NCBI RefSeq assembly: GCF_022814865.1
Contig: NZ_JAKVRD010000019.1
Coordinates: 1 to 64,000, forward strand
DNA length: 64,000 nt
DNA from: Shimia aestuarii
Lineage (GTDB): Bacteria; Pseudomonadota; Alphaproteobacteria; Rhodobacterales; Rhodobacteraceae
Direction: 5' to 3'
Shown here in pieces: positions 1 through 64,000 of the stretch. Under the pieces are notes generated by a model. The model was not told the origin of the DNA. It was given only the letters and a program-made list of their open reading frames with translations, and ran no database searches. The translations under genes were made by a program, and so were the position numbers. Numbering within the stretch: position 1 is the first letter of the stretch; every line of letters starts with the position of its first letter.

Positions 1-122
1 ATACATCGAGCTGTTCTACAACCCAAAACGCAAGCACACGAACAACGGCATGCTGTCGCCCGTTGACTTCGAAGAAAGACAGCGCAAACTGGAAAAGGCA
101 GGTGTCTAGGAAACTAGGGGCA
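1..122 (+). mobile_element. Right end of an IS3-family insertion sequence (partial)
   Basis: The window opens inside an insertion sequence. The transposase tail stops at 109 and a terminal sequence ending in CA lies just beyond it (about 106-122, CTAGGAAACTAGGGGCA). Its complement begins TGCCCCTAGTTTC, similar in style to the TG...CA inverted repeats of IS3-family elements. Directly after it the remnant of an acyl-CoA ligase gene begins, so the element interrupts that gene. The left end and the target duplication lie outside the window, so the exact boundary is inferred. Confidence 0.65.
2..109 (+). CDS. IS3-family transposase (OrfB), C-terminal end, partial
   Basis: The last 35 codons of a transposase are visible. 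They read IELFYNPKRKH, then a short spacer, then LSPVDFE, which is the typical C-terminus of the IS3-family DDE transposase (IExFYNxxRxHxxxxxxSPxxFE). The integrase core with its catalytic residues lies upstream of the window. The family is recognised with fair certainty from this tail; subgroup and activity cannot be judged. Confidence 0.7.
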   Translation, partial: YIELFYNPKRKHTNNGMLSPVDFEERQRKLEKAGV

Positions 123-369
123 CCTCAGCTGCAAGTTCGACCTCCAGGTATTCTGAGCGGTTATGCGACAGGATCGCGATCCTGTCTCCGGGCGCCACGC
201 CTCGTGCCAGAAAGACAGCCGCCAGACGATCGACCCGCTCCAGCAGTTCTGCATAGGTCAGTTTCCTGCTGCCGTCCTCGATGGCGAGGGCGCGGGCGCA
301 GTCATGTGCGCGGGTTCGAAAGATCGAATACAGATCAGCGCGCCCCGCGCGGATGACGTCGGTCAGCAT
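123..369 (-). pseudogene. AMP-dependent acyl-CoA ligase, N-terminal fragment cut by an IS element
   Basis: About 80 codons of the N-terminal domain of an acyl-CoA synthetase remain, including LTYAELLERVDRLAA and the GDRIAILSHNRSEYLE segment that is typical of the ANL superfamily. The start ATG (367-369) is preceded by AAGGGGG and follows the dienoyl-CoA-reductase-like gene by 26 bp, so both were probably one transcription unit. The reading frame runs into the insertion sequence at about 122 and stops inside it; the ATP-binding loop and C-terminal domain are lost. The fragment cannot be an active ligase. Whether the rest of the gene survives on the other side of the IS cannot be seen here. Confidence 0.75.
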
Positions 370-395
370 AGTTTCCCCCTTGCCCGAGCCTCGGT

Positions 396-2429
396 TCAGA
401 GATCCTGCGCCAGGCGCACGCCCTCATCAATGGCGCGCAGCGCATCCAGTTCGGCGGCCTCCTTTGCCCCGCCGATCATCGTAACCGGGACGCTGCGCGC
501 GGCAAGCTCTTGGGCCAGAGCCCGTTCCGGTTCCTGACCGGTGCACAGCACAATAGTATCGGCTGCGATGACCTTTGGCATTCCGTCCGCGACGATATGC
601 AGCCCCGCATCGTCGATATGTTCATAGGTCACGCCGCCCATTGCCTCGACCCCATGTTTGCGCAGCGCGTTGCGCAGGATCCACCCTGTCGAAACACCAA
701 GCCTCGCGCCCGGTTTAGCGGTCTTGCGCTGCAGCATGACGACCTTGCGGCGCGACGGCTTCGGTGCCAGAGGGTCGCCCGCCAGGGCACCCGATGAGAC
801 AAATTCGGGGTCCACTCCCCAGGTTTCGCAAAAGACGTCGGAATTCGCGGTCTCGGCGGGTTTGGTCACTAGGAACTCGGCCACATCATGACCGATGCCC
901 CCCGCCCCCATCACCACGACACGGTCGCCCGCCTCGCGGTCACCGGACAGAATTTCGGCGTAGGTCGCGACGCTGGGATGGTCGATACCCGGCAGGTCGG
1001 GAATGCGCGGCGTGACCCCGGTGGCGATGACCACATGGTCAAATCCCTCAAGATCGCTCGCCTCTGCCCGCTGTCCCAGACGCTGCGTGACCCCGTGTTT
1101 CTGCATCTGACCGGCATAATACCGAAGGGTTTCGTCGAATTCGTCCTTGCCCGGTGCGACGCGGGCCAGATTCAGTTGACCGCCCAGCTTGTCCTGCGCC
1201 TCGAACAGCGTGACAGCATGGCCCAGCCGCGCCGCCTCGGCGGCTGTGGCCATGCCCGCGGCACCACCGCCAACGACGGCCACTTTCTTTGGCGTGTCGG
1301 CTGGCGTATTCCGGAATTCCGTTTCACGCCCGGCCCTTGGATTGACCAGACATCCGACCGGCCGGTCCGAAAAGATGAAATCCAGACAGGCCTGGTTGCA
1401 GGCGATGCAGGTGTTGATCTCGTCCGCGCGGCCCTCTCGCGCCTTTTTCACGAAATGCGGATCGGCCAGAAACGGGCGCGCCATCGAGATCATGTCCGCA
1501 TCGCCAGAGGCAAGTATGTCCTCGGAGAGCTGGGGTGTGTTGATCCGGTTCGAGGCGACCACCGGGATCGACACCGCCGCTTTCACGTTGGCTGCCGCCT
1601 TGCGCCAGGCACCGCGCGGCACCGGATAGGCGATCGTCGGCACGCGGGCCTCGTGCCAGCCGATGCCGGTGTTCAGAATATCCGCACCTGCGGCCTCGAT
1701 CTTGCGCGCCAGTGCGGCAATTTCATCGGCGGGCGCGCCGCCCTCGACCAGATCGGCCGCCGAAATCCGGTAGATGACCAGAAAGTCGGGGCCGCAACGT
1801 TCGCGCACCGCTCGCACGATCTCGACCGGGAATCGGTGGCGGTTCGCGGCGCTGCCGCCCCAGTCGTCTTGGCGCTTGTTGGTGTGGGTGACGGTGAATT
1901 CGTTGATCAGGTATCCCTCGGACCCCATGATCTCGACGCCATCAAAGCCTGCGGCCAGCGCATTGGCGGCCGCCACGGCAAAATCCTCGATGGTACGGAG
2001 AATGTCGGCTTCGGTCATTTCACGCGGGATGAAACGATTGATCGGGGCGCGGATCGGCGACGGGGCCACACACCCTTCGATCTTGGCATAGCGCCCGGCG
2101 TGGAGGAGTTGCGCGCAGATCAGGCTGCCTTCGGCCTGCACCGCCTCGCAGATCGGGCGCAGGTCAAGCGCTTCTTCCGGGTCATCGATTCTCGGACCTT
2201 CTGGATCGAATATGCCCTCGGCATTGGGCGAAAACCCGCCGGTGACCAGAATCGCCGCCTCCCCCCGCGCACGCTCAGCGTAAAACGCGATCTGTTTGGC
2301 TATGCCGTCAGGCTCGGTTTCCAACCGCGTGTGCATCGACCCCATGATGACACGATTTCGCAATGTATGCTGGCCTGCGCGGATGGGCGAGAGCATGGTT
2401 TCAAAGCTTCCATCTGGTCTATTTTTCAC
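396..2429 (-). CDS. FadH-like NADH:flavin oxidoreductase / 2,4-dienoyl-CoA reductase
   Basis: A 677-residue protein with an N-terminal old-yellow-enzyme TIM barrel (about residues 10-340), a four-cysteine Fe-S motif (CIACNQACLD then GCLVNP, about 340-365) and a C-terminal FAD/NAD(P) domain with the dinucleotide loop VAVVGGGAAGMATA. This is the architecture of 2,4-dienoyl-CoA reductase, trimethylamine dehydrogenase and related enzymes; length fits. A role in reducing unsaturated acyl-CoA intermediates is inferred from the neighbours. I chose the GTG at 2427-2429 because a strong GAGGAGG ribosome site lies 7 bases upstream; an internal ATG ends at 2396. The gene is divergent from the acyl-CoA dehydrogenase operon and shares its operator. 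Confidence 0.82.
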   Translation of the reverse strand: MKNRPDGSFETMLSPIRAGQHTLRNRVIMGSMHTRLETEPDGIAKQIAFYAERARGEAAILVTGGFSPNAEGIFDPEGPRIDDPEEALDLRPICEAVQAEGSLICAQLLHAGRYAKIEGCVAPSPIRAPINRFIPREMTEADILRTIEDFAVAAANALAAGFDGVEIMGSEGYLINEFTVTHTNKRQDDWGGSAANRHRFPVEIVRAVRERCGPDFLVIYRISAADLVEGGAPADEIAALARKIEAAGADILNTGIGWHEARVPTIAYPVPRGAWRKAAANVKAAVSIPVVASNRINTPQLSEDILASGDADMISMARPFLADPHFVKKAREGRADEINTCIACNQACLDFIFSDRPVGCLVNPRAGRETEFRNTPADTPKKVAVVGGGAAGMATAAEAARLGHAVTLFEAQDKLGGQLNLARVAPGKDEFDETLRYYAGQMQKHGVTQRLGQRAEASDLEGFDHVVIATGVTPRIPDLPGIDHPSVATYAEILSGDREAGDRVVVMGAGGIGHDVAEFLVTKPAETANSDVFCETWGVDPEFVSSGALAGDPLAPKPSRRKVVMLQRKTAKPGARLGVSTGWILRNALRKHGVEAMGGVTYEHIDDAGLHIVADGMPKVIAADTIVLCTGQEPERALAQELAARSVPVTMIGGAKEAAELDALRAIDEGVRLAQDL

Positions 2430-2455
2430 TTTGGTTCTCCTCCTCAAAACTGCAC

Positions 2456-2484
2456 TTGATCTACATTCTAACATTTGTTAGATT
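2456..2484 (+). promoter_or_regulatory. Promoter with embedded 16-bp operator (site 1, divergent)
   Basis: The perfect inverted repeat TCTAACA-TT-TGTTAGA occupies 2467-2482. On the + strand it is framed by TTGATC (2456-2461) and TAGATT (2479-2484) with a 17-base spacer, a plausible sigma70-like promoter for the operon starting at 2525. On the - strand TAGAAT overlaps the same palindrome and could serve the gene starting at 2429. The same arrangement recurs at several other promoters in the window. Function is inferred. Confidence 0.7.
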
Positions 2485-2524
2485 TTTTTGGAAAGAAGAT
2501 TTTCGCTCATGGGGAGGAGCACCG

Positions 2525-3706
2525 ATGCAATTCCAGCCTACAGACGATCAGAAGGCGTTTCGCGATACCGCAAAGCGCTTCGCAACTGAAAGGCTTGCGC
2601 CCACATATCAAGAACGCGCCAGCGGCCATACATTCGACCGTGCGCTGATCAAGGAGATGGGCGCACTGGGGCTGATCGGAGCCGATCTGCCCGAGGAATT
2701 CGGGGGACTCGGCGAAAGCTCTGTCACGTCAGGGCTGATCGTCGAAGAGATCGCCTATGCCGATTTCAATGCAAGTTACGTCCAGCTTCTGGGCTCTCTC
2801 ATGGGCGGAATGGTTGCCAAACATGCCTCCAAGAACATCGCGTCGGAATGGGTGCCCAAGGTTGTTTCGGGTGATGCCGTCATTGGTCTGGGCCTGACAG
2901 AGCCGCGTGGCGGTTCGGATGCGGCGAACCTGATTCTGAGGGCCGAGAAATCCAGCAAAGGCTGGCGGCTGAACGGTGAAAAGACATCCATGAGTTTTGC
3001 CAGTCAGGCGGATGCGGCGGTCGTCTTTGCCCGTACCGGCGATCCTAACGGCGGCTCACGCGGGGTCAGCGCCTTTTTCGTCGATCTGAACCAGGAAGGC
3101 ATCAAGCGCACCCATTTTGACGACATCGGCACCAAGCCTGTCGGGCGCGGCTCGGTTTTCTTTGACGATGTTTTCGTGCCGGCTGAAAACATGATGGCGG
3201 AACAGGACCGTGCCTTTGGCACGATCATGGCGGGCTTCGACTATTCCCGCGCACTGATCGGGCTGGAGTGCCTGGGGGCCGCGCAAGCGTCGGTGGATGA
3301 AACCTGGGCCTACGTTCAGGAACGCGAGGCATTCGGGGCCCCGATCGTGCAGTATCAGGGTGTCAGTTTTCCCTTGGCCGAGGCCGAGACCCAACTGACC
3401 ATGATGCGCCAGCTTTGCTATTACACGCTGGACCTGCGCGACCGTGGCCTGCCCCACACCTCTCAGGCCGCCATGTGCAAATGGTACCTGCCCAAAACCG
3501 CCTGCGAGATCCTGCACCAGTGCCTGATCCTGCACGGACATTACGGCTACACCACCGACCTGCCCCACCACCAGCGCTACAACGATGTGCTCGGCTTGCA
3601 GATCGGTGACGGCACCGCGCAGATCCAGAAGCTGGTGATCGCCCGCGAGAAGGTCGGTCGCATGGCGCTGCAGTATGACAAGAAGGCGAAGGGAGCCTCG
3701 AAATGA
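2525..3706 (+). CDS. Acyl-CoA dehydrogenase (cyclohexanecarboxyl-CoA-dehydrogenase-like)
   Basis: A 393-residue flavin acyl-CoA dehydrogenase: N-terminal helical domain, the substrate/FAD loop GLGLTEPRGGSDAANL, the middle beta domain and the C-terminal helical domain ending in GDGTAQIQKLVIARE. It should introduce a double bond into an acyl-CoA and pass electrons to ETF. At the position where many family members carry the catalytic Glu (YEGT) it has GDGT, a variant I associate with alicyclic acyl-CoA dehydrogenases such as AliB; that link is from memory and not tested. The ATG at 2525 follows GGGGAGGAG. It is the first gene of a + strand operon and overlaps the next by 4 bp (ATGA). Confidence 0.88.
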   Translation: MQFQPTDDQKAFRDTAKRFATERLAPTYQERASGHTFDRALIKEMGALGLIGADLPEEFGGLGESSVTSGLIVEEIAYADFNASYVQLLGSLMGGMVAKHASKNIASEWVPKVVSGDAVIGLGLTEPRGGSDAANLILRAEKSSKGWRLNGEKTSMSFASQADAAVVFARTGDPNGGSRGVSAFFVDLNQEGIKRTHFDDIGTKPVGRGSVFFDDVFVPAENMMAEQDRAFGTIMAGFDYSRALIGLECLGAAQASVDETWAYVQEREAFGAPIVQYQGVSFPLAEAETQLTMMRQLCYYTLDLRDRGLPHTSQAAMCKWYLPKTACEILHQCLILHGHYGYTTDLPHHQRYNDVLGLQIGDGTAQIQKLVIAREKVGRMALQYDKKAKGASK

Positions 3707-4482
3707 GCGACCCCATCCTCGTCACTTCCGAGGGCAACACCGGCATCATCGAACTGGCCCGCCCCGAGAAATTCAATTGCCTATCACTTAAGGTGCATGA
3801 GCGTATTTCTGTCGCGCGTGCGGAATTCGAGGCGAACCCCGCTATTCGGGCGATCCTCATCCGGGCGCAGGGCAAGCACTTTTGCACCGGTGCCGATCTG
3901 GTGGAAGTGAAAGGTAAATTGAACGATCCCGCCGCGCTGGACCATTTCATCGCCTTTGGCATGAACAACCTGCGTGCACTCGAAACCTCCTCCCTCCCTG
4001 TCGTGGTGGCAGTGCAGGGGTTGTGTCTGGCCGGCGGGATCGAACTGATGCTGGCATGCGATGTGTGTTTCGCGGCCGAAAGCGCCCAGTTTGGCGATCA
4101 GCACGCGCAATTCGGGCTGATTCCCGGTTGGGGTGGCTCGCAGCGGTTGACACGGTTGATGGGGCAGCGCAGGGCGCTCGACCTGATGTTCTCGGCCCGC
4201 TGGCTCAAGTCGGACGAGGCCAAAGAGGCCGGATTGGTCAACTACATCGTGCCGGATGCGGACCTGCACAAGTCTGCGCTGGAATACTGCGAGAAAATCG
4301 CCACCCGTTCACGTCCCGGCATCGCCGAGATGAAGCGGTTGGCGCGCGAAGGCGCGGACCTTGGTATCGACCAGCAGATGCGGCTTGAGCGCGATGCCGC
4401 CGTGCGCGCACTGCCCAGCGATGACGTGGCGGAGGGCCTCGATGCATTCGAGAACCGGCGCGCCCCCGAATTCAAGGCTTGA
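3703..4482 (+). CDS. Enoyl-CoA hydratase/isomerase (crotonase family)
   Basis: A 259-residue crotonase-fold protein. The oxyanion-hole segment HFCTGADLVEVKG and the GGIELMLACDVCFA helix are clear. The first catalytic Glu of classical enoyl-CoA hydratase is present (GGIEL), while the second is replaced (FGDQHAQFGLIPG has His where the hydratase has Glu). It may therefore be a hydratase with altered mechanism, an isomerase or a lyase. The ATG overlaps the stop of the upstream dehydrogenase (ATGA), indicating translational coupling; the next gene starts 9 bp downstream. Confidence 0.85.
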   Translation: MSDPILVTSEGNTGIIELARPEKFNCLSLKVHERISVARAEFEANPAIRAILIRAQGKHFCTGADLVEVKGKLNDPAALDHFIAFGMNNLRALETSSLPVVVAVQGLCLAGGIELMLACDVCFAAESAQFGDQHAQFGLIPGWGGSQRLTRLMGQRRALDLMFSARWLKSDEAKEAGLVNYIVPDADLHKSALEYCEKIATRSRPGIAEMKRLAREGADLGIDQQMRLERDAAVRALPSDDVAEGLDAFENRRAPEFKA

Positions 4483-4491
4483 GGACGAAAC

Positions 4492-5652
4492 ATGGATTTC
4501 ATTTTGAACGACGAACAACGCCAGATTTACGACTATGGCGGCCAGCTGGCGCAGAAGTTCGACAACGATTACTGGCTGAGACACGCACGCAAGCACGAGT
4601 TTCCGCACGAAATGTTCCGCCAGATCGCCGATGACGGCTTCCTCGGCATCATGGTGCCCGAGGAATATGGCGGCGCGGGCCTTGGTATGACCGAAATGGC
4701 CCTGTTCATGGAGGGCACCGCCAATCACGGCATTCCGCTTTTGATGATGGTGGTCGGGCCGACCATGTCGCTGGCCCATATCGCCAGCCACGGGAGCGAG
4801 TTCCACAAGAAAGAACTGCTGCCGGCCGCCTGCCGCGGTGATATTCAGTTCTGTTTCGCGATCACCGAACCGGGGGCCGGGTCGAACACGATGAAGGCCA
4901 CTACGCTGGCCAAGCGTCGAGGCAACCGGTTCAGCCTGTCGGGCGAAAAGACCTTCATCACCGGGGCCGAAGTGGCCGACTACTGCCTCGTGGTGGCGCG
5001 GACCAAACCGCATACCGAGGTCAGCCGCAAGACCGACGGCTTTACCCTGTTCGCCGTGGATCTGAAGAAAAAAGGCGTCGACAAGCAGCGGGTGAAGATC
5101 TCGATCCCCCTGCCCGAGGAGCAGTGGACACTGTTCTTCGACGATGTGGATCTCGGCCCCGAGGATGTGGTCGGCGAGGTGGACGAAGGGTTCTCGATCC
5201 TGTTCGACAGCCTCAACCCCGAGCGTATCATCCTGGCCGCCTTGTGCTGCGGCATCGGCCGGTTCGCCCTGAACAAGGGCGTGGCCTATGCCTCCGAGCG
5301 CAATGTGTTCGGCCAACCCATCGGTGCGCACCAGGGCGTGCAGCATCCTATGGCCAAGGCGCATACGGCAGTCGAAATGGCCAGTCTGATGACCCGGCGC
5401 GCGGCATGGGAGTTCGACAACAAGCTGCCTGCCGGTGCGTCGTCGAACATGGCGAAATATGCCGCCGCCGAAGCCGGGATCGAAGCGGTAGACGCGGCGC
5501 TTCAGGCGCATGGTGGATCGGGCTTTACCGAAGATACGGGACTTTACGAAATGTACCCGCTGGTCCGCCTGCTGCGCACAGCGCCGGTGAACCGCGAACT
5601 GTGCCTGAGCTTTATCGGCGAAAAGGTCATGGGCCTGCCACGATCCTATTGA
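4492..5652 (+). CDS. Acyl-CoA dehydrogenase
   Basis: A 386-residue acyl-CoA dehydrogenase with FAITEPGAGSNTMKATT (FAD/substrate loop) and the C-terminal QAHGGSGFTEDTGLYEMYPLVR segment, ending MGLPRSY. It belongs with the dehydrogenases at 13381 and 55003, which share a similar tail (LGMPRSF, LGLPKSY) and lack the YEGT-type Glu motif; these three look like paralogues. The catalytic base cannot be fixed by eye. It lies 9 bp after the hydratase gene in the same operon and probably shares electrons with the ETF encoded at 42505-44189. Confidence 0.88.
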   Translation: MDFILNDEQRQIYDYGGQLAQKFDNDYWLRHARKHEFPHEMFRQIADDGFLGIMVPEEYGGAGLGMTEMALFMEGTANHGIPLLMMVVGPTMSLAHIASHGSEFHKKELLPAACRGDIQFCFAITEPGAGSNTMKATTLAKRRGNRFSLSGEKTFITGAEVADYCLVVARTKPHTEVSRKTDGFTLFAVDLKKKGVDKQRVKISIPLPEEQWTLFFDDVDLGPEDVVGEVDEGFSILFDSLNPERIILAALCCGIGRFALNKGVAYASERNVFGQPIGAHQGVQHPMAKAHTAVEMASLMTRRAAWEFDNKLPAGASSNMAKYAAAEAGIEAVDAALQAHGGSGFTEDTGLYEMYPLVRLLRTAPVNRELCLSFIGEKVMGLPRSY

Positions 5653-5679
5653 TCGCCACGGCTTGGAACGGAGAACGAC

Positions 5680-7071
5680 ATGCAATTTGGAATGCGCTTC
5701 CGGCGGGAAGATGCCGCCGACAAGGTAAATGATCGCTTCTGGCACGCGATCGAGGGCACGCCGCTCGACGAGGTGCGCCGTATTCAGGAAGAGCGACTGC
5801 GCGATCAGATGGCCTATCTCAAGGCAAACTCGACTTTCTATCAGGAGAAGTTCGCGAAAGCCGGTGTGGAATTCGACGATATCCGCACCATCGAAGACCT
5901 GCAGAAACTGCCCTATACCTACAAGACCGAGATCCGCGAAAGCCTGGCCGCCGATCCGCCCTTCGGCAAACACCGCGCCGCGCCCATGTACGAGATCATC
6001 CAAATGCAGGCATCGTCGGGCACCACCGGCAGCCCCTCATATGTGGCCCTGACCGAATCCGACGCCGAAATGTGGCACGAGATGACGGCACGCTGTTTCT
6101 TTGCCAATGGCGTGCGGCCGGGCGACATGGTGCTGCACGCGTTTTCGCTCGCCAAGGGCTTTGTCGGCGGCATCCCCGTGATGCAGGGATTGCAGTACAT
6201 GGGCACGATCGATGTGCCGGTGGGCGCCGATGGCGGTGCGGAACGGCTGCTGCGCGCCTGCGCCGACACCCGCCCGCGTTGCGTGGTCGGCGCCCCGAAC
6301 TTTGTGCTGCACCTGGCCGAAAAGGCGCCCGAGGTACTTGGCTGCAAGGCCAGCGAACTGGGTATCGAGCGCGTGATCGTCGGCGGCGAACCCGGCGGCG
6401 GCATTCCCGCAATTCGGGCAAAGATCGAAAAGGCCTGGGGTGCGAAATGCACCGAGATGCTGGGCGGCACCGATCTGGGCGTGACATACTGGGCCGAGTG
6501 CGACGCCCAGTCGGGTATGCACATGGTCAACATGGATTATGTCCTGACCGAGCTGCTCGACCCGGAGAGCGGCAGGATCATTCCCTGGAAAAAAGGCGCA
6601 GAAGGCGAGATGGTCTATACCGCGCTCGGCCGCCAGGCGAGCCCGCTCGTGCGGTTCCGGTCAGGCGATTATATCGAAGTGATCGATACCGAATGCTCCT
6701 GCGGCCGCACCGGACCGAAGATCCGCTGCACCGGCCGCACCGACGACATGCTGATCGTGCGCGGGGCCAATGTCTTCCCGTCGGCGATCAACAGCATCAT
6801 TACCGAAATGGTGCCGGACACCAACGGCGTCATGCGCATCGTGGCCGATTTCGAGGGCCATACCACGCAGGGCGCGCTGACGGTGATTGTCGAACGGGGC
6901 CCCGATCGCGATCCGGCCGATGACGTCACCCTCAAAAAGAAAATTGAGCAGCGGCTTCGCGATTCCTTGGTCTTCAAGGCCGACGTTCACCTGGTTGCGG
7001 CCGACACTTTCGAAAAACCTGGCGCCGCCAAGGTCGCCTTCGTTCTCAGGAAATATCCAGACCTGCCATGA
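5680..7071 (+). CDS. Phenylacetate-CoA-ligase-family acyl-CoA ligase (PaaK-like)
   Basis: A 463-residue AMP-forming ligase of the PaaK branch. The phosphate loop QASSGTTGSPSYVALTESD, the GGTDLGVTYWAE adenine-site segment and the RFRSGDYIEVIDTECSCGRTG hinge with the following GRTDDMLIVRGANVFP are typical. It should activate an aromatic or other carboxylic acid to its CoA thioester using ATP. The real substrate is unknown; a saturated or alicyclic acid is as likely as an aromatic one given the neighbours. A GGAACGGAG ribosome site precedes the ATG, and the stop overlaps the carboxylase gene (ATGA). Confidence 0.85.
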   Translation: MQFGMRFRREDAADKVNDRFWHAIEGTPLDEVRRIQEERLRDQMAYLKANSTFYQEKFAKAGVEFDDIRTIEDLQKLPYTYKTEIRESLAADPPFGKHRAAPMYEIIQMQASSGTTGSPSYVALTESDAEMWHEMTARCFFANGVRPGDMVLHAFSLAKGFVGGIPVMQGLQYMGTIDVPVGADGGAERLLRACADTRPRCVVGAPNFVLHLAEKAPEVLGCKASELGIERVIVGGEPGGGIPAIRAKIEKAWGAKCTEMLGGTDLGVTYWAECDAQSGMHMVNMDYVLTELLDPESGRIIPWKKGAEGEMVYTALGRQASPLVRFRSGDYIEVIDTECSCGRTGPKIRCTGRTDDMLIVRGANVFPSAINSIITEMVPDTNGVMRIVADFEGHTTQGALTVIVERGPDRDPADDVTLKKKIEQRLRDSLVFKADVHLVAADTFEKPGAAKVAFVLRKYPDLP

Positions 7072-8675
7072 CTAGAATGAAATCCCTTCTCGACAGCGGG
7101 TCGGACGACTTCCGCGCCAACGACGTGTCTTACCGCGAAAAGGTCGATGAACTACATGCCCTCCGGCTCTCACAGCGCGTCGGCGGCCCCGAAATGGCGC
7201 GCAAACGTCATGTGGACAAAGGCAAAATCCTGCCGCGCGAACGGATCGAACGGCTGATCGACCCGGGCACACCATTTCTGGAACTCGGCGAGTTGGCCGG
7301 ACTGAATATGCACAAGGGAGTTCCACCCGGCGCCGGCATCATTACCGGTATTGGCGTGATCGAAGGCCGTCAGTGCATGATCATCGCCAATGATGCCACC
7401 GTAAAGGGCGGCACCTATTTCGGGATCACCTGCCGCAAACACGTCCGGGCACAGAAAATTGCCTGGAAAAACCGCCTGCCCGTCATCACCCTCGTGGACT
7501 CCGGCGGTGCCTTCCTGCCCGACCAGGCCAACCTTTTCCCCGACGAAGGCCAGTTCGGCTCCATCTTTCACCAACAGATCGGCATGTCTGGCGATGGTGT
7601 GCCGCAAATCGCCGTGGTCATGGGGCCCTGCACCGCGGGTGGTGCCTATATCCCCGCGCTCTGTGACGAAGTGGTGATCGTGCGCGGTCAGGGCTTTATG
7701 TATCTGGGCGGACCAGAATTGACCTTTGCCGCAACCGGCGAAAAGGTCGAAGCCGAAGAACTGGGTGGCGGCAAGATGCATTCGTCCGTTTCCGGTGTGA
7801 CCGACCATTTGGCCGAAGATGACGCCCACGCTCTGGCCATCACGCGCGAAATTGTCAGCCATCTTGGCGAAAAACCCCAACCCCGCAAGACGCCCGAAAC
7901 GCCCCGTGCGCCCGCCTACCCGGTCGAAGAGATTTATGGGCTCATCAGCCGCGACCCCAAGGTGCCGACCGACAACCGCGAAATCGTGGCTCGGTTGGTC
8001 GATGAGAGCGATTTTCACGAATTCAAGCCGCTTTATGGCGACACGATCATGACCGGCTGGGGGCGCATCCACGGCCACGAGGTCGGGATCATCGCCAATA
8101 CAGGCGTGCTTTTCGTCGAAGCCGCGCTGAAGGCGACGCATTTCATCAATCTCTGCGTCCAGCGTGATATTCCGCTGCTGTTCCTGGCCGATGTGAACGG
8201 CTTCATGGTGGGCCGCGAGGTCGAGCAGATGGGCATTGCCAAGGCTGGCGCCAAGATGATCACGGCCATGTCTTCGGCCCGGGTGCCGAAATTCACAATC
8301 ATCACCGGTGGCTCTTACGGGGCCGGATACCTGGCGATGCTGGGCCGCCCGTTCCAGCCGGACGCAATGTTCGCCTGGCCGACGGGACGGTCGGCAATCA
8401 TGGGGCCGGAACAGGCCGCCAGCGTGCTGGCTCAGGTCCGCGCACAGATCAACGAACGCGAAGGCAAAAGCTGGACCCCCGAGGAGGAGGAAGCCTTCAA
8501 GGCACCGATCCGCAAGGAATACGAAGATTTTCAGGGAGCCTATAATTTTGCTTCCAACCTTTGGATCGACAGCGTGATCGAGCCCTGTGAGACCCGTGAC
8601 GTCATGGCGCTGATGCTGGATGTGACATCGCGCAGACCCAAGGTCGATACCAACTTCGGCGTGTTCAGGATGTGA
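7068..8675 (+). CDS. Acyl-CoA carboxylase, carboxyltransferase (beta) subunit
   Basis: A 535-residue carboxyltransferase of the methylcrotonyl-/geranyl-CoA carboxylase type. Landmarks are GKILPRERIERLIDPG, NDATVKGGTYFG, LVDSGGAFLPDQ and MGPCTAGGAYIPALCDE in the N-terminal crotonase-like half and GGSYGAGYLAMLGRPF plus GPEQAASVLAQV in the C-terminal half. It transfers CO2 from carboxybiotin to an acyl-CoA, for this family usually to the gamma carbon of a 3-methyl-enoyl-CoA. The substrate pocket differs visibly from textbook MCC (for example PDQANLFPDEGQFG), so the substrate is open. Partner subunit is the next gene. Confidence 0.88.
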   Translation: MTRMKSLLDSGSDDFRANDVSYREKVDELHALRLSQRVGGPEMARKRHVDKGKILPRERIERLIDPGTPFLELGELAGLNMHKGVPPGAGIITGIGVIEGRQCMIIANDATVKGGTYFGITCRKHVRAQKIAWKNRLPVITLVDSGGAFLPDQANLFPDEGQFGSIFHQQIGMSGDGVPQIAVVMGPCTAGGAYIPALCDEVVIVRGQGFMYLGGPELTFAATGEKVEAEELGGGKMHSSVSGVTDHLAEDDAHALAITREIVSHLGEKPQPRKTPETPRAPAYPVEEIYGLISRDPKVPTDNREIVARLVDESDFHEFKPLYGDTIMTGWGRIHGHEVGIIANTGVLFVEAALKATHFINLCVQRDIPLLFLADVNGFMVGREVEQMGIAKAGAKMITAMSSARVPKFTIITGGSYGAGYLAMLGRPFQPDAMFAWPTGRSAIMGPEQAASVLAQVRAQINEREGKSWTPEEEEAFKAPIRKEYEDFQGAYNFASNLWIDSVIEPCETRDVMALMLDVTSRRPKVDTNFGVFRM

Positions 8676-8685
8676 GGAGCGAACC

Positions 8686-10692
8686 GTGAAAATCAAAACG
8701 CTTCTGATCGCCAACCGCGGCGAAATTGCCTGCCGGATCGCGCGCACCGCGCGGGCCAGCGGTATCACCCCTGTCGGCGTGCATTCGCAGGCCGATGCCA
8801 ATGCCCTGCATGTCCGCGAGATCGGCAAATCTGTCTGTATCGGTGCCGGGCCTGCATCCGAGAGCTATCTGAAAATCGACGCGGTGATTGCCGCTGCGCA
8901 ATCGGTGGGCGCGGATGCGATCCATCCCGGTTACGGCTTTCTGGCCGAAAACCCCGATTTTGCCCGCGCGGTCGAAGCCGCCGGCATGATCTTCATGGGG
9001 CCGACGCCGGAAACGCTTGAACGTTTCGGCGACAAGGCCAGCGCCAAAGAGGCCGCCGTGGCGGCCAGCGTCCCGGTGATTTCGGGCGCCGAAGGTGCGC
9101 GGTCCGATCCCGAGCAGATTGCCGAGGAGGTGCGCCAAATGGGCCTGCCGGTGCTGCTCAAGGCTGTCGGCGGCGGTGGTGGGCGAGGGCAACGGCTCGT
9201 CACCGACGAAACCACGCTGGTCGAGGACATCGAAGGCGCGCTGCGCGAAGCAAAATCCACCTTCGGCTCCGAAGGGCTGCTGTTGGAGCGTTTCCTGCCC
9301 GAGGCGCGCCATGTTGAAGTGCAGATCGCAGGTGACGGCAAGGGCCATGTGGTGCATCTGTTCGAACGCGATTGCACGCTTCAGCGCCGCCACCAGAAGG
9401 TCATCGAGGAAGCCCCGGCCTGGGGTCTGCCCCGGACGCTTATGGACGACATCGCGCGCGACGCGGTGCGCCTTGGTGAAACGCTGGACTATCGCGGTCT
9501 GGGCACGGTCGAATTTCTGGTCGCGGGGGACGAGTATTTCTTCCTTGAGGTGAACCCGCGCATTCAGGTGGAACATCCCGTCACCGAAGCGATCACCGGG
9601 CTGGACCTTGTCGCGCTTCACCTGCGGATTGCCGAAGGCGCGGGCCTTGGACTGGTGCAGGACGATCTGACGATCAACGGCCACGCGGTCGAGGCGCGGC
9701 TTTACGCCGAAGATCCGGCGATGCAATTCGCCCCGTCGACGGGCACGCTCTCCACGCTCAGCCTGCCATCGGGCCTGCGCATCGACAGCGGCGTCGAGGA
9801 AGGCGATGCCGTCACGCCCTATTACGATCCGATGATCGCCAAGCTGATCGTGCACGCGCCCGACCGGGAAACCGCATTGGCACGTCTGGCCACGGCGCTT
9901 GATCATGTCGCGGTCGAAGGTGTCGAGACCAATCGCGCCTTTCTAACGGCGCTGGCGCGAAACCATGAATTCGAACGGATGCAGGTGCATACCCGCTGGA
10001 TCGACGGCAGGCTGGATGAGCTGACACAAGCACCCGGACTGACCCGCCCCGATCTGTGGAAAGCGACCGCTGCCATTCTCTTCGTGACCCAGTCGCGCAG
10101 CGACACAAACGCCAATCCCTGGACCAACCGTGATGCCTTTACCGGCTGGCGGCTTGGCTTGGGCGGTGATGCGATTGAAGCGGGGCAGCGCGTGACGCTT
10201 ACCGATTCTGACGAGGTATCCGAAGAACTGCGCATCGGCCCTGTCAAACCGGGCGCCAAGTACACCGTCCATTCGGAAAACGGCGAGGCGCTGACACTGT
10301 CGGCATGTGAACTGACCCCGGGCCGTTGGCGTGTCGGCGAAGGCGACACCGTCCATCTGATCGACGCGCGCCTGCACGCGGGCGTGATCGAACTGGACAC
10401 GCCCGAAGGTCGCCTGGTCTTCCGCCCCGCCGCGCCCCTTGCTTTTGCCGGCGGCGATGCCGCGGCGGATCGCGCCGTGACCTCTCCGCTGACCGGAATG
10501 ATTGTCGAAATCAAGGTCTCCGATGGTCAGAGCGTGGCCGAAGGCGAAGTGGTCGCGGTCATGGAATCCATGAAACTCGAAATCTCGATCCGGGCGGCCG
10601 CGGCCGGGATCGCCAGCAATATATCCGTCTCGAATGGAGACATGGTCGATCGTGGCCAAGTCATCGCCGAGATTCTGCCATCCGAGGAGTGA
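8686..10692 (+). CDS. Acyl-CoA carboxylase, biotin carboxylase/biotin carrier (alpha) subunit
   Basis: A 668-residue fused subunit: biotin carboxylase (residues about 1-450; ANRGEIACRI, HPGYGFLAENPDFA, the glycine-rich ATP loop GGGGRGQRL, EVNPRIQVEHPVTE), a middle domain, and a C-terminal biotinyl domain with AVMESMKLEI, where Lys630 would carry biotin. It carboxylates biotin with ATP and bicarbonate for the carboxyltransferase encoded just upstream. The start is GTG at 8686 with GAGGAGC 5 bases upstream. Length and domain order match MCC, GCC and propionyl-CoA carboxylase alpha chains. Confidence 0.9.
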   Translation: MKIKTLLIANRGEIACRIARTARASGITPVGVHSQADANALHVREIGKSVCIGAGPASESYLKIDAVIAAAQSVGADAIHPGYGFLAENPDFARAVEAAGMIFMGPTPETLERFGDKASAKEAAVAASVPVISGAEGARSDPEQIAEEVRQMGLPVLLKAVGGGGGRGQRLVTDETTLVEDIEGALREAKSTFGSEGLLLERFLPEARHVEVQIAGDGKGHVVHLFERDCTLQRRHQKVIEEAPAWGLPRTLMDDIARDAVRLGETLDYRGLGTVEFLVAGDEYFFLEVNPRIQVEHPVTEAITGLDLVALHLRIAEGAGLGLVQDDLTINGHAVEARLYAEDPAMQFAPSTGTLSTLSLPSGLRIDSGVEEGDAVTPYYDPMIAKLIVHAPDRETALARLATALDHVAVEGVETNRAFLTALARNHEFERMQVHTRWIDGRLDELTQAPGLTRPDLWKATAAILFVTQSRSDTNANPWTNRDAFTGWRLGLGGDAIEAGQRVTLTDSDEVSEELRIGPVKPGAKYTVHSENGEALTLSACELTPGRWRVGEGDTVHLIDARLHAGVIELDTPEGRLVFRPAAPLAFAGGDAAADRAVTSPLTGMIVEIKVSDGQSVAEGEVVAVMESMKLEISIRAAAAGIASNISVSNGDMVDRGQVIAEILPSEE

Positions 10693-10696
10693 TGAA

Positions 10697-11656
10697 ATGA
10701 GCGACTTTCCCAAATTCGTCGAGTTTCGCGAAGAAGGCCCGCGTGAGGGTTTTCAGATCGAAAAGAAGATTTATCCGATCGAAGAGCGGATCGAACTGAT
10801 CGACATGCTCAGCGAAACCGGTCTGAAGCGCATTCAGGTTGGCAGTTTCGTCAGCCCGAAATACGTGCCGCAAATGGCCGACACCGGCGAGTTGTTCCAG
10901 CGTATCAAGCGCGAACCGGGCGTGAATTACACATCGCTGTGGCTGAACGACAAAGGGTTTCGCAAGGCCCTGACCGCGCATGAGGTCGATATCGACCCGC
11001 GTCTGCTGTTCTATCCCTCCGAGGCATTCGCCCAATCGAACAACAATTGTTCCTCGGCGGAGATGCGGGAAAAACAACGTGACTGGGTCCGTCTTTACAA
11101 GGAAGAAGGATATACGGTCGACGCGGCCTATGTGATGACTGCCTTCGGCTGCAACCTCGAAGGCCCCATCCCCCAAGAACGCATCTTGGACGATTTCCGC
11201 TTCATTCTTCAGCTGTGCGAGGAAGAGGACATCCCCGTGCCGATCCTTGTGATCGCCGACACAATGGGCTGGGGAAACCCCGAGGCGGTCAAACGCATGA
11301 TCGGCGCCCTGCGCGAATTGGCGCCCGAGGCGCGCATCGGTATGCACATCCATGACACACGTGGGCTGGGGATCGCCAACGTTTATGCCGCCCTGTCGAT
11401 GGGCGTGGACATGTTCGAAAGCTCGGTCGCCGGTCTTGGCGGCTGTCCTTTCGCGGGCCACGGCCACGCCCGCGCCGCCGGCAACGTCTGCACCGAGGAT
11501 GCAGTGTTCCTGTGTCACGAACTGGGCATCGAAACCGGCATTGATCTGGACAAGCTGATCGCGGCGGCGCTCAAGGCCGAAGAAATCATCGGCGTGCCGC
11601 TGATGGGCCGGGTCATGCATACCGGCGGGTTGGACAAATACCGCAAGTCACGCTGA
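10697..11656 (+). CDS. Hydroxymethylglutaryl-CoA-lyase-like enzyme
   Basis: A 319-residue DRE-TIM-barrel protein. The metal ligands HIHDTRG (His217, His219) and the GLGGCPFA loop with Cys250 match HMG-CoA lyase, which cleaves 3-hydroxy-3-methylglutaryl-CoA to acetoacetate and acetyl-CoA. The N-terminal motif reads GPREGFQ (Arg16-Glu17) where HMG-CoA lyase usually has RD, so a catalytic or metal Asp is changed to Glu. With the carboxylase upstream it probably cleaves a carboxylated, hydrated acyl-CoA. The ATG at 10697 is preceded by GAGGAG within the end of the carboxylase gene. Confidence 0.82.
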   Translation: MSDFPKFVEFREEGPREGFQIEKKIYPIEERIELIDMLSETGLKRIQVGSFVSPKYVPQMADTGELFQRIKREPGVNYTSLWLNDKGFRKALTAHEVDIDPRLLFYPSEAFAQSNNNCSSAEMREKQRDWVRLYKEEGYTVDAAYVMTAFGCNLEGPIPQERILDDFRFILQLCEEEDIPVPILVIADTMGWGNPEAVKRMIGALRELAPEARIGMHIHDTRGLGIANVYAALSMGVDMFESSVAGLGGCPFAGHGHARAAGNVCTEDAVFLCHELGIETGIDLDKLIAAALKAEEIIGVPLMGRVMHTGGLDKYRKSR

Positions 11657-11668
11657 GGGAGCAAGAAG

Positions 11669-12583
11669 ATGACAAAAGCACTTGACGGAAAGGTGGTTCT
11701 GGTCACCGGGGCCGGCGGTGGGATCGGGCGTGATATCGCCTTGATGGCAGCCGCAGAAGGCGCCGCCGTGGTGGTCAATGATCTGGGCGCATCCCTGAAA
11801 GGCACCGGTCAGACAGAAACTGCGGCGCAGAAAGTCGTCGAAGAGATCAAGGCGGCGGGCGGCGATGCGATCGCCGATGGCGGCAACGTCACCGATCCGG
11901 ACGCCGCGCGCGCGATGATCGAGGCGGGTGTCAAGGAATTCGGCCGCATCGACGCGGTGGTGAACAACGCCGGCATCCTGCGCGACGGGTTCTTCCACAA
12001 AATGACCTACGAGGATTTCGACGCGGTTGTGAAGGTCCATCTCTATGGCGCCTTCAACACCAGCCGTGCAGCGGCCGATTATTTCCGCGGACAAGAGGGC
12101 GGTTCTCTGGTGCACATGACCTCGACCTCGGGGCTGATCGGCAATCTGGCGCAGGCGAATTACGCGGCGGCAAAGCTGGGCATTGCGGCCTTCTCGAAAT
12201 CGGTCGCGCTCGACCTGAAACGCTGGAACGTGCGGTCAAACTGCATCGCGCCCTTCGCCTGGAGCCGGATGATCTCGTCGATCAAGACAGACACCCCGGA
12301 ACAGGTGGCACGGGTCGAAAAGATCAAGGAGATGACACCGGCCAAGGTTGCACCGATGGCCTGTTTCCTGATGAGCGACCGCGCGGCTGACGTGTCAGGA
12401 CAAATCTTTGCGGTTCGCAAGAACGAGATCTTCCTGTTCAACCAGCCCCGCCCGGTGCGGTCGGTTCATTCCGATGATGGCTGGACCGCCGATGAAATCG
12501 CCGAGCGCGCCATTCCCGCGCTCAAATCACAGTTCACGCCGCTCGAAGTTTCGGCGGATGTCTTTTCGTGGGATCCGGTTTGA
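11669..12583 (+). CDS. SDR dehydrogenase related to the MFE-2/HSD17B4 hydroxyacyl-CoA dehydrogenase domain
   Basis: A 304-residue short-chain dehydrogenase with the cofactor loop GAGGGIGRDI, an NDLGASLKGTG segment typical of the dehydrogenase domain of peroxisomal multifunctional enzyme 2, NNAGILRD and the active-site pair Ser (TSTSGLIG) and YAAAK. It would oxidise a 3-hydroxyacyl-CoA with NAD. It is longer than classical SDRs (about 250) because of a C-terminal extension, as in MFE-2-type proteins. It sits 12 bp after the HMG-CoA-lyase-like gene and its stop overlaps the next start (TGATG). Confidence 0.85.
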   Translation: MTKALDGKVVLVTGAGGGIGRDIALMAAAEGAAVVVNDLGASLKGTGQTETAAQKVVEEIKAAGGDAIADGGNVTDPDAARAMIEAGVKEFGRIDAVVNNAGILRDGFFHKMTYEDFDAVVKVHLYGAFNTSRAAADYFRGQEGGSLVHMTSTSGLIGNLAQANYAAAKLGIAAFSKSVALDLKRWNVRSNCIAPFAWSRMISSIKTDTPEQVARVEKIKEMTPAKVAPMACFLMSDRAADVSGQIFAVRKNEIFLFNQPRPVRSVHSDDGWTADEIAERAIPALKSQFTPLEVSADVFSWDPV

Positions 12584-13377
12584 TGGGAAAACGCAAAGAA
12601 AAAATCAGCTCCGACATTGCCTGGAGCACCTCTGACAAGATCAGCGTGCGTGGGCTCGATCTGCCCAACGAGATCCTGGGCCACATGAACCTCGGCGATC
12701 TGGCGTTTCTGCAGTTGACGGGTCGCAAGGCCACGCCCGAGGAAAGCCGCGTCTTTAACGCCATCGTCATTACCTTGGTCGAACATGGTATCACGCCCTC
12801 GGCCCTGGCGGCGCGGATGACCTATATGGGGGCGCCGGAATCGCTTCAGGCGGCTGTGGCGGCTGGCTTGTGCGGGCTGGGCACCGTCTTTGTCGGTTCT
12901 ATGGAGGGTGCCTCGAAGATGCTTTACGAGGCACTGCCGCAGGACAAGTTGGGCACCGGTGTCGATCTGGATGCGCTGGCCGTCGAGACGGTGGAAAAAT
13001 TCCGCGCCCGCAAGATGATCGTGCCGGGGCTGGGCCATCCGGTGCACAAGCCGGTCGATCCGCGCACACCTCGCCTGTTCCAGATCGCTGCCGAGAACGG
13101 CAAGTCCGGTGAATACATCGAGTTGATCCAGAAAATTCAGGCCGTTGCCGAAGAAGAATCGGGTAAGATGCTGCCGATCAACGCCACCGGGGCGATCGGA
13201 GCGATCTGCTGTGAATTTGGCTTCCCCTGGAAGATCGTGCGGGGCTTTGGCGTCATGGCACGCGCCATCGGTCTGGTCGGTCATATCCTCGAAGAGAGCG
13301 AAAACCCGATTTCCTATGAGCTTTGGCAGCGTGCCGAGCAGGAAATTCTTGAAACGTCGGGTCCGGGAGCGAAGTAA
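12583..13377 (+). CDS. Citryl-CoA-lyase-like protein (small citrate-synthase fold)
   Basis: A 264-residue citrate-synthase-superfamily protein without the large N-terminal domain, as in citryl-CoA lyase and the C-terminal part of ATP-citrate lyase. The catalytic His lies in GLGHPVHKPVDPR (His152) and the RGFGVMARAIGLVGHILEE helix matches the family. Where citrate synthase and ATP-citrate lyase have NVD with a catalytic Asp, this protein reads NAT (200-202). It would split a 3-carboxy-3-hydroxyacyl-CoA into acetyl-CoA and a 2-oxo acid, or a related substrate. I chose the ATG in the TGATG overlap with the upstream stop. Confidence 0.75.
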   Translation: MGKRKEKISSDIAWSTSDKISVRGLDLPNEILGHMNLGDLAFLQLTGRKATPEESRVFNAIVITLVEHGITPSALAARMTYMGAPESLQAAVAAGLCGLGTVFVGSMEGASKMLYEALPQDKLGTGVDLDALAVETVEKFRARKMIVPGLGHPVHKPVDPRTPRLFQIAAENGKSGEYIELIQKIQAVAEEESGKMLPINATGAIGAICCEFGFPWKIVRGFGVMARAIGLVGHILEESENPISYELWQRAEQEILETSGPGAK

Positions 13378-13380
13378 CCG

Positions 13381-14544
13381 ATGCAGACGTCAGCCCCAGA
13401 CACTCACACCGATCTGCGCGACGCCTTGCGCGCACTTTGCGCGCAGTTTCCGCCAGAGTATCATCGCAAGTTCGGCGAAGACGAAACCTACCCCGAGGAA
13501 TTCGTCGATGCGCTGACCCGCGAGGGCTGGCTTGCCGCGATGATCCCAGAGGAATACGGTGGCTCGGGTCTGGGGTTGACCGAAGCCTCGATCATCATGG
13601 AGGAGGTGAACCGCTGCGGCGGAAACGCGGGCCATTGCCACGGGCAGATGTATAACATGGGCACGCTGCTGCGGCATGGTTCGGATGAGCAAAAGCAGAC
13701 ATACCTGCCCGGTATTGCCAGCGGCGCGTTGCGCCTGCAATCCATGGCCGTGACCGAACCGACAACCGGGACCGACACCACCAAACTGAAGACCATCGCA
13801 GTCAAGAAGGGTGACCGGTATGAGATCAATGGCCAGAAGGTCTGGATCAGCCGTATCCAGCATTCTGACCTGATGATCTTGCTGGCCCGCACTACGCCGC
13901 TGAGCGAGGTCAAGAAAAAGTCGCAGGGCCTGTCGATCTTTATGGTCGATCTGAAAGAGGCAATCGGCAACGGGATGGAGGTCCGCCCCATCGCCAACAT
14001 GCCCGGCCACGAAACCAATGAAGTGTTTTTCGACAACCTGGAAATCCCCGCCGAGAACCTGATCGGCACCGAGGGGCGCGGGTTTTACCATATTCTTGAC
14101 GGGCTGAACGCCGAACGGACCCTGATTGCGGCGGAATGCATCGGTGATGGATACTGGTTCGTTGACAAGGCCCGCGCCTATGCCGGCGACCGCGTGGTCT
14201 TTGACCGTCCCATCGGCCAGAACCAAGGTGTGCAATTCCCTATCGCCAGGTCCTATGTGAACATCGAGGCCGCCAATCTGATGCGCTTTGAAGCCTGCAG
14301 GCGGTTCGATGCCGGACTGGATTGTGGTGCACAGGCGAACATGGCCAAGTTGCTGGCTTCGGAAGCCAGCTGGGAAGCGGCCAATGCCTGCATCCAGACC
14401 CACGGCGGCTTCGGTTTCGCACGGGAATACGATGTCGAGCGCAAGTTCCGCGAGGCGCGCCTCTATCAGGTCGCCCCGATCTCGACCAACCTGATCCTGT
14501 CATATGTCGGAGAACATATCCTCGGCATGCCAAGATCGTTCTGA
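13381..14544 (+). CDS. Acyl-CoA dehydrogenase
   Basis: A 387-residue acyl-CoA dehydrogenase. MAVTEPTTGTDTTKLKT is the FAD/substrate loop, followed by the beta domain (GQKVWISRIQHSD) and a C-terminal QTHGGFGFAREYDVERKFRE segment, ending ILGMPRSF. It resembles the dehydrogenases at 4492 and 55003 more than the others in the window. The start is 3 bp after the stop of the citryl-CoA-lyase-like gene, so it is in the same operon and presumably acts on the same pathway. Electron acceptor is expected to be ETF. Confidence 0.88.
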   Translation: MQTSAPDTHTDLRDALRALCAQFPPEYHRKFGEDETYPEEFVDALTREGWLAAMIPEEYGGSGLGLTEASIIMEEVNRCGGNAGHCHGQMYNMGTLLRHGSDEQKQTYLPGIASGALRLQSMAVTEPTTGTDTTKLKTIAVKKGDRYEINGQKVWISRIQHSDLMILLARTTPLSEVKKKSQGLSIFMVDLKEAIGNGMEVRPIANMPGHETNEVFFDNLEIPAENLIGTEGRGFYHILDGLNAERTLIAAECIGDGYWFVDKARAYAGDRVVFDRPIGQNQGVQFPIARSYVNIEAANLMRFEACRRFDAGLDCGAQANMAKLLASEASWEAANACIQTHGGFGFAREYDVERKFREARLYQVAPISTNLILSYVGEHILGMPRSF

Positions 14545-14555
14545 AGGCTAGGATT

Positions 14556-15395
14556 ATGGGTGAGATCGACCTTGACGCGCTGGCGCCCTGGCTGGGACGC
14601 ACCGAGACTAAGGAAGATGTTCTGACGCACGGGCTGATCGACAAATTCCGCGCCACGCTCGGTCCGCATCTTTGGGACGGAGCGGGCGATGTCCCGCTGG
14701 GAATTCATTGGTGCCTTGCCCTTGATACCGTGCCAGCGACCGCCCTGTCAGAAGACGGCCATGCCGCGAGGGGTGGATTTCTGCCCCCTGTTCCGCTGCC
14801 CGCCCGCATGTGGGCTGGCGGCGATGTTGCGCATATCGCGCCGCTGAAAATCGGCGAAACCATCACCCGACGCTCTTCGATCAGGGATATTGTGGCCAAG
14901 CAGGGCCGTAGTGGACCATTGGTCTTTGTGACCGTCGAACATGAGTATCTGAGTGGCAACCGGCTTTGTATCCGGGAGCAGCAAACGATCGTTTATCGTG
15001 AGATTTCCGCCCCCCGCACGGGCGAGAGCGCACCTGACGCGGGTGACCCCACCACGCTCAGATCGACCCTGACACCGGATCCTGTTCTGCTGTTTAGCTA
15101 TTCGGCGCTGACGTTCAATGCCCATCGCATTCACTATGACCACATCTACGCCACCGAAACCGAAGCCTATTCCGGGCTTGTTGTCCATGGCCCCTTGCAA
15201 GCCACGCTACTTCTGAATCTGGCGGCGGATGCGTTGAAAACATCGCCTCACCGGTTTTCTTTTCGCGGACTCGCGCCACTCACCCTGCCCTGCGAATTGC
15301 AACTGCACAATGAAGAGACCGGCACCTCCGGGACAGTCTGGTGTCAGGATCAAAACGGTCTTCGAAGCTTTTCCGCAGAGTACGCGGCTGTCTGA
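14556..15395 (+). CDS. Hot-dog hydratase of the mesaconyl-C4-CoA/itaconyl-CoA hydratase (HTD2-like) type
   Basis: A 279-residue protein with two hot-dog halves. The C-terminal half carries TFNAHRIHYDHIYA and the YSGLVVHGPLQATLL helix, typical of the FAS1-like/HTD2-like dehydratases that include mesaconyl-C4-CoA and itaconyl-CoA hydratases. Such enzymes add water to a branched dicarboxylic enoyl-CoA to give a citramalyl-CoA-like product, which fits a citryl-CoA-lyase-like cleaving enzyme encoded two genes upstream. Last gene of the operon that begins at 2525; the ATG at 14556 is preceded by GGCTAGG. Substrate is inferred only. Confidence 0.75.
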   Translation: MGEIDLDALAPWLGRTETKEDVLTHGLIDKFRATLGPHLWDGAGDVPLGIHWCLALDTVPATALSEDGHAARGGFLPPVPLPARMWAGGDVAHIAPLKIGETITRRSSIRDIVAKQGRSGPLVFVTVEHEYLSGNRLCIREQQTIVYREISAPRTGESAPDAGDPTTLRSTLTPDPVLLFSYSALTFNAHRIHYDHIYATETEAYSGLVVHGPLQATLLLNLAADALKTSPHRFSFRGLAPLTLPCELQLHNEETGTSGTVWCQDQNGLRSFSAEYAAV

Positions 15396-15424
15396 TCGTT
15401 TTTCTTCGGTAGCGAATTCAATTG

Positions 15425-15454
15425 TTGACCAAATTTTCTAACATCTGTTAGGAA
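15425..15454 (+). promoter_or_regulatory. Promoter with embedded operator (site 2)
   Basis: TCTAACA-TC-TGTTAGG lies at 15437-15452 (13 of 14 half-site bases match the consensus). TTGACC (15425-15430) and TAGGAA (15449-15454) are 18 bases apart, so the palindrome fills the spacer and overlaps the -10 box exactly as at site 1. It would control the leader ORF and the first ABC-transporter operon. Confidence 0.65.
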
Positions 15455-15517
15455 TGACGGAGAAACTTGGTAAATAAACCAGGCAAACCTCTGAATTTAG
15501 AGGTGGGAGGAGGAACA

Positions 15518-15610
15518 ATGCGAGGAAAACTCGTAACCAACGAAAAACCGTGCGGTCAGGCTATGCGCGCCTCCATGAGGTGTGGGGCAAAAGCACGGGC
15601 CGCAACATGA
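15518..15610 (+). CDS. Small ORF (30 aa) translationally coupled to the ABC ATPase
   Basis: A 30-codon ORF starts with ATG after an excellent ribosome site (GGGAGGAGGAACA) and its TGA overlaps the ATG of the ATPase gene at 15607 (ATGA). The ATPase start itself has no clear ribosome site, so ribosomes finishing the small ORF probably reinitiate there. The peptide is basic (MRGKLVTNEKPC... to ...KARAAT) with two Cys and no recognisable domain. It could be a true leader peptide, a small protein, or the remains of a longer gene. Its translation is inferred. Confidence 0.5.
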   Translation: MRGKLVTNEKPCGQAMRASMRCGAKARAAT

Positions 15611-16386
15611 CCACGAATAACGGGCACGTATCCTCACCGCTTGCGGTGCGTGGTGCAACTTTGAAATTTGGCGGTGTGACCGCGCTCGACGATGTGAGCA
15701 TTTCTGTGGCCGACGATGAATTGCTTGCAATTATCGGACCGAACGGAGCCGGAAAAACATCACTTCTGAACGTGACTGCGGGCTTCTACCGTCCGCAGAA
15801 GGGCCGTGTCGAATTGTCCGGGCAGGACGTGACCGGCCTGCGTGTTGACCAGATCGCCCGGCGCGGTCTGGCGCGGACGTTTCAGGGCACCCATCTTTTT
15901 GCCGGGCAGACGGTGGTGGAAAACATTATGATCGGCCGCCACATGCTGATGAAATCGAATGTAGTCCAGGCCTTTTTCCAGTTCGGTCCCGTGATGCGCG
16001 AGGAATCGGAACATCGTGAAGCCGCAGAGGAGATCATCGATTTTCTCGAGATCGAGGCAATCCGCAACCGGCCCGTGGGCACGTTGGGGTATGGGTTGCG
16101 CAAGCGTGTCGATCTGGGCCGTGCATTGGCGCAGGAACCGTCGATCCTGCTGATGGATGAACCGATGGCCGGCATGAACTCGGAGGAAAAAGAAGACCTG
16201 GCGCGCTTCATTCTCGATGTGCGCGAGGCGCGCAAGATTCCGGTAGTTCTGGTGGAGCACGACATGGGCGTCGTGATGGACCTTGCCGACCGGATCGTGG
16301 TGCTGGATTTCGGGCGGGTCATCGCCGAAGGCACCCCGGAAGAAATCCAGAAGGACCCGGCTGTCATAAAGGCATATCTGGGGTAG
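15607..16386 (+). CDS. ABC transporter ATP-binding protein, LivG type (module 1)
   Basis: A 259-residue ABC ATPase of the branched-chain amino acid/carboxylate uptake class: Walker A GPNGAGKT, Walker B ILLMDEPMAGMN, switch His in VEHDMG, and the ERxxx-type C-terminal region of LivG. The signature motif is unusual (LGYGLRKRVDLGRAL, where LivG normally reads LSYGQQRR). It works with the ligase, the two permeases, the binding protein and the LivF-type ATPase encoded downstream to import an organic acid. The start at 15607 overlaps the leader ORF stop. Confidence 0.88.
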   Translation: MTTNNGHVSSPLAVRGATLKFGGVTALDDVSISVADDELLAIIGPNGAGKTSLLNVTAGFYRPQKGRVELSGQDVTGLRVDQIARRGLARTFQGTHLFAGQTVVENIMIGRHMLMKSNVVQAFFQFGPVMREESEHREAAEEIIDFLEIEAIRNRPVGTLGYGLRKRVDLGRALAQEPSILLMDEPMAGMNSEEKEDLARFILDVREARKIPVVLVEHDMGVVMDLADRIVVLDFGRVIAEGTPEEIQKDPAVIKAYLG

Positions 16387-16390
16387 CGGC

Positions 16391-18388
16391 ATGGTCAAAC
16401 AACGGACAGCAATGGTCTTTTCGGACCCAGCAGTGACACATAGCGAAACCCTGCCGCAGGTTTTGCTCGCGCGAGCGACATCCACACCGACCAACCTCGC
16501 CGAACGGCACAAGCGCCTGGGCATCTGGCGTGAATTCACCTGGGCCGATGTTCTTGACAGGGTTCGCGCCCTGGCTCTCGGGTTGGAGAACCTGGGCTTG
16601 TCGGCTGGCGAATCCGTCATGATGATTGGCGAAAACGAACCCGAACATTTCTGGGCTGAATACGCCGTCCAGTCGTTAGGCGGCAAAGTCCTGTCTGTCT
16701 ATCCGGATCAAAACGCTGAAGAGATTCTGTATCTGGCCGAAGACTCGCAAACGCGGATTCTTCTGGCGCAGGATCAGGAGCAGGTCGATAAATGCATCGA
16801 GATTGCGGGCAAGTACTCGGGCGCCCTGGCGGTCGTTTACTGGGACGATTCCGGTCTGTGGGGCTATGATCATCCCCTGTTGCATTCGTTTGAAAGTGTG
16901 AGCGCGGCAGGGCGTCAGATCCACGCCAAGGAACCCGCCAGATTTGAAGAACACGTAAAACGTGGACGGGCGGACGATACCGCCTTGCTGTCCTATACCT
17001 CGGGTACCACGGGAAAACCCAAGGGCGTTGTCATCAGCCATCGCTACCTGTTCGACAATTGCTCGCGGGTGATGGGGGCAATCGAAATCGCGCCGGGCAC
17101 CGAATACCTGACCTACATTTCGCCGGCCTGGGTCACGGAACAGATTTTCGGCCTGTCGATCGGTTTGATCGCGCCCATGGTCGTCAATTTCCCCGAAGGC
17201 CCTGAAGACGTACTGACCAACATTCGCGAACTGGCGGTCGACGCACTGGTGTTCAGCCCGCGCCAGTGGGAAAATCTCGCCTCCATCGTTCAGGCCCGGA
17301 TGCTGGGGGCGGGCAAAATCCGCAATGCGATGTACAACTGGGGCATGAAGGTCGGCCACGACGTTTATGTGGAACGGCTGGAGGGGCGTAGCCCCAGCCT
17401 TGCCGCACGCCTGCAGCTTCCCTTTGCCGAAGCTCTGGTGCTGCATCACCTGCGCGACAATCTTGGCCTTGGTAAGGCCAAAAACGCAATGAGCGGCGGC
17501 GCCCTGATGGCACCTGACGTCTTTCGTATGTTCCACGCGATGGGGGTTAAGCTGCGCAACGTGTATGGCGCGACCGAAATCGGCCTTCTGACCGCGCATG
17601 TCGGCGAAAGCTATCAGCTGGAAACCAGCGGCAGCTGGATGCAAAGCAACACGAACTACGGCGAACCGCTGGAATACAGGGTCTCGGACGAAGGGGAGCT
17701 TCAGGTGCGTGGCGGATCGGGCTTCGGTGGCTATCACGGCAAGCCCGAAAAGACCGCAGAGGAATTGACCGAAGACGGTTGGTACAAGACCGGTGACGCG
17801 GTGTCGATGACCGACGACGGCGAGCTTTTGTTCTTTGACCGTGTCAAGGATATGCGCCGCCTGGCAAATGGGCACAGCTATCCGCCGCAATTCATCGAAA
17901 CGCGGTTGCGGTATAGCCCCTTCATCAAGGATCTCATGACCTTGGGCGACGAAACCCGGAGCTTCGTCAGCGCGCTTATCAATATCGATATGGAAGTTCT
18001 CGGGCGTTGGGCGGAAGAGAACAAGATCAGCTTTTCGACCTACACCGATCTCTCGCAGAAACCCGAAGTTCTGGACCTTATCAAAGGCGAAGTGGCGCGC
18101 ATCAATGCGCTCCTGCCCGAAGGCTCGCGCGTGGCACGTTTTGCGAATTTTCCCAAGGAACTCGACCCGGATGAAGGCGAGTTGACCCGCAGCCGAAAGC
18201 TTCGCCGGGCCTTTCTGGAGGAACGGTATGCCAAGCTCGTCGAGGCGATCTATGCTGGCGATGACGAGACAGATCTCGAAATCGCTGTGACCTATCAGGA
18301 CGGCCGTCAAGGCGTTCTCAAGACCACGGTTCGCGTGTCGGATGTTGAAAACGCATCGAAGGCTGCCAAGCGGCAGTCCAAATCTTAA
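16391..18388 (+). CDS. Long-chain-type AMP-forming acyl-CoA synthetase (module 1)
   Basis: A 665-residue ANL-superfamily ligase: N-terminal domain, phosphate loop LLSYTSGTTGKPKGVVISHR, YGATEIGLL, and the hinge GWYKTGDAVSMTDDGELLFFDR. It belongs to the long-chain/bubblegum-like group (about 600-660 residues). Being encoded between the ATPase and the permeases (4 and 15 bp gaps), it most likely activates the imported acid as it enters the cell. Substrate unknown. A very similar gene order, with another ligase at the same place, is repeated at 45882-54005. Confidence 0.87.
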   Translation: MVKQRTAMVFSDPAVTHSETLPQVLLARATSTPTNLAERHKRLGIWREFTWADVLDRVRALALGLENLGLSAGESVMMIGENEPEHFWAEYAVQSLGGKVLSVYPDQNAEEILYLAEDSQTRILLAQDQEQVDKCIEIAGKYSGALAVVYWDDSGLWGYDHPLLHSFESVSAAGRQIHAKEPARFEEHVKRGRADDTALLSYTSGTTGKPKGVVISHRYLFDNCSRVMGAIEIAPGTEYLTYISPAWVTEQIFGLSIGLIAPMVVNFPEGPEDVLTNIRELAVDALVFSPRQWENLASIVQARMLGAGKIRNAMYNWGMKVGHDVYVERLEGRSPSLAARLQLPFAEALVLHHLRDNLGLGKAKNAMSGGALMAPDVFRMFHAMGVKLRNVYGATEIGLLTAHVGESYQLETSGSWMQSNTNYGEPLEYRVSDEGELQVRGGSGFGGYHGKPEKTAEELTEDGWYKTGDAVSMTDDGELLFFDRVKDMRRLANGHSYPPQFIETRLRYSPFIKDLMTLGDETRSFVSALINIDMEVLGRWAEENKISFSTYTDLSQKPEVLDLIKGEVARINALLPEGSRVARFANFPKELDPDEGELTRSRKLRRAFLEERYAKLVEAIYAGDDETDLEIAVTYQDGRQGVLKTTVRVSDVENASKAAKRQSKS

Positions 18389-18403
18389 AGGAGGTCGGCG
18401 ACA

Positions 18404-19288
18404 ATGGTCTATTTCATCAATGACATCATTACCGGGGCTTTGATCGGCCTTCTGTATTCGCTGGTGGCCATGGGCTTTGTTGTGATTTACCGCGCCAGCA
18501 AGGTGTTCAACTTCGCGCAGGGCGAGCTTGTGATCATCGGCGGGTTCATCGTCTGGTTCACAACGATGCAAGCGGGGCTTAGCCTTTGGTTGTCGATACC
18601 CCTTTCGCTGGTTCTGGCCGGGCTGGTCGGGTACGCAATCGAACGGATTTTCCTGACAAAGCTGATCGGTGAATCGGTTTTCTCGATGGTCATGGTCACC
18701 GTCGGCCTTTTGATCCTGCTGCGCGGTTTGGTGCTGCTTGTGTTCGGTCCCGCGGTAAGACCCTTCCCGATCATTTTTCCGCTGAAACCCTTGTTCCTCG
18801 GCGATATGTTGATCCCGATGAACCTCCTGATAGGTGGGATCATCACCATTGTCGCGGCCGTCGGCCTGTCGTGGTTCTTCAACCGGACCCGGTCCGGCCT
18901 CCGTATGACCGCTGTGGCGGAGGACCACGTCGTAGCTTCCTCGATGGGCATTTCGGTGAAAGGCTCGATTGCCGTTGCCTGGGTTCTCGGGGCAATCCTG
19001 TCCACAATTGGTGCGATGATCTTTCTCAGCGGCAAATCGCTGACCTTCCTAGCCTCGGATATCGGGTTCGCGGCCCTGCCGGTGGCGCTCTTTGCCGGGC
19101 TGGAATCCATCGGCGGGCTTATCTTGGCAGGAATAATCATCGGCATCGCGCAGAGCTTGACCACCAACTACCTTGATCCGTTGATCGGTGGCTCGCTCGG
19201 CAGTGTCGTTCCATATATCATAATGCTTGCCATTCTGCTGATCCGGCCGACCGGCCTGTTCGGCTGGCGCACAATCGAACGGGTGTAA
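18404..19288 (+). CDS. ABC transporter permease, LivH type (module 1)
   Basis: A 294-residue, highly hydrophobic permease with about eight membrane segments and the LivH landmarks GALIGLLYSLVAMGFVVIYRAS near the start, followed by FNFAQGELVIIGGF. The cytoplasmic loop TRSGLRMTAVAEDHVVASSMGI is the coupling region for the ATPases. Start ATG follows AAAGGAGGTCGGCGACA. It pairs with the LivM-type permease directly downstream (3 bp gap) to form the membrane channel. Confidence 0.88.
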   Translation: MVYFINDIITGALIGLLYSLVAMGFVVIYRASKVFNFAQGELVIIGGFIVWFTTMQAGLSLWLSIPLSLVLAGLVGYAIERIFLTKLIGESVFSMVMVTVGLLILLRGLVLLVFGPAVRPFPIIFPLKPLFLGDMLIPMNLLIGGIITIVAAVGLSWFFNRTRSGLRMTAVAEDHVVASSMGISVKGSIAVAWVLGAILSTIGAMIFLSGKSLTFLASDIGFAALPVALFAGLESIGGLILAGIIIGIAQSLTTNYLDPLIGGSLGSVVPYIIMLAILLIRPTGLFGWRTIERV

Positions 19289-19291
19289 TCC

Positions 19292-20344
19292 ATGGATCCT
19301 TCTGGCGTATTCCCGACAAGCTATCGCAGTGACAGACGTTTGATCCGAACGCGCTGGCAGTTTCTGGCCCTCGTCGTATTCATGGCTCTACTGCTGTTGG
19401 CGCCTTACCTGGTGAGCAGCCGTATCATCGCTATCCTGAATATGATGATGATCAGCGCCGTCATCGCCGTCGGGCTTCAGATCTGCACCGGCTATGCGGG
19501 CCAGATCAACCTGGGTCAGGCGGCGTTCATGGGGGTCGGCGCCTATACGGCCTCGATACTGGCCTCGAAGACCGGCCTTACGTTTCTGCTGACCATTCCT
19601 CTGGCCGGGCTCTCGGCTGCGCTGTTCGGCTTTCTCTTTGGCTTGACCGCGGCGCGGATCAAGGGGTTCTATCTGGCACTGACCACGATTGCAGCTCAGT
19701 TCCTGTTCCACTTTGCCGTATTGAACCTGCCGTCAACCTGGCTGGGTGGATCGAACGGTATCACCGTGCCCCCGGCCGAGCTTTTCGGGCTGCGATTTGT
19801 CAGCGAATCTTCGCAGTTCTATCTGAATTTCGCCGTGACCGCGATCATGGTGGCGGGCGCGTTCGGGATCGTTCGGTCACGCTTCGGCCGTGCCTTCGTG
19901 GCGGTCAGGGATGATGACGTGGCCGCGGGTATAATGGGGATCAATGTCGCGGCCACAAAGGCAAATGCCTTCCTGATCGGCGCTTTCTATGCGGGCGTCG
20001 GCGGGGCGCTTTGGGCCTATCTGATCCGCTTCGTGGGGGTAGACCAGTTCACCCTGTTTCACTCGATCTTCTTCGTCGCGATGATCATCGTCGGCGGGAT
20101 GGGTTCAATCGTGGGGGCCCTGATCGGCGTCTTCATTATCCGCATCATCCAGGAAATTATCGCGACGGTCGGCCCCAATATCGCCGACTCGGTATCATTC
20201 CTTGGCGGTGACATCGTGTTCGCTGGCATGAATGTCGTTCTTGGCGGCGTGATCGCATTGTTTATGATCCTCGAACCCAAGGGGCTGATGCACCGCTGGA
20301 ACATCCTGAAGTCGTCATACCGTATCTGGCCGTTTCCTTACTGA
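19292..20344 (+). CDS. ABC transporter permease, LivM type (module 1)
   Basis: A 350-residue permease. The LivM family motif GYAGQINLGQAAFMGVGAY and the coupling-loop sequence SRFGRAFVAVRDDDVAAGIMG are clear, with eight to ten predicted membrane helices and a short cytoplasmic N-terminus. Together with the LivH-type protein it forms the inner-membrane translocator for the acid bound by the periplasmic protein encoded next. Confidence 0.88.
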   Translation: MDPSGVFPTSYRSDRRLIRTRWQFLALVVFMALLLLAPYLVSSRIIAILNMMMISAVIAVGLQICTGYAGQINLGQAAFMGVGAYTASILASKTGLTFLLTIPLAGLSAALFGFLFGLTAARIKGFYLALTTIAAQFLFHFAVLNLPSTWLGGSNGITVPPAELFGLRFVSESSQFYLNFAVTAIMVAGAFGIVRSRFGRAFVAVRDDDVAAGIMGINVAATKANAFLIGAFYAGVGGALWAYLIRFVGVDQFTLFHSIFFVAMIIVGGMGSIVGALIGVFIIRIIQEIIATVGPNIADSVSFLGGDIVFAGMNVVLGGVIALFMILEPKGLMHRWNILKSSYRIWPFPY

Positions 20345-20378
20345 GAAATAGAGCGGCTCTAAACCTGGGAGGAAGAAT

Positions 20379-21617
20379 ATGACTTACCAATCGAATCGAG
20401 GTCTTCGCGGCTTACTGGCAGCGGCTGCCTTGGCGGCCGCGGCGACCATGCCTTTGAAGGCGCAGGCCGAAGAGACCTATAATCTCGCCCTGCTGTCGGA
20501 CTTTTCCGGCCCTTATGCTGACATCATGCCCATCCTGGCAGGCGGACGCGAAGCTGTGTTCACCTGGTGGAATGAAACCCGCGGCAAGGAACTTGGCGTC
20601 ACGCTGAACTACAAAAACTACGAAACCCGCTATGACGCGGCACAGGTGGCAAGTCTCTGGCCCGGGATCAAATCGGAACTGGACCCGATTGCGGTTGTCG
20701 GCCTCGGCGGGCCTGACGTCGCGGCCCTTTCCGAACGCCTGCCGGAAGACAAAATCCCGATGTTCATGGCCACAGCGGCCTACGGTTTTGCCTGGCAACC
20801 GGATGCCTGGATTTTCAACCCACGCCCGACCTATTCGCACGAAAGTGTCGGCTTTCTGAACTGGATGCGTGAACAGCGCGGAGGAGACGAACCGCTCAAG
20901 GTTGCGATCCTCGCCTCCGAAGCATCGCCTGCCTATGTCGACATGGCAAAGGGCCTTGAACTCTATGCCGAAGAGCACCCCGAGGAGATCGACCTCGTCG
21001 AGGTCATCTATACCGAAGTTCAACCCACCGATCTGACGGGGCAAATGCGCCGCGTTGTACGAGCCGGGGCCGAGGCGCTGGTAATCCAAACTAACACCTC
21101 TATCGTGATTGCCGCGAAACGTGGGCTGCAGGCCAACGGGGCGAACATCCCGATCATGATGAGTTCGCATAACGGGCTTCCAGCCTCGGGTGGCGCGCTT
21201 GGCGGGCTTGAGCAAATGGAGGGGGACTTTGAAGCCTACGGCATGGCGATTGCGGCCGATGAGGACACTCCCGCGCGACAATTCTACGAGACATTGGTTG
21301 CCGATTACGGACTCGAAGCACATTGGAACGTCGTGACCGCAATGGGCGTATCTCAGGGTCTCTATACCGTGACCGTGATCGATCACGCGATCGAGGCGAA
21401 CGGCGCCGAGGGCCTGACCGGAGAGATGGTACGTGAGGCGCTTTTTGCCAAACCGATCACCACCGAAGAAACCCATGGGTTCCTGCCGACCTTGTCCTTT
21501 ACGCCAGAAGCACCGTTCCCATTGGAAGGCCTCAAAGTGAATGTGGGCACCGTCAAAGATGGGAAAATCACCATCGCGGCAACGGGTGTCGACGTTCCGC
21601 AAGTTGAGAAATGGTGA
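20379..21617 (+). CDS. Periplasmic substrate-binding protein of the ABC importer (module 1)
   Basis: A 412-residue LivK/type I periplasmic binding protein. The first about 29 residues form a signal peptide (basic start, Ala-rich hydrophobic core, cleavage near KAQA-EE). The mature protein begins YNLALLSDFSGPYAD, the usual first strand and ligand loop of Leu/Ile/Val-type binding proteins. It delivers the ligand to the LivHM permeases. Its sequence is clearly different from the two binding proteins of module 2, so the two importers may prefer different ligands. A hairpin follows the stop (21626-21647). Confidence 0.87.
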   Translation: MTYQSNRGLRGLLAAAALAAAATMPLKAQAEETYNLALLSDFSGPYADIMPILAGGREAVFTWWNETRGKELGVTLNYKNYETRYDAAQVASLWPGIKSELDPIAVVGLGGPDVAALSERLPEDKIPMFMATAAYGFAWQPDAWIFNPRPTYSHESVGFLNWMREQRGGDEPLKVAILASEASPAYVDMAKGLELYAEEHPEEIDLVEVIYTEVQPTDLTGQMRRVVRAGAEALVIQTNTSIVIAAKRGLQANGANIPIMMSSHNGLPASGGALGGLEQMEGDFEAYGMAIAADEDTPARQFYETLVADYGLEAHWNVVTAMGVSQGLYTVTVIDHAIEANGAEGLTGEMVREALFAKPITTEETHGFLPTLSFTPEAPFPLEGLKVNVGTVKDGKITIAATGVDVPQVEKW

Positions 21618-21625
21618 ATTAATCC

Positions 21626-21647
21626 GGGCGCCGCAGTCGCGGCGCCC
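21626..21647 (+). terminator. Strong hairpin after the binding-protein gene
   Basis: GGGCGCCGC-AGTC-GCGGCGCCC forms a perfect 9-bp GC stem with a 4-base loop between the binding-protein gene and the second ATPase gene. No T run follows, so it is more likely to protect the upstream mRNA or cause partial termination, which would give more binding protein than ATPase, than to stop transcription fully. Confidence 0.6.
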
Positions 21648-21672
21648 GTTCTGATCCTTAGCCCCGGGCAAT

Positions 21673-22470
21673 ATGACCATGCTGGAACTCAACAACGTAG
21701 AGGTGACATATTCCGACGTCATCCTGGCGCTCAAAGGCGTGTCCATGACAGTCCGTGCGGGACAATGTGTTGCTCTGCTCGGTGGCAATGGCGCAGGAAA
21801 AAGCACGACGCTTAAAGCCATCTCGGGAACGCTCAAATCCGAGGATGGAACCGTTTCGGCGGGGTCCATCGTTCTGGACGGAACTCCCATTCAGAACATG
21901 GAAGCCTCGGAAGTCGTGAAGAACGGTCTCATCCATGTGATGGAAGGGCGGCGCGTTTTGCGGCATCTGACGTCAGAGCAAAACCTGATCGTCGGCGGGC
22001 ACATGGTGCCCAACTCCGCCGAGCTGAAAAAGCGCCTGGACCATGTTTACACCTTGATGCCCCGGCTTGCGGACCTGCGCAACCGCACCTCTGGCTTCAT
22101 GTCTGGTGGCGAACAACAACTGCTGCTGATCGGCCGGGCCATGATGGCCAGCCCCAAGATCATCGCGATCGACGAACCGTCGTTGGGATTGGCCCCGATG
22201 ATGATCCGGGATGTTTATGAAGTGCTCAAGCAGCTCAAGTCAGAAGGCACGACCTTCTTCCTGGTCGAACAAAACAGCGCTGCGGCGCTATCGATCGCCG
22301 ACTATGCCTATGTGATGGAGAACGGCCGGATCGTGATGGACGGCCCTGCCGACAAGCTTGCTGACAACGAGGACATCAAGGAATTCTATCTCGGCGTCAC
22401 CGCATCGGGCGAGCGCAAAAGCTATCGAGATATCAAACACTATCGCCGCCGGAAGAGATGGCTGGGATAG
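21673..22470 (+). CDS. ABC transporter ATP-binding protein, LivF type (module 1)
   Basis: A 265-residue ABC ATPase with Walker A GGNGAGKS, signature FMSGGEQQLLLIGRAM and Walker B IIAIDEPSLGL, the LivF pattern. The C-terminus has an extension ending IKHYRRRKRWLG; the LivF-type protein of module 2 has nearly the same tail (VKHYSRRKRWLS). This basic tail is not part of the standard ATPase fold and may mark this ligase-linked transporter group. ATG at 21673; a second in-frame ATG lies 6 bases on. Confidence 0.87.
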   Translation: MTMLELNNVEVTYSDVILALKGVSMTVRAGQCVALLGGNGAGKSTTLKAISGTLKSEDGTVSAGSIVLDGTPIQNMEASEVVKNGLIHVMEGRRVLRHLTSEQNLIVGGHMVPNSAELKKRLDHVYTLMPRLADLRNRTSGFMSGGEQQLLLIGRAMMASPKIIAIDEPSLGLAPMMIRDVYEVLKQLKSEGTTFFLVEQNSAAALSIADYAYVMENGRIVMDGPADKLADNEDIKEFYLGVTASGERKSYRDIKHYRRRKRWLG

Positions 22471-22482
22471 AAAGGAACGAAG

Positions 22483-23271
22483 ATGAGTAACCTGCTTTCC
22501 ATCAAAGGTCGTACCGCATTTGTAACCGGAGCGGGGCAAGGCGTTGGTCGGCAAGCCGCGCTTTATCTGGCGGAACACGGAGCCGGTGCCATCGTTGTCA
22601 ACGATTTTCACGCCGAACGGGCCGAAAGCGTTGCCGCGGAAGTGGAGGCAGCGGGTGCAAAGGCTCTGCCGCTCGCCTTCGACGTCTCGGATTTCGACGC
22701 GGTTGGCGCGGCGTTTGCCGAAACGCAGACCACATTTGGCGGCGTGGATATTCTGGTCAACAATGCGGGCAACGCCGGGCCGACATCGCGGCTCGACGAT
22801 CTGGTCCCTTTTTGGGAATCCGATCCCGACGAATGGCGCCGCTGGATGGCCACCAATTTCGATGGGGTGCTGAACTGCACCCGTCACGCCATGCCGTTGA
22901 TGGTTAACAGTGGCTATGGGCGCATTGTGACCGTCATTTCCGACGCCGGCCGTGTCGGTGAACCGCATCTGGCGGTTTATTCCGGGGCCAAGGCCGGTGC
23001 GGCCGGCTTCATGCGGGCAATTGCAAAGGCCGGCGGCCGGTTCGGGATCACCGCGAATTGCGTCGCCTTGGGGGGCACAAGAACTCCGGCTGTCGCCGAC
23101 CTGATCCCGGATGCAGAGACCGAGAAGCGGGCATTGTCGCAGTACGTGATCCGCCGTCTGGGCGAGCCGGAAGACCCCGCCGGAATGATCCTGTTCCTCT
23201 GCTCGGATGCTGCCAGCTGGATCACCGGTCAAACCTATCCGGTGAATGGCGGGTATTCTTTTGCCTGCTAG
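22483..23271 (+). CDS. Short-chain dehydrogenase/reductase (SDR)
   Basis: A 262-residue classical SDR: GAGQGVGRQA cofactor loop, NNAGNAGP, catalytic Ser in VISDAG and YSGAKAG, and a C-terminal ASWITGQTYPVNGGYSF segment. It is probably an NAD(P)-dependent 3-hydroxyacyl-CoA or alcohol dehydrogenase of the pathway; the substrate cannot be told. Twelve bp separate it from the LivF-type gene, so it closes the transporter operon. Confidence 0.83.
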   Translation: MSNLLSIKGRTAFVTGAGQGVGRQAALYLAEHGAGAIVVNDFHAERAESVAAEVEAAGAKALPLAFDVSDFDAVGAAFAETQTTFGGVDILVNNAGNAGPTSRLDDLVPFWESDPDEWRRWMATNFDGVLNCTRHAMPLMVNSGYGRIVTVISDAGRVGEPHLAVYSGAKAGAAGFMRAIAKAGGRFGITANCVALGGTRTPAVADLIPDAETEKRALSQYVIRRLGEPEDPAGMILFLCSDAASWITGQTYPVNGGYSFAC

Positions 23272-23296
23272 AGCCGCCATCGGACGGCTGCCGCCT

Positions 23297-24400
23297 CTAG
23301 TTGGAGCTGTCCGAAAAAACGCTGTCATTATCTGCCCCGAGCTCGGGGGGCAGATCCGGTATCGCGGTTTCGAAACCATCGAATTTCAACGGCTGGACAA
23401 TAAAAGTCTCGGCCTTGCCGCCGTCATGCGTAATCTTGCGCAGCAGCTGGCGCGCACGCACATGGGGGTCGTCCAACGTTTCGACCAGGGAATTGACCGG
23501 ACCCCATGGCACCCCCGCCTTATCCAGAAGGTCGCCCCATTCGGCGCGCGTCTTGTTGACCAAAATCGCCGCGATTTCTTCGCGCAGCGCGGCCTTGCCG
23601 GCGACACGGTCGCGGCCTGTCAACGGCGCAAGATCCGCCCTGTTGATCACATCGCAGAACGGTTTCCAGAACCAGTCCTCATGCGCGATGGACAAGGTCA
23701 AGAGCTTGCCGTCTTTGCAGGTGAACACGCCATAGCCCGGCTCGGCGATAAATTCGCCCAGCGGTGTTCCATTGGCGGCGGGAACGAGGAATGCGGTCAA
23801 CATCGAAACCACCGCATCCGACATGGACACGTCCACGTAACGCCCCTGCCCTGTGCGCTGGCTCGACACCACCGCCGACAGGATTGCGATCGCCGCGAAC
23901 AACGCCGCGCCAACATCCGCAAGGGGGATCGGCGGCACAGGGCCGGGCTGCTTTGCATCGGCCTGATCGGCCAGCAAACCGCCAACCCCTTCATAGCTCA
24001 GGTCATGGCCAGCCCTGTCACGATAGGGGCCGTCCTGCCCGTAACCCGAAATCGATACATAAACCAGCCGCGAGTTGACACGACGCATGTCCTCGAAACC
24101 GGCACCCAAGGCCGCAAGCTTGCCAGGGCGGAACCCTTCGACGATGACATCCGATTCCTTGGCCAGTTCGCGAAACCGTGCCAGCCCCTCGGCCGATTTC
24201 AGATCCAACGCAACGCTGCGCTTGCCTCGGTTCAGTGCCCGGAACAAGGGCGGAAATTGCCGGGCCGGATCGCCGACACCCGGTCGTTCGATCATGATCA
24301 CCTCGGCTCCCATGTCGGACAACAGCATTGTGGCATAGGGACCGGGAAACTGTTCGGCAAGGCTGAGAATTTTCAGGCCGGCCAGGGGTGTAGTGCTCAT
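23297..24400 (-). CDS. Class III (CaiB/BaiF) acyl-CoA transferase
   Basis: A 367-residue family III CoA-transferase (or alpha-methylacyl-CoA racemase relative). The N-terminal ILSLAEQFPGPYATMLLSD, the Asp-containing NRGKRSVALDLKS loop and GYGQDGPYRDRAGHDLSYEG are typical; the catalytic Asp of the family lies in the GHDLSYEG region. It would move CoA between carboxylic acids, or invert a 2-methyl branch. The ATG at 24398-24400 has GGAG upstream; longer in-frame starts (TTG at 24472) lack support. Convergent with the SDR gene and divergent from the hydratase gene. Confidence 0.83.
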   Translation of the reverse strand: MSTTPLAGLKILSLAEQFPGPYATMLLSDMGAEVIMIERPGVGDPARQFPPLFRALNRGKRSVALDLKSAEGLARFRELAKESDVIVEGFRPGKLAALGAGFEDMRRVNSRLVYVSISGYGQDGPYRDRAGHDLSYEGVGGLLADQADAKQPGPVPPIPLADVGAALFAAIAILSAVVSSQRTGQGRYVDVSMSDAVVSMLTAFLVPAANGTPLGEFIAEPGYGVFTCKDGKLLTLSIAHEDWFWKPFCDVINRADLAPLTGRDRVAGKAALREEIAAILVNKTRAEWGDLLDKAGVPWGPVNSLVETLDDPHVRARQLLRKITHDGGKAETFIVQPLKFDGFETAIPDLPPELGADNDSVFSDSSN

Positions 24401-24513
24401 ATCAATCTCCAGCTCTTTTGTTTTCCACGTGCGGGTCCGCCCGAGTGCAGCGCAAATCGCCGCAAAAGACAAGGCGAAAAACCAATAATATGTATAATTA
24501 TCAGGAGCTTAGC
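24401..24513. promoter_or_regulatory. Divergent intergenic region without the island operator
   Basis: This 113-bp gap separates the CoA-transferase (-) from the hydratase operon (+). It contains an AT-rich stretch ATAATATGTATAATTAT that could hold a -10 box for the + operon, but I see no TCTAACA/TGTTAGA half-site. This pair of units may therefore be outside the regulon seen elsewhere in the window. Confidence 0.4.
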
Positions 24514-25302
24514 ATGAGTGAAGCAAAGCAGACGCTATTCGTTGAGCGGGTCGAAAAAACTGAATGGATTACCTTCCAGCGCACCGAACAGCTCAACGCA
24601 ATGTCAACGCAGATGCTGCGCGAGATGGCGGCAGCACTGGAATCGGCGCTGGCCGACGATGGGGTGCGTACAATTGTCCTGACCGGCTCTGGCCGGGCAT
24701 TCTGCGCCGGTGCCGATCTGAAAGAAGTTGCTGGCGCCAAACATGCACCAGGCGAGCCGGATCTTCTGGATCTTGTCGATCACACGTTTGGGCTGATGCG
24801 ACATGGCCCGAAACCGGTGATCGCCGCAGTGAACGGGCTGGCGATGGCGGGCGGTTTGGAAATGGTGATGGCCTGCGATCTGGTCTTTGCCGCCGAAAGC
24901 GCGCAACTGGGCGACGCACATTCCAACTTTGGCGTCTTTCCCGGGGCCGGCGGTGCGGCGATCCTGCCGCGTAGGATTGGCCTGAACCGCGCGAAATACC
25001 TGCTGTTCTCGGGCGAGAACGTTTCGGCACGGGACATGATGGACTGGGGACTGGTGAACAAGGTCGTCGCGGACGAAGACCTGCGACAAGCGGTGCAGGT
25101 CTTTACCGACAGGCTGGCAGAAAAAAGCCCGGCGGTCTTACGCCGCATGAAGACGGTTGCCAATCGGTCGCTGGACGTGGACGAAACCGCCGCGCTTTCC
25201 GAAGAGATGCTGAACCTGCGCGCGCACATGCGATCCTGGGACATGCACGAGGGTCTGTCGGCGTTCAATGAAAAACGAAAACCGCAGTTTCGCGGATACT
25301 AG
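24514..25302 (+). CDS. Enoyl-CoA hydratase/isomerase (crotonase family)
   Basis: A 262-residue crotonase. GRAFCAGADLKEVAG forms the oxyanion hole and AGGLEMVMACDLVFAAESAQ contains the first catalytic Glu; the second Glu position reads GDAHSNFG (His), as in the protein at 3703. A hydratase, isomerase or lyase role is possible. The ATG at 24514 is chosen because CAGGAG lies 8 bases upstream; an earlier in-frame ATG at 24490 lacks one. First gene of a + strand operon with the thiolase and an acyl-CoA dehydrogenase. Confidence 0.83.
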   Translation: MSEAKQTLFVERVEKTEWITFQRTEQLNAMSTQMLREMAAALESALADDGVRTIVLTGSGRAFCAGADLKEVAGAKHAPGEPDLLDLVDHTFGLMRHGPKPVIAAVNGLAMAGGLEMVMACDLVFAAESAQLGDAHSNFGVFPGAGGAAILPRRIGLNRAKYLLFSGENVSARDMMDWGLVNKVVADEDLRQAVQVFTDRLAEKSPAVLRRMKTVANRSLDVDETAALSEEMLNLRAHMRSWDMHEGLSAFNEKRKPQFRGY

Positions 25303-25318
25303 GTCAGGAGGACAAACG

Positions 25319-26557
25319 ATGCAGGACATTTACATCGTTGGCGTCGGGATGACGCCGTTCGGAAAGTTCCGGGACAAAACCATCAAGGACATGACCGGCG
25401 AGGCCGTCGCCGCCGCGCTTTCCGATGCCCGAGTGACGGCAGATCGCATCGACGGCGCATTCTTCTCGAACGCGGTGCAGGGCCACATGGAGGGCCAGCA
25501 CATGATCCGCGGCGAAATCGCGCTGCGTGAAATGGGCATTCAGGGCATTCCGGTGGTGAATGTCGAAAACGCCTGCGCCAGCGCCTCGACCGGGTTCAAA
25601 CTGGCAGTCGATTTCCTCAAGGCCGGCAATGGCGACTGCTGTCTCGCCGTGGGCGCCGAAAAGATGTATTCTGACGACCGTGCGTTGATGTTTTCGGCCT
25701 TCGACAGCGGCTGGGACGTCAGCAACAGCGAAGAGGTCGCGCAACGGCTGGCCGATCTGGGTGCAGGGGTCGAGGAACCCGAAGGATCGAAATCGCCCAA
25801 GCCCTACAGCGTGTTCATGGATGTCTACGCAGGCTTCGCCCGGCTGCACATGAAGACCTTTGGCACAACTCAGGAACAGTTCGCCGCCGTCGCCGCCAAG
25901 AACCATGCGCATTCCGTGCATAATCCACTGGCGCAATACCGAGAAGCCATGAGCGTCGATCAGGTATTGGCCGCGCCGCCGATCACCTATCCGCTGACCC
26001 TGCCGATGTGCGCCCCGATCTCGGACGGGGCCGCTGCGGCCGTTTTATGCACCGGCGAGGGGATAAAACGTCTGGGCCTAGATCCCGCGCGCGCGATCAA
26101 GGTCAAGGCCGCGATCCTGCGCTCGGGCACCGATCGTCCGCCGGAAGATTACAAGAACCACCTGACCCGGCTTGCCGCGCTTGAGGCCTATGAACAGGCC
26201 GGGATCGGCCCCGAGGATATATCGGTGGCCGAAGTGCATGACGCCACGGCCGTGGGCGAAGTGATCCAGATCGAGAACCTCGGATTTGTCGAATTCGGCG
26301 AGGGCGGTCCCGCCAGTCTGCGCGGCGAGACAAAGATCGGCGGACGCATTCCGGTGAACCCCTCGGGCGGGTTGGAATCCAAGGGCCACCCGGTCGGTGC
26401 CACAGGAATAGGGCAGGTTTTCGAACTGGTCACGCAACTGCGCGGCGAAGCTGGCGCGCGCCAGGTCGAAGGGGCAAAGAATGCCATCGCCGAAAACGGC
26501 GGGGGGTTGCACGGGGTAGAAGAAGCGGCCGCCTGCGTCATCATTCTGGGCCGTTGA
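25319..26557 (+). CDS. Thiolase (acetyl-CoA acetyltransferase family)
   Basis: A 412-residue thiolase of the SCP-x/sterol-carrier type. The nucleophilic Cys86 is in VENACASAST, the C-terminal active site reads GGLESKGHPVGATGIGQV (His) and ENGGG near the end. It should release acetyl-CoA or propionyl-CoA from a 3-oxoacyl-CoA. Unlike the homologue at 37141 it keeps the catalytic cysteine. GGTCAGGAGGACAAACG precedes the ATG at 25319, and the dehydrogenase gene follows 16 bp later. Confidence 0.88.
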   Translation: MQDIYIVGVGMTPFGKFRDKTIKDMTGEAVAAALSDARVTADRIDGAFFSNAVQGHMEGQHMIRGEIALREMGIQGIPVVNVENACASASTGFKLAVDFLKAGNGDCCLAVGAEKMYSDDRALMFSAFDSGWDVSNSEEVAQRLADLGAGVEEPEGSKSPKPYSVFMDVYAGFARLHMKTFGTTQEQFAAVAAKNHAHSVHNPLAQYREAMSVDQVLAAPPITYPLTLPMCAPISDGAAAAVLCTGEGIKRLGLDPARAIKVKAAILRSGTDRPPEDYKNHLTRLAALEAYEQAGIGPEDISVAEVHDATAVGEVIQIENLGFVEFGEGGPASLRGETKIGGRIPVNPSGGLESKGHPVGATGIGQVFELVTQLRGEAGARQVEGAKNAIAENGGGLHGVEEAAACVIILGR

Positions 26558-26573
26558 AACAAGGAGACGAACC

Positions 26574-27740
26574 ATGGAAAACGTGATCGCCGCCGCTCAG
26601 GCAATCTATACAGATGAGCAACGCATGTTGCTGGAAAACTTCCGCAAGATGGCCGAGGCAGAGTTCGCGCCGCTGGCCGAGAAATACGAGAACCTCGGCC
26701 ACCCCCCCGATGCGAAAACCCTGAAGTCCCTGTTCGCCAAGGTCGAGGAATTCGGGCTGATCAGCGGCCTGATCCCCGAAGAGGAAGGCGGTGCCGGAAT
26801 CGACCGCATGACCTATGGCATCCTATACGAGGAACTGGCCCGGATATGGGCCGATCTGGCAATCGCGGTGCTGATTCAGGGTCATGCCGTGTTCGCGGTC
26901 AACCTCTTGGGAAATGTGGCGCAGAAAGAGGCCTATCTGAAGCCGCTCCTGCGCAGCGAACGGATCTGTGCCACCTGTATTTCCGAACCAGAGGTCGGTT
27001 CGAACGTACGCGAGGTCAAGACACGTGCGGACCGAGAGGGCGATAAGATTTTCGTCACTGGCCAGAAGCTCTGGATTTCCAATGGGGCCCAGTCGGATTT
27101 CGCCATCGTTGTCTGCAATCTGGACGACGGTATTTCCATGGTCATCGTCGACCGCGACACCGGCAACTATGAGAGCCGCGAATTGCGCAAGATGGGACTT
27201 GTCGGTGCATCGACCTGTGAATTGTTTTTCGACCGGGCGGAAACCACCGCCGAGCATGTTCTGGGTAATGCAGGCGGCGGCCTGTTCCAGACGTTGAAAC
27301 TGTTTGAGAGCGCGCGTGTGTTTGTTGGCCTGACCAGCATCGGCATTGGTCAGGCGGCATTGGAATGTGCGGTCAAATATGCCCAGGAACGCGAGCAGCA
27401 TGGCAAGCCGATTGGCGGGCACCAGTTGATTCAAGGCTACCTGGCCGACATGGCCACGCACCTGGATGCCGCGCGCCTGTTGTGCCAGCGCGGGCTGCAA
27501 CTTCTGGACCTGGGCGTGCGCTGTGACACCCAGACCTCGATGGCGAAATGGTATGCAACCGAAATGGCCGTCGAAATCGCCGGCAAAGCGGTGCAGATCC
27601 ACGGCGGCAACGGCATCACCAAAGAGTTCGACGTTGAACGGCACTTCCGCAATGCAAAGGTCATGCCGATTCCCGATGGCACCACCGAAATCCAAAAACT
27701 GGTCATCGGGCGCAACCTGACCGGGCTTAACGCGTTCTGA
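26574..27740 (+). CDS. Acyl-CoA dehydrogenase
   Basis: A 388-residue acyl-CoA dehydrogenase with ICATCISEPEVGSNVREVKT, the beta-domain GQKLWISNGAQSDF and a C-terminal region QIHGGNGITKEFDVERHFRNAK that ends PDGTTEIQKLVIGRNL. At the usual YEGT Glu it has PDGT (Asp), comparable to the GDGT of the dehydrogenase at 2525. Last gene of the hydratase-thiolase-dehydrogenase operon; a hairpin follows at 27760. Confidence 0.88.
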   Translation: MENVIAAAQAIYTDEQRMLLENFRKMAEAEFAPLAEKYENLGHPPDAKTLKSLFAKVEEFGLISGLIPEEEGGAGIDRMTYGILYEELARIWADLAIAVLIQGHAVFAVNLLGNVAQKEAYLKPLLRSERICATCISEPEVGSNVREVKTRADREGDKIFVTGQKLWISNGAQSDFAIVVCNLDDGISMVIVDRDTGNYESRELRKMGLVGASTCELFFDRAETTAEHVLGNAGGGLFQTLKLFESARVFVGLTSIGIGQAALECAVKYAQEREQHGKPIGGHQLIQGYLADMATHLDAARLLCQRGLQLLDLGVRCDTQTSMAKWYATEMAVEIAGKAVQIHGGNGITKEFDVERHFRNAKVMPIPDGTTEIQKLVIGRNLTGLNAF

Positions 27741-27759
27741 AATCGTGACTCTAAGAATT

Positions 27760-27781
27760 GCGGCCGGGGATTCCCGGTCGC
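27760..27781 (+). terminator. Hairpin after the dehydrogenase gene
   Basis: GCGGCCGGG-GATT-CCCGGTCGC folds into a 9-bp stem with one G-T pair just after the operon ending at 27740. A T run is missing, so termination efficiency is uncertain. It lies just downstream of the broken SDR gene on the other strand and could serve both directions. Confidence 0.5.
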
Positions 27782-27782
27782 C

Positions 27783-28418
27783 TTATCGTAGGCCCCCGGT
27801 CCGGGGGGGGGCGGCCAACGGATCATGCCCCAACCGGCGCTGCGGGACGCGTTTGATCAATGCCTGTCCCGCGTCAGTGGCAAAAAACTCACGGTTCAGG
27901 TCGGTTTCGATATAACCGGGGCAGATGGCATTCACCCGGATGCCATGCCGCGCCCATTCAAGCGCCAGAGACCGGGTCAGTTGAATCAGCCCTTCCTTGG
28001 ACGCGGCATAGGCGGACACATGGCTGGCCACCCGTGTGCCCAGAAACGAGGCGACATTGACGATACAGCCCCCGCGTCCGGCATCAATCATCGCTTTGGC
28101 GGCGATACGTGCGACATGAAATGCGCCCTTGAGATTTGTGTCTATGATCGCGTCGATTTCGGCCGGCCCGTGTTCCAATGCGGGAAGAGATGCCGTCGTT
28201 CCGGCATTGTTGATGACAGTGTCAAAGACCCGTCCCTTCAGCGCGGCTTCCACCGACTTCGGGTCCGCCACGTCCATCTCTATCACATCGGCCTGCCCCC
28301 CTTCCGCCGCTATCTTTGCGGAAAGCTCAGACAAGCGGGCGACGCGGCGGGCGGCCAATGTGACGTCGACATCCTGCCCCGCCAGCAGTTCGGCGAAATG
28401 CTCGCCCAATCCCGAAGA
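27783..28418 (-). pseudogene. SDR dehydrogenase, truncated at both ends
   Basis: The body of a classical SDR is present: VTLAARRVARL, VINNAGTTASL, catalytic Ser (NVASFLG), SAYAASKEGL and NAICPGYIETDLN. The N-terminal cofactor strand is missing: reading upstream gives SSGLGEHF, the end of the usual TGASSGLG loop, and then the frame meets a stop. The C-terminal helices and strand normally ending in DGG are also replaced by a short GC-rich tail (PLAAPPRTGGLR). At its 5' end it is joined head to head to another truncated gene at about 28410-28420. It is very unlikely to work as an enzyme. Confidence 0.75.
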
Positions 28419-29415
28419 TCTGGCGGACGACTATCAATTCATCCCGGGCCAGTACGTCACGCTGCGCCGTGCCGATGATATCGATGGTGTGCGGCGATGC
28501 TATTCGGTCAGCTCCGGCCGAGACGATGGCGAGTTGCGCGTTCTGGTCAAGCTGCTGGAAGGCGGAGCGTTTTCCTCTTTCGTTCATAGCGAACTGCCAC
28601 CGGGCACCGAACTTGATGTCATGACGCCCGAAGGCACATTCGGATCAAAGATACGACAAGGCGGACCACGCACCTATCTCGCCCTGGCCCCGGGCAGTGG
28701 AACTACTCCAATCATTTCGATCATCCGCTCGGTGCTTGCCACCGAGGCCGGGGCCAACTTCATCCTTTTTTACGGCAGTCGAACGCTAAGTTCCATCATC
28801 TTCCGCGACGAATTGAACGATCTCAAGGATACCTATCCCGGACGGTTCTCTCTTTTTCATACACTGACGCGCGAAGGCACCGATTCCCCACTATTCTCGG
28901 GCCGGCTTGATGCGGAAAAGCTGCGCAAGTTCTCCGGTGCCCTGTTCGCTCCGGCAGAAATAGAAGATGCTTTTCTTTGCGGCCCCGCCGAGATGATTCA
29001 GGAACTCAAGACCGCGCTCCGCGACCTAGGCGTTGAAGAGAACCGTTTTCATGACGAGCTGTTCGCTCCCGCCGATGCTGACAATACCGCCACCGTCACG
29101 CTTGCGCCGCTTACGGCGGAAGCCGCCACTGGAAAAGGAGTTCAGGTCACGGCGATCCATGATGGCACCGCCCGCAGCTTTGTGATGACACCTGATCAGG
29201 AAAGCGTGGTCTCCGCCGCCGCAGCAGGTATCGAACTACCCTATTGCTGCAAGGGCGCAATGTGTTCCACCTGCCGCGCCAAAGTTATCGAAGGCGAGGC
29301 AGAGATGACGCTGAACTATGCTTTGGAGCCTTGGTAGTTGAAGGAGAACTTTGTCCTGACCTGCCAGGCCCGTCCGAAAACCAAAAAACTGACAGTCGAT
29401 TTCGACCACGTTTGA
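28416..29415 (+). pseudogene. PaaE-like ferredoxin:NADP(H) reductase / 2Fe-2S protein, 5'-truncated and with an internal stop
   Basis: From 28416 the frame encodes a reductase with the FAD motif RRCYSVSS, the NAD domain (LALAPGSGTTPIISI, AFLCGPAEMI) and a plant-type ferredoxin domain (YCCKGAMCSTC). The first 30 or so residues of the family are missing at the junction with the SDR remnant. In the same frame a TAG (29335-29337) interrupts the end; beyond it the frame continues to a stop at 29415 with LTCQARP, which holds the fourth Fe-S cysteine. The short form would lack that ligand. Such reductases serve the phenylacetyl-CoA epoxidase or related oxygenases; none is found here. Confidence 0.75.
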
Positions 29416-29562
29416 CCTGTGCCGCTTTCCGCGACACCCCACGGGCGCGCGGGGCCGGGATCCCCAAGACCTTCGCCAAGTTGAAAGTCTTGGGTCCACG
29501 AAAACCCGCGTGCCAGTGTCGGCTAAAAGGTCGGATTCAGGCAAAGCGCACAGAACCCGATC

Positions 29563-30759
29563 TCAGCGGTCTTTTTGGTTGACGATCAGTTCTGCATTTT
29601 CGGGTAGTTCCGAAACAATGTTCACCTCGTCAGCACGAATTCGTGCATGCAGTTTGAAGGTATCAGCGGCGGCTGCTTCTGCGGCGGAAGCGTCGGCACC
29701 GTCTTCCAGCACAAGCGAGAGGCGGATCATGTCGCGATCGTTCTCGCGCGTTACCACGGCCTGCGCGGCCTTTGCGCCCGGCGTGCCGATGACAACTTCT
29801 TCAACCACGCGCGGATAAACGAAAATCTCGCGCACTTTGACCGCTGCCCCGACCCGTCCCTGCAATGCTGAAATCCGGCTGACGGTGCCATCCGCGTTGC
29901 TTTCCAGGGCAAAGGCGCTGTCGCCGGTGCCGAACCGGATCATCGGCCAGGTGGCATCGCGCGCGGTCACGACAACCTCGCCAGGTTCGCCATGAGCGAC
30001 CTGTTCGCCGCTGACCGGATCGCAGATCTGCACCACGCGGTCGGGATGAACCAGGTAGCCTTCGCCGCCATCCTCATAGGCGACAAGGCCCAGATCGGCG
30101 GTGGCATAGGCGGCCCAGGTGGACACGCCGTATTCGGCCTCGATCCGGCGGCGCTTGGCCATCCAGTCGCCCATCTCACCGCCGAGGAAGGCTGTCTTCA
30201 CCTTCCATGCGTCGCGGCCATAGGTTTCGATCACCTTGTCCGCCAGCGTCAGGAAAAACGCAGTCGAAGCGCAGATCGAAGTCACGCCGGTTTCGGCGAT
30301 GATCTGTGCCTGAAGCTCCGTATTGCCGACGCCTCCGGGGATCACCGTGGCGCCTGCGGCCTGTGCCGCTTCGTCGAACAAAAGCCCCGCGGGCACCAGA
30401 TGATACATCCAGGTGTTCAGGATGATATCCCCCGGCCCCACGCCTGCCGCCTTGAACAGCCGGTCAAGGCCGTGGCCGCCACCGTCCGAAAGGGCCGGTT
30501 CGAAAATCGGGCCGGGGGACACGTAGATCCGCCCGACATCCTTCAGATCCGAGGCCAGGAACCCGCCAAAGGGCGGGTTCTCGCGCTGGATCTTCAGAAG
30601 CTCTTCTTTTTTCATCACTGGAAGACGCGAGAGGTCCGCCACCGATGTGACAGCTGCCGGATCGAATCCGGCAGCCGTAAATCGCGATTTCAGGCCAGGA
30701 GCTTTTTCGGCCGCAGCCGCATAGGCTTGAGCTATATCTTTGTAGATATCATCAGACAT
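29563..30759 (-). CDS. Phenylacetate-CoA-ligase-family protein (second copy, divergent)
   Basis: A 398-residue PaaK-family protein, shorter than the copy at 5680. The family fold is visible in LSRLPVMKKEELLKIQ, the YATADLGLVAY segment and the WPMIRFGTGDSAFAL hinge. The phosphate loop is not the usual SSGTTG: the matching region reads RIYVSPGPIFEPALSDGGG. It may therefore be a ligase of a subfamily with an altered ATP loop, or have another function. I chose the ATG at 30757-30759, 7 bases after GAGGAGG; the ATG 6 bases earlier is too close to that site. Last gene of the operon that starts at 35049. Confidence 0.75.
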   Translation of the reverse strand: MSDDIYKDIAQAYAAAAEKAPGLKSRFTAAGFDPAAVTSVADLSRLPVMKKEELLKIQRENPPFGGFLASDLKDVGRIYVSPGPIFEPALSDGGGHGLDRLFKAAGVGPGDIILNTWMYHLVPAGLLFDEAAQAAGATVIPGGVGNTELQAQIIAETGVTSICASTAFFLTLADKVIETYGRDAWKVKTAFLGGEMGDWMAKRRRIEAEYGVSTWAAYATADLGLVAYEDGGEGYLVHPDRVVQICDPVSGEQVAHGEPGEVVVTARDATWPMIRFGTGDSAFALESNADGTVSRISALQGRVGAAVKVREIFVYPRVVEEVVIGTPGAKAAQAVVTRENDRDMIRLSLVLEDGADASAAEAAAADTFKLHARIRADEVNIVSELPENAELIVNQKDR

Positions 30760-30786
30760 TTCCATGCCTCCTCGTCCAATCGGGCG

Positions 30787-31596
30787 TTAAAGCGGGCAGT
30801 CCTTACGGAAGTTCGGCGCGCGCTTCTCGCGGTGCGACAACACACCTTCCTTGACGTCCTCGCTCATGAAGCCAAGCATCTCCAGCGCGGTCGACGCATC
30901 AAAGATCGGCCCGGCCTGGCGCAGCCAGTTGTTCAGCGAATACTTGGTCCAGCGAATCGCGCTTTGCGAGCCGTTGGCCAGTTCGACGGCTGTATCCAGC
31001 GCGATCTGCTGCAGCTCGTCATCCTCGACGCACATTGATACCAGACCGATACGCTCGGCCTCTTCGCCCGACACCGGCTTGCAGGTCATCAGATAGTATT
31101 TCGCCTTGGCCATCGAGGTCAGCAGCGGCCAGATAATCGCCGCGACGTCACCGGCGGCAACACCAAGGCGGGGATGACCATCGACAATCTTGGCCTTCTT
31201 TCCGGCGATCGAGATGTCGGCCAGGATGGCAACCACAAGGCCTGCGCCGGCCGCAGGGCCATTGATCGCGGAAATGATCGGCTTGTTGCAGTTGATGATG
31301 TTATAGACGAGATCCTTGGCTTCTTTCCACGTCTTCATGATCTCGTGCGAATTGCCAATCATGTTTTCGATCAGGCTGAAATCACCCCCGGCGGAAAATG
31401 CCTTGCCCGCACCGGTCACGATGACCGAATTGATGTCTGGGTCACGGTCGATATCGATCCACATGTCCGTCATCTGAGTGTGGGTTTCGGCATCGACCGA
31501 GTTGAATGTCTCGGGCCGGTCGAACGTGATGCGCAGGACGCGATCCGCCGGGTAGTCAAATTTCAGTTTATCGTATTTTGCATAACGATCCGACAT
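30787..31596 (-). CDS. Enoyl-CoA hydratase/isomerase (crotonase family)
   Basis: A 269-residue crotonase with GKAFSAGGDFSLIENM (oxyanion hole) and NGPAAGAGLVVAILADISI. Neither classical catalytic Glu is obvious: the first site reads GAGLV and the second DGHPRLGVAAGD. It is probably not a plain enoyl-CoA hydratase; isomerase or lyase activity is possible. GGAGGAAATAGAACC precedes the ATG at 31594-31596. It lies between the paired dehydrogenase genes and the PaaK-like gene in one operon. Confidence 0.82.
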   Translation of the reverse strand: MSDRYAKYDKLKFDYPADRVLRITFDRPETFNSVDAETHTQMTDMWIDIDRDPDINSVIVTGAGKAFSAGGDFSLIENMIGNSHEIMKTWKEAKDLVYNIINCNKPIISAINGPAAGAGLVVAILADISIAGKKAKIVDGHPRLGVAAGDVAAIIWPLLTSMAKAKYYLMTCKPVSGEEAERIGLVSMCVEDDELQQIALDTAVELANGSQSAIRWTKYSLNNWLRQAGPIFDASTALEMLGFMSEDVKEGVLSHREKRAPNFRKDCPL

Positions 31597-31624
31597 GGTT
31601 CTATTTCCTCCGTGGGGTATTGAG

Positions 31625-32776
31625 TCAGCCAGGCAGTCCCAGGACGGCCTTGGACAGGATGTTTCTTTGGATTTCGTTCGATCCACCGTAGATCGTGGTA
31701 GGTCTGGCCTTGTAGAAACTCGCCAGAACATCGACACTTACGTTGCCGACCTGAAGCGGCCCGATGGAGCCGCCATCGGGACCGGCTGCTTCGATCATCA
31801 GCTCGGTGATGCGCTGGAAGCATTCAGTCACCCAAATCTTCAGCATGGACACATCCGCACCGAGCGTCTCGCCACGTTTGAGCTGATCTGCAAAACGGGC
31901 ATAAAGCGCGGCATGATCTTCCACATCCAGTGCCGCCTGGGCAAAGCGGTCACGGAACACCGGATCGTCAAACGCGCCACGGCCACGGGCAAAGCTTTCA
32001 AGCTGTCCCAGAGCGTTCTGGGCCAGACTTGGCGAACCGATGAAAATGCGTTCGAAGCTCAAGAGAGCCTTGGCCATCGTCCAACCCTTGTTCAGCTCGC
32101 CCACGAGGTTCTCGCGGGGCGTCCGTGCATTGTCAAAGAAGACCTCGCAAAACTCGGTCTCGCCCGACAGGGTCGTGATGGTGCGCACCTCGACTCCGGG
32201 TTGATCCATCGGAGCGAGCAGGAAACTGATGCCCTGCTGTTTCTTCGGCGCATCGGGATCGGTGCGCACCAGCATGAAAATATGCGTGGCGTCATGCGCC
32301 ATCGTGGTCCAGATCTTCTGTCCGTTGATGACAAAGTCGTCGCCGTCAATCTCTGCGCGTGTGCGCAGGTTCGCCAGATCGGACCCGGCGCCGGGTTCCG
32401 AATAGCCCTGACACCAGATATCTTCGCAACTCAGGATACGCGGCAGCCAGTAATCTTTTTGTTCCTGGGTGCCGAATTTGATGATCAGCGGCCCGACCAT
32501 CTGCACGCCCATGTCGCGGCCGCGATTGACGCCCCAGCGCTGCTGCTCTTCGTAAAAGATCAGCAACTTGGCGGCGTTCAGCCCCATACCGCCGAATTCA
32601 GCGGGCCAGGCTGGCGCGACCCAGCCCTTGGCGTGAAGCTTGCGGTGCCAATGTTCGATCTCGGCGAACTTCGGTCGGTGCGGCAGGTGACGCAGCTCCT
32701 CGGGATATTCCGCCTCGAAGAACTGGCGCACTTCTTTGCGGAACTCTGCATCGGTCATAGCGTTCCAGTCGGTCAT
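31625..32776 (-). CDS. Acyl-CoA dehydrogenase, probable subunit of a heteromeric enzyme (partner A)
   Basis: A 383-residue acyl-CoA dehydrogenase: WCQGYSEPGAGSDLANLRT, GQKIWTTMAHDATH, and a C-terminal YGGSNEIQRNILSKAVLG. Its gene overlaps the following, distinct dehydrogenase gene by 4 bp (start at 32776, upstream stop at 32773). Adjacent unequal dehydrogenase genes of this kind encode alpha2-beta2 enzymes in steroid side-chain degradation (ChsE1-ChsE2 type), and the same is likely here. It has the better conserved FAD motifs of the pair. Confidence 0.85.
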   Translation of the reverse strand: MTDWNAMTDAEFRKEVRQFFEAEYPEELRHLPHRPKFAEIEHWHRKLHAKGWVAPAWPAEFGGMGLNAAKLLIFYEEQQRWGVNRGRDMGVQMVGPLIIKFGTQEQKDYWLPRILSCEDIWCQGYSEPGAGSDLANLRTRAEIDGDDFVINGQKIWTTMAHDATHIFMLVRTDPDAPKKQQGISFLLAPMDQPGVEVRTITTLSGETEFCEVFFDNARTPRENLVGELNKGWTMAKALLSFERIFIGSPSLAQNALGQLESFARGRGAFDDPVFRDRFAQAALDVEDHAALYARFADQLKRGETLGADVSMLKIWVTECFQRITELMIEAAGPDGGSIGPLQVGNVSVDVLASFYKARPTTIYGGSNEIQRNILSKAVLGLPG

Positions 32777-33897
32777 TGTGCTGCCCCCTCTGCTTCGCGT
32801 GCCTCGAACCATATCCGCCTGTGATAGGCATCGTCGCCCAACCAGGCCGACAGCACCAGCGCCCGGTTCAGGTAGAGCCCGATATCGAACTCATCCGTGT
32901 ACCCGACGGCCCCGTGCAGCTGGATGGCGTCGCGGGTGATTTTCTTGGCGGCGGTGACCGCGCGAGCCTTGGCCCGGCTGGCAAGCCGCGCCCGGACTTT
33001 TGGATCGGTTTCGCTGTCCATCTGCGCAAGCGCCTCCCGCACTCCGGCCTGCGCGACCTCGCACATCACGTTGAGGTCGACGGCACGGTGCTGGATGACC
33101 TGGAATGATCCGATCGGCTTGTCGAACTGCTCCCGCGTCTTGATGTAGTCGAGCGTGATCTCGAAGGCGCGCTCGCTCAGGCCGACAAGCTCGGCCGCGG
33201 CAAGCGCCGTTGCATCGGCGACAGCCTCGGCCAGTGCAGTGAGAACCGCACCGCTGCTGGCCAATTCCGCAGCCGGAGTTCCCGAAAACGAAAGCTCGCC
33301 CAGAGAGCTGCCATCGGCCTGCGTCCGCTTGTCGATGACAAGCCCCTGCGCGTCTGCCTCAGCCAGAACCAGAACCGGACCATCATCCTGTTCGGCCACG
33401 ACAAGGAACCCGTGCGAACCGATCGCACCGACGACCCAGGCCTTGCTACCGGTCAGCTTTCCGTCCGCGTATCGGCAGGTCGCATCGGCAGGCGCCCCGT
33501 CGGGGCCGCGTTCCTGCCAGGCAACCGCCAATGAAATTTCGCCGCCGATGAGCTGTGCCATCTTCGGATGATCCGGACAAAGGCGGCGCAGAAGGCCGAG
33601 GCTCAGACCGATCGTCGACACGACCGGTTCCGGGGCAATCACACGGCCGACTTCCTCGGCGATGACACCCCCGGCGGCTAGGCCCATGCCAAGCCCGCCC
33701 TGATCTTCGGGCACCGCCACGCCGAAAACACCGGCCTCGGCCAGTTCCCGGACCATCTCCGGATCGAAACCGCCCCCGGCATCACGGAGTTGTCGGGCTC
33801 TGTCACTTCCGCCCGCCCGTTCAAACAACGTGCGCACGCTCTCGCGCAACAGGCGAAGGTCTTCTTGTTCGCTGGAAAGGATATCAGTTTGTGTCAT
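32773..33897 (-). CDS. Acyl-CoA dehydrogenase, probable subunit of a heteromeric enzyme (partner B)
   Basis: A 374-residue, more divergent acyl-CoA dehydrogenase. The C-terminal half is clear (TREQFDKPIGSFQVIQHR, IQLHGAVGYTDEFDIG), whereas the central FAD loop is weakly conserved (the usual TEPxxGSD is replaced by AWQERGPDG). That asymmetry is expected for a heteromeric enzyme in which the two subunits share FAD binding and catalysis. Start and stop overlap its neighbours on both sides (14 bp with the hot-dog gene, 4 bp with partner A). Confidence 0.83.
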   Translation of the reverse strand: MTQTDILSSEQEDLRLLRESVRTLFERAGGSDRARQLRDAGGGFDPEMVRELAEAGVFGVAVPEDQGGLGMGLAAGGVIAEEVGRVIAPEPVVSTIGLSLGLLRRLCPDHPKMAQLIGGEISLAVAWQERGPDGAPADATCRYADGKLTGSKAWVVGAIGSHGFLVVAEQDDGPVLVLAEADAQGLVIDKRTQADGSSLGELSFSGTPAAELASSGAVLTALAEAVADATALAAAELVGLSERAFEITLDYIKTREQFDKPIGSFQVIQHRAVDLNVMCEVAQAGVREALAQMDSETDPKVRARLASRAKARAVTAAKKITRDAIQLHGAVGYTDEFDIGLYLNRALVLSAWLGDDAYHRRIWFEAREAEGAAQ

Positions 33898-34333
33898 TTT
33901 GTTTTCGCTGGATCATCACGGGGGTGTCGGTCGAAAAAACGACCTCGCCCTCGGGGTTTCTGGCGCTGAGCGTATAGTGCAAAACACCTCTGTCGGGCTT
34001 GCTTTTTGACGGTGTGACCGAGTTGACCGTCAGTTCGACATCAAGGGGTTCGTTCGGGTGCACAGGCCGCAGCCAGCGCAAATTATCAAAGCCCATGCCG
34101 CCGATATTGGCAACATCGACCATCATCTCGGTCATGACCGGCTTGAACACCTCAAGCATGGTCTGAAAGCCCGAGGCGATCAGGCTGCCATGTATGGCGG
34201 TTGCATAGTCTTCATCGGTGTGCAGCCGCTGCGGATCCCATTCCTTGGCAAAGGCCTTTATTGAATCCGCGCTCATCGGAGCGCTGCGAAAGCGATAGAC
34301 TTGGCCCGGCGAGAAGTCTTCCAGATACCTCAA
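33884..34333 (-). CDS. MaoC-type single hot-dog hydratase
   Basis: A 149-residue hot-dog protein with WDPQRLHTD, the Asp33/His38 pair of R-specific enoyl-CoA hydratases, then ATAIHGSLIASGFQTM. It should hydrate or dehydrate an acyl-CoA thioester, probably the product of the paired dehydrogenases encoded next. In steroid side-chain catabolism the equivalent hydratase is a heterodimer with a DUF35-carrying partner; a separate DUF35 protein is encoded at 38296. It overlaps both neighbours, so the operon is tightly coupled. Confidence 0.83.
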   Translation of the reverse strand: MRYLEDFSPGQVYRFRSAPMSADSIKAFAKEWDPQRLHTDEDYATAIHGSLIASGFQTMLEVFKPVMTEMMVDVANIGGMGFDNLRWLRPVHPNEPLDVELTVNSVTPSKSKPDRGVLHYTLSARNPEGEVVFSTDTPVMIQRKQNDTN

Positions 34334-35049
34334 GAGGCACCCTCCTTTGCGAAACCGTCATCGTATCCGCTCGCATCCTTGGATATCCGGATGCGGTTGA
34401 ATTCTTCCAGCTTCGGATAGGTTTGCTTGAACGCCACCAGGAACTCACCCATCGGCGCGTCGAAATAGAGACCACGGTCGTTCACATATTCCATGTGCCG
34501 GTGATTCTGTTGGTCGAACTCGTGAAAGAGCGCGTCGTTATAGCCGTCGAAGACCAGGGGTTTGACCCCGAATCTTTCACACAGTTCCATGTTGAATGCA
34601 GGTGTCACTTTGTAGGCCTCATTCCCCAACCACAGCTGAACATAGCCGTGGTAGATAAAGAGATCGGTCCCCATCAACTCCTGCAACTTGGGTGTATTCA
34701 GGTGGTTGCGCACATCCGCGAACCCCAGAGCGGCGGGGATACCCACAGCACGCAAACAAGCCGCCAGAAGAATTGCCTTGGGAACGCAAAACGCCGCTTC
34801 CGCCCCAGCGATACGGCTGGCACGGTAAGAGTCCTCATCCAGCGCAAAACAATAGGGATCATAGCGAATATCGTCGCGCACCGCTTCGAACAGGCGGATC
34901 GCCTTGTCTCGATTGGTTGCGTCCACAGGAAGATCACGCAAAGCCGATGTCACGAAACCCTGCACTTCCAAGCTATCGCTTTCCACAAAGCGCGATGGCA
35001 TGACATAACGCTCAGCTTCAGTCGGCAGGTCATTGTCAGACTTGTTCAT
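34330..35049 (-). CDS. Transglutaminase-fold (papain-like) protein of unknown function
   Basis: A 239-residue protein with the transglutaminase-like core: FCVPKAILLAACLRAVGIPA has Cys88 in the usual place, YHGYVQLWLGNEAYKVTPAFN has His134; the third residue, often Asp, reads Thr. The C-terminal part (HRHMEYVNDRGLYFDAP) fits a bacterial subfamily of unknown activity. It is the first gene of a beta-oxidation operon and its stop overlaps the hydratase start (ATGA), so it is surely made with those enzymes. It could hydrolyse an amide or thioester, for example a conjugated acid, but this is speculation. Confidence 0.72.
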   Translation of the reverse strand: MNKSDNDLPTEAERYVMPSRFVESDSLEVQGFVTSALRDLPVDATNRDKAIRLFEAVRDDIRYDPYCFALDEDSYRASRIAGAEAAFCVPKAILLAACLRAVGIPAALGFADVRNHLNTPKLQELMGTDLFIYHGYVQLWLGNEAYKVTPAFNMELCERFGVKPLVFDGYNDALFHEFDQQNHRHMEYVNDRGLYFDAPMGEFLVAFKQTYPKLEEFNRIRISKDASGYDDGFAKEGAS

Positions 35050-35064
35050 TGGCCCCTCCCTTTT

Positions 35065-35080
35065 TCTAACAATTGTTAGA
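35065..35080 (-). promoter_or_regulatory. Operator (site 3), perfect 16-bp palindrome
   Basis: TCTAACAATTGTTAGA is a perfect palindrome 15 bp before the start at 35049. On the - strand TTGAAT lies 12 bases before it and TAGAAA begins at its 13th base, giving an 18-base spacer, the same arrangement as the other sites. It should control the six-gene operon 35049 to 29563. Confidence 0.7.
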
Positions 35081-35112
35081 TTACCGATTCAAAACCTGCC
35101 CGTCAACGGGAT

Positions 35113-36249
35113 TTACTCTGTCTTCGGTTGGTCTACGCCATAACGCGTATTGTCTTCGCCCAGAGTGGCTGCAACTCCGACCGAATTTCCCGAAGAACGG
35201 AACTCCGGCGCAATTGGCAGCGGCAAAGCAGGCGCGTCCCGGCCGGAGATTTTTACTGTCCGCCCGAACACGTCACGCGCTTTGAAATGCGGGTCATGTG
35301 CCGCCTCGGCGGGCGTTTTCACGACCGAACAGCAGCAACCTGCCGCTGCCAGCAAAGCCTCCCAATGGGTCGAGGGATGTTTCCTCAGACGACGTGCAAC
35401 CTCCGCGGCACAGGCATTTGGATCGGACCAGTCATCGCGAAGGGCCACCGGCAAACCAATGACATCGCAGAACGACTGCCAGAACTTTTCTTCCAATGCG
35501 CCGACGGCGATCTGACGCCCGTCCGCAGCCGAATAAAGCCGATACCGGGCAAGGCCACCCGTCAGACGGCTGCCACCGCTTTCGATGTTCTGCCCGGCAA
35601 TCACACCTTCGGCATGGGCCCAATAGGCAAAGGCGAACGCCCCCTCGGCCATTGCGATATCCAGATGCGTCCCCTGCCCGCTTGCCTGCCGTGCAATCAG
35701 GGCCAGCAGGATATTCATCACCGCAGGATAGGTTCCGCCGCCGATATCGGCGACCAGCCCGAACGGGGCCGTTGGCTGGTCATCCGGTCCACGACTGAGC
35801 GACAGGATACCCGCATCACCGACGTAGTTGAGGTCGTGGCCGGCGGCGCTGGCCTTTGGTCCGGTCTGGCCATAGCCGGTGATCGAACAATAGATGAGAC
35901 CGGGATTGATCTTGCGCACCGCTTCATAACCAAGCCCCAGCCGGTCCATCACGCCGGGACGGAACTGCTCTACCAGAACATCGGCCCTCTCGATCAAGGG
36001 GCGCAGACGTTCCGCTGCGCCCCTTGACTTGAGGTCGATGGCCACCGATCGCTTGCCGTGGTTCAACACGGCAAATCCGATGCTCTCTCCGTCGATCTTG
36101 GGCTCGGTTTGGCGCGCGTCCTCGCCGACTCCGGGCCGTTCGAACTTGATCACTTCGGCGCCGGCCTCGGACAGCATGAGCGTCGCCATCGGACCGGGAA
36201 GAAGTGTGCTGAAATCCAGCACCAGGATATCCTTGAGCGGTTGAGCCAT
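35113..36249 (-). CDS. Class III CoA-transferase / alpha-methylacyl-CoA racemase relative
   Basis: A 378-residue CaiB/BaiF-family protein: VLDFSTLLPGPMATLMLSE, NHGKRSVAIDLKS, GYGQTGPKASAAGHDLNYVG. The GHDLNYVG segment, with the Asp used by racemases, is close to that of alpha-methylacyl-CoA racemase, so inversion of a 2-methyl-branched acyl-CoA is a real alternative to CoA transfer. That would suit a pathway for branched acids. ATG at 36247-36249 follows GAGG; it lies 10 bp after the hot-dog hydratase gene in the - operon from 38673. Confidence 0.8.
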   Translation of the reverse strand: MAQPLKDILVLDFSTLLPGPMATLMLSEAGAEVIKFERPGVGEDARQTEPKIDGESIGFAVLNHGKRSVAIDLKSRGAAERLRPLIERADVLVEQFRPGVMDRLGLGYEAVRKINPGLIYCSITGYGQTGPKASAAGHDLNYVGDAGILSLSRGPDDQPTAPFGLVADIGGGTYPAVMNILLALIARQASGQGTHLDIAMAEGAFAFAYWAHAEGVIAGQNIESGGSRLTGGLARYRLYSAADGRQIAVGALEEKFWQSFCDVIGLPVALRDDWSDPNACAAEVARRLRKHPSTHWEALLAAAGCCCSVVKTPAEAAHDPHFKARDVFGRTVKISGRDAPALPLPIAPEFRSSGNSVGVAATLGEDNTRYGVDQPKTE

Positions 36250-36259
36250 CTTCACTGCC

Positions 36260-37117
36260 TCAGGCGAAGCGCGCCGCGCCGTTGTTCAGAACAACCACGT
36301 CGCGTGCCGGTATAGACGCTCGAAACCGGGCCTCGCCGTCCTCTTCCCAGATTTCGAACCGCACGGTTTCGCCGGGATAGACCGGCGCCGAGAACCGAAC
36401 ATCCAGACCGACAAGCCGGGCAGAATCATAGTCCAGCAACGTCTTGAGAATCGCCCGGGCCGCCAGCCCATAGGTCGCCAGACCATGCAGGATCGGGCGG
36501 TCAAACCCGACAGAACGGGCAACATCCGGGTCAGCATGAAGCGGATTGAAATCACCGCTGAGACGATAAATAAGGGCTTGGCGCGGCAGGGTATCGATAT
36601 CACATACATGATCAGGCGCCCGATCAGGCAGCACTGCGGGTGCCGGACCCGCCTGGTTTTCACCGCCAAACCCCCCATCACCGCGACAGAAAGCCGACAT
36701 CGCCACGCGCGCCAGTTTTTCACCGCTGTCCGCGTCGATAATATCACGGCTTTGGTAAATGACGGCTCCCTTGCCCTCGCCCTTGTCGGCGATGAAGTCG
36801 ATCTTACTGCGGCCGACAATCCGGCCATGTGTCGGCAGCGGCTTGTAGATGTCGAGCCACTGTTCTCCGTGCAGCACTTTTTGCCAGTTTACGCCGGTCT
36901 TGGGATCGCGCAGCCAGAAGCCGGGATACCCCAAAATGACCGCCATAGAGGGAACTGCCTTGAGCCCGTCCTCATAGACATAGGCCAGCTCCTTTCTGTC
37001 GGTCGGATCCTCGCCGAACCCAAGGCCGAGTGCATACAGGATGGTATCCCGCTCGGTCAGCGTCTGTTCGATTTCCTCAAAGTCCCAGTTCAACAGTGCA
37101 TCGAAATCCAATGGCAT
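36260..37117 (-). CDS. Double hot-dog enoyl-CoA hydratase 2 (MaoC/MFE-2 type)
   Basis: A 285-residue protein with the hydratase-2 motif YRLSGDFNPLHADPDVA (Asp189, His194) in its C-terminal half and a degenerate hot-dog in the N-terminal half, the layout of eukaryote-type (R)-specific enoyl-CoA hydratase 2. It hydrates trans-2-enoyl-CoA to (R)-3-hydroxyacyl-CoA. Length fits the family (about 280-290). It lies between the aldolase-like gene and the CoA-transferase gene and is probably their partner in the same pathway branch. Confidence 0.87.
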   Translation of the reverse strand: MPLDFDALLNWDFEEIEQTLTERDTILYALGLGFGEDPTDRKELAYVYEDGLKAVPSMAVILGYPGFWLRDPKTGVNWQKVLHGEQWLDIYKPLPTHGRIVGRSKIDFIADKGEGKGAVIYQSRDIIDADSGEKLARVAMSAFCRGDGGFGGENQAGPAPAVLPDRAPDHVCDIDTLPRQALIYRLSGDFNPLHADPDVARSVGFDRPILHGLATYGLAARAILKTLLDYDSARLVGLDVRFSAPVYPGETVRFEIWEEDGEARFRASIPARDVVVLNNGAARFA

Positions 37118-37140
37118 TTACTTTCCTCCCTTAGTTGCCG

Positions 37141-38292
37141 TCAAAGCGTGTTTTGCGATCCAAGTATGGCCGTGACCTGACTGGACAGCACACCGCCGTT
37201 GCCATGCGCCAGCGCCAGATCGATATCCTTCAACTGAATGCCCGGCGCGTCGCCACGGATCTGACGGGCAGCCTCGATCACTGTGAAGATGCCGTACATC
37301 CCGGGGTGCACACAGGACAGGCCGCCGCCATTCGTGTTCACCGGCAAGACGCCGCCAGGCGCGATGCGTCCGCCCTCGACAAAGGCCCCTCCCTCGCCCT
37401 TGGCGCAGAACCCAAGATCTTCGAGAAACAAAATCGTGTTGATGGTGAAGGCATCATAGAGCTCGACCGCCTGGATATCCGCAGGGGTCACTCCGGCCGC
37501 CGCAAAGGCGCGCGCGCCCGAGTCACGGGCCGCGGTCACGGTGAAATCCTTCATCTGGGAAATCTGCCGGTGCGAGCTTGCCGTCGCACTGCCCAGCACA
37601 TAGACAGGCACCTTGGGGAAATCCCGTGCGCGGTCCGCGCGGACCATCACGATCGCGCCACCGCCGTCGGTGACAAGACAACAGTCGCGCACGGTCAATG
37701 GATCGCCCACCATGCGCGCGCCCAACACGTCTTCTCGGGTCAGCGGGCCGCGCTCGAACGCTTCGGGGTTGTGTTGTGCCCATGCCCGCGCAGCAACGGC
37801 CACGTCGGCCAGCTGCTCTCGGGTGGTGCCATATTCATGCATGTGCCGGGCTGCGGCCATCGCATAGGCCGAGATCGGATAGCGCGGATTATATGGCGCC
37901 TCGTAGGCCGGCGGACGTGAAGCGGTCACGAGTCTGCCCGATGCGGTGCGCTGGTTGGAGCCATAAACAATCAGCGCGACATCACACAGACCGGCGTCCA
38001 GCGCCATGGTCGCGGACTTCAGGTAGTTTACGAAGGACGAACCGCCCGACATCGTGCCATCAATGAAACGGGGCTGGATGCCCAGATACTCCGCCGCCAT
38101 AAGCGCCGGCATGCTGTCTTCCATCATGGTGCAGAACAGCCCGTCGACGTCGGACAGTTTCAGCCCGGCATCGCCAAGCGCCGCAAGCGCAGATTGCGCC
38201 ATGACATCATAGGCCGTCAGGCCATGGGCTTCTCCGAAACCGGCATGACCGGTTCCCACGATGGCGGATTTCCCCCGAAGTTCTGTGGTCAT
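37141..38292 (-). CDS. Thiolase-fold protein without catalytic Cys, probable Ltp2-type retro-aldolase
   Basis: A 383-residue thiolase-superfamily protein. Where thiolases have the nucleophilic Cys, this one reads DGTMSGGSSF (about 79-87), so it cannot form the acyl-enzyme. ELYDAFTINT and HPGMYG supply Tyr residues at places that match the catalytic tyrosines described for the steroid side-chain aldolase Ltp2. It is encoded 3 bp after a DUF35 Zn-ribbon/OB-fold protein, the known partner type of Ltp2. I infer retro-aldol cleavage of a 3-hydroxyacyl-CoA. The alternative is an uncharacterised lipid-transfer-like thiolase homologue. Confidence 0.75.
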   Translation of the reverse strand: MTTELRGKSAIVGTGHAGFGEAHGLTAYDVMAQSALAALGDAGLKLSDVDGLFCTMMEDSMPALMAAEYLGIQPRFIDGTMSGGSSFVNYLKSATMALDAGLCDVALIVYGSNQRTASGRLVTASRPPAYEAPYNPRYPISAYAMAAARHMHEYGTTREQLADVAVAARAWAQHNPEAFERGPLTREDVLGARMVGDPLTVRDCCLVTDGGGAIVMVRADRARDFPKVPVYVLGSATASSHRQISQMKDFTVTAARDSGARAFAAAGVTPADIQAVELYDAFTINTILFLEDLGFCAKGEGGAFVEGGRIAPGGVLPVNTNGGGLSCVHPGMYGIFTVIEAARQIRGDAPGIQLKDIDLALAHGNGGVLSSQVTAILGSQNTL

Positions 38293-38295
38293 GAC

Positions 38296-38673
38296 TTATA
38301 CCTCCGACGGCTTGAAGAGCACGGCCGGAACACCCTCGGCCTCGCCCACGAAAGCGGTTACAGCCATGTCGATGGCGACCTCACCCGGTGCAATGTCTTC
38401 GACCCGGCTCATCATTCGAACGCCCTCTTGAAGCTCGACCATGCACACGTTGTAGTCGCCACCGCGGTTTTGGCTGCGGCGCACGACGGTTGTGGTGTAG
38501 ACCCGTCCCTTGCCGGTGGCCTGCTTCCACGAAATCGCGGCGCCATGACAATGTGGACACAGGACTCGCGGGAAAAAGTGATAGGCCCCGCAGTCGTCGC
38601 ACTTGGGCAGCAGGATCTCTCCCTCTGCCAGCGCGCGTTGGAAAAGCTGGTCTGGTCCTTTGGCATCCTGCAT
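38296..38673 (-). CDS. DUF35 OB-fold/Zn-ribbon protein, partner of the thiolase-fold protein
   Basis: A 125-residue protein with a four-cysteine zinc ribbon (Cys25-x2-Cys28 and Cys39-x2-Cys42: CDDCGAYHFFPRVLCPHC) followed by an OB-fold (GRVYTTTVVRRSQNRGGDY). DUF35 proteins form complexes with thiolase-like enzymes and can deliver the acyl-CoA. The gene begins the - operon and its GGAGGTATAA end serves as ribosome site for the downstream gene. GAAGGAGAACGCCT precedes its own ATG. Confidence 0.88.
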   Translation of the reverse strand: MQDAKGPDQLFQRALAEGEILLPKCDDCGAYHFFPRVLCPHCHGAAISWKQATGKGRVYTTTVVRRSQNRGGDYNVCMVELQEGVRMMSRVEDIAPGEVAIDMAVTAFVGEAEGVPAVLFKPSEV

Positions 38674-38714
38674 AGGCGTTCTCCTTCAAGCGACCCAGTC
38701 TTTGTTCAAGCGTA

Positions 38715-38743
38715 TTGATAATCTTTCTAACAATTGTTAGATT
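38715..38743 (+). promoter_or_regulatory. Divergent promoter with operator (site 4), perfect palindrome
   Basis: TCTAACAATTGTTAGA at 38726-38741 is identical to site 3. On the + strand TTGATA (38715-38720) and TAGATT (38738-38743), 17 bases apart, form a promoter for the CoA-transferase gene at 38778. On the - strand TTGACT lies 9 bases before the palindrome, a less well spaced candidate for the DUF35/aldolase operon. One bound repressor could silence both directions. Confidence 0.7.
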
Positions 38744-38777
38744 TAGTCAACCTTTCAGGATCAATTGAGAGAAACTC

Positions 38778-39923
38778 ATGTCAGGTTCAGACTTAGCCCC
38801 CCTTTCCGGCAAACTCGTCGTTGCGCTGGAACAGGCAGTCGCTGCGCCTTTTTGCTCCTCGCGGCTGGCCGACGCCGGCGCGCGCGTGATCAAGATCGAA
38901 CGCAAGGGCGCAGGCGATTTCGCCCGCGCCTACGATACCGCCGCCAACGGTGAAAGCGCCTATTTCACATGGCTGAACCGAGGCAAAGAATCGGTCGCCT
39001 TGGACATTAAAGCCGACGAAGACCGTGAAATCCTGCTCAGGATGCTGGAAAACGCAGATGTGTTTATTCAGAACCTGCTGCCGGGCGCGCTGGCCAAGCT
39101 GGGGCTCGATTCCGCGAGTCTGCGAGAGAGCTTCCCGCGTCTAGTGACCTGCGACATCACCGGATATGGCGAAGACGGCCCGATGCGCAACGCCAAGGCC
39201 TATGACCTTCTGGTGCAATGCGAGAGCGGTCTGGCATCAGTGACCGGTACACCCGACGGACCAGGACGGGTGGGCGTGTCGGCCTGCGATATCGCCACCG
39301 GTATGACAGCCCATGCTGGAATCTGCGAAGCACTTGTCGGGCGTGATCGCACCGGCAAGGGCAGCGGCGTTTCCGTGGCAATGTTTGATGTGATGGCCGA
39401 CTGGATGTCGGTTCCACTGCTGTATCACGATTACCTTGGCAAGCCGACACCTCGTGTCGGACTGAACCACACGGTCATTTGCCCCTACGGGGCCTATGAA
39501 TGCAAGGACGGTCAGCTTGTCGTCATTACCGTGCAACACAACGGCGAATGGCAACGGTTCTGTGAACACATACTGGGCGATGCGGCTTTGGCAACCGACC
39601 CCCGGTTCCATGACAACACGTCGCGAACTGAAAACAAACCCGCGCTCGAAGTTTTCATCAAGGCCGTGTTCGCCTCGCATGACCGCGCCGAGATGCTGAA
39701 GCGGCTTGACGCTGCGGGCATTGCCTCGGGCGCGGTGAACGACGTGGCGACCCTGTCCGGTCACCCCCAGCTTGACCGGTCCGTAATTCGCACGCCTTCC
39801 GGTGAAATCAACGTCCCGACCCCCCCGATCCGGCGCAGCCTCGGCGAAACGGCACTGGGCCCCTGCCCGGCCTTCGATGCGCAAGGCAAGGCCCTTCGCG
39901 CCGAGTTCGGCCGTTGTTCATAA
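38778..39923 (+). CDS. Class III (CaiB/BaiF) acyl-CoA transferase
   Basis: A 381-residue family III CoA-transferase: VVALEQAVAAPFCSSRLADAG, NRGKESVALDIKA, GYGEDGPMRNAKAYDLLVQ. The KAYDLLVQ segment, with Asp in the usual catalytic position, resembles true CoA-transferases rather than racemases. It should activate a carboxylic acid with CoA taken from another thioester. The ATG at 38778 follows GAGAGAAACTC. It is divergent from the DUF35 gene and 18 bp upstream of a second, different CoA-transferase gene. Confidence 0.85.
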   Translation: MSGSDLAPLSGKLVVALEQAVAAPFCSSRLADAGARVIKIERKGAGDFARAYDTAANGESAYFTWLNRGKESVALDIKADEDREILLRMLENADVFIQNLLPGALAKLGLDSASLRESFPRLVTCDITGYGEDGPMRNAKAYDLLVQCESGLASVTGTPDGPGRVGVSACDIATGMTAHAGICEALVGRDRTGKGSGVSVAMFDVMADWMSVPLLYHDYLGKPTPRVGLNHTVICPYGAYECKDGQLVVITVQHNGEWQRFCEHILGDAALATDPRFHDNTSRTENKPALEVFIKAVFASHDRAEMLKRLDAAGIASGAVNDVATLSGHPQLDRSVIRTPSGEINVPTPPIRRSLGETALGPCPAFDAQGKALRAEFGRCS

Positions 39924-39941
39924 AAAACGGTAGGCAACTAA

Positions 39942-41120
39942 GTGGACAATCAAATGACCGATGAGAACAATCCGGCGATCCTTCAAGACGTGAAGATCGT
40001 CGATCTGACTTCTGTAGTTTTCGGACCTTTGGCGACGCAGATGCTGGGCGATCTGGGGGCCGATGTGATCAAGGTGGAAGGCCCCGAGGGCGATCTTCTT
40101 CGCCAGGTCCAGCCATCGCGCAACAAGCTGATGGGTGCCGCTTTTCTGGGGGCCAACCGTAACAAGCGCAGTGTCGTACTGGACCTAAAAACGCAAACCG
40201 GACGCGATCAGTTGCGCAAACTGCTCATCGATGCCGATGTGATGATTTCGAGCATTCGACCTGCGGCGCTGGCCAGATTGTCTTTGGATCCCGAAACTCT
40301 ACGCCAGGAAAACCCGAACCTGATCACGGTATCCGCCACCGGTTTCGGGCAGGACGGGCCCTATGCCGCCAAGCCTGCATTCGACGATTCCGTCCAGTCG
40401 GTGTCGGGATTGGCCAGCCTGGCGACCCTTCGCGACCCCGAGGCACCGCCCGCTTATGCCCCGACAATTCTCGCCGACAAGCTTGGCGGGGTCACCGCTG
40501 CCTATGCCGTGATGGGTGCACTATTCCACCGCGAACGTACTGGAGAGGCCCAGCATGTCGAGGTTCCGATGTTTGAGACGCTGGCCGCCTTCCTGTTGGC
40601 CGAACATATGGATGGTGCCACCTTTGAAGAGCTTCCGCAGGATTTCGGCTATGCCCGCATGCTGGTTCCGCACCGGCGTCCAGTTCAGACCGCTGATGGC
40701 TACATCACAATTCTGCCTTACACCAACGTACAATGGGCGCGGTTCTTCAAGACGGTTGGGCGCAATGACATGATCGACCATGTCTGGGTCACGGACATGG
40801 ACGCCCGTAGCCGCAACATCGGCGCAGTATACGATATAGTGGCGCACATTGCGCTGACCCGGACCACAGATGAGTGGCTTGACCTCATGGAGCAGGCCGA
40901 CATACCCGCCATGCCAGTGCGCCACCTGTCAGATTTGCCGAACGATCCCCATCTTGCCGCAACCGGGTTCTTTCAACGGATTGATCACCCGACCGAAGGT
41001 GCGATCTGGACGACACGCCCGCCGGTTCGCTTTTCGGCGACCCCTGCGCGACATGATCATCGCCCGGCCCCGCGACTTGGGGAACACAGCGACGAAATTC
41101 TGGGACCGGGCAGGGAATAG
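39942..41120 (+). CDS. Class III (CaiB/BaiF) acyl-CoA transferase
   Basis: A 392-residue family III CoA-transferase with IVDLTSVVFGPLATQMLGD, NRNKRSVVLDLKTQ, GFGQDGPYAAKPAFDDSVQ (Asp in the FDDSVQ segment). It differs from its upstream neighbour by far more than recent duplication would give. The two could form separate enzymes or a mixed dimer, since family III enzymes are interlocked dimers. Start is GTG at 39942 (ATG at 39954 is the alternative; neither has a strong ribosome site). Confidence 0.82.
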   Translation: MDNQMTDENNPAILQDVKIVDLTSVVFGPLATQMLGDLGADVIKVEGPEGDLLRQVQPSRNKLMGAAFLGANRNKRSVVLDLKTQTGRDQLRKLLIDADVMISSIRPAALARLSLDPETLRQENPNLITVSATGFGQDGPYAAKPAFDDSVQSVSGLASLATLRDPEAPPAYAPTILADKLGGVTAAYAVMGALFHRERTGEAQHVEVPMFETLAAFLLAEHMDGATFEELPQDFGYARMLVPHRRPVQTADGYITILPYTNVQWARFFKTVGRNDMIDHVWVTDMDARSRNIGAVYDIVAHIALTRTTDEWLDLMEQADIPAMPVRHLSDLPNDPHLAATGFFQRIDHPTEGAIWTTRPPVRFSATPARHDHRPAPRLGEHSDEILGPGRE

Positions 41121-41141
41121 CCCCACCCGGCACCGGACGGA

Positions 41142-42299
41142 TCAAACATCCATCGAGCGTGCGATCAGTTCCTTCATGATCTCGTTGGTGCCGCCATAGA
41201 TCATCTGGACCCTGCTGTCGGCATAAAGTCGCGCGATGGGGTATTCCATCATGAAACCGTAACCGCCGTGCAGTTGCAGGCATTCATGCATGACCTCGTT
41301 CTGCGTCTGGCTGCCCCACCATTTCGCCATCGAAGCCGTGGCCGCATCAAGTTCGCCCGCTTCAAGACGCGCGAGCCCGTCATTTACGAAAGAACGTAGC
41401 AATTCGGCCTTGGTTTTGCATTCCGCCAGTTTGAAGCGTGTATTCTGGAAGTCCATGATCCGGCTTCCAAATGCCTTGCGGTCCTGAACATATTTCACCG
41501 TTTCATCGATCGCAAAATCAATAAAACCGAGCGCGGTAATGCCGATCATCAGCCGCTCCCAAGGCAGCTGCTTCATCAGCTGGTAGAACCCCTGCCCCTC
41601 TTCCGGACCAAGCAGGTTCGCCGTGGGCACGCGCACATCCTCGAAGAACAGCTCAGCAGTATCCGAACCTTTCATACCCAGTTTCTTCAGGTTCCGTCCC
41701 CGGCGAAAGCCTTCGGCGCCCTCGGTTTCCAGAACGATCAACGAAACGCCCTTGGCGCCGGCGTTGCGATCGGTCTTTGCCACGATAACAACGAGATCCG
41801 CCGTGTGCCCGTTTGTGATAAAGATCTTCGAACCGTTGATCTTGTAGTGGTTGCCATCCTTTTCCGCATAGGTTTGTACGTTCTGGAGGTCAGAGCCCGT
41901 TCCAGGCTCGGTCATGGCAATCGCCGCAACGCTGTCGCCGCTGACCAGTTTCGGCAACCACTTTTTCTTCTGTTCCTCACTGCCATATGCGTTGAGATAA
42001 TGGATTACGATGGACTGAATCCCATAGCCCCAACCCGTATCACCGGTGCGCCCCTGCTCGTAGACGGTAATCGCGTCGAACCCGATGCCGCCACCGAACC
42101 CACCATATTCTTCGGCAATCGAGCCACCCATGACACCCTGCTGACCGACTGTTTTCCAGAAGTCGCGGTCAACAACTCCCTGCTCCGCCCATTTTTCAAT
42201 CTTCGGAGCCATCTCTGCATCGAAAAGCCTGCGTGTACTATCGGCGAACATCTTGTGCTCATCCACTGCCCAACTCGGGGAGTTCTTGATCAGAGACAT
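41142..42299 (-). CDS. Acyl-CoA dehydrogenase
   Basis: A 385-residue acyl-CoA dehydrogenase: AAIAMTEPGTGSDLQNVQT, GSKIFITNGHTADL, QLHGGYGFMMEYPIARLYAD, MIYGGTNEIMKELIAR. The YGGT variant (Gly for the MCAD Glu) is known from isovaleryl-CoA and long-chain dehydrogenases, where the base comes from another helix. It is a single-gene unit in - orientation, convergent with the CoA-transferases, with its own promoter carrying a partial operator (42337-42352). Confidence 0.88.
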   Translation of the reverse strand: MSLIKNSPSWAVDEHKMFADSTRRLFDAEMAPKIEKWAEQGVVDRDFWKTVGQQGVMGGSIAEEYGGFGGGIGFDAITVYEQGRTGDTGWGYGIQSIVIHYLNAYGSEEQKKKWLPKLVSGDSVAAIAMTEPGTGSDLQNVQTYAEKDGNHYKINGSKIFITNGHTADLVVIVAKTDRNAGAKGVSLIVLETEGAEGFRRGRNLKKLGMKGSDTAELFFEDVRVPTANLLGPEEGQGFYQLMKQLPWERLMIGITALGFIDFAIDETVKYVQDRKAFGSRIMDFQNTRFKLAECKTKAELLRSFVNDGLARLEAGELDAATASMAKWWGSQTQNEVMHECLQLHGGYGFMMEYPIARLYADSRVQMIYGGTNEIMKELIARSMDV

Positions 42300-42336
42300 G
42301 TTTTATTCCTATCGAGTCATGCTTGCATTGAGGAAA

Positions 42337-42352
42337 TCTAACAAGAGTTTTT
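42337..42352 (-). promoter_or_regulatory. Partial operator (site 5, one half-site conserved)
   Basis: Read on the - strand the sequence is AAAAACT-CT-TGTTAGA: the right half-site is perfect, the left one degraded. TAGATT overlaps the right half at the same offset as in the other promoters and ATTGTC/TTGTCG lies 16-17 bases upstream. It is placed 38 bp before the dehydrogenase gene starting at 42299. Repressor binding would be weaker, if it occurs. Confidence 0.4.
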
Positions 42353-42452
42353 TTCTCGACAATGAACCCGAGCCGTTCTGACGGAGCGTCACACGGCTTC
42401 GGACCGTGCGCATCCGGATTTTTCCAATCAACGCGCCGCCCATTCGGCTCGT

Positions 42453-42488
42453 ACAAAAAGGCCCGACAAAACAGGCGGGCCTTTTTGT
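42453..42488 (-). terminator. Rho-independent terminator of the ETF operon
   Basis: A 13-bp perfect stem (ACAAAAAGGCCCG and CGGGCCTTTTTGT) with a 10-base loop lies 17 bp after the etfA stop. The A run on one side and the T run on the other allow termination in both directions; for the - strand ETF operon the U tract is in the right place. Confidence 0.85.
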
Positions 42489-42504
42489 AATTTTTGCAAT
42501 GGAC

Positions 42505-43431
42505 TTACAGCTTGTCGGTCAATTCAGGCACAGCTTCGAACAGGTCGGCGACCAGACCGTAATCGGCCACCTGGAAGATCGGCGCCTCTTCGTCCTTGTT
42601 GATGGCGACGATGATCTTGGAATCCTTCATGCCGGCCAGGTGCTGGATCGCACCCGAAATGCCAACGGCGATGTAGAGATCAGGGGCGACCACCTTGCCA
42701 GTCTGTCCCACCTGCCAGTCGTTCGGGGCAAAGCCCGAGTCGACGGCGGCGCGCGACGCACCAACGGCGGCGCCCAGCTTGTCGGCCAGCTTCTCGATCA
42801 GCGCGAAATCGTCTTCCGAGCCCACGCCACGGCCACCCGACACGACCACGCCGGCCGAGGTCAGCTCGGGACGGTCGCTTTCGGCGACCTTGTCTTCGAC
42901 CCATTCCGACAGGCCCGAAGCGGATGCGCCGCCCACGGTTTCCACAGTGGCCGAGCCTCCGGTGCCGGCCGCGTCGAAGCTGGCGGCGCGGAAGGACACG
43001 ACCTTTTTCGCGTCGCCCGATTTCACCGTCTGGATCGCGTTACCTGCATAGATCGGGCGCTCGAACGTGTCGGCATCGACCACGCCCGAGACGTCGGTCA
43101 GCATCATCACGTCCAGCAGCGCGGCCACGCGGGGCAGCACGTTCTTGGCGTCGGTGGTGGCGGGCGCCACGATGTGATCGTAATCGCCTGCCAGCGACAC
43201 GATCAGGTCGGCGGTCGATTCCGCCAGGCGATGACCCAGCGCGGGGTCTTCGGCGACCAGCACCTTGGCCACGCCGTCGATTGTCGCGGCTTCTTTCGCG
43301 GCGTCGGCGGCGGATGCGCCGGCGCACAGAACCGTCACGTCGCCCAGGGCCTTGGACGCGGTGACCGCCTTTGCGGTCGCGTCCATCGACAGTTCACCAT
43401 TGTTGACTTCGGCAAGAAGAAGAACAGCCAT
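42505..43431 (-). CDS. etfA: Electron transfer flavoprotein, alpha subunit
   Basis: A 308-residue ETF alpha chain. The C-terminal FAD domain is unmistakable: [79 protein letters not shown]. It takes electrons from acyl-CoA dehydrogenases and passes them to ETF:quinone oxidoreductase. Its ATG overlaps the etfB stop (TGATG), so both are translated together. Eight acyl-CoA dehydrogenase genes in the island make a dedicated ETF copy sensible, although it may be the only ETF of the cell. Confidence 0.95.
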
Positions 43432-44189
43432 CACACCGCTCCCTTTTCCTTGAGTTTCGCAACCAGCTCGTCGACCGAGCCAACCATTTCACCGGCGGCG
43501 CGTTCGGCCGGCTCGGACGTCTTGACCACGGTCAGGCGCGGGGTGACGTCGACGCCGTAATCGGCGGCGGTCTTTTCATCCAGCGGCTTTTTCTTGGCCT
43601 TCATGATGTTGGGCAGCGACGCATAGCGCGGTTCGTTCAGGCGCAGGTCGACGGAAACGACGGTCGGCATCTTGACCTTGATGGTCTGCAGGCCGCCATC
43701 GACCTCGCGGGTGACGACGGCGCTGTCGCCATCGATGCCCACTTCCGAGGCAAAGGTCGCCTGGCTCCAACCGAGGATCGCCGACAGCATCTGGCCGGTG
43801 GCATTCATGTCGTTGTCGATCGCCTGCTTGCCGCAGAGAACCAGACCGGGCTGTTCCTCTTCCACGACCTTGGCAAGGATCTTGGCCACTGCCAGCGGCT
43901 CGATATCCTGGTGCACGTCATCCGCTGCGACGACCAGGATGGCGCGGTCGGCGCCCATGGCCAGTGCGGTGCGCAGGGTTTCCTGCGCCTGTTTGACGCC
44001 GATGGATACCGCGACGACCTCTTCGGCTTTTCCCGCCTCTTTCAGGCGGATCGCCTCTTCAACGGCGATTTCGTCGAACGGGTTCATCGACATCTTAACG
44101 TTGGCGAGATCGACACCGCTGCCATCCGCCTTGACGCGGACCTTCACGTTGTAGTCGATCACGCGTTTCACAGGCACGAGTACCTTCAT
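43431..44189 (-). CDS. etfB: Electron transfer flavoprotein, beta subunit
   Basis: A 252-residue ETF beta chain with the start [38 protein letters not shown] and the AMP-binding/recognition-loop region [19 protein letters not shown]. These match ETF beta over its full length. It forms the heterodimer with the alpha chain and holds the structural AMP. The gene follows the crotonase gene at 44232-45014 by 42 bp on the - strand. Confidence 0.95.
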
Positions 44190-44231
44190 TGGCGTGGGCT
44201 CCTTGAGTTTTGCGATAAGGTTTCAACCGAG

Positions 44232-45014
44232 CTAACGGTCTTTGAATTCTGGAGTTCTTTTTTCCGAGAACGCTTTCATCGCCTCGGGAAAGTCATGCGC
44301 GCACAGCAAAACGCTTTGGGCATCGCGCTCGATATCCAGCGCCTCGAGATAGCTGCACTCGGCTGCGGCGCGCATCACACGCTTGGCGGTCTGAACGCCA
44401 AACATCGGGTGCGTTGCAATCTCGCGGGCAATTTCCAACGCCCGTACCTCGACCTGGTTGGCCGGCACGCATTCTTCGACAACGCGCAGGTCCCTAGCGG
44501 TGCGTCCGTCGATCTCGCGGCCCGTGAGCACCAGCATCCGCGCCACCCCCGCACCGGCACGCTGTTGAAGCAGCCAGCTTGATCCCGTGTCAGGACAGCC
44601 GCCGACGCGCGCAAAAACTTCGCACAGCCGGGCATCTTCGGCAGCAACGACAATGTCCGCCGACAAGGCCAGGCTTAAACCCGCGCCAAAAGCCACGCCG
44701 CATACCGCGGAAATCAGAGGTTTGCGAAACAGATAGGCCGCGCGTCCGCCATCGTGAACCAGCTCCACCATTTCCGATGTCGCCTTTGCGCCTTTCGCGA
44801 TCTCAGACTGAAACCCGACAAGATCGCCGCCGCTGCTGAAATGATCGCCACCGGTCATAACAACGACACGGATCGTAGCGTCCCGTTCGGCTTCGCGCAG
44901 GAGCGCCACTAGTTCTTCGACGAACCCGATGCTGTAAGGGTTGCGTTTTGTCGGCTGAAGAAACCGCAGGATTCCGACAGGGCCATCCCTGTCCAGGCGA
45001 ATAAGCTCAGTCAT
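44232..45014 (-). CDS. Crotonase-family isomerase/hydratase (PaaG-like)
   Basis: A 260-residue crotonase. DHFSSGGDLVGFQSE is the oxyanion-hole segment. The active site reads GGCPDTGSSWLLQQRAG: an Asp at the place where PaaG and Delta3-Delta2-enoyl-CoA isomerases have their single catalytic acid (VPDAGGTW), while the hydratase Glu pair is missing (FGAGLSLALSADI). I therefore prefer an enoyl-CoA isomerase role. Start ATG follows GATGGAGGCTTGA; it lies 11 bp after the next crotonase gene. Confidence 0.82.
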   Translation of the reverse strand: MTELIRLDRDGPVGILRFLQPTKRNPYSIGFVEELVALLREAERDATIRVVVMTGGDHFSSGGDLVGFQSEIAKGAKATSEMVELVHDGGRAAYLFRKPLISAVCGVAFGAGLSLALSADIVVAAEDARLCEVFARVGGCPDTGSSWLLQQRAGAGVARMLVLTGREIDGRTARDLRVVEECVPANQVEVRALEIAREIATHPMFGVQTAKRVMRAAAECSYLEALDIERDAQSVLLCAHDFPEAMKAFSEKRTPEFKDR

Positions 45015-45025
45015 TCAAGCCTCCA

Positions 45026-45802
45026 TCAGGTCCCGGTCCAGACGGGTGCTCGCTTTTCAGCAAAGGCCTTTGGGCCTTCAATCGCGTCGTTGCTGGCGTA
45101 AACCACCTCGTGCAGGCGCTTGCCCTCTTCCAGACCACCGGCACAGCCAAGATCCATGGTTGCGCGAACACTGCCTTTCGCGGCAACAACCGACAGCGGG
45201 GCCGCGCTGGCAATGCGTTTGGCAAGGTCGAAGGCCCGTGCGCGGACAGCATCGGGAGTGTCTTCGATATAGTTGGTGAACCCGTATTCGTGCAGGCGCT
45301 CGATCGGCATCAAGTCGCCGGTCAGAACTATTTCCATAAGGATGGGCTGCGGCAGCATGGACAATGCTGGCGATGCCCAAGGCGATCCACGACCGATCTT
45401 TACTTCGGTGATACCGACCTTGGTCCCCTTGAGACCGACCCGCAGATCGCAATTCAAAGTCAGCATCATTCCGCCCGCCATCAGCGACCCCGTCATCGCC
45501 GCGATGATCGGTTTCTTGCAGGCGCGCATTGTCTCGTGAAACGGGTCGCGCATCTTGGTCAGAATATCGACGCCCTCGTCGCGTGCGATTTTTGTGGCTT
45601 CCTTCAGATCCAGTCCGGCGCTGAACACGCCACAATCGGCCGAAGTCAGAATGGCCACACGAACGCTGTCATCCGCCTCGATCTTTTCCCAAGCATCGGT
45701 CAGCCCGTTCGTAGCCGCCACGGAAAGTGCGTTTTTGCGTTCGGGCCGGTTAATACAGACGGTTGCAATTCCGTCTTCGATCTTCACGTCAATGGGGCTC
45801 AT
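45026..45802 (-). CDS. Enoyl-CoA hydratase/isomerase (crotonase family)
   Basis: A 258-residue crotonase with CGVFSAGLDLKEATK and AGGMMLTLNCDLRVGLKGTKVGITEVKIGRGSPW. The second catalytic Glu is present (ITEVKIG), the first is not (AGGMM). This is the mirror image of the pattern in the crotonases at 3703 and 24514, which keep the first Glu only. The start ATG at 45800-45802 was chosen because the family N-terminus (IDVKIEDGIATVCINRPERKNAL) begins there; the longer reading frame upstream overlaps the binding-protein stop and is not family-like. Confidence 0.82.
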   Translation of the reverse strand: MSPIDVKIEDGIATVCINRPERKNALSVAATNGLTDAWEKIEADDSVRVAILTSADCGVFSAGLDLKEATKIARDEGVDILTKMRDPFHETMRACKKPIIAAMTGSLMAGGMMLTLNCDLRVGLKGTKVGITEVKIGRGSPWASPALSMLPQPILMEIVLTGDLMPIERLHEYGFTNYIEDTPDAVRARAFDLAKRIASAAPLSVVAAKGSVRATMDLGCAGGLEEGKRLHEVVYASNDAIEGPKAFAEKRAPVWTGT

Positions 45803-45881
45803 GATACCTGCTTCGCTTTCTCGGGACAATCTAACTGCGGAAAGCTTCCCCGCGACGTGTCTGCCGCGGGGAAGCCCAGTC

Positions 45882-47132
45882 TTATTCGACGGTGAAAGTC
45901 GCCGAGCTGTGCTTGATGACATCCCAAACAACGTCGAGATAGTCGGCGCTCCAGTCGGTCAGCGGAACCCAGGTTTCGCCATTCCACTGTTCGACCCGGG
46001 TCTTGCCACCACCTCCGTGGTCTTTGTCGGTCACTGTAACCGGGGCCATGATGCCGTTTCCATCGAAGTTCTCGATCGATTCAAAGGCATTCTTCATGGT
46101 TTCCGGTGTGATCGGCCAACCGTTTTCGGTAATCGCAATACGCGCAGCTTCGAAACCGGCCGAGTAGATCGCCATGCCCGTATTGTAGTACACGTCGCGC
46201 ACGAGGCTCTCGGGTCCGCTGCCCTTGCCATTGGCATAGTAGGTGTCCAGCATCGTCTTGACGATCGGAACTTCCTGGCCACCGGCCACGTTCGTCCCGC
46301 GCAGGATGCCTTTCGCCTCTTCCGCGCCGATATTGGCGATATCGACTTCGTTCAGCCAGTTCACCGACAGATAGCGGTCGATCGGGAAACGGTTGCGGCG
46401 CATTTCCTTCGAGGCGACCACATGTCCGCCCGCCAGTAGCCAGCTGATCACATAGTCGGGCTTGTCGCGGCGGATTTTGCTCCATGCGCCGGCTTGATCC
46501 GACCCGGGAAGCGGTACGGGATACAGCTCCAACTCGAACCCTTCCTTTTCGGAAAGCGTTTTCAGGATCTCGATCGGTTCCTGGCCAAAGGGATAATCCA
46601 GATAGATGAACCCGATCTTCGCCTTGCTCAAGTCACCGCCCATCTGACCCTTGATGAAGGCAACGTCATTTGCCGCCTGCTGCCAGTACGTCGGACCGAC
46701 CGGGAAAACCCATTCGAACACTTCGCCGTCCACCGCGTCACCGCGGCCAACGAAAGACTGCATCAGTACGTTACCGTCCTTCATGGCACGCGGCAAAACC
46801 GCGTTCGTGACCGGCGTGGACAGAAAATTGAAAAGGAAAACGCCTTCGCGCTTGAGCTGCTCATAGCATTCCACGCCACGCTGCGGTTCGTTGCCGTGAT
46901 CGCGAATGATGACTTCAACCGGATGCCCTTCAATACCACCGTTTTCGTTGGTGTACATCGCGAGATCCTGCGCGGCCTGGGCCACCTGCGGCGAAATGAA
47001 CGTGTAGGATTTACTGAGGTCGAAGCAGAGTCCGAAGCGGATCGGCTCCTTGTCCTGCGCTGAGGCCACAGTCGCGCTTGCTGCCAGCGCAGTAGCAAGG
47101 ACCACTGCCTTAATGTGCTGTTTGACTTTCAT
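45882..47132 (-). CDS. Periplasmic substrate-binding protein (module 2, copy B)
   Basis: A 416-residue LivK-type binding protein with a signal peptide (MKVKQHIKAVVLATALAAS..., cleavage near ASAQ-DK). The mature start IRFGLCFDLSKSYTFISPQ is shared with the copy encoded at 47230, and long stretches are nearly the same (VNWLNEVDIANIG, VVASKEM, GETWVPLTDW versus GETWVPQTDW). The two are tandem paralogues. It probably serves the same LivHM pair with a related ligand. Last transporter gene of module 2. Confidence 0.87.
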   Translation of the reverse strand: MKVKQHIKAVVLATALAASATVASAQDKEPIRFGLCFDLSKSYTFISPQVAQAAQDLAMYTNENGGIEGHPVEVIIRDHGNEPQRGVECYEQLKREGVFLFNFLSTPVTNAVLPRAMKDGNVLMQSFVGRGDAVDGEVFEWVFPVGPTYWQQAANDVAFIKGQMGGDLSKAKIGFIYLDYPFGQEPIEILKTLSEKEGFELELYPVPLPGSDQAGAWSKIRRDKPDYVISWLLAGGHVVASKEMRRNRFPIDRYLSVNWLNEVDIANIGAEEAKGILRGTNVAGGQEVPIVKTMLDTYYANGKGSGPESLVRDVYYNTGMAIYSAGFEAARIAITENGWPITPETMKNAFESIENFDGNGIMAPVTVTDKDHGGGGKTRVEQWNGETWVPLTDWSADYLDVVWDVIKHSSATFTVE

Positions 47133-47229
47133 GTTTTCTCTCTCCCGTTTCTAGGGTTTAGGGCGATGATACCGTTTCGTAAGCGCCGCTGCCGCCCTGC
47201 GTAGCGTCACCCTTCCTGCTACCTGTCTT

Positions 47230-48468
47230 TCACTGCTCGTATTTTGAGGAACTTTCTTTCACCACGTCCCACACGACGTCCGTGTACTCAGAGATCCAGT
47301 CGGTTTGCGGCACCCAAGTCTCCCCGTCCCACATCTCGATCCGGGTCTTACCGCCGCCGCCATGATCTTCGGCCGTCACCGTAATGGGGGCCATCAGCCC
47401 GTTCGCGTCGTATCCCTCAAGAGATTCCAGTCCGGCTTTGTAGGACTCCGCGGTTATCGGAAGGCCTTCCTGTTCTGCCGCCCTGCGCGCGGCTTCGAAC
47501 ATGATTGAATACATCGCCAGACCGGTGTTGTAGAAAACGTCCTGCGTCTTCTCGATCGGGCCGGACCCCTCGCCCTTGTCATAAAGCTCGGACATGATTT
47601 CCTGATACAGGGCAATATCCTGACCGCCCACGACATTGGTACCGCGCTTGATACCCTTGGCGGCCTCTTCACCGATGTTGGCGATATCGACTTCGTTCAA
47701 CCAGTTGACCGATATGTACTTGTCCATCGGAATGCGATTGCGCTGCATCTCCTTCGACGCAACCACATGCGCACCGCCCAACATCCAGACGATTACATGA
47801 TCGGGCTTGTCGCGGCGCACCTTGGACCACACACCGGCCTGGTCACTGCCCGGAAGCGGCACGGGGTACAGCTCAAGCTCGAAACCCTCTTTTTCGGACA
47901 AGGTTTCCAGGATCTCGATCGGCTCCTGTCCGAAAGGATAATCGAAATACACAAACCCCACCTTCACGTCCGACAAGTCGCCATCATGCAATTGCTTTAT
48001 GTAGGCAACATCATTGGCCGCCTGTCCCCAATAGGTCGGTCCGACCGGATAGACCCATTCGAAAACGGTGCCGTCAACGGCATCGCCTCGGCCGACAAGC
48101 GACTGCATCAGGATACGCCCGTCTTCCATGGCCCGCGGCAGGATAGCCAGAGAGACCGGAGTGGACAGGGTATCGAAGACGAATACACCCTCGCGGCTGA
48201 GCTTGGAGTAGCACTCGATTCCGCGCTGCGGTTCGTTCCCGTGGTCACGCACGTTGACTTCGACCGGTTCCCCACCGATGCCGCCCTTCATGTTGATGAG
48301 CTTGGCAAGGTCCATCGCGGCCTGCGAAACCTGCGGCGTGGCAAAGGTATAGGCCTTGCTGAGATCGTAGCAGATGCCGATCTTGAATGGCTCTGCCAGC
48401 GTCTGGGTGCCGAACATTGCTCCGCCGAACATTGATAATACGGCCAACGCTTTGGTAAGTTTCTTCAT
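47230..48468 (-). CDS. Periplasmic substrate-binding protein (module 2, copy A)
   Basis: A 412-residue LivK-type binding protein with a signal peptide (MKKLTKALAVLSMFGGAMFG..., cleavage near TLA-EP). It begins FKIGICYDLSKAYTFATPQ and is a close paralogue of copy B encoded 97 bp downstream. Both differ from the binding protein of module 1, which starts LALLSDFSGPYAD. A GGGAGGAACAAATG ribosome site precedes the ATG. The gene follows the LivF-type ATPase gene by 33 bp. Confidence 0.87.
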   Translation of the reverse strand: MKKLTKALAVLSMFGGAMFGTQTLAEPFKIGICYDLSKAYTFATPQVSQAAMDLAKLINMKGGIGGEPVEVNVRDHGNEPQRGIECYSKLSREGVFVFDTLSTPVSLAILPRAMEDGRILMQSLVGRGDAVDGTVFEWVYPVGPTYWGQAANDVAYIKQLHDGDLSDVKVGFVYFDYPFGQEPIEILETLSEKEGFELELYPVPLPGSDQAGVWSKVRRDKPDHVIVWMLGGAHVVASKEMQRNRIPMDKYISVNWLNEVDIANIGEEAAKGIKRGTNVVGGQDIALYQEIMSELYDKGEGSGPIEKTQDVFYNTGLAMYSIMFEAARRAAEQEGLPITAESYKAGLESLEGYDANGLMAPITVTAEDHGGGGKTRIEMWDGETWVPQTDWISEYTDVVWDVVKESSSKYEQ

Positions 48469-48501
48469 TTGTTCCTCCCTGAACAGTTTCCGAATAGTAC
48501 G

Positions 48502-49317
48502 TTAGCTCAGCCAACGTTTGCGTCGGCTGTAGTGCTTGACGTTGTGAAAATCAGTCTCTCCGCCGCCTAGATAGAACTCCTGAATATCGGAGTTAGATTT
48601 GAGCGCCTCGGCCGTGCCGTGCATAACAACGCGGCCGTTCTCGATAAGATACCCTTGCGAAACGATCTCCAGAGCCGCCAGGGCGTTCTGTTCCACCAGC
48701 AGTACGGACAGGCCCTCATCCTTATTGATCTTTTGCAGGATGCCGAAGATTTCCTCGACCAGGAACGGAGCAAGCCCGAGACTTGGTTCATCAAGCATCA
48801 ACAGCTTCGGCTGGGTCACGAGGGCCCGCCCAATGGCAAGCATCTGTTGCTCACCACCCGACAAATAGCCTGCTTGCGAATTTTTGCGTTCGGCAAGCCG
48901 CGGAAAATATCCGTAGATCTTTTCCTTTTCCGCATTCAGCGTTGATCGGGACATTCCGCGTGGCGCGGCGGCGGTCAGGTTCTCGTCGGGGGTCAGGTGT
49001 TCGAAGACCCGCCGCCCTTCGATGACATGACAGATGCCCATCTCGACGCGTTTTTGCGCGAGCGCTTCGGTAATGTCCGTTCCCTGGAACGTTATCTCAC
49101 CTCGGCTGATGCGTCCGCGCTCGGCCTTCAAAAGACCGCTGATCGCTTTCAACGTGGTACTTTTCCCAGCTCCGTTCGATCCCAAGAGTGCGATCATCTC
49201 GCCCTTTGGGACTTGGACCGAAACACCTTTGATCGCCAGTATTACATTGTCGTACAGTACTTCGACGCTGTTCATGGATAGAATGTTCTGGGCTTCAACT
49301 TTTTCTTGCATCGGCAT
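48502..49317 (-). CDS. ABC transporter ATP-binding protein, LivF type (module 2)
   Basis: A 271-residue ABC ATPase with Walker A GSNGAGKS, signature YLSGGEQQMLAIGRAL and Walker B LLMLDEPSLGL. The C-terminal extension ends VKHYSRRKRWLS, nearly the same as in the LivF protein of module 1. It powers the second importer together with the LivG-type ATPase at 53199. The start is one of two ATGs (49317 or 49311); the gene lies 4 bp after the LivM-type gene. Confidence 0.87.
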   Translation of the reverse strand: MPMQEKVEAQNILSMNSVEVLYDNVILAIKGVSVQVPKGEMIALLGSNGAGKSTTLKAISGLLKAERGRISRGEITFQGTDITEALAQKRVEMGICHVIEGRRVFEHLTPDENLTAAAPRGMSRSTLNAEKEKIYGYFPRLAERKNSQAGYLSGGEQQMLAIGRALVTQPKLLMLDEPSLGLAPFLVEEIFGILQKINKDEGLSVLLVEQNALAALEIVSQGYLIENGRVVMHGTAEALKSNSDIQEFYLGGGETDFHNVKHYSRRKRWLS

Positions 49318-49321
49318 TCCC

Positions 49322-50395
49322 CTATTTCTTGAACTGATCGAAGGGCCAGACCATCAGATAGTCTCTGATGTTGCCGTAGAGTTTTCCCAAACCGAGTGGT
49401 TCGATCAGAAGGATAATGACGATCAGTGCGCCATAGACTGCGTTCGGGATGTGAGCGAGTGTTTCAACATCGATCTGCATGCCAAGCCCGTCACTCAGCG
49501 TGACGACGAGACCGTTCACGATACCCGGAACAAGAAGGATCAGGGCAACACCGAAATAGGAACCGATAATGCTGCCAAGGCCGCCAACAATCACCATCGC
49601 AAGAACCTGGATCGAAACGGCAACCGAGAATTGCTCGGGTGCGGCGAGAAAGAAAAAGGTGGCAACAAGCAACGCACCGCTGACGCCTGCGATGAACGAA
49701 GAAGTCGCGAATGCGAGGATTTTGTAGTAGAAACTGTTCACACCCAGGATCGCGGCCGCAAAGTCTTTTTCCCGGACAGCGACCAAGGCGCGACCGAGTC
49801 CAGTACGCTTGAGATTAAGCATGAAGATCGTCACCAACACACACCAGCCGAAGGCGACATAGTAGAAGCCAGTATCAGTGGTAATCTCTTGCCCGAGCAG
49901 CGCCAATGTCGGTGACTGGAGCGACGCGTGTGAGCCCCCCGAGATCGCCGGAGAGTGGGTCAGAACCCAGTCCATCACGAATTGCATCGCAAGAGTGGTA
50001 AGGGCGAGATACAGTCCCTTGACCCGCAAAGCGGCAAAAGCAAATAGGCTGCCGATTACCGCTGACGTCAATCCGCCGATGATAAGGGCGAATTCCCACG
50101 GCACCCCGAAACGCGCGGCATGGATCGCCGAATAGGCGCCGACGGCCATGACCGCAGCATAACCCAAGTGAAGTTGGCCTGCCCAACCTGTCACCAGATT
50201 CAATCCAAGCGCGGCGGCCGTCCAGATCAGCCAGGGAAGCATGTAGCTGTTCAGATAAAGCGACGGGATGATGAATGGCGCGGCAAGGCCAATCAAGAAG
50301 ATGAATGCTGTCAGATTCCGGTCAGCAGGCACCTTGAAGATTCGGCTATCCGAAACGTAGTTGGCGTGATGGACGCCAGAAAGTCTGTAAAACAT
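49322..50395 (-). CDS. ABC transporter permease, LivM type (module 2)
   Basis: A 357-residue permease with the LivM motif TGWAGQLHLGYAAVMAVGAY and the coupling loop RTGLGRALVAVREKDFAAAILG; eight or more hydrophobic helices. It forms the channel with the LivH-type protein encoded 3 bp upstream. Its N-terminus (MFYRLSGVHHANYVSDSRIF) is longer than usual and hydrophilic. Confidence 0.87.
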   Translation of the reverse strand: MFYRLSGVHHANYVSDSRIFKVPADRNLTAFIFLIGLAAPFIIPSLYLNSYMLPWLIWTAAALGLNLVTGWAGQLHLGYAAVMAVGAYSAIHAARFGVPWEFALIIGGLTSAVIGSLFAFAALRVKGLYLALTTLAMQFVMDWVLTHSPAISGGSHASLQSPTLALLGQEITTDTGFYYVAFGWCVLVTIFMLNLKRTGLGRALVAVREKDFAAAILGVNSFYYKILAFATSSFIAGVSGALLVATFFFLAAPEQFSVAVSIQVLAMVIVGGLGSIIGSYFGVALILLVPGIVNGLVVTLSDGLGMQIDVETLAHIPNAVYGALIVIILLIEPLGLGKLYGNIRDYLMVWPFDQFKK

Positions 50396-50398
50396 GCC

Positions 50399-51286
50399 TT
50401 ACACCCTTTCGATGTCGTGACGACCGAACAGCCCGTGCGGACGGATCATGACGGTAAGAATGAGCACAGCAGCGACGATAAGCTCACGGCTTCCGCCTCC
50501 GACAAGCGGATCGAGGAAATCAGCGCCAACGTTTTCGACGACACCTAGGATGATGCCTGCGATCACGGCGCCAAGGATACTGTCGAGACCACCGAGAACG
50601 GCAACCGTCAGACCTTTGAGAAGCAACAGCGACAGCGCCTGATCGACACCCTGAATCTCACCCCAGATGACGCCAGCGGCGACGGCAACAACTGATGCCA
50701 ATGCCCAGGACAACCCAACGCCGCGCTCAACCGAGATACCTACCGACCATGAAGCCATGTAATCATCCGCGATCGCCCGCAACTTGATCCCGGTCCGGGT
50801 TCGGAAAAACAGCATGAATGCGACAAACAAGGCGAGCGCAACACCGGCACCAACCAGATGGATGCGGCTGATGAAGATGTCGCCCAGGAACAGCGGATCA
50901 TAGCTGACGCCCAGTTCCATCGAACGCGACGTCCCGCCCCAGATCGCAAGCGTTGTACCCCGAAGGAAAATGTCGAGGCCGAGTGTCAGCATCAAGATCA
51001 TGACAACCGGCCGACCTGCGAGACGGCGCAAAGCAACACGCTCAATGCCGAACCCAAGGCCGAACATGACAACCGCAGCCAGAGGGATGGCCAGCCACAA
51101 GGGTAAACCCACGTCGCGTGCCAGCGCCAAGACCACATAGGCCCCGACCATGGTCAACCCGCCCTGCGCCAGATTGGGCACCGAAGATGCCTTGTAGATC
51201 AGCACAAGGCCGATGGCGAATAGCGAGTACAGCAGACCCGTCAAGGCTCCGTTGATCGCAAGCTCTGATAGAAAGACCCAGTCCAT
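50399..51286 (-). CDS. ABC transporter permease, LivH type (module 2)
   Basis: A 295-residue permease: GALTGLLYSLFAIGLVLIYKAS, PNLAQGGLTMVGAYV and the coupling loop TRTGIKLRAIADDYMASWSVGI. Membrane topology and length fit LivH. It is directly adjacent (no gap) to the stop of the acyl-CoA synthetase gene; AGGGAGGTATAA at that stop serves as ribosome site. Confidence 0.87.
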   Translation of the reverse strand: MDWVFLSELAINGALTGLLYSLFAIGLVLIYKASSVPNLAQGGLTMVGAYVVLALARDVGLPLWLAIPLAAVVMFGLGFGIERVALRRLAGRPVVMILMLTLGLDIFLRGTTLAIWGGTSRSMELGVSYDPLFLGDIFISRIHLVGAGVALALFVAFMLFFRTRTGIKLRAIADDYMASWSVGISVERGVGLSWALASVVAVAAGVIWGEIQGVDQALSLLLLKGLTVAVLGGLDSILGAVIAGIILGVVENVGADFLDPLVGGGSRELIVAAVLILTVMIRPHGLFGRHDIERV

Positions 51287-53206
51287 TTATACCTCCCTGA
51301 TGGGAAGGCTTCTTTCGACCTTCCCTACTTCCCCGGTCTCGTAAGTCACCTGCGCGCTTACATGGACCTCTTTTGAACCGTCGTAGAGCGCCGCGATCAC
51401 GTCAGCATAGCGTTCCTGAACGACCTTGCGCCGTAGTTTTCGTGTCCGTGTGATTTCACCATCGTCCGGGTCGAATTCTTTCGGCAGACTGACAAAGCGT
51501 TGCAGGCGCAATGGTTCGGTGACGGCCTTGTTGACCCGTTGGAAGGCCTCGCGAAGCAACGTCGCGACCTCTTCACGCTGAGAAAGATCGGCATATGACA
51601 CGTAAGGTACGCCGTTCACTTCGGCCCAGTGCCCCACGGCCTCGAAATCCACGCAGACCATCGCCGTCAGTTCCTTCAGCCCGGCGCCGATTACGGCAGC
51701 ATCCTTAATATACGGGCTGAATTTCAACCGGTTCTCGATGTAGTTTGGCACAAACCGCTCGCCTCCGGCCGTATGCATGACCTCGGAGACGCGCCCCAGA
51801 ACAACCAAGTGTCCATCTTCCTCCAAATACCCGGCATCACCTGTATGCAGCCACCCGCCCTCAAGGGCTTCGGCGGTCGCTTCGGGTTTGTTGAAGTACC
51901 CTTCGAATACGCTGTCCGAGCGTACCAGGATCTCCCCGTCCTCGGCGATGGTCACCTCGACGCCGGGCGCGGGTTTGCCAACGGTATGAAGGCGCACTTC
52001 ACCCGGAGACTGAATTGCATTGATCGCGCTGTTTTCGGTTTGGCCATAGAGTTGGCGCAATTTGATTCCCAAGGCTCGGTAGAAAACAAAGGTGTCTTCG
52101 CCGATCGCTTCACCGCCGGTGAACGCGTTCTTGAGGCGGTTCATTCCGAACTGGTCCTTGATCGGACCGAAAATGATTGCCTCACCCAAAAGTCGGCCCA
52201 AAGGCTCCAATATACCACCGCTTTTTCCGTTCAGCTTGCGTGTCTCAGCTGCGATGGCCCGATCCATGAAGAAATGGTACAGCCATTTCTTGAAAGGGGT
52301 CGAATTCTCGATACCCACCTGGATTGTCGTCAGCATTTGGTCCCAGCTTCTCGGCGCCGCCAGATAGAAGGTCGGAGCGATCTCGCGCATGTCGCGCACG
52401 ACCGTTTCCTGGCGCTCAGGCACATTCACGGTGAAACGCCAAAGGAGTGCCGCGGCAACGGTTATGGCGAAGTCTCCCACCCAGGCCATCGGCAAGTACG
52501 CGAGGATCTCCTCATTTTCGTCGAAGGCACCCGCCGCATGTCCATTCCGAGCAGCAGCAAGAACGTTCTTCTGACTCAGTACGATGCCCTTCGGCGCGCC
52601 CGTCGTTCCGGAGGAGTGCAGAAAAATGGCCGGATCTTCCGGCTTCGCACGACTAAGCAGTTCCTCACGCAGACCCGGGGTTTCGTTCAGATCGTGCTGA
52701 CCAACTTCGATCAGGTGATCCCAGGACATCAGCCCTTCAACCTCGTAGAAGCCAAGACCGCGCGCTTCATCATAAATGATGTGGTCGATGCCCTCGGCGC
52801 CCGCGTCCTTCAGTTCCAGGATCTTGTCAACCTGTTCCTGATCTTCCGCAATAGCCGCGACGATCTCGACTTCGCCAAGAAAGTGCCGTAGTTCCTCAAG
52901 AGTTGCGCCCGGATAAGCGGGCATGGCGTAGGCACCCAGCAACGAAACAGCCAGCATGCCGCCATAGAGCCGCGCACGGTTATCGCCCAGAACAAGCACT
53001 GCTTTGCCAGGCTTCACGCCGAATTTTTCAAGCCCAGCCGCACAGGCCACCACCTCTTGGGCGTATTCCGCCCAGGTGGTTTCTTTCCATATCCCACGCT
53101 CTTTTTCGCGACGGGCGATATCTTTTCCGTGGAGCGACGCGTTCTTCGCCAGAAGTGCACCAATCGTTTCGCCGCCTGAAGACCGGTTCTTCGTAAAATC
53201 AGTCAT
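51287..53206 (-). CDS. Long-chain-type AMP-forming acyl-CoA synthetase (module 2)
   Basis: A 639-residue ligase homologous to the one at 16391. Phosphate loop IFLHSSGTTGAPKGIVLSQK, LYGQTENSAINA, hinge GWLHTGDAGYLEEDGHLVVL, then GGERFVPNYIENRLKFSPYI. It is placed between the LivG-type and LivH-type genes, as in module 1, and overlaps the LivG-type gene by 8 bp. Activation of the acid taken up by this importer is the likely role; the two ligases differ enough to suggest different substrates. Confidence 0.87.
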   Translation of the reverse strand: MTDFTKNRSSGGETIGALLAKNASLHGKDIARREKERGIWKETTWAEYAQEVVACAAGLEKFGVKPGKAVLVLGDNRARLYGGMLAVSLLGAYAMPAYPGATLEELRHFLGEVEIVAAIAEDQEQVDKILELKDAGAEGIDHIIYDEARGLGFYEVEGLMSWDHLIEVGQHDLNETPGLREELLSRAKPEDPAIFLHSSGTTGAPKGIVLSQKNVLAAARNGHAAGAFDENEEILAYLPMAWVGDFAITVAAALLWRFTVNVPERQETVVRDMREIAPTFYLAAPRSWDQMLTTIQVGIENSTPFKKWLYHFFMDRAIAAETRKLNGKSGGILEPLGRLLGEAIIFGPIKDQFGMNRLKNAFTGGEAIGEDTFVFYRALGIKLRQLYGQTENSAINAIQSPGEVRLHTVGKPAPGVEVTIAEDGEILVRSDSVFEGYFNKPEATAEALEGGWLHTGDAGYLEEDGHLVVLGRVSEVMHTAGGERFVPNYIENRLKFSPYIKDAAVIGAGLKELTAMVCVDFEAVGHWAEVNGVPYVSYADLSQREEVATLLREAFQRVNKAVTEPLRLQRFVSLPKEFDPDDGEITRTRKLRRKVVQERYADVIAALYDGSKEVHVSAQVTYETGEVGKVERSLPIREV

Positions 53207-54005
53207 GCGACCCTCCGATATATGCCTCGATGACCCGCGGGTCCTTCACAACCTCCTTGGGGATGCCACTGGCGATCATTTCACCGTAATTCAGGGCCAG
53301 CATCCGATCACAAATGCCGGTGATGACATCCATATGGTGTTCGATCAGCAGAACGCTGACGCCGCGTTCGGCACGGGCATCCAGAATGAAACGGGACATA
53401 TACCCTTTCTCTTCCTGGTTCATGCCAGCCATCGGTTCATCGAGAATCAGCATCTGTGGCTCGGCCACCAATGCCCGCGCCAGCTCGACCCGCTTTTTCA
53501 ACCCGATCGGAAGACCATCGACCAACTCATGCCGGATGCTCTCGAGTTGTAGAAACTCGATCACCTCCTCGACGATTTTACGGTTCTCGATTTCTTCACG
53601 CTGTGCTGCCCACCAATATAGCGCCGTGCGCAAAACGCCTGGGCTCATGTGGATGTGCCGCCCGAGCAGGATGTTGTCCAGAACACTCATCCCGTTGAAC
53701 AGGGCAAGATTTTGGAACGTCCTGGCAACCCCAAGCTTGGCAACCTTGTGAGGCGCTGTGCCCGTGATGTCTTTTCCTGCCAGCCGGACTTTGCCCTCGT
53801 TTGGCGGATAAAATCCGGTAACTGCGTTTGTTAGCGTTGTCTTGCCGCTGCCATTCGGACCGACAAGTCCAAAGATTTCCCCTTGTCGAATAACGAGGTC
53901 AACACCGGTGACAGCGACGATGCCGCCGAACCGTCGTTCAACCCCGCTGCACTCCAGTATCGCCCCATCATCGGCTCCGATTGCTGTTTTAATCTTTGTC
54001 GTCAT
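53199..54005 (-). CDS. ABC transporter ATP-binding protein, LivG type (module 2)
   Basis: A 268-residue ABC ATPase: Walker A GPNGSGKT, Walker B MLILDEPMAGMN, switch His in IEHHMD. The signature motif is again non-standard (LPIGLKKRVELARAL), close to that of the module 1 protein (LGYGLRKRVDLGRAL) and unlike the LSYGQQRR of ordinary LivG. It is transcribed with the ligase, permeases and binding proteins downstream. Confidence 0.87.
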   Translation of the reverse strand: MTTKIKTAIGADDGAILECSGVERRFGGIVAVTGVDLVIRQGEIFGLVGPNGSGKTTLTNAVTGFYPPNEGKVRLAGKDITGTAPHKVAKLGVARTFQNLALFNGMSVLDNILLGRHIHMSPGVLRTALYWWAAQREEIENRKIVEEVIEFLQLESIRHELVDGLPIGLKKRVELARALVAEPQMLILDEPMAGMNQEEKGYMSRFILDARAERGVSVLLIEHHMDVITGICDRMLALNYGEMIASGIPKEVVKDPRVIEAYIGGSHD

Positions 54006-54042
54006 CTAGATATCATTGTCCCCCTAAGGTTCACGGCCAACA

Positions 54043-54897
54043 TCAGGTAATCCGGAAGTAGTCCGGCCGCCCCGTTGGCCATGGATCCCCCCACAATTGC
54101 TGCCCACCGTCGATGTTCAGAACTTCACCGGTTACGAATTTCCCTGAATTCGCTGCCATATAGACAACCCCTTCAGCGACATCCCATTCGTCCCCGGCGT
54201 GCCGCATCGGGTTGGAGTCCTGAAAGGTCGCAGAACCCTCCGGAGGGTAGTTCCCGAAACCGTTGCTTTCGCAGCAACCCGGCGCCACGCAGTTCACTCG
54301 GATACCGTGCGGGGCCCACTCCACCGCAACCGACTTGGACAGGTAAACTACCCCTGCCCGGGCCGCACAGGTATGCGCGATGCCGGGCATGCCGCGCCAG
54401 ATATCGGCCACGATGTTGACGATGGAGCCCGATTGCTTGTTGGCCACCCAGTGGCGCGCCGTGGATTGCATCATCCACCACGTGCCGTTCAGGTTGGTGT
54501 CTATGACCGCATTCCAGCCCTTTGGACTAAACTCCAACGCTGCTTGCGGAAACTGACCCCCAGCATTGTTCACCAATACGTCAATCGCCCCGAACTCCTG
54601 GTTCGTCTTGGCGACAAAATCCTCGACCTGCTCAGGCTCCCGGATGGTCATAGGCACAGCAAAAACTTCGCCCCCGAAACTTTCAAGGAACTCCTTGGCC
54701 AAAGCCAGTTTCTCTTCGTTGCGTCCATTGATCGCCAGATTGGCCCCAAGCCTTGCGAACAGGGTCGCAATTGCCAGCCCCAATCCGCCTCCGGCCCCAG
54801 TCACCACAACGATCTTGCCGGTGAATAAACCGCTTGTGTAAACGGTTGCACGTTTTGACAGATCCCCCCTCGAAGACCCAAACTGCGTCTTATTCAT
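54043..54897 (-). CDS. PECR/DECR-like SDR (probable enoyl-CoA or dienoyl-CoA reductase)
   Basis: A 284-residue SDR: GAGGGLGLAIATLFARLGAN, NNAGGQFPQAALEFSPKGW, NIVADIWRGMPGIAHTCAARAG, INVxCVAPG-type strand (RVNCVAPG). The usual YxxxK is replaced by HTCAARAG, as in peroxisomal trans-2-enoyl-CoA reductase and related 2,4-dienoyl-CoA reductases (HSGAARAG), which points to NADPH-dependent reduction of an enoyl-CoA or dienoyl-CoA rather than alcohol oxidation. I chose the ATG at 54895-54897 because GGGAGGAGGCGTC precedes it. First gene of the module 2 operon, behind operator site 6. Confidence 0.8.
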   Translation of the reverse strand: MNKTQFGSSRGDLSKRATVYTSGLFTGKIVVVTGAGGGLGLAIATLFARLGANLAINGRNEEKLALAKEFLESFGGEVFAVPMTIREPEQVEDFVAKTNQEFGAIDVLVNNAGGQFPQAALEFSPKGWNAVIDTNLNGTWWMMQSTARHWVANKQSGSIVNIVADIWRGMPGIAHTCAARAGVVYLSKSVAVEWAPHGIRVNCVAPGCCESNGFGNYPPEGSATFQDSNPMRHAGDEWDVAEGVVYMAANSGKFVTGEVLNIDGGQQLWGDPWPTGRPDYFRIT

Positions 54898-54936
54898 GAC
54901 GCCTCCTCCCATTCCCCACTAGGGGTATCTGCCATT

Positions 54937-54965
54937 AATCTAACGTATGTTAGAAAACTGGTCAA
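54937..54965 (-). promoter_or_regulatory. Promoter with embedded operator (site 6)
   Basis: On the - strand TCTAACA-TA-CGTTAGA (54939-54954) differs from the consensus at one base. TTGACC (54960-54965) and TAGATT (54937-54942) are 17 bases apart and the palindrome lies between and across the -10 box, exactly as at sites 1 and 4. It would drive the SDR gene and the second transporter operon. Confidence 0.7.
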
Positions 54966-55002
54966 GTCACCTTTTCCCACCAGCCCCGCCTGTCATCTCC
55001 GA

Positions 55003-56169
55003 TCAGTAAGACTTTGGAAGCCCAAGGGCTTTTTCTGCTATGAACGACAAAAGCATCTGCGGTGTCACCGGTACGATGCGGAAAAGCAGAGCCTCCCGCA
55101 CTAACCGCTCCACGTGATATTCCTTGGCATATCCGAATCCGCCAAATGTAATTTGTGCGGCTTCGGTCGCCTCAACCGCGGCGTCGGCGGCCAAAAGTTT
55201 GGCGGCGTTCGCTTCGACGCCGCAGGGCTCTCCCGCATCGTAAAGGGTGGCGGCGTGCATCACCATGAGATTGGCAGATTCCACTCGCGCCCAGGCTTTG
55301 GCGAGTGGATGCTGAACACCCTGATTTTGGCCGATCGGGCGGTCAAAAATCACACGTTCGTTTGCATAATGTGCCGCTCGCGCCAGTGCGTTGCGCGCAA
55401 TACCGATGCATTCACCGGCCACCAGGATGCGTTCGGGATTCAACCCGTGCAAAATTTGCCTAAAGCCTTTGCCCTCCTCCCCGATCAGGTCCTCAGCCGG
55501 AATCGGCAATCCATCGATGAAGACTTCGTTCGAATCGACAGCCTTTCGACCCATCTTTTCGATCTCTCGCACGTCAACGAAATTTCGGTCGAGATCTGTA
55601 TAGAACAGGCTCAGCCCTTCGGTCGGGCTGCTCACATCCTCAAGCCGCGTTGTTCTGGCCAGAAGCAACATCTTGTCTGCCACCTGCGCGGTAGAAATCC
55701 AGACTTTTTGTCCGTGCACGACATATCTGTCCCCCCGCCGCACCGCCATGGTCTTCAGCTTTGTGGTATCCAGCCCCGTCGTCGGTTCGGTCACGGCGAA
55801 ACAGGCCTTTTCATCGCCTGCTATTAGAGGGCCAAGCATACGCGCGCGCTGCTCATCGGTCCCAAACTTCACCACCGGGTTGAGCCCGAAAATGTTCATG
55901 TGGATGGCCGAGGCTCCGCTTGCGCCGGCCCCCGACTCGGCGATTGCCTGCATCATTATGGTCGCCTCGGTGATCCCCAGACCCGCGCCGCCGACAGCTT
56001 CTGGCATGGCGATACCTAGCCAGCCGCCATCGGCCATTGCCCTGTGCAGTTCATGGGGAAAACCACCGTTGCGATCCCGATCCAGCCAGTAGTCGTCGTC
56101 GAACCTTGCGCAAATCCGCAGAACCTGGTCGCGAATCTCTTGTTGGTCGGCGGTCAATCGAAATGTCAT
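55003..56169 (-). CDS. Acyl-CoA dehydrogenase
   Basis: A 388-residue acyl-CoA dehydrogenase with CFAVTEPTTGLDTTKLKT, GQKVWISTAQVADK, QITFGGFGYAKEYHVERLVRE and the end LGLPKSY. The FAD loop and tail place it with the proteins at 13381 and 4492. Its start overlaps the stop of the CoA-transferase gene upstream (ATGA), so the two form one operon and probably act in sequence: CoA activation, then oxidation. Confidence 0.88.
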   Translation of the reverse strand: MTFRLTADQQEIRDQVLRICARFDDDYWLDRDRNGGFPHELHRAMADGGWLGIAMPEAVGGAGLGITEATIMMQAIAESGAGASGASAIHMNIFGLNPVVKFGTDEQRARMLGPLIAGDEKACFAVTEPTTGLDTTKLKTMAVRRGDRYVVHGQKVWISTAQVADKMLLLARTTRLEDVSSPTEGLSLFYTDLDRNFVDVREIEKMGRKAVDSNEVFIDGLPIPAEDLIGEEGKGFRQILHGLNPERILVAGECIGIARNALARAAHYANERVIFDRPIGQNQGVQHPLAKAWARVESANLMVMHAATLYDAGEPCGVEANAAKLLAADAAVEATEAAQITFGGFGYAKEYHVERLVREALLFRIVPVTPQMLLSFIAEKALGLPKSY

Positions 56170-57377
56170 AGCGCGCGCCCTCTTTCCAATCTTACGAGCC
56201 CAGCCTCACATAGGGCAGCGATCCGCTCATCGTCAAAACCAAGATCACGCAGAATGCTTTGGCTGTCTGCGCCAGGCGGTCGTCCCAGCCAACGAAGCTG
56301 ACCGGGCGTCGCGCTGAGATGAGGGACCGGACCAATGACCTGAGTCTGTTCGCCAGCGACCGACACGATATCCCCGCGATGGCGTATCTGCTCGTTCGTC
56401 GCGATTTCCTCGACACTCAACACACGCGAGGCAACGGCATCATGGCGGGCGAATACCGCCTCCACTTCCTTAGCCGTGTGCTGCATGACAAAATCATTGA
56501 TCGCATCGAAGACCACAGCCATGTGCTGCGACATCTCGCCGAGTGTCGCAAACCGCGGATCATCGGCAAGGGCGTCCCCGCCGACTGCCCGCAACAGTCG
56601 TTGCGCGGTTTCCGCGCTCCCTGCTGAAACGGTCAGCCACACCCCATCGGACGTTCGGAACATCCCCCCCGGAGCAAAGTCCATCGGCTGGCGAAGCCCA
56701 TTGCGCCGCGGCGAGAGGTTCGCGCCCGTCAATGCGGGAACCGGATAATCCATTAACCGAAGCAGGGCCTCGAACACTGCAAGATCGACGACCTGACCGC
56801 GTGCTATCCCCTTTTCGCGAGCAAATAGCGCGATCATGATTCCCAAAGCGCCCACTAGCCCTGTCGTGCTGTCGGCCGCCGGAAAGCCGGGGTGCATCGG
56901 CGGCCCTTCGGGAAAACCGGTCAGATGTGCCAAACCACTCATGGCCTCTGCAGCACGTCCAAACGCTGGCACGTCGCGCATCGGACCGTCCTGTCCGTAA
57001 CCTGAAACCCGCAAAACAACCAAGTCCGGGTTCCAATCGTGCAAGACGTCTGGTCCAACACCAGCACGTTCTAGCACACCCGGACGGAAATTTTCGATCA
57101 GCACGTCGGCATCTTCGACCAACTTTCGCAGGATGTCCCGGCCCTCGTCGGACTTCCAGTCCAGGCCTAGTGTTTTCTTGTTACGGCCCAAAGTCTTCCA
57201 CCAGACGCCCACCCCATCCTCTGCCTTGGGTCCAAGGTCGCGCATCATATCCGTCCGGTTGGGGGCTTCGATCTTGATGACATCTGCACCAAAATCCGAG
57301 AGTAAAGCTGCCGCAAGTGGTCCGGCAATTACGTGACCAAGTTCTATAATCTTCAGTTGATCAAGGGGTCCAGACAT
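56166..57377 (-). CDS. Class III (CaiB/BaiF) acyl-CoA transferase
   Basis: A 403-residue family III CoA-transferase: IIELGHVIAGPLAAALLSDFG, GRNKKTLGLDWKS, GYGQDGPMRDVPAFGRAAEAM. In the segment where many family members carry the catalytic Asp, this one reads AFGRAAEAM, which may mean an altered mechanism or that I have misaligned it. The ATG at 57375-57377 was chosen because the family N-terminus begins there; the longer frame adds 23 residues without similarity. Leader region holds the degraded operator site 7. Confidence 0.8.
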   Translation of the reverse strand: MSGPLDQLKIIELGHVIAGPLAAALLSDFGADVIKIEAPNRTDMMRDLGPKAEDGVGVWWKTLGRNKKTLGLDWKSDEGRDILRKLVEDADVLIENFRPGVLERAGVGPDVLHDWNPDLVVLRVSGYGQDGPMRDVPAFGRAAEAMSGLAHLTGFPEGPPMHPGFPAADSTTGLVGALGIMIALFAREKGIARGQVVDLAVFEALLRLMDYPVPALTGANLSPRRNGLRQPMDFAPGGMFRTSDGVWLTVSAGSAETAQRLLRAVGGDALADDPRFATLGEMSQHMAVVFDAINDFVMQHTAKEVEAVFARHDAVASRVLSVEEIATNEQIRHRGDIVSVAGEQTQVIGPVPHLSATPGQLRWLGRPPGADSQSILRDLGFDDERIAALCEAGLVRLERGRAL

Positions 57378-57401
57378 CTGCACTTTCGACTTTGCTAATT
57401 T

Positions 57402-57417
57402 TCTAATGGTTGTTCGA
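57402..57417 (-). promoter_or_regulatory. Degraded operator (site 7)
   Basis: On the - strand TCGAACA-AC-CATTAGA matches the island consensus at 11 of 14 half-site positions. TAGAAA overlaps the right half at the usual offset and TTTGCT/TTGCTA lies 16-17 bases upstream. It is 25 bp before the CoA-transferase start at 57377. Position and geometry support it more than the sequence alone. Confidence 0.4.
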
Positions 57418-57500
57418 TTCCTAGCAAAGGCGAAGTCGGACCTCAAGATTCAAAGGTAATCACTTCCCCAAAAACGTAACCGCCCGGTTGTTACCGCGGA

Positions 57501-57875
57501 TCAGTTCATCGGCGTCCAGTTCCATGAAAGCAGTTCGTTGAGCGGGTTGGTCATGTGATTGTGGATGCGGTCGAGGATTTCGGCCAGCCAGGCTTGCCGA
57601 TCGTGGCCGTTCATCTTGGCTGTCTCGACAAGGGACATCGCCCGGGACAGCGTTTCGCCACCGCTGTCGGAGCCTGCAGAAAGTCAGTTTTTTCGCCCGA
57701 TGCTGATCGGGCGCATGACGCGCTCGGCGGTGGTGTCGTCGATGCCGACGCGGCCATCTCCAAGGAAGAGCTCGAATGACGGCCAGCAGCTGAGACCATA
57801 GCGGAAGGCCTTCGCGAGATCGTCCTTGCCGGGAATGCGTAGCAGTTGGGCCTCGGTCCATGCCTTGAAGGCCTA
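57501..57875 (-). pseudogene. IS66-family transposase (TnpC) C-terminal remnant
   Basis: About 125 codons of the IS66 transposase end are recognisable: IPGKDDLAKAFRYGLS, DDTTAERVMRPISIGRKN, then SAGSDSGGE, and SLVETAKMNGHDRQAWLAE to the stop at 57501. A TGA (57684-57686) replaces the Trp or similar codon after GRKN, so the frame is broken. The catalytic Glu of the DDE triad (TAERVMRP) remains but the rest of the gene is absent. It is a dead fragment next to other element remains. Confidence 0.75.
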
Positions 57876-57928
57876 GACCATGGAGCGGGAGTGCGCCTGG
57901 CGTGCTGCCAGCCGCAGTTTCGCTGTCT

Positions 57929-58113
57929 TTCTTGCCCACCCGAACTATGGCCTGCCGTGCGTTCTTTCAGGCCTGTGGGACGAAGCGCTCGTCTTTGGCG
58001 GCACCGAAGTGGCTCCGACATTCGGCGGTTTTCTCGAAGGCGCGCTTGAGGCGACGGAACATGCCTACACCGTCCTTAAGACGGGTCGAGGGCGCTCAGA
58101 GAAACGCTTATAA
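57929..58113 (+). pseudogene. Flavin amine-oxidase-like C-terminal fragment
   Basis: The frame ending at 58113 contains ALVFGGTEVAPTFGGFLEGALEATEHA, split here as ALVFGGTEVAPTFGG and FLEGALEATEHA, which resembles the C-terminal FAD-binding end of flavin monoamine oxidases (FAGTETxxxxxGxxEGAxxxxxxA). No start or N-terminal domain is present; the similarity begins abruptly beside the IS66 remnant. It is probably a gene end left after a rearrangement. Confidence is limited because the match is short. Confidence 0.45.
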
Positions 58114-58125
58114 CTGCATCTACGT

Positions 58126-58870
58126 TCAGGCTGTCGCTGGGGAACCTGAAGGAGCGTTTTCTTGTTTAGGCGGCTTGATCAAGAAGAACAGCGCATACAA
58201 TACCGGCACCGCGACCAGTGTCAGGATCGAGGCGAACGCGAGGCCACCCATGATTGTGACAGCCATCGATGCGAAGAAGGCGTCTGATATGAGCGGAGTC
58301 ATACCGAAAATCGTTGTGCCCGCAGCCAGCACGACGGGCCTCAAACGGCTGACCGAGCCATCGATTACCGCCTGATAGTCCTCGACACCTTCGGCGCGTT
58401 GCTGATCGATTTCTTCCACCAGCACAATGGCATTCTTCATCAGCATCCCGGAAAGGGACAAGAAGCCGAGAAGGGCCGTGAACGGTAGCCCAGTGAACAG
58501 CAGATCGAGAACCATCCCCGTGACCGACATCGGAACCACGAGCCACAGGATCAGTGGCTGGCGCACTTTGTTGAACATCAGGATCGAAATTGTCAGCATT
58601 ACCAGAAAACCCAAGGGAAGCTGTTTGCCGAGACTTGCCTGCGCTTCTCCCGCGCTTTCGAACTCGCCACCCCATTCCATCGTGTAGCCTTCGGGAAGCC
58701 GAATGGCTTCGATATCAGAGCGGACACTGCGAAAGGCCTCATCTGCTGTCAGGTCGCCGCCTGCACCGCCGAGGACCGTTATCGTACGCTCACGGTCGCG
58801 GCGGTGGATAAGGGCCTCGACGAGGCGGGGCTCAAAGCCGGAGACGAGGTTGGCCATCGGCACATAGCCG
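58126..58870 (-). pseudogene. RND efflux transporter, C-terminal part (separated by an IS)
   Basis: About 245 codons of the end of an AcrB-type inner-membrane pump: VPMANLVSGFEPRLVEALIH, RRDRERTITVLGG, TLSGM-type helix (FLSLSGMLMKNAIVLVEEI) and the last membrane helices. The upstream part of the same gene lies at 60403-62736, on the other side of an IS1182-type element. Reading ends normally at 58126. As it stands it has no start of its own. Confidence 0.8.
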
Positions 58871-58871
58871 A

Positions 58872-60402
58872 TTCAGTTGAAAAAATATTGTTTGCGAGTG
58901 CAGAAATGGCACTTTCCAATCCGGCGCGAGCGCCTTTCTGATCAGGCTTTTCGCATTTGCTGCGGTGCAGGAAAAATTTTTTGGCCAGTTTGCGGAGGTT
59001 TTGGGCGGTGGCGGCGAGCAGAAATTCGTCATTTGCACCGCATGGACCACGTAGTCGGAGCCGACCGAGGCCGAGAATGCGTTTAAGGTAGGCGAAGAGC
59101 ATTTCGACCTTCTTCCTGAGCTTCATCGCAATCGCGTATTCAACCGTTCTAGCCAGATCCCTGGCAACTTGACGGGCATCTTCGTGTTCTTCACGGGTGA
59201 TCGATCTGGCATCGGCATTGGGACAGCACTTCGGCTTGGATGGGCAAACCTGACAGTTCAGCTTCATCGCACGATACTTCGCGGTAGCCTTGCCTGTCGG
59301 GCCCCGGTTCGGATCGGAATAATTCCGGCGGAACTGCTTGAGCGCGTGACCTTCGGGGCAGATGTATTGGTCGTTCTGCGCATCCCAATCGAAGTCGACC
59401 CGTGTCCAGGTGCCATCGTTGCGACCAGATTTGTCGATCACCGGGATGTAAGGATCGATCTTGCGATCCACGAGCCAGCCGAGCATCGGGCCTGAGCCAT
59501 ATGCGGTGTCGGCAATCATCCAGTCAGGGACCAGGCCGAACTTGTCCTTCACCCGTGTCAGCATGGTTTTTGTCGATCCAACCTCGACTTGCCGGATGGA
59601 TCGGGTGGGTTCCACATCCAAGATGACACCGTGATCCGTGTCGATGAGGTAATTGTCGGAATAACTAAAGAAAGCGGGACCTTTGCGGGCTGCTGTCCAC
59701 TGACTGGCGGGATCGGAATGCGAGGTAACTTGGGCTGCACCTCGCTGGCCGCACCGAAGGCGGCCTCATCCAGCGTGTCGAGATATTCGCGCACGGCGCG
59801 GGGCGCATCAGCCGGATCGATGTGCGTCGCATCCCAGTCTTCCTTCGGCGTGGAGTTCTGTTTGTTGGCATCGGCCTCGATCAGGCTGGCGTCCACTGCC
59901 ATACGCTGGCCGCTAGCAAATCCTTCTTCGATGCAACGCGCGACAGTCGTCTCGAACAGGTGGCGTAGCAGTTCGCCGTCGCGAAACCGGCCATGCCGGT
60001 TCTTGGAAAAGGTGGAATGGTCGGGGACGCGGTCGCTCAGATCGAGACGGCAGAACCAGCGATACGCGAGGTTCAAATGCACCTCTTCGCAGAGCCGCCG
60101 CTCCGAACGGATCCCGAAACAATAGCCCACCAGAAGCATGCGGATCAGAAGCTCCGGGTCGACCGAAGGACGCCCGGTGTGGCTGTAGAAGTCTGCCAGA
60201 TGCGTTCGAATACTGCTCAGATCGACGAACCGATCAATCGACCGTAGCAGGTGATCCTGGGGAACGTGATCTTCCAGAGAGAACTCATAAAACAGCGCCG
60301 CTTGCGCCTCCTGCCTTGGTCCCAACATCGTTCAATCCCTCCCGATGGGAAGAATTGAATCAGCAGTGCAGCTCTCGATCAAGGAAGAGTTTTTCAGAAA
60401 AT
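58872..60402 (-). mobile_element. IS1182-type insertion sequence inside the RND pump gene
   Basis: The element carries one transposase gene and separates the two parts of the RND gene. Its approximate ends show imperfect inverted repeats: TTCAGTTGAAAAAATATT at 58873 and, on the opposite strand, TTTTCTGAAAAACTCTT near 60402. Ends are placed by where the pump reading frame stops making sense, so they are accurate to about ten bases. I could not identify a target duplication. Confidence 0.65.
58878..60328 (-). pseudogene. IS1182-family transposase, frameshifted
   Basis: The first part (60328 to about 59690) has the DUF772 N-terminal domain: LYEFSLEDHVPQDHLLRSID-like start (FYEFSLEDHVPQDHLL), RPSVDPELLIRMLLVGY, SERRLCEEVHLNLAYRWF and the catalytic region AVDASLIEADA. 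The second part, in another frame from about 59725 on, has DPASQWTAARKGPAFFSYSD, DTAYGSG, and EYAIAMKLRKKVEMLFAYLK. A single indel near the LPRIP/DPASQW boundary (about 59720) breaks the frame. IS1182 transposases are normally one ORF, so this copy is likely inactive. Confidence 0.72.
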
Positions 60403-62736
60403 AAGGCATTTGCACCCGGCGACCAGACGGAGAGATCGCGCAAACGATCCAGCCCGTCGCGCTCGACCTCGGGACGCCGCAGATACATCGGGATTTCGGC
60501 ATCGCCTTCGCGCAGGGTGCCGACCCGCAGGCCCGAGGTGCCGTATTGCACGGTGTCGGCGATCGAAGCGCGAGTCGCACCGGCCAACCGCATGCGAGCC
60601 TCGTCGACGATGGGTTCGACGAGAATTTCGCGCTGCCGCCAGTCTGTGCGCGGGTTTGTGATCGTGCCGGCCTCGTCGAAGATCGCAAGCGCGTTATCCG
60701 ATAGCTGCCGAAGGACAACTGAATCGGGTCCGGAAAACCGGATGGCGACATCGGCCCCGGCAGGCGGACCGAAGACGATCTCCTCGACGCGGATAAGAGC
60801 ATTGGGGAATTACGCCGGCAGTTTGCGATTGAGACGCGCCGCAACATCGGGGATGAGTGTGGCATCGGTCGCACGCACGATCAGCTGACCGTAGCTCGCA
60901 TCGGCCTGCTCAGGGTTGTAGGTCAGCATGAAGCGGCTGGCCCCTCGTCCGACAAGCGTCGTCACGTCCGTCACGATCTCCTCGCCTAAGATGATCGCCT
61001 CCAGCCGAGCGATTTCTTCATTCGTGACTCGAATGTCCGTGCCTTGCGGCATCTGGAATTCGACGTAGAATATCGGGGTGTTCGACGCCGGAAAAAAGCC
61101 TGCTTGACCTGACCAAAGGCCATGACCGACCAGACCGTGATTCCGACGATCGTCAGGACGACGAGCACGCGGGCGCGCAGCGCCAGCCTGAGGAAACCGC
61201 GGTAGGCCAAATAGACGAAGCCACGATAGGGGTCTTTGGAGGTGTCTTTTGGTGCCTTCAGAAGGAGCTTCCCAAGATAGGGTGTAACGGTTACGGCGAG
61301 AATCCAGCTCATCAGCAAAGAAATCGCGATAACCGCGAAGAGCGAAAACAGAAATTCGCCGGTGGCATCTGGCGACAGTCCAATTCCAGAGAACGCCATG
61401 ATCCCGATCACGGTGGCCCCAAACAGAGGAAGCGATGTCGCGGTCTCGGTATCGGCGGCGGCGTCTTCGGCGGACTTGCCCCGCGCCATGCCAATCAGCA
61501 TGCCTTCGGCGATCACGATGGCGTTGTCGACCAGCATACCCATAGCGATGATCAGTGCCCCGAGACTGATCCGTTCCATCTCGATGCCGAAGACAGACAT
61601 GAAAAACAGCGTGGAAAACACCGTGAGGCCCAGCGTGGCACCCACAACCAAACCCGCGCGCCAACCCATGGTCAGCATCTGCGCCCCGATGACGATGGCC
61701 ACGGATGACCGAGGCCGACGAGAAAGCTCGAGACCGCTTCGTCGACGACCTTATGCTGTTTATAGATCGGTACGATCTCGACGCCGTCCGGCAATTCGGT
61801 CTTCAGCTGGTCCAGCCGTGCCTCGACCGATCTGCCGACCTCGACAACGTTGCGGTCCACGAGCGCAGAGACCCCGAGGGTGAAGGCCCGCGTGCCATTG
61901 TGACGCACGATCTGGCTCGGCCGCACTGGCTCCTCGCGGACCACGCGAGCGATGTCGTAGAGCGCAATCTGCCCGACCTCTCCGGGGGCGCCGAGCCGCA
62001 GCGCCTCAATGCCCTGGACGCTGACATAACCCGGCGGAACGGACACGCCCAGCCGAGACAGCCGTTCGCTGATCTCGCCGTTGGAGAAAATCTGGTTTTC
62101 GTCGGCGATGATACCGAGGATCTGGTCCGGTGGCAGCCCCAGTTCGGTCAGGCGCGCCGAAGGGACCGAAATGATGATCTCTTCTTCAGCCAGCCCCTGA
62201 ACCTCGAACTTGGCCACCCCGTCGACGATGACCAGGCCGCGCCGCAGTTTAGTCGCGAGGTCTCGCTGTTCAAAGGCGTTCAACCCATCGGCCGTCACAG
62301 CGTAGAACATGCCGTAGACGTCGCCGAAATCGTCATTGATGATCGGAGACTGCGCACCGGAGGGGAGCACTCTTTCGATGTCGCGGATGCGGCGGCGCAT
62401 TTCGTCCCAGACCTGCGGGATCTCGTCGGGCCCATAGGTCATCTCGATCTCGACCGTGATCTGGGCCATGCCCGGCATGGATTTCGATTCCACCCGGTCG
62501 AGCTGCTTCATCTGTTGGAGTGCGCTTTCCACGACATCGGTGACTTCCTCTTCCACCTCCATCGCCGTCGCGCCCGGATAGGGCACGAAAACGAGCGCCG
62601 TCTTGAGCGTGAAACTCGGGTCTTCGAGGCGACCGACCGTGTTCAGCCCCCACAAACCGCCGAGAAGGCAAAAGATAATTGCCAGCCAAACGGCGACCGG
62701 ACGTCTGATGCTTGCGCGGGAAATACTCAATGTCAT
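60403..62736 (-). pseudogene. RND efflux transporter, N-terminal and central part, with frameshifts and a stop
   Basis: An AcrB/HAE1-family pump starts at 62736 (MTLSISRASIRRPVAVWLA, then GATAMEVEEEVTD). The frame is lost near 61705 (LVGLGH then SVAIVIGAQMLTM in another frame), again in a run of six A on the + strand at 61092-61097 (QAFF then PASNTPIFYVEF), and a TAA at 60810-60812 interrupts RKLPA and FPNALIRVEEI. The last recognisable stretch is DLSVWSPGAN near 60410, where the IS begins. With three lesions and an insertion the pump cannot be made. Confidence 0.82.
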
Positions 62737-62763
62737 GGTTTCGGTGTTCCGGTCCAGGATCGT

Positions 62764-63690
62764 TCAGAGGCCGCGAACCGCGACTGTTTCGTTTTCCTTC
62801 GGGCGCCACCACCCGCCGGACACAACCAGTTCGTCTCCGGAGAGCCCCTCAAGCACGACGATTTCGTCGTCGTTCGGCAGCCCCAGGCGGATGGTCTTAC
62901 GGGACACCCGGCCGGTCCCCTCGTCATACAGCCAGATGGACGGCTCGCTCCGGCTCGTCGTGTCGATCACCGAGACCGGGACGACTACCAACCGCGATTG
63001 CGCACCCTCCGCGGCGGCGGCTACGCGCACATTCGCCGTCATTTCGGGCAGCAATCTCGGGTCGATGGCGCCCTCTACCACGAACTCGACGTCGTAGGTT
63101 TGGGCCGTGGTGTCCGCATCGGTCACGAATGTCCGCGGATAAAGGGTTGCCTCATATTTCGGCACCGCGGGGAAAGTGGCGGCTACCCTGAATGCATCGG
63201 GCTGGGCCCGTGCCATCGCGGTGAGTTCCTCGGGCAGCGAAATCCGCACCCGCATTTCACTGATGTCCTGCAACCTGCAATCGGAGCCGCAGGGGTGACG
63301 TTCGAAAACTCCTCCAGAAAGATGCGCGCGACAATGGCGTCGAAGGGCGCGGTGACCGTGGCTTTGAGCCAAGCGTCGCTCCGCTTCACGCAGGGCGACT
63401 TCTGCCTGTGCAAGCTGCGCGCGGTTCGTTTCAAGTCGAGCGTCGGTCGCCACCCCCCTCTCGGTCAGACTCAACGCACGATCGTATTCGGATTTTGCGA
63501 GGTCGAAAGAGGCCTGTGCCCGCTCCACGGCCAATTCGAAATCGACTGGGTCGAGCGCGGCAATTAGATCGCCTTTCTCAACCCGAGTCCCGGCATCTAC
63601 CGTGAGGTCGGAAAGCAGACCCGAAACCTGAAAGGCGATATCCACGGTCCGGGCGGGCTCCACGCGGCCTGCCAGGCTGCGCGCCTTATC
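62764..63690 (-). pseudogene. RND periplasmic adaptor (membrane fusion protein), damaged
   Basis: Pieces of an HlyD/AcrA-type adaptor precede the pump gene in the usual order: DIAFQVSGLLSDLTVDAGTR (barrel-sandwich hybrid), a helical hairpin, then RISLPEELTAMARAQ and the beta domains to the stop at 62764. Between about 63285 and 63365 the correct sequence (APFDAIVARIFLEEFSNVTP) is in another frame, so two indels of opposite effect are present. The N-terminus with its signal peptide is cut off by the IS6 element at 63691. Confidence 0.78.
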
Positions 63691-64000
63691 GGGTTCTGTC
63701 GCAAAGTATAATAGAGGTTAGAGATCAGCTATCCGCTGGGCACACCTATGCTGCGAGGGCGGCGAATTGCTCGAAGCCAGTTCCTTCGGAGACGGCAATT
63801 TGACCCTTGCGGATCATGTGCGCGGTTTCGATCCCAGCCAGCGTTGCGGCTGCTGAGTGGAACGCTTTGAAGCCAAGTGTCGGGCGGGTAATCCGCTTGA
63901 TAAATCTGTGATCCTGCTCGACCATATTGTTCAGATATTTGCTCTGAGTGATCCGAATCAACCACCCGCTGCCTGTAAATTTCTGGATCACGTTCACGGC
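63691..64000 (-). mobile_element. IS6-family insertion sequence, one end (partial)
   Basis: GGGTTCTGTCGCAAAGT at 63691 resembles the terminal inverted repeats of IS6-family elements (GGCTCTGTTGCAAA type). The transposase reading frame follows inward. The element truncates the adaptor gene and runs past the end of the window. Confidence 0.7.
63746..64000 (-). CDS. IS6-family transposase, C-terminal part (partial)
   Basis: The last 85 codons read SKYLNNMVEQDHRFIKRITR, then TLGFKAFHSAAATLAGIETA and HMIRKGQ, the very conserved end of IS6-family DDE transposases (YLNNIVEQDHRxIKRxTxPMLGFKSF), including the Glu of the catalytic triad (VEQDH). The start lies beyond 64000. Nothing in the visible part suggests that it is inactive. 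Confidence 0.82.
   Translation of the reverse strand, partial: AVNVIQKFTGSGWLIRITQSKYLNNMVEQDHRFIKRITRPTLGFKAFHSAAATLAGIETAHMIRKGQIAVSEGTGFEQFAALAA

Follow-up and report, generated by a model that had tools for sequence, protein, structure and literature searches.

A palindromic operator of a catabolic island in Shimia aestuarii and a double TetR protein as its probable repressor

A palindrome of consensus TCTAACA-N2-TGTTAGA recurs before the operons of a large catabolic island of Shimia aestuarii, and it is very probably the operator of one repressor built of two fused TetR units. The window, which is the whole stretch of DNA that was analysed (64,000 nucleotides), lies on contig C19. As the sequence-only reading had stated, it contains no regulator gene as far as the TetR type is concerned, since none of the genome's 23 TetR_N matches is on C19. 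The same reading had proposed one TetR-type regulator and had suggested a search for a TetR gene preceded by the same palindrome. Such a gene was found on the neighbouring contig C14, where the double TetR has a perfect palindrome (site 88375) directly before it.

Operators and promoters of the island

When the consensus was searched as TCTAACANNTGTTAGA with up to three mismatches, 7 places were found in the window against 0.54 expected, and 7 was reached in none of 100 shuffles. The five palindromes reported earlier were each recovered with one mismatch or none (Table 1), and the two degraded copies are also present, the one at 42337 in the weaker form TCTAACAAGAGTTTTT. The 57402 copy is identical in genome G002, and G006 has a perfect palindrome at about the equivalent position, just beyond the end of the alignment. 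The counterparts of the 42337 copy fall inside the aligned stretch of both genomes and were missed by an ungapped comparison. A further place at 63707 (3 mismatches) was rejected as an operator; it is situated past the point where the G002 alignment stops, is not kept in that genome and is probably due to chance. Also past the last operator, an ORF with a transposase domain and an AcrB-type ORF (59558-62736) likely mark the island edge.

Table 1. Operator and promoter elements in the window (mismatches are counted against the search string; rows are aligned loci)
Feature	Position	Strand	Remarks
Operator, perfect palindrome	2467..2482	.	Before acyl-CoA dehydrogenase/carboxylase operon (+), adjoins divergent OYE-type reductase (-); kept in G002, G006 and 3 plasmids
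Operator, 1 mismatch	15437..15452	.	Precedes ABC-transporter operon
Operator, perfect palindrome	35065..35080	.	Precedes leftward genes 35049 to 29563
Operator, perfect palindrome	38726..38741	.	Between divergent genes: 38673 leftward, 38778 rightward
Operator, 1 mismatch	54939..54954	.	Precedes leftward genes 54912 to 43431
Degraded operator	42337..42352	.	Precedes acyl-CoA dehydrogenase 42299-41142; weak counterparts (3 mismatches) in G002 and G006
Degraded operator, 3 mismatches	57402..57417	.	At start of CoA-transferase gene (ORF 56166-57446, leftward)
-35 TTGATC, 17-base spacer	2456..2461	+	TTGAT at -11 kept in 6/6 rows
-10 TAGATT, overlaps right half-site	2479..2484	+	From sequence and row comparison
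-35 TTGACC, 18-base spacer	15425..15430	+	TTGA at -12 in 4/5 true rows, at -16 in one
Conserved -35 TTGACG, replaces the earlier TTGAAT	35101..35106	-	TTGAC at -26 in 13/13 rows
Probable -10 TAATCT, overlaps palindrome edge	35078..35083	-	TA[AT]TCT in 13/13 rows; putative role
-35 TTGATA, 17-base spacer	38715..38720	+	TTGA in 11/12 true rows, TTGC in one
-35 TTGACC, 17-base spacer	54960..54965	-	TTGA[CT] at -11 or -10 in 6/6 true rows

A scan of the full assembly (3.97 Mb, 70 contigs) found the motif at a frequency far from random. With at most one mismatch it occurs at 8 places on two contigs only, five on C19 and three on C14 (74740, 81941 and 88375), and all 8 are inside the island. The earlier claim that the palindrome stands only before operons of the island therefore holds for the strong sites, but the island exceeds the window, with these three further strong sites to its left. 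At three mismatches the assembly has 43 places compared with 120 for the backwards control, and so weak matches alone carry little meaning; C9:59735 and C13:3817 (2 mismatches each) are probable chance matches.

The sequence-only reading also placed the palindromes at a fixed position in their promoters, with a -35-like hexamer 11-12 bases before and the -10 box from the 13th base. The hexamers it named are indeed present at these offsets. Conservation upholds the placement for 2467 (6/6 rows), 15437 (4/5), 38726 (11/12) and 54939 (6/6), where the three mis-paired rows L217 (15437), L230 (38726) and L225 (54939) are excluded, but neither for 35065 nor, beyond the window, for C14:74740. At 35065 the proposed -35 TTGAAT is not conserved and was rejected, and the elements kept in all rows are TTGAC at -26 and TA[AT]TCT at the palindrome edge, which give this promoter another geometry.

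Two promoter geometries, A and B, are supported. In geometry A, the -35 TTGA starts at -10 to -12 and the -10 (TAGAnn or TAGGnn) overlaps the right half-site; its members are 2467+, 15437+, 38726+ and 54939-, together with C14:81941, assigned by sequence. In geometry B, the -35 lies at -26 or -29 and the -10 falls on the palindrome's left edge, which would put the start region under the operator. Its members are 35065- (13/13 rows) and C14:74740-, where 12 of 14 aligned rows preserve TGTCAA, the -35 as it reads on the opposite strand. The island has 12 sites, 7 of them in the window and 5 on C14. Their best TTGACA matches with a spacer of 16-18 sum to 50, while shuffled flanks give 35.1 (sd 2.8) and reached 50 in 0 of 5000 trials. 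Across the 78 readings of 39 non-redundant sites from relatives, TTGA most often starts at -11 (16), -10 (11) and -26 (9). It stands at -12 to -10 in at least one reading of 18 sites; the other 21 have it in neither reading, and this counts against our preferred explanation, as does site 88375, which has no good -35 (2/6) when read toward the double-TetR gene.

The pair C14:74740/74822 was also considered as a single cooperative unit and rejected, because its spacing varies among 16 loci: 82 bases in 10, 77-78 in 3 and 46 in 1, with the pair absent in 2, one of which (W02) is uninformative as its sequence came from another place. We rather read it as back-to-back promoters; the 46-base pair is perhaps another promoter.

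Neighbouring bases are common to several sites (TTGAT..., TAGATT), as would be expected if the palindromes were inherited promoter sequence, spread by duplication of promoter segments and not bound by any protein. We regard this as highly improbable, since the palindrome is kept and the flanks differ (the 39 non-redundant sites share less than 70% identity over 116 bases), there are two promoter geometries, and the sites strictly co-occur with one regulator gene, as described below.

The double-TetR gene and its co-occurrence with the sites

The best TetR_N match of the genome is at C14:88117-88257, and a second match falls within this open frame, at 87466-87606. This gene, G000:C14:86968-88365, runs leftward and encodes about 466 residues with two TetR_N and two TetR_C_24 stretches. 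PF00440 matches two stretches with 127.9 bits against a cut-off of 24, which places the protein in the TetR family by its DNA-binding domain, and the palindrome precedes its own gene and the presumed targets, as is typical of that family. As in proteins of the Mce3R type, there are two TetR units per chain, the halves being 42% identical. The recognition helices of both HTHs read AGS[IV]YYHF, and the motifs SAN[IV]R and NWT.[ET]W are retained almost unaltered in each half. The palindrome at C14:88375 is 9 bases upstream of the first ATG; the start is uncertain, as five plasmid records annotate residue 1 (two), residue 13 (two) or a position further in (one), and of the 22 aligned rows that extend to residue 13, 19 have M there. 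The predicted fold matches Mce3R over the whole chain. In several rows of this fold comparison a lone TetR chain spans both halves of the model, which leaves the pairing of its bundle helices uncertain and counts against our explanation. On five annotated plasmids the regulator is labelled merely "TetR" or "TetR/AcrR family", and the matches listed from a search of the open-licence literature include no paper on the proteobacterial double TetR or its operator, which only weakly suggests that none exists.

A single contig of G002 holds the double-TetR gene and every one of that genome's seven sites with at most one mismatch; on it, the last matching C14 base and the first C19 base meet with a 3-base overlap. 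The facing ends, window:1-127 on C19 and L017:15607-15733 on C14 (127 bases each), are unmatched on this collinear contig. A 127-base overlap of C14 and C19 was considered and rejected: the ends differ from each other and have in common a 24-base inverted repeat. From this we conclude that in the window's genome the two contigs are probably separated by an insertion element, which would have split the assembly. The double-TetR gene is then about 9.2 kb of island DNA, plus the apparent insertion element, left of the window.

The presence of the double TetR separates genomes with 7-9 sites (at most one mismatch) from those with 0-2. Among 25 genomes of the genus, the three with the gene hold 8, 7 and 7 sites; the other 22 have one site in four genomes and none in 18 (the protein search covered 23 of the 24 other members, leaving out G040). 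Among 244 genomes drawn from the order, where at most 6 candidates per genome were scored, 9 have the double TetR at E <=1e-100 and hold 8, 9, 8, 8, 8, 9, 8, 9 and 7 sites, compared with one or two sites in 24 and none in 211 of the other 235. Five complete plasmids bearing the gene gave 4 to 11 sites each at up to two mismatches, where the control gave 2, 0, 0, 0 and 1. In the L145 and L162 genomes the counts were 11 and 10 sites against 20 and 29, and so whole genomes are noisy at this threshold; all 11 L145 sites are on two contigs. A scan of contigs found 157 relatives, and the best 80, which were kept, span many Rhodobacteraceae-type genera and reach Hoeflea, Labrenzia, Mesorhizobium, Bradyrhizobium and one Marinobacter. 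For 78 of the 80, the best palindrome close to the start has no more than two mismatches and is located no further than 160 bases upstream of the match, while only 59 of 2000 random 220-base windows of the same loci, which can include true sites, have such a site. Of the remaining two, L144 has no upstream sequence, and L155 has the gene without a site near its start and so counts against our explanation. The gene is on 39 plasmids, 13 of them typed conjugative, and for a 16-kb stretch of the window, matches over at least 80% were obtained in 33 plasmids.

As for single sites, that of G021 is inside a fragment of the same island (98% to C19); those of G007 (L075), G017 and G020 were set aside, and L077 and L079 were viewed by flank only. 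In G007, an unrelated TetR-like ORF (judged by eye, L075:318-926) with a different recognition helix is one ORF away from the near-identical palindrome TCTAACAATCGTTAGA at 1501-1516. Motif shape alone therefore cannot name the protein, a point against our explanation.

The island also encodes a single TetR outside the window, at C14:71840-72466 (L016:9837-10466), with an AtuA gene near it. Its recognition helix, AGSIYYHF, is the same as that of the double TetR, so the two could share sites, and this too counts against our explanation. Of 10 loci with an AGS[IL]YYHF helix, 9 have a palindrome with the same core, CCTAAC-N4-GTTAG[TGA], before the single-TetR gene (L189 is the exception); neither of the two loci with a TPSLYYHF helix does. 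A match to the single TetR (E <=1e-40) is present in all 9 order-level genomes with the double TetR, with the G251 copy merely 54% identical. An ordinary homodimer of this single TetR might thus repress all the sites, with the double TetR as a side player. However, G107, G141 and G213, which have a relative of 49-55% and no double TetR, lack any site with at most one mismatch (two of the three have a different helix), the single TetR's own promoter bears the variant CCTAACNNNNGTTAGT, and the consensus palindrome precedes the double TetR. The exact CCTAACNNNNGTTAGT occurs 6 times in the 244 genomes, every time directly before the single-TetR gene. We consider this account unlikely.

A better candidate, to which we would give about one chance in three and which is compatible with repression by the double TetR, is that both proteins read the core TAAC-N4-GTTA and share or compete for it, the double one tuned to the TCTAACA ends and the single one to its own promoter. 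The three HTHs with near-identical recognition helices and the two operator flavours, each with different ends before its own gene, are consistent with this, but the difference of ends may merely mark a weak double-TetR site.

Island content and proposed mechanism

The island genes include AtuA, biotin carboxylases, an HMG-CoA lyase-like protein, a thiolase with a ChsH2-like partner and CoA transferases, and they suggest branched or alicyclic acyl-CoA chemistry. Window:35113-38673 and 29563-35049 hold a thiolase-like protein with a ChsH2-like partner, MaoC hydratases and paired acyl-CoA dehydrogenases, a set which we take to be reminiscent of steroid side-chain aldol cleavage. Three island ORFs (window:29563-30765, 42406-43560 and 23246-24517) have no Pfam match at E 0.001, and some may be wrong frames.

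In the mechanism that we propose for the double TetR, one chain would fold as an internal pseudo-dimer like that of Mce3R, as the model predicts, with each TCTAACA half-site read by one of two near-identical recognition helices. At each promoter, RNA polymerase would be excluded by the bound repressor, which would lie over either the -35/-10 spacer with the -10 or the -10 with the start region. It would silence the carboxylase, beta-oxidation, CoA-transferase and transporter operons of the island, repress its own gene, and be released by a CoA thioester of the island's substrate, presumably bound in two pockets per chain. The acyl-CoA inducer, already suggested by the sequence-only reading, is plausible only from the kinship of the ligand domain and from the genes controlled: both the TetR_C_24 domain and the closest folds count acyl-CoA-responsive regulators among their members. 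KstR2 and PfmR are such regulators.

We hold with slightly less than even confidence a broader account, in which the proteobacterial double-TetR line originated separately from Mce3R, when a single-unit TetR was duplicated, and retained two similar HTHs; a single chain would then suffice to read one perfect palindrome. Plasmids would carry the line along with about a dozen of its operators, the whole forming a self-contained catabolic regulon that regulates itself, beside a single-unit sister repressor reading a private variant of the same core site. Repression by the double TetR would in itself mean that a mobile catabolic island of marine bacteria bears its own switch. A likely regulator, operator and regulon can thereby be assigned to a large island that occurs on numerous plasmids and chromosomes of marine bacteria. 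Since the repressor's sites are defined, its inducer also offers a way toward the island's substrate.

Comparison with known systems

AtuR acts at acyclic-terpene genes, and its operator consists of 13-base inverted repeats before atuA. This TetR repressor of P. aeruginosa, named in the excerpt of PMC3511530, resembles our case in its family and in that the island's single TetR is near an AtuA gene.

PsrA, the fatty-acid TetR of Pseudomonas, is described in the excerpt of PMC13104628 with the sites GAAACN4GTTTC in P. aeruginosa and TTCAAACN4GTTTGAA at rpoS of P. putida. The AAC-N4-GTT spacing, the presumed self-repression and the link to fatty acids are similar here. Unlike the double TetR, PsrA is a homodimer of single units controlling other genes, and its half-site is AAAC where ours is TAAC; the island sites thus fall outside its operator pattern C/GAAAC N2-4 GTTTG/C (PMC13104628). 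KstR2, the single-unit TetR of cholesterol catabolism, has the operator AnCAAGnnCTTGnT in three promoter regions according to the excerpt of PMC3068626, and the half-site TCTAACA differs from it.

Another close system is Mce3R of Mycobacterium tuberculosis, a double TetR repressor whose controlled genes include cholesterol metabolism (excerpt of PMC11667970; structure 9b7y). Both have two TetR units in one chain, and the predicted fold matches the whole Mce3R chain, although by sequence each half of our protein is closer to other solved TetR chains. In the excerpted account, Mce3R reads a 25-base non-palindromic site with two non-identical HTHs (PMC11667970), whereas here the recognition helices are alike (AGS[IV]YYHF) and the operator is palindromic. 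How a double TetR chooses between palindromic and non-palindromic DNA thereby becomes testable, with alike HTHs and a palindrome on one side and unlike HTHs and an asymmetric site in Mce3R on the other.
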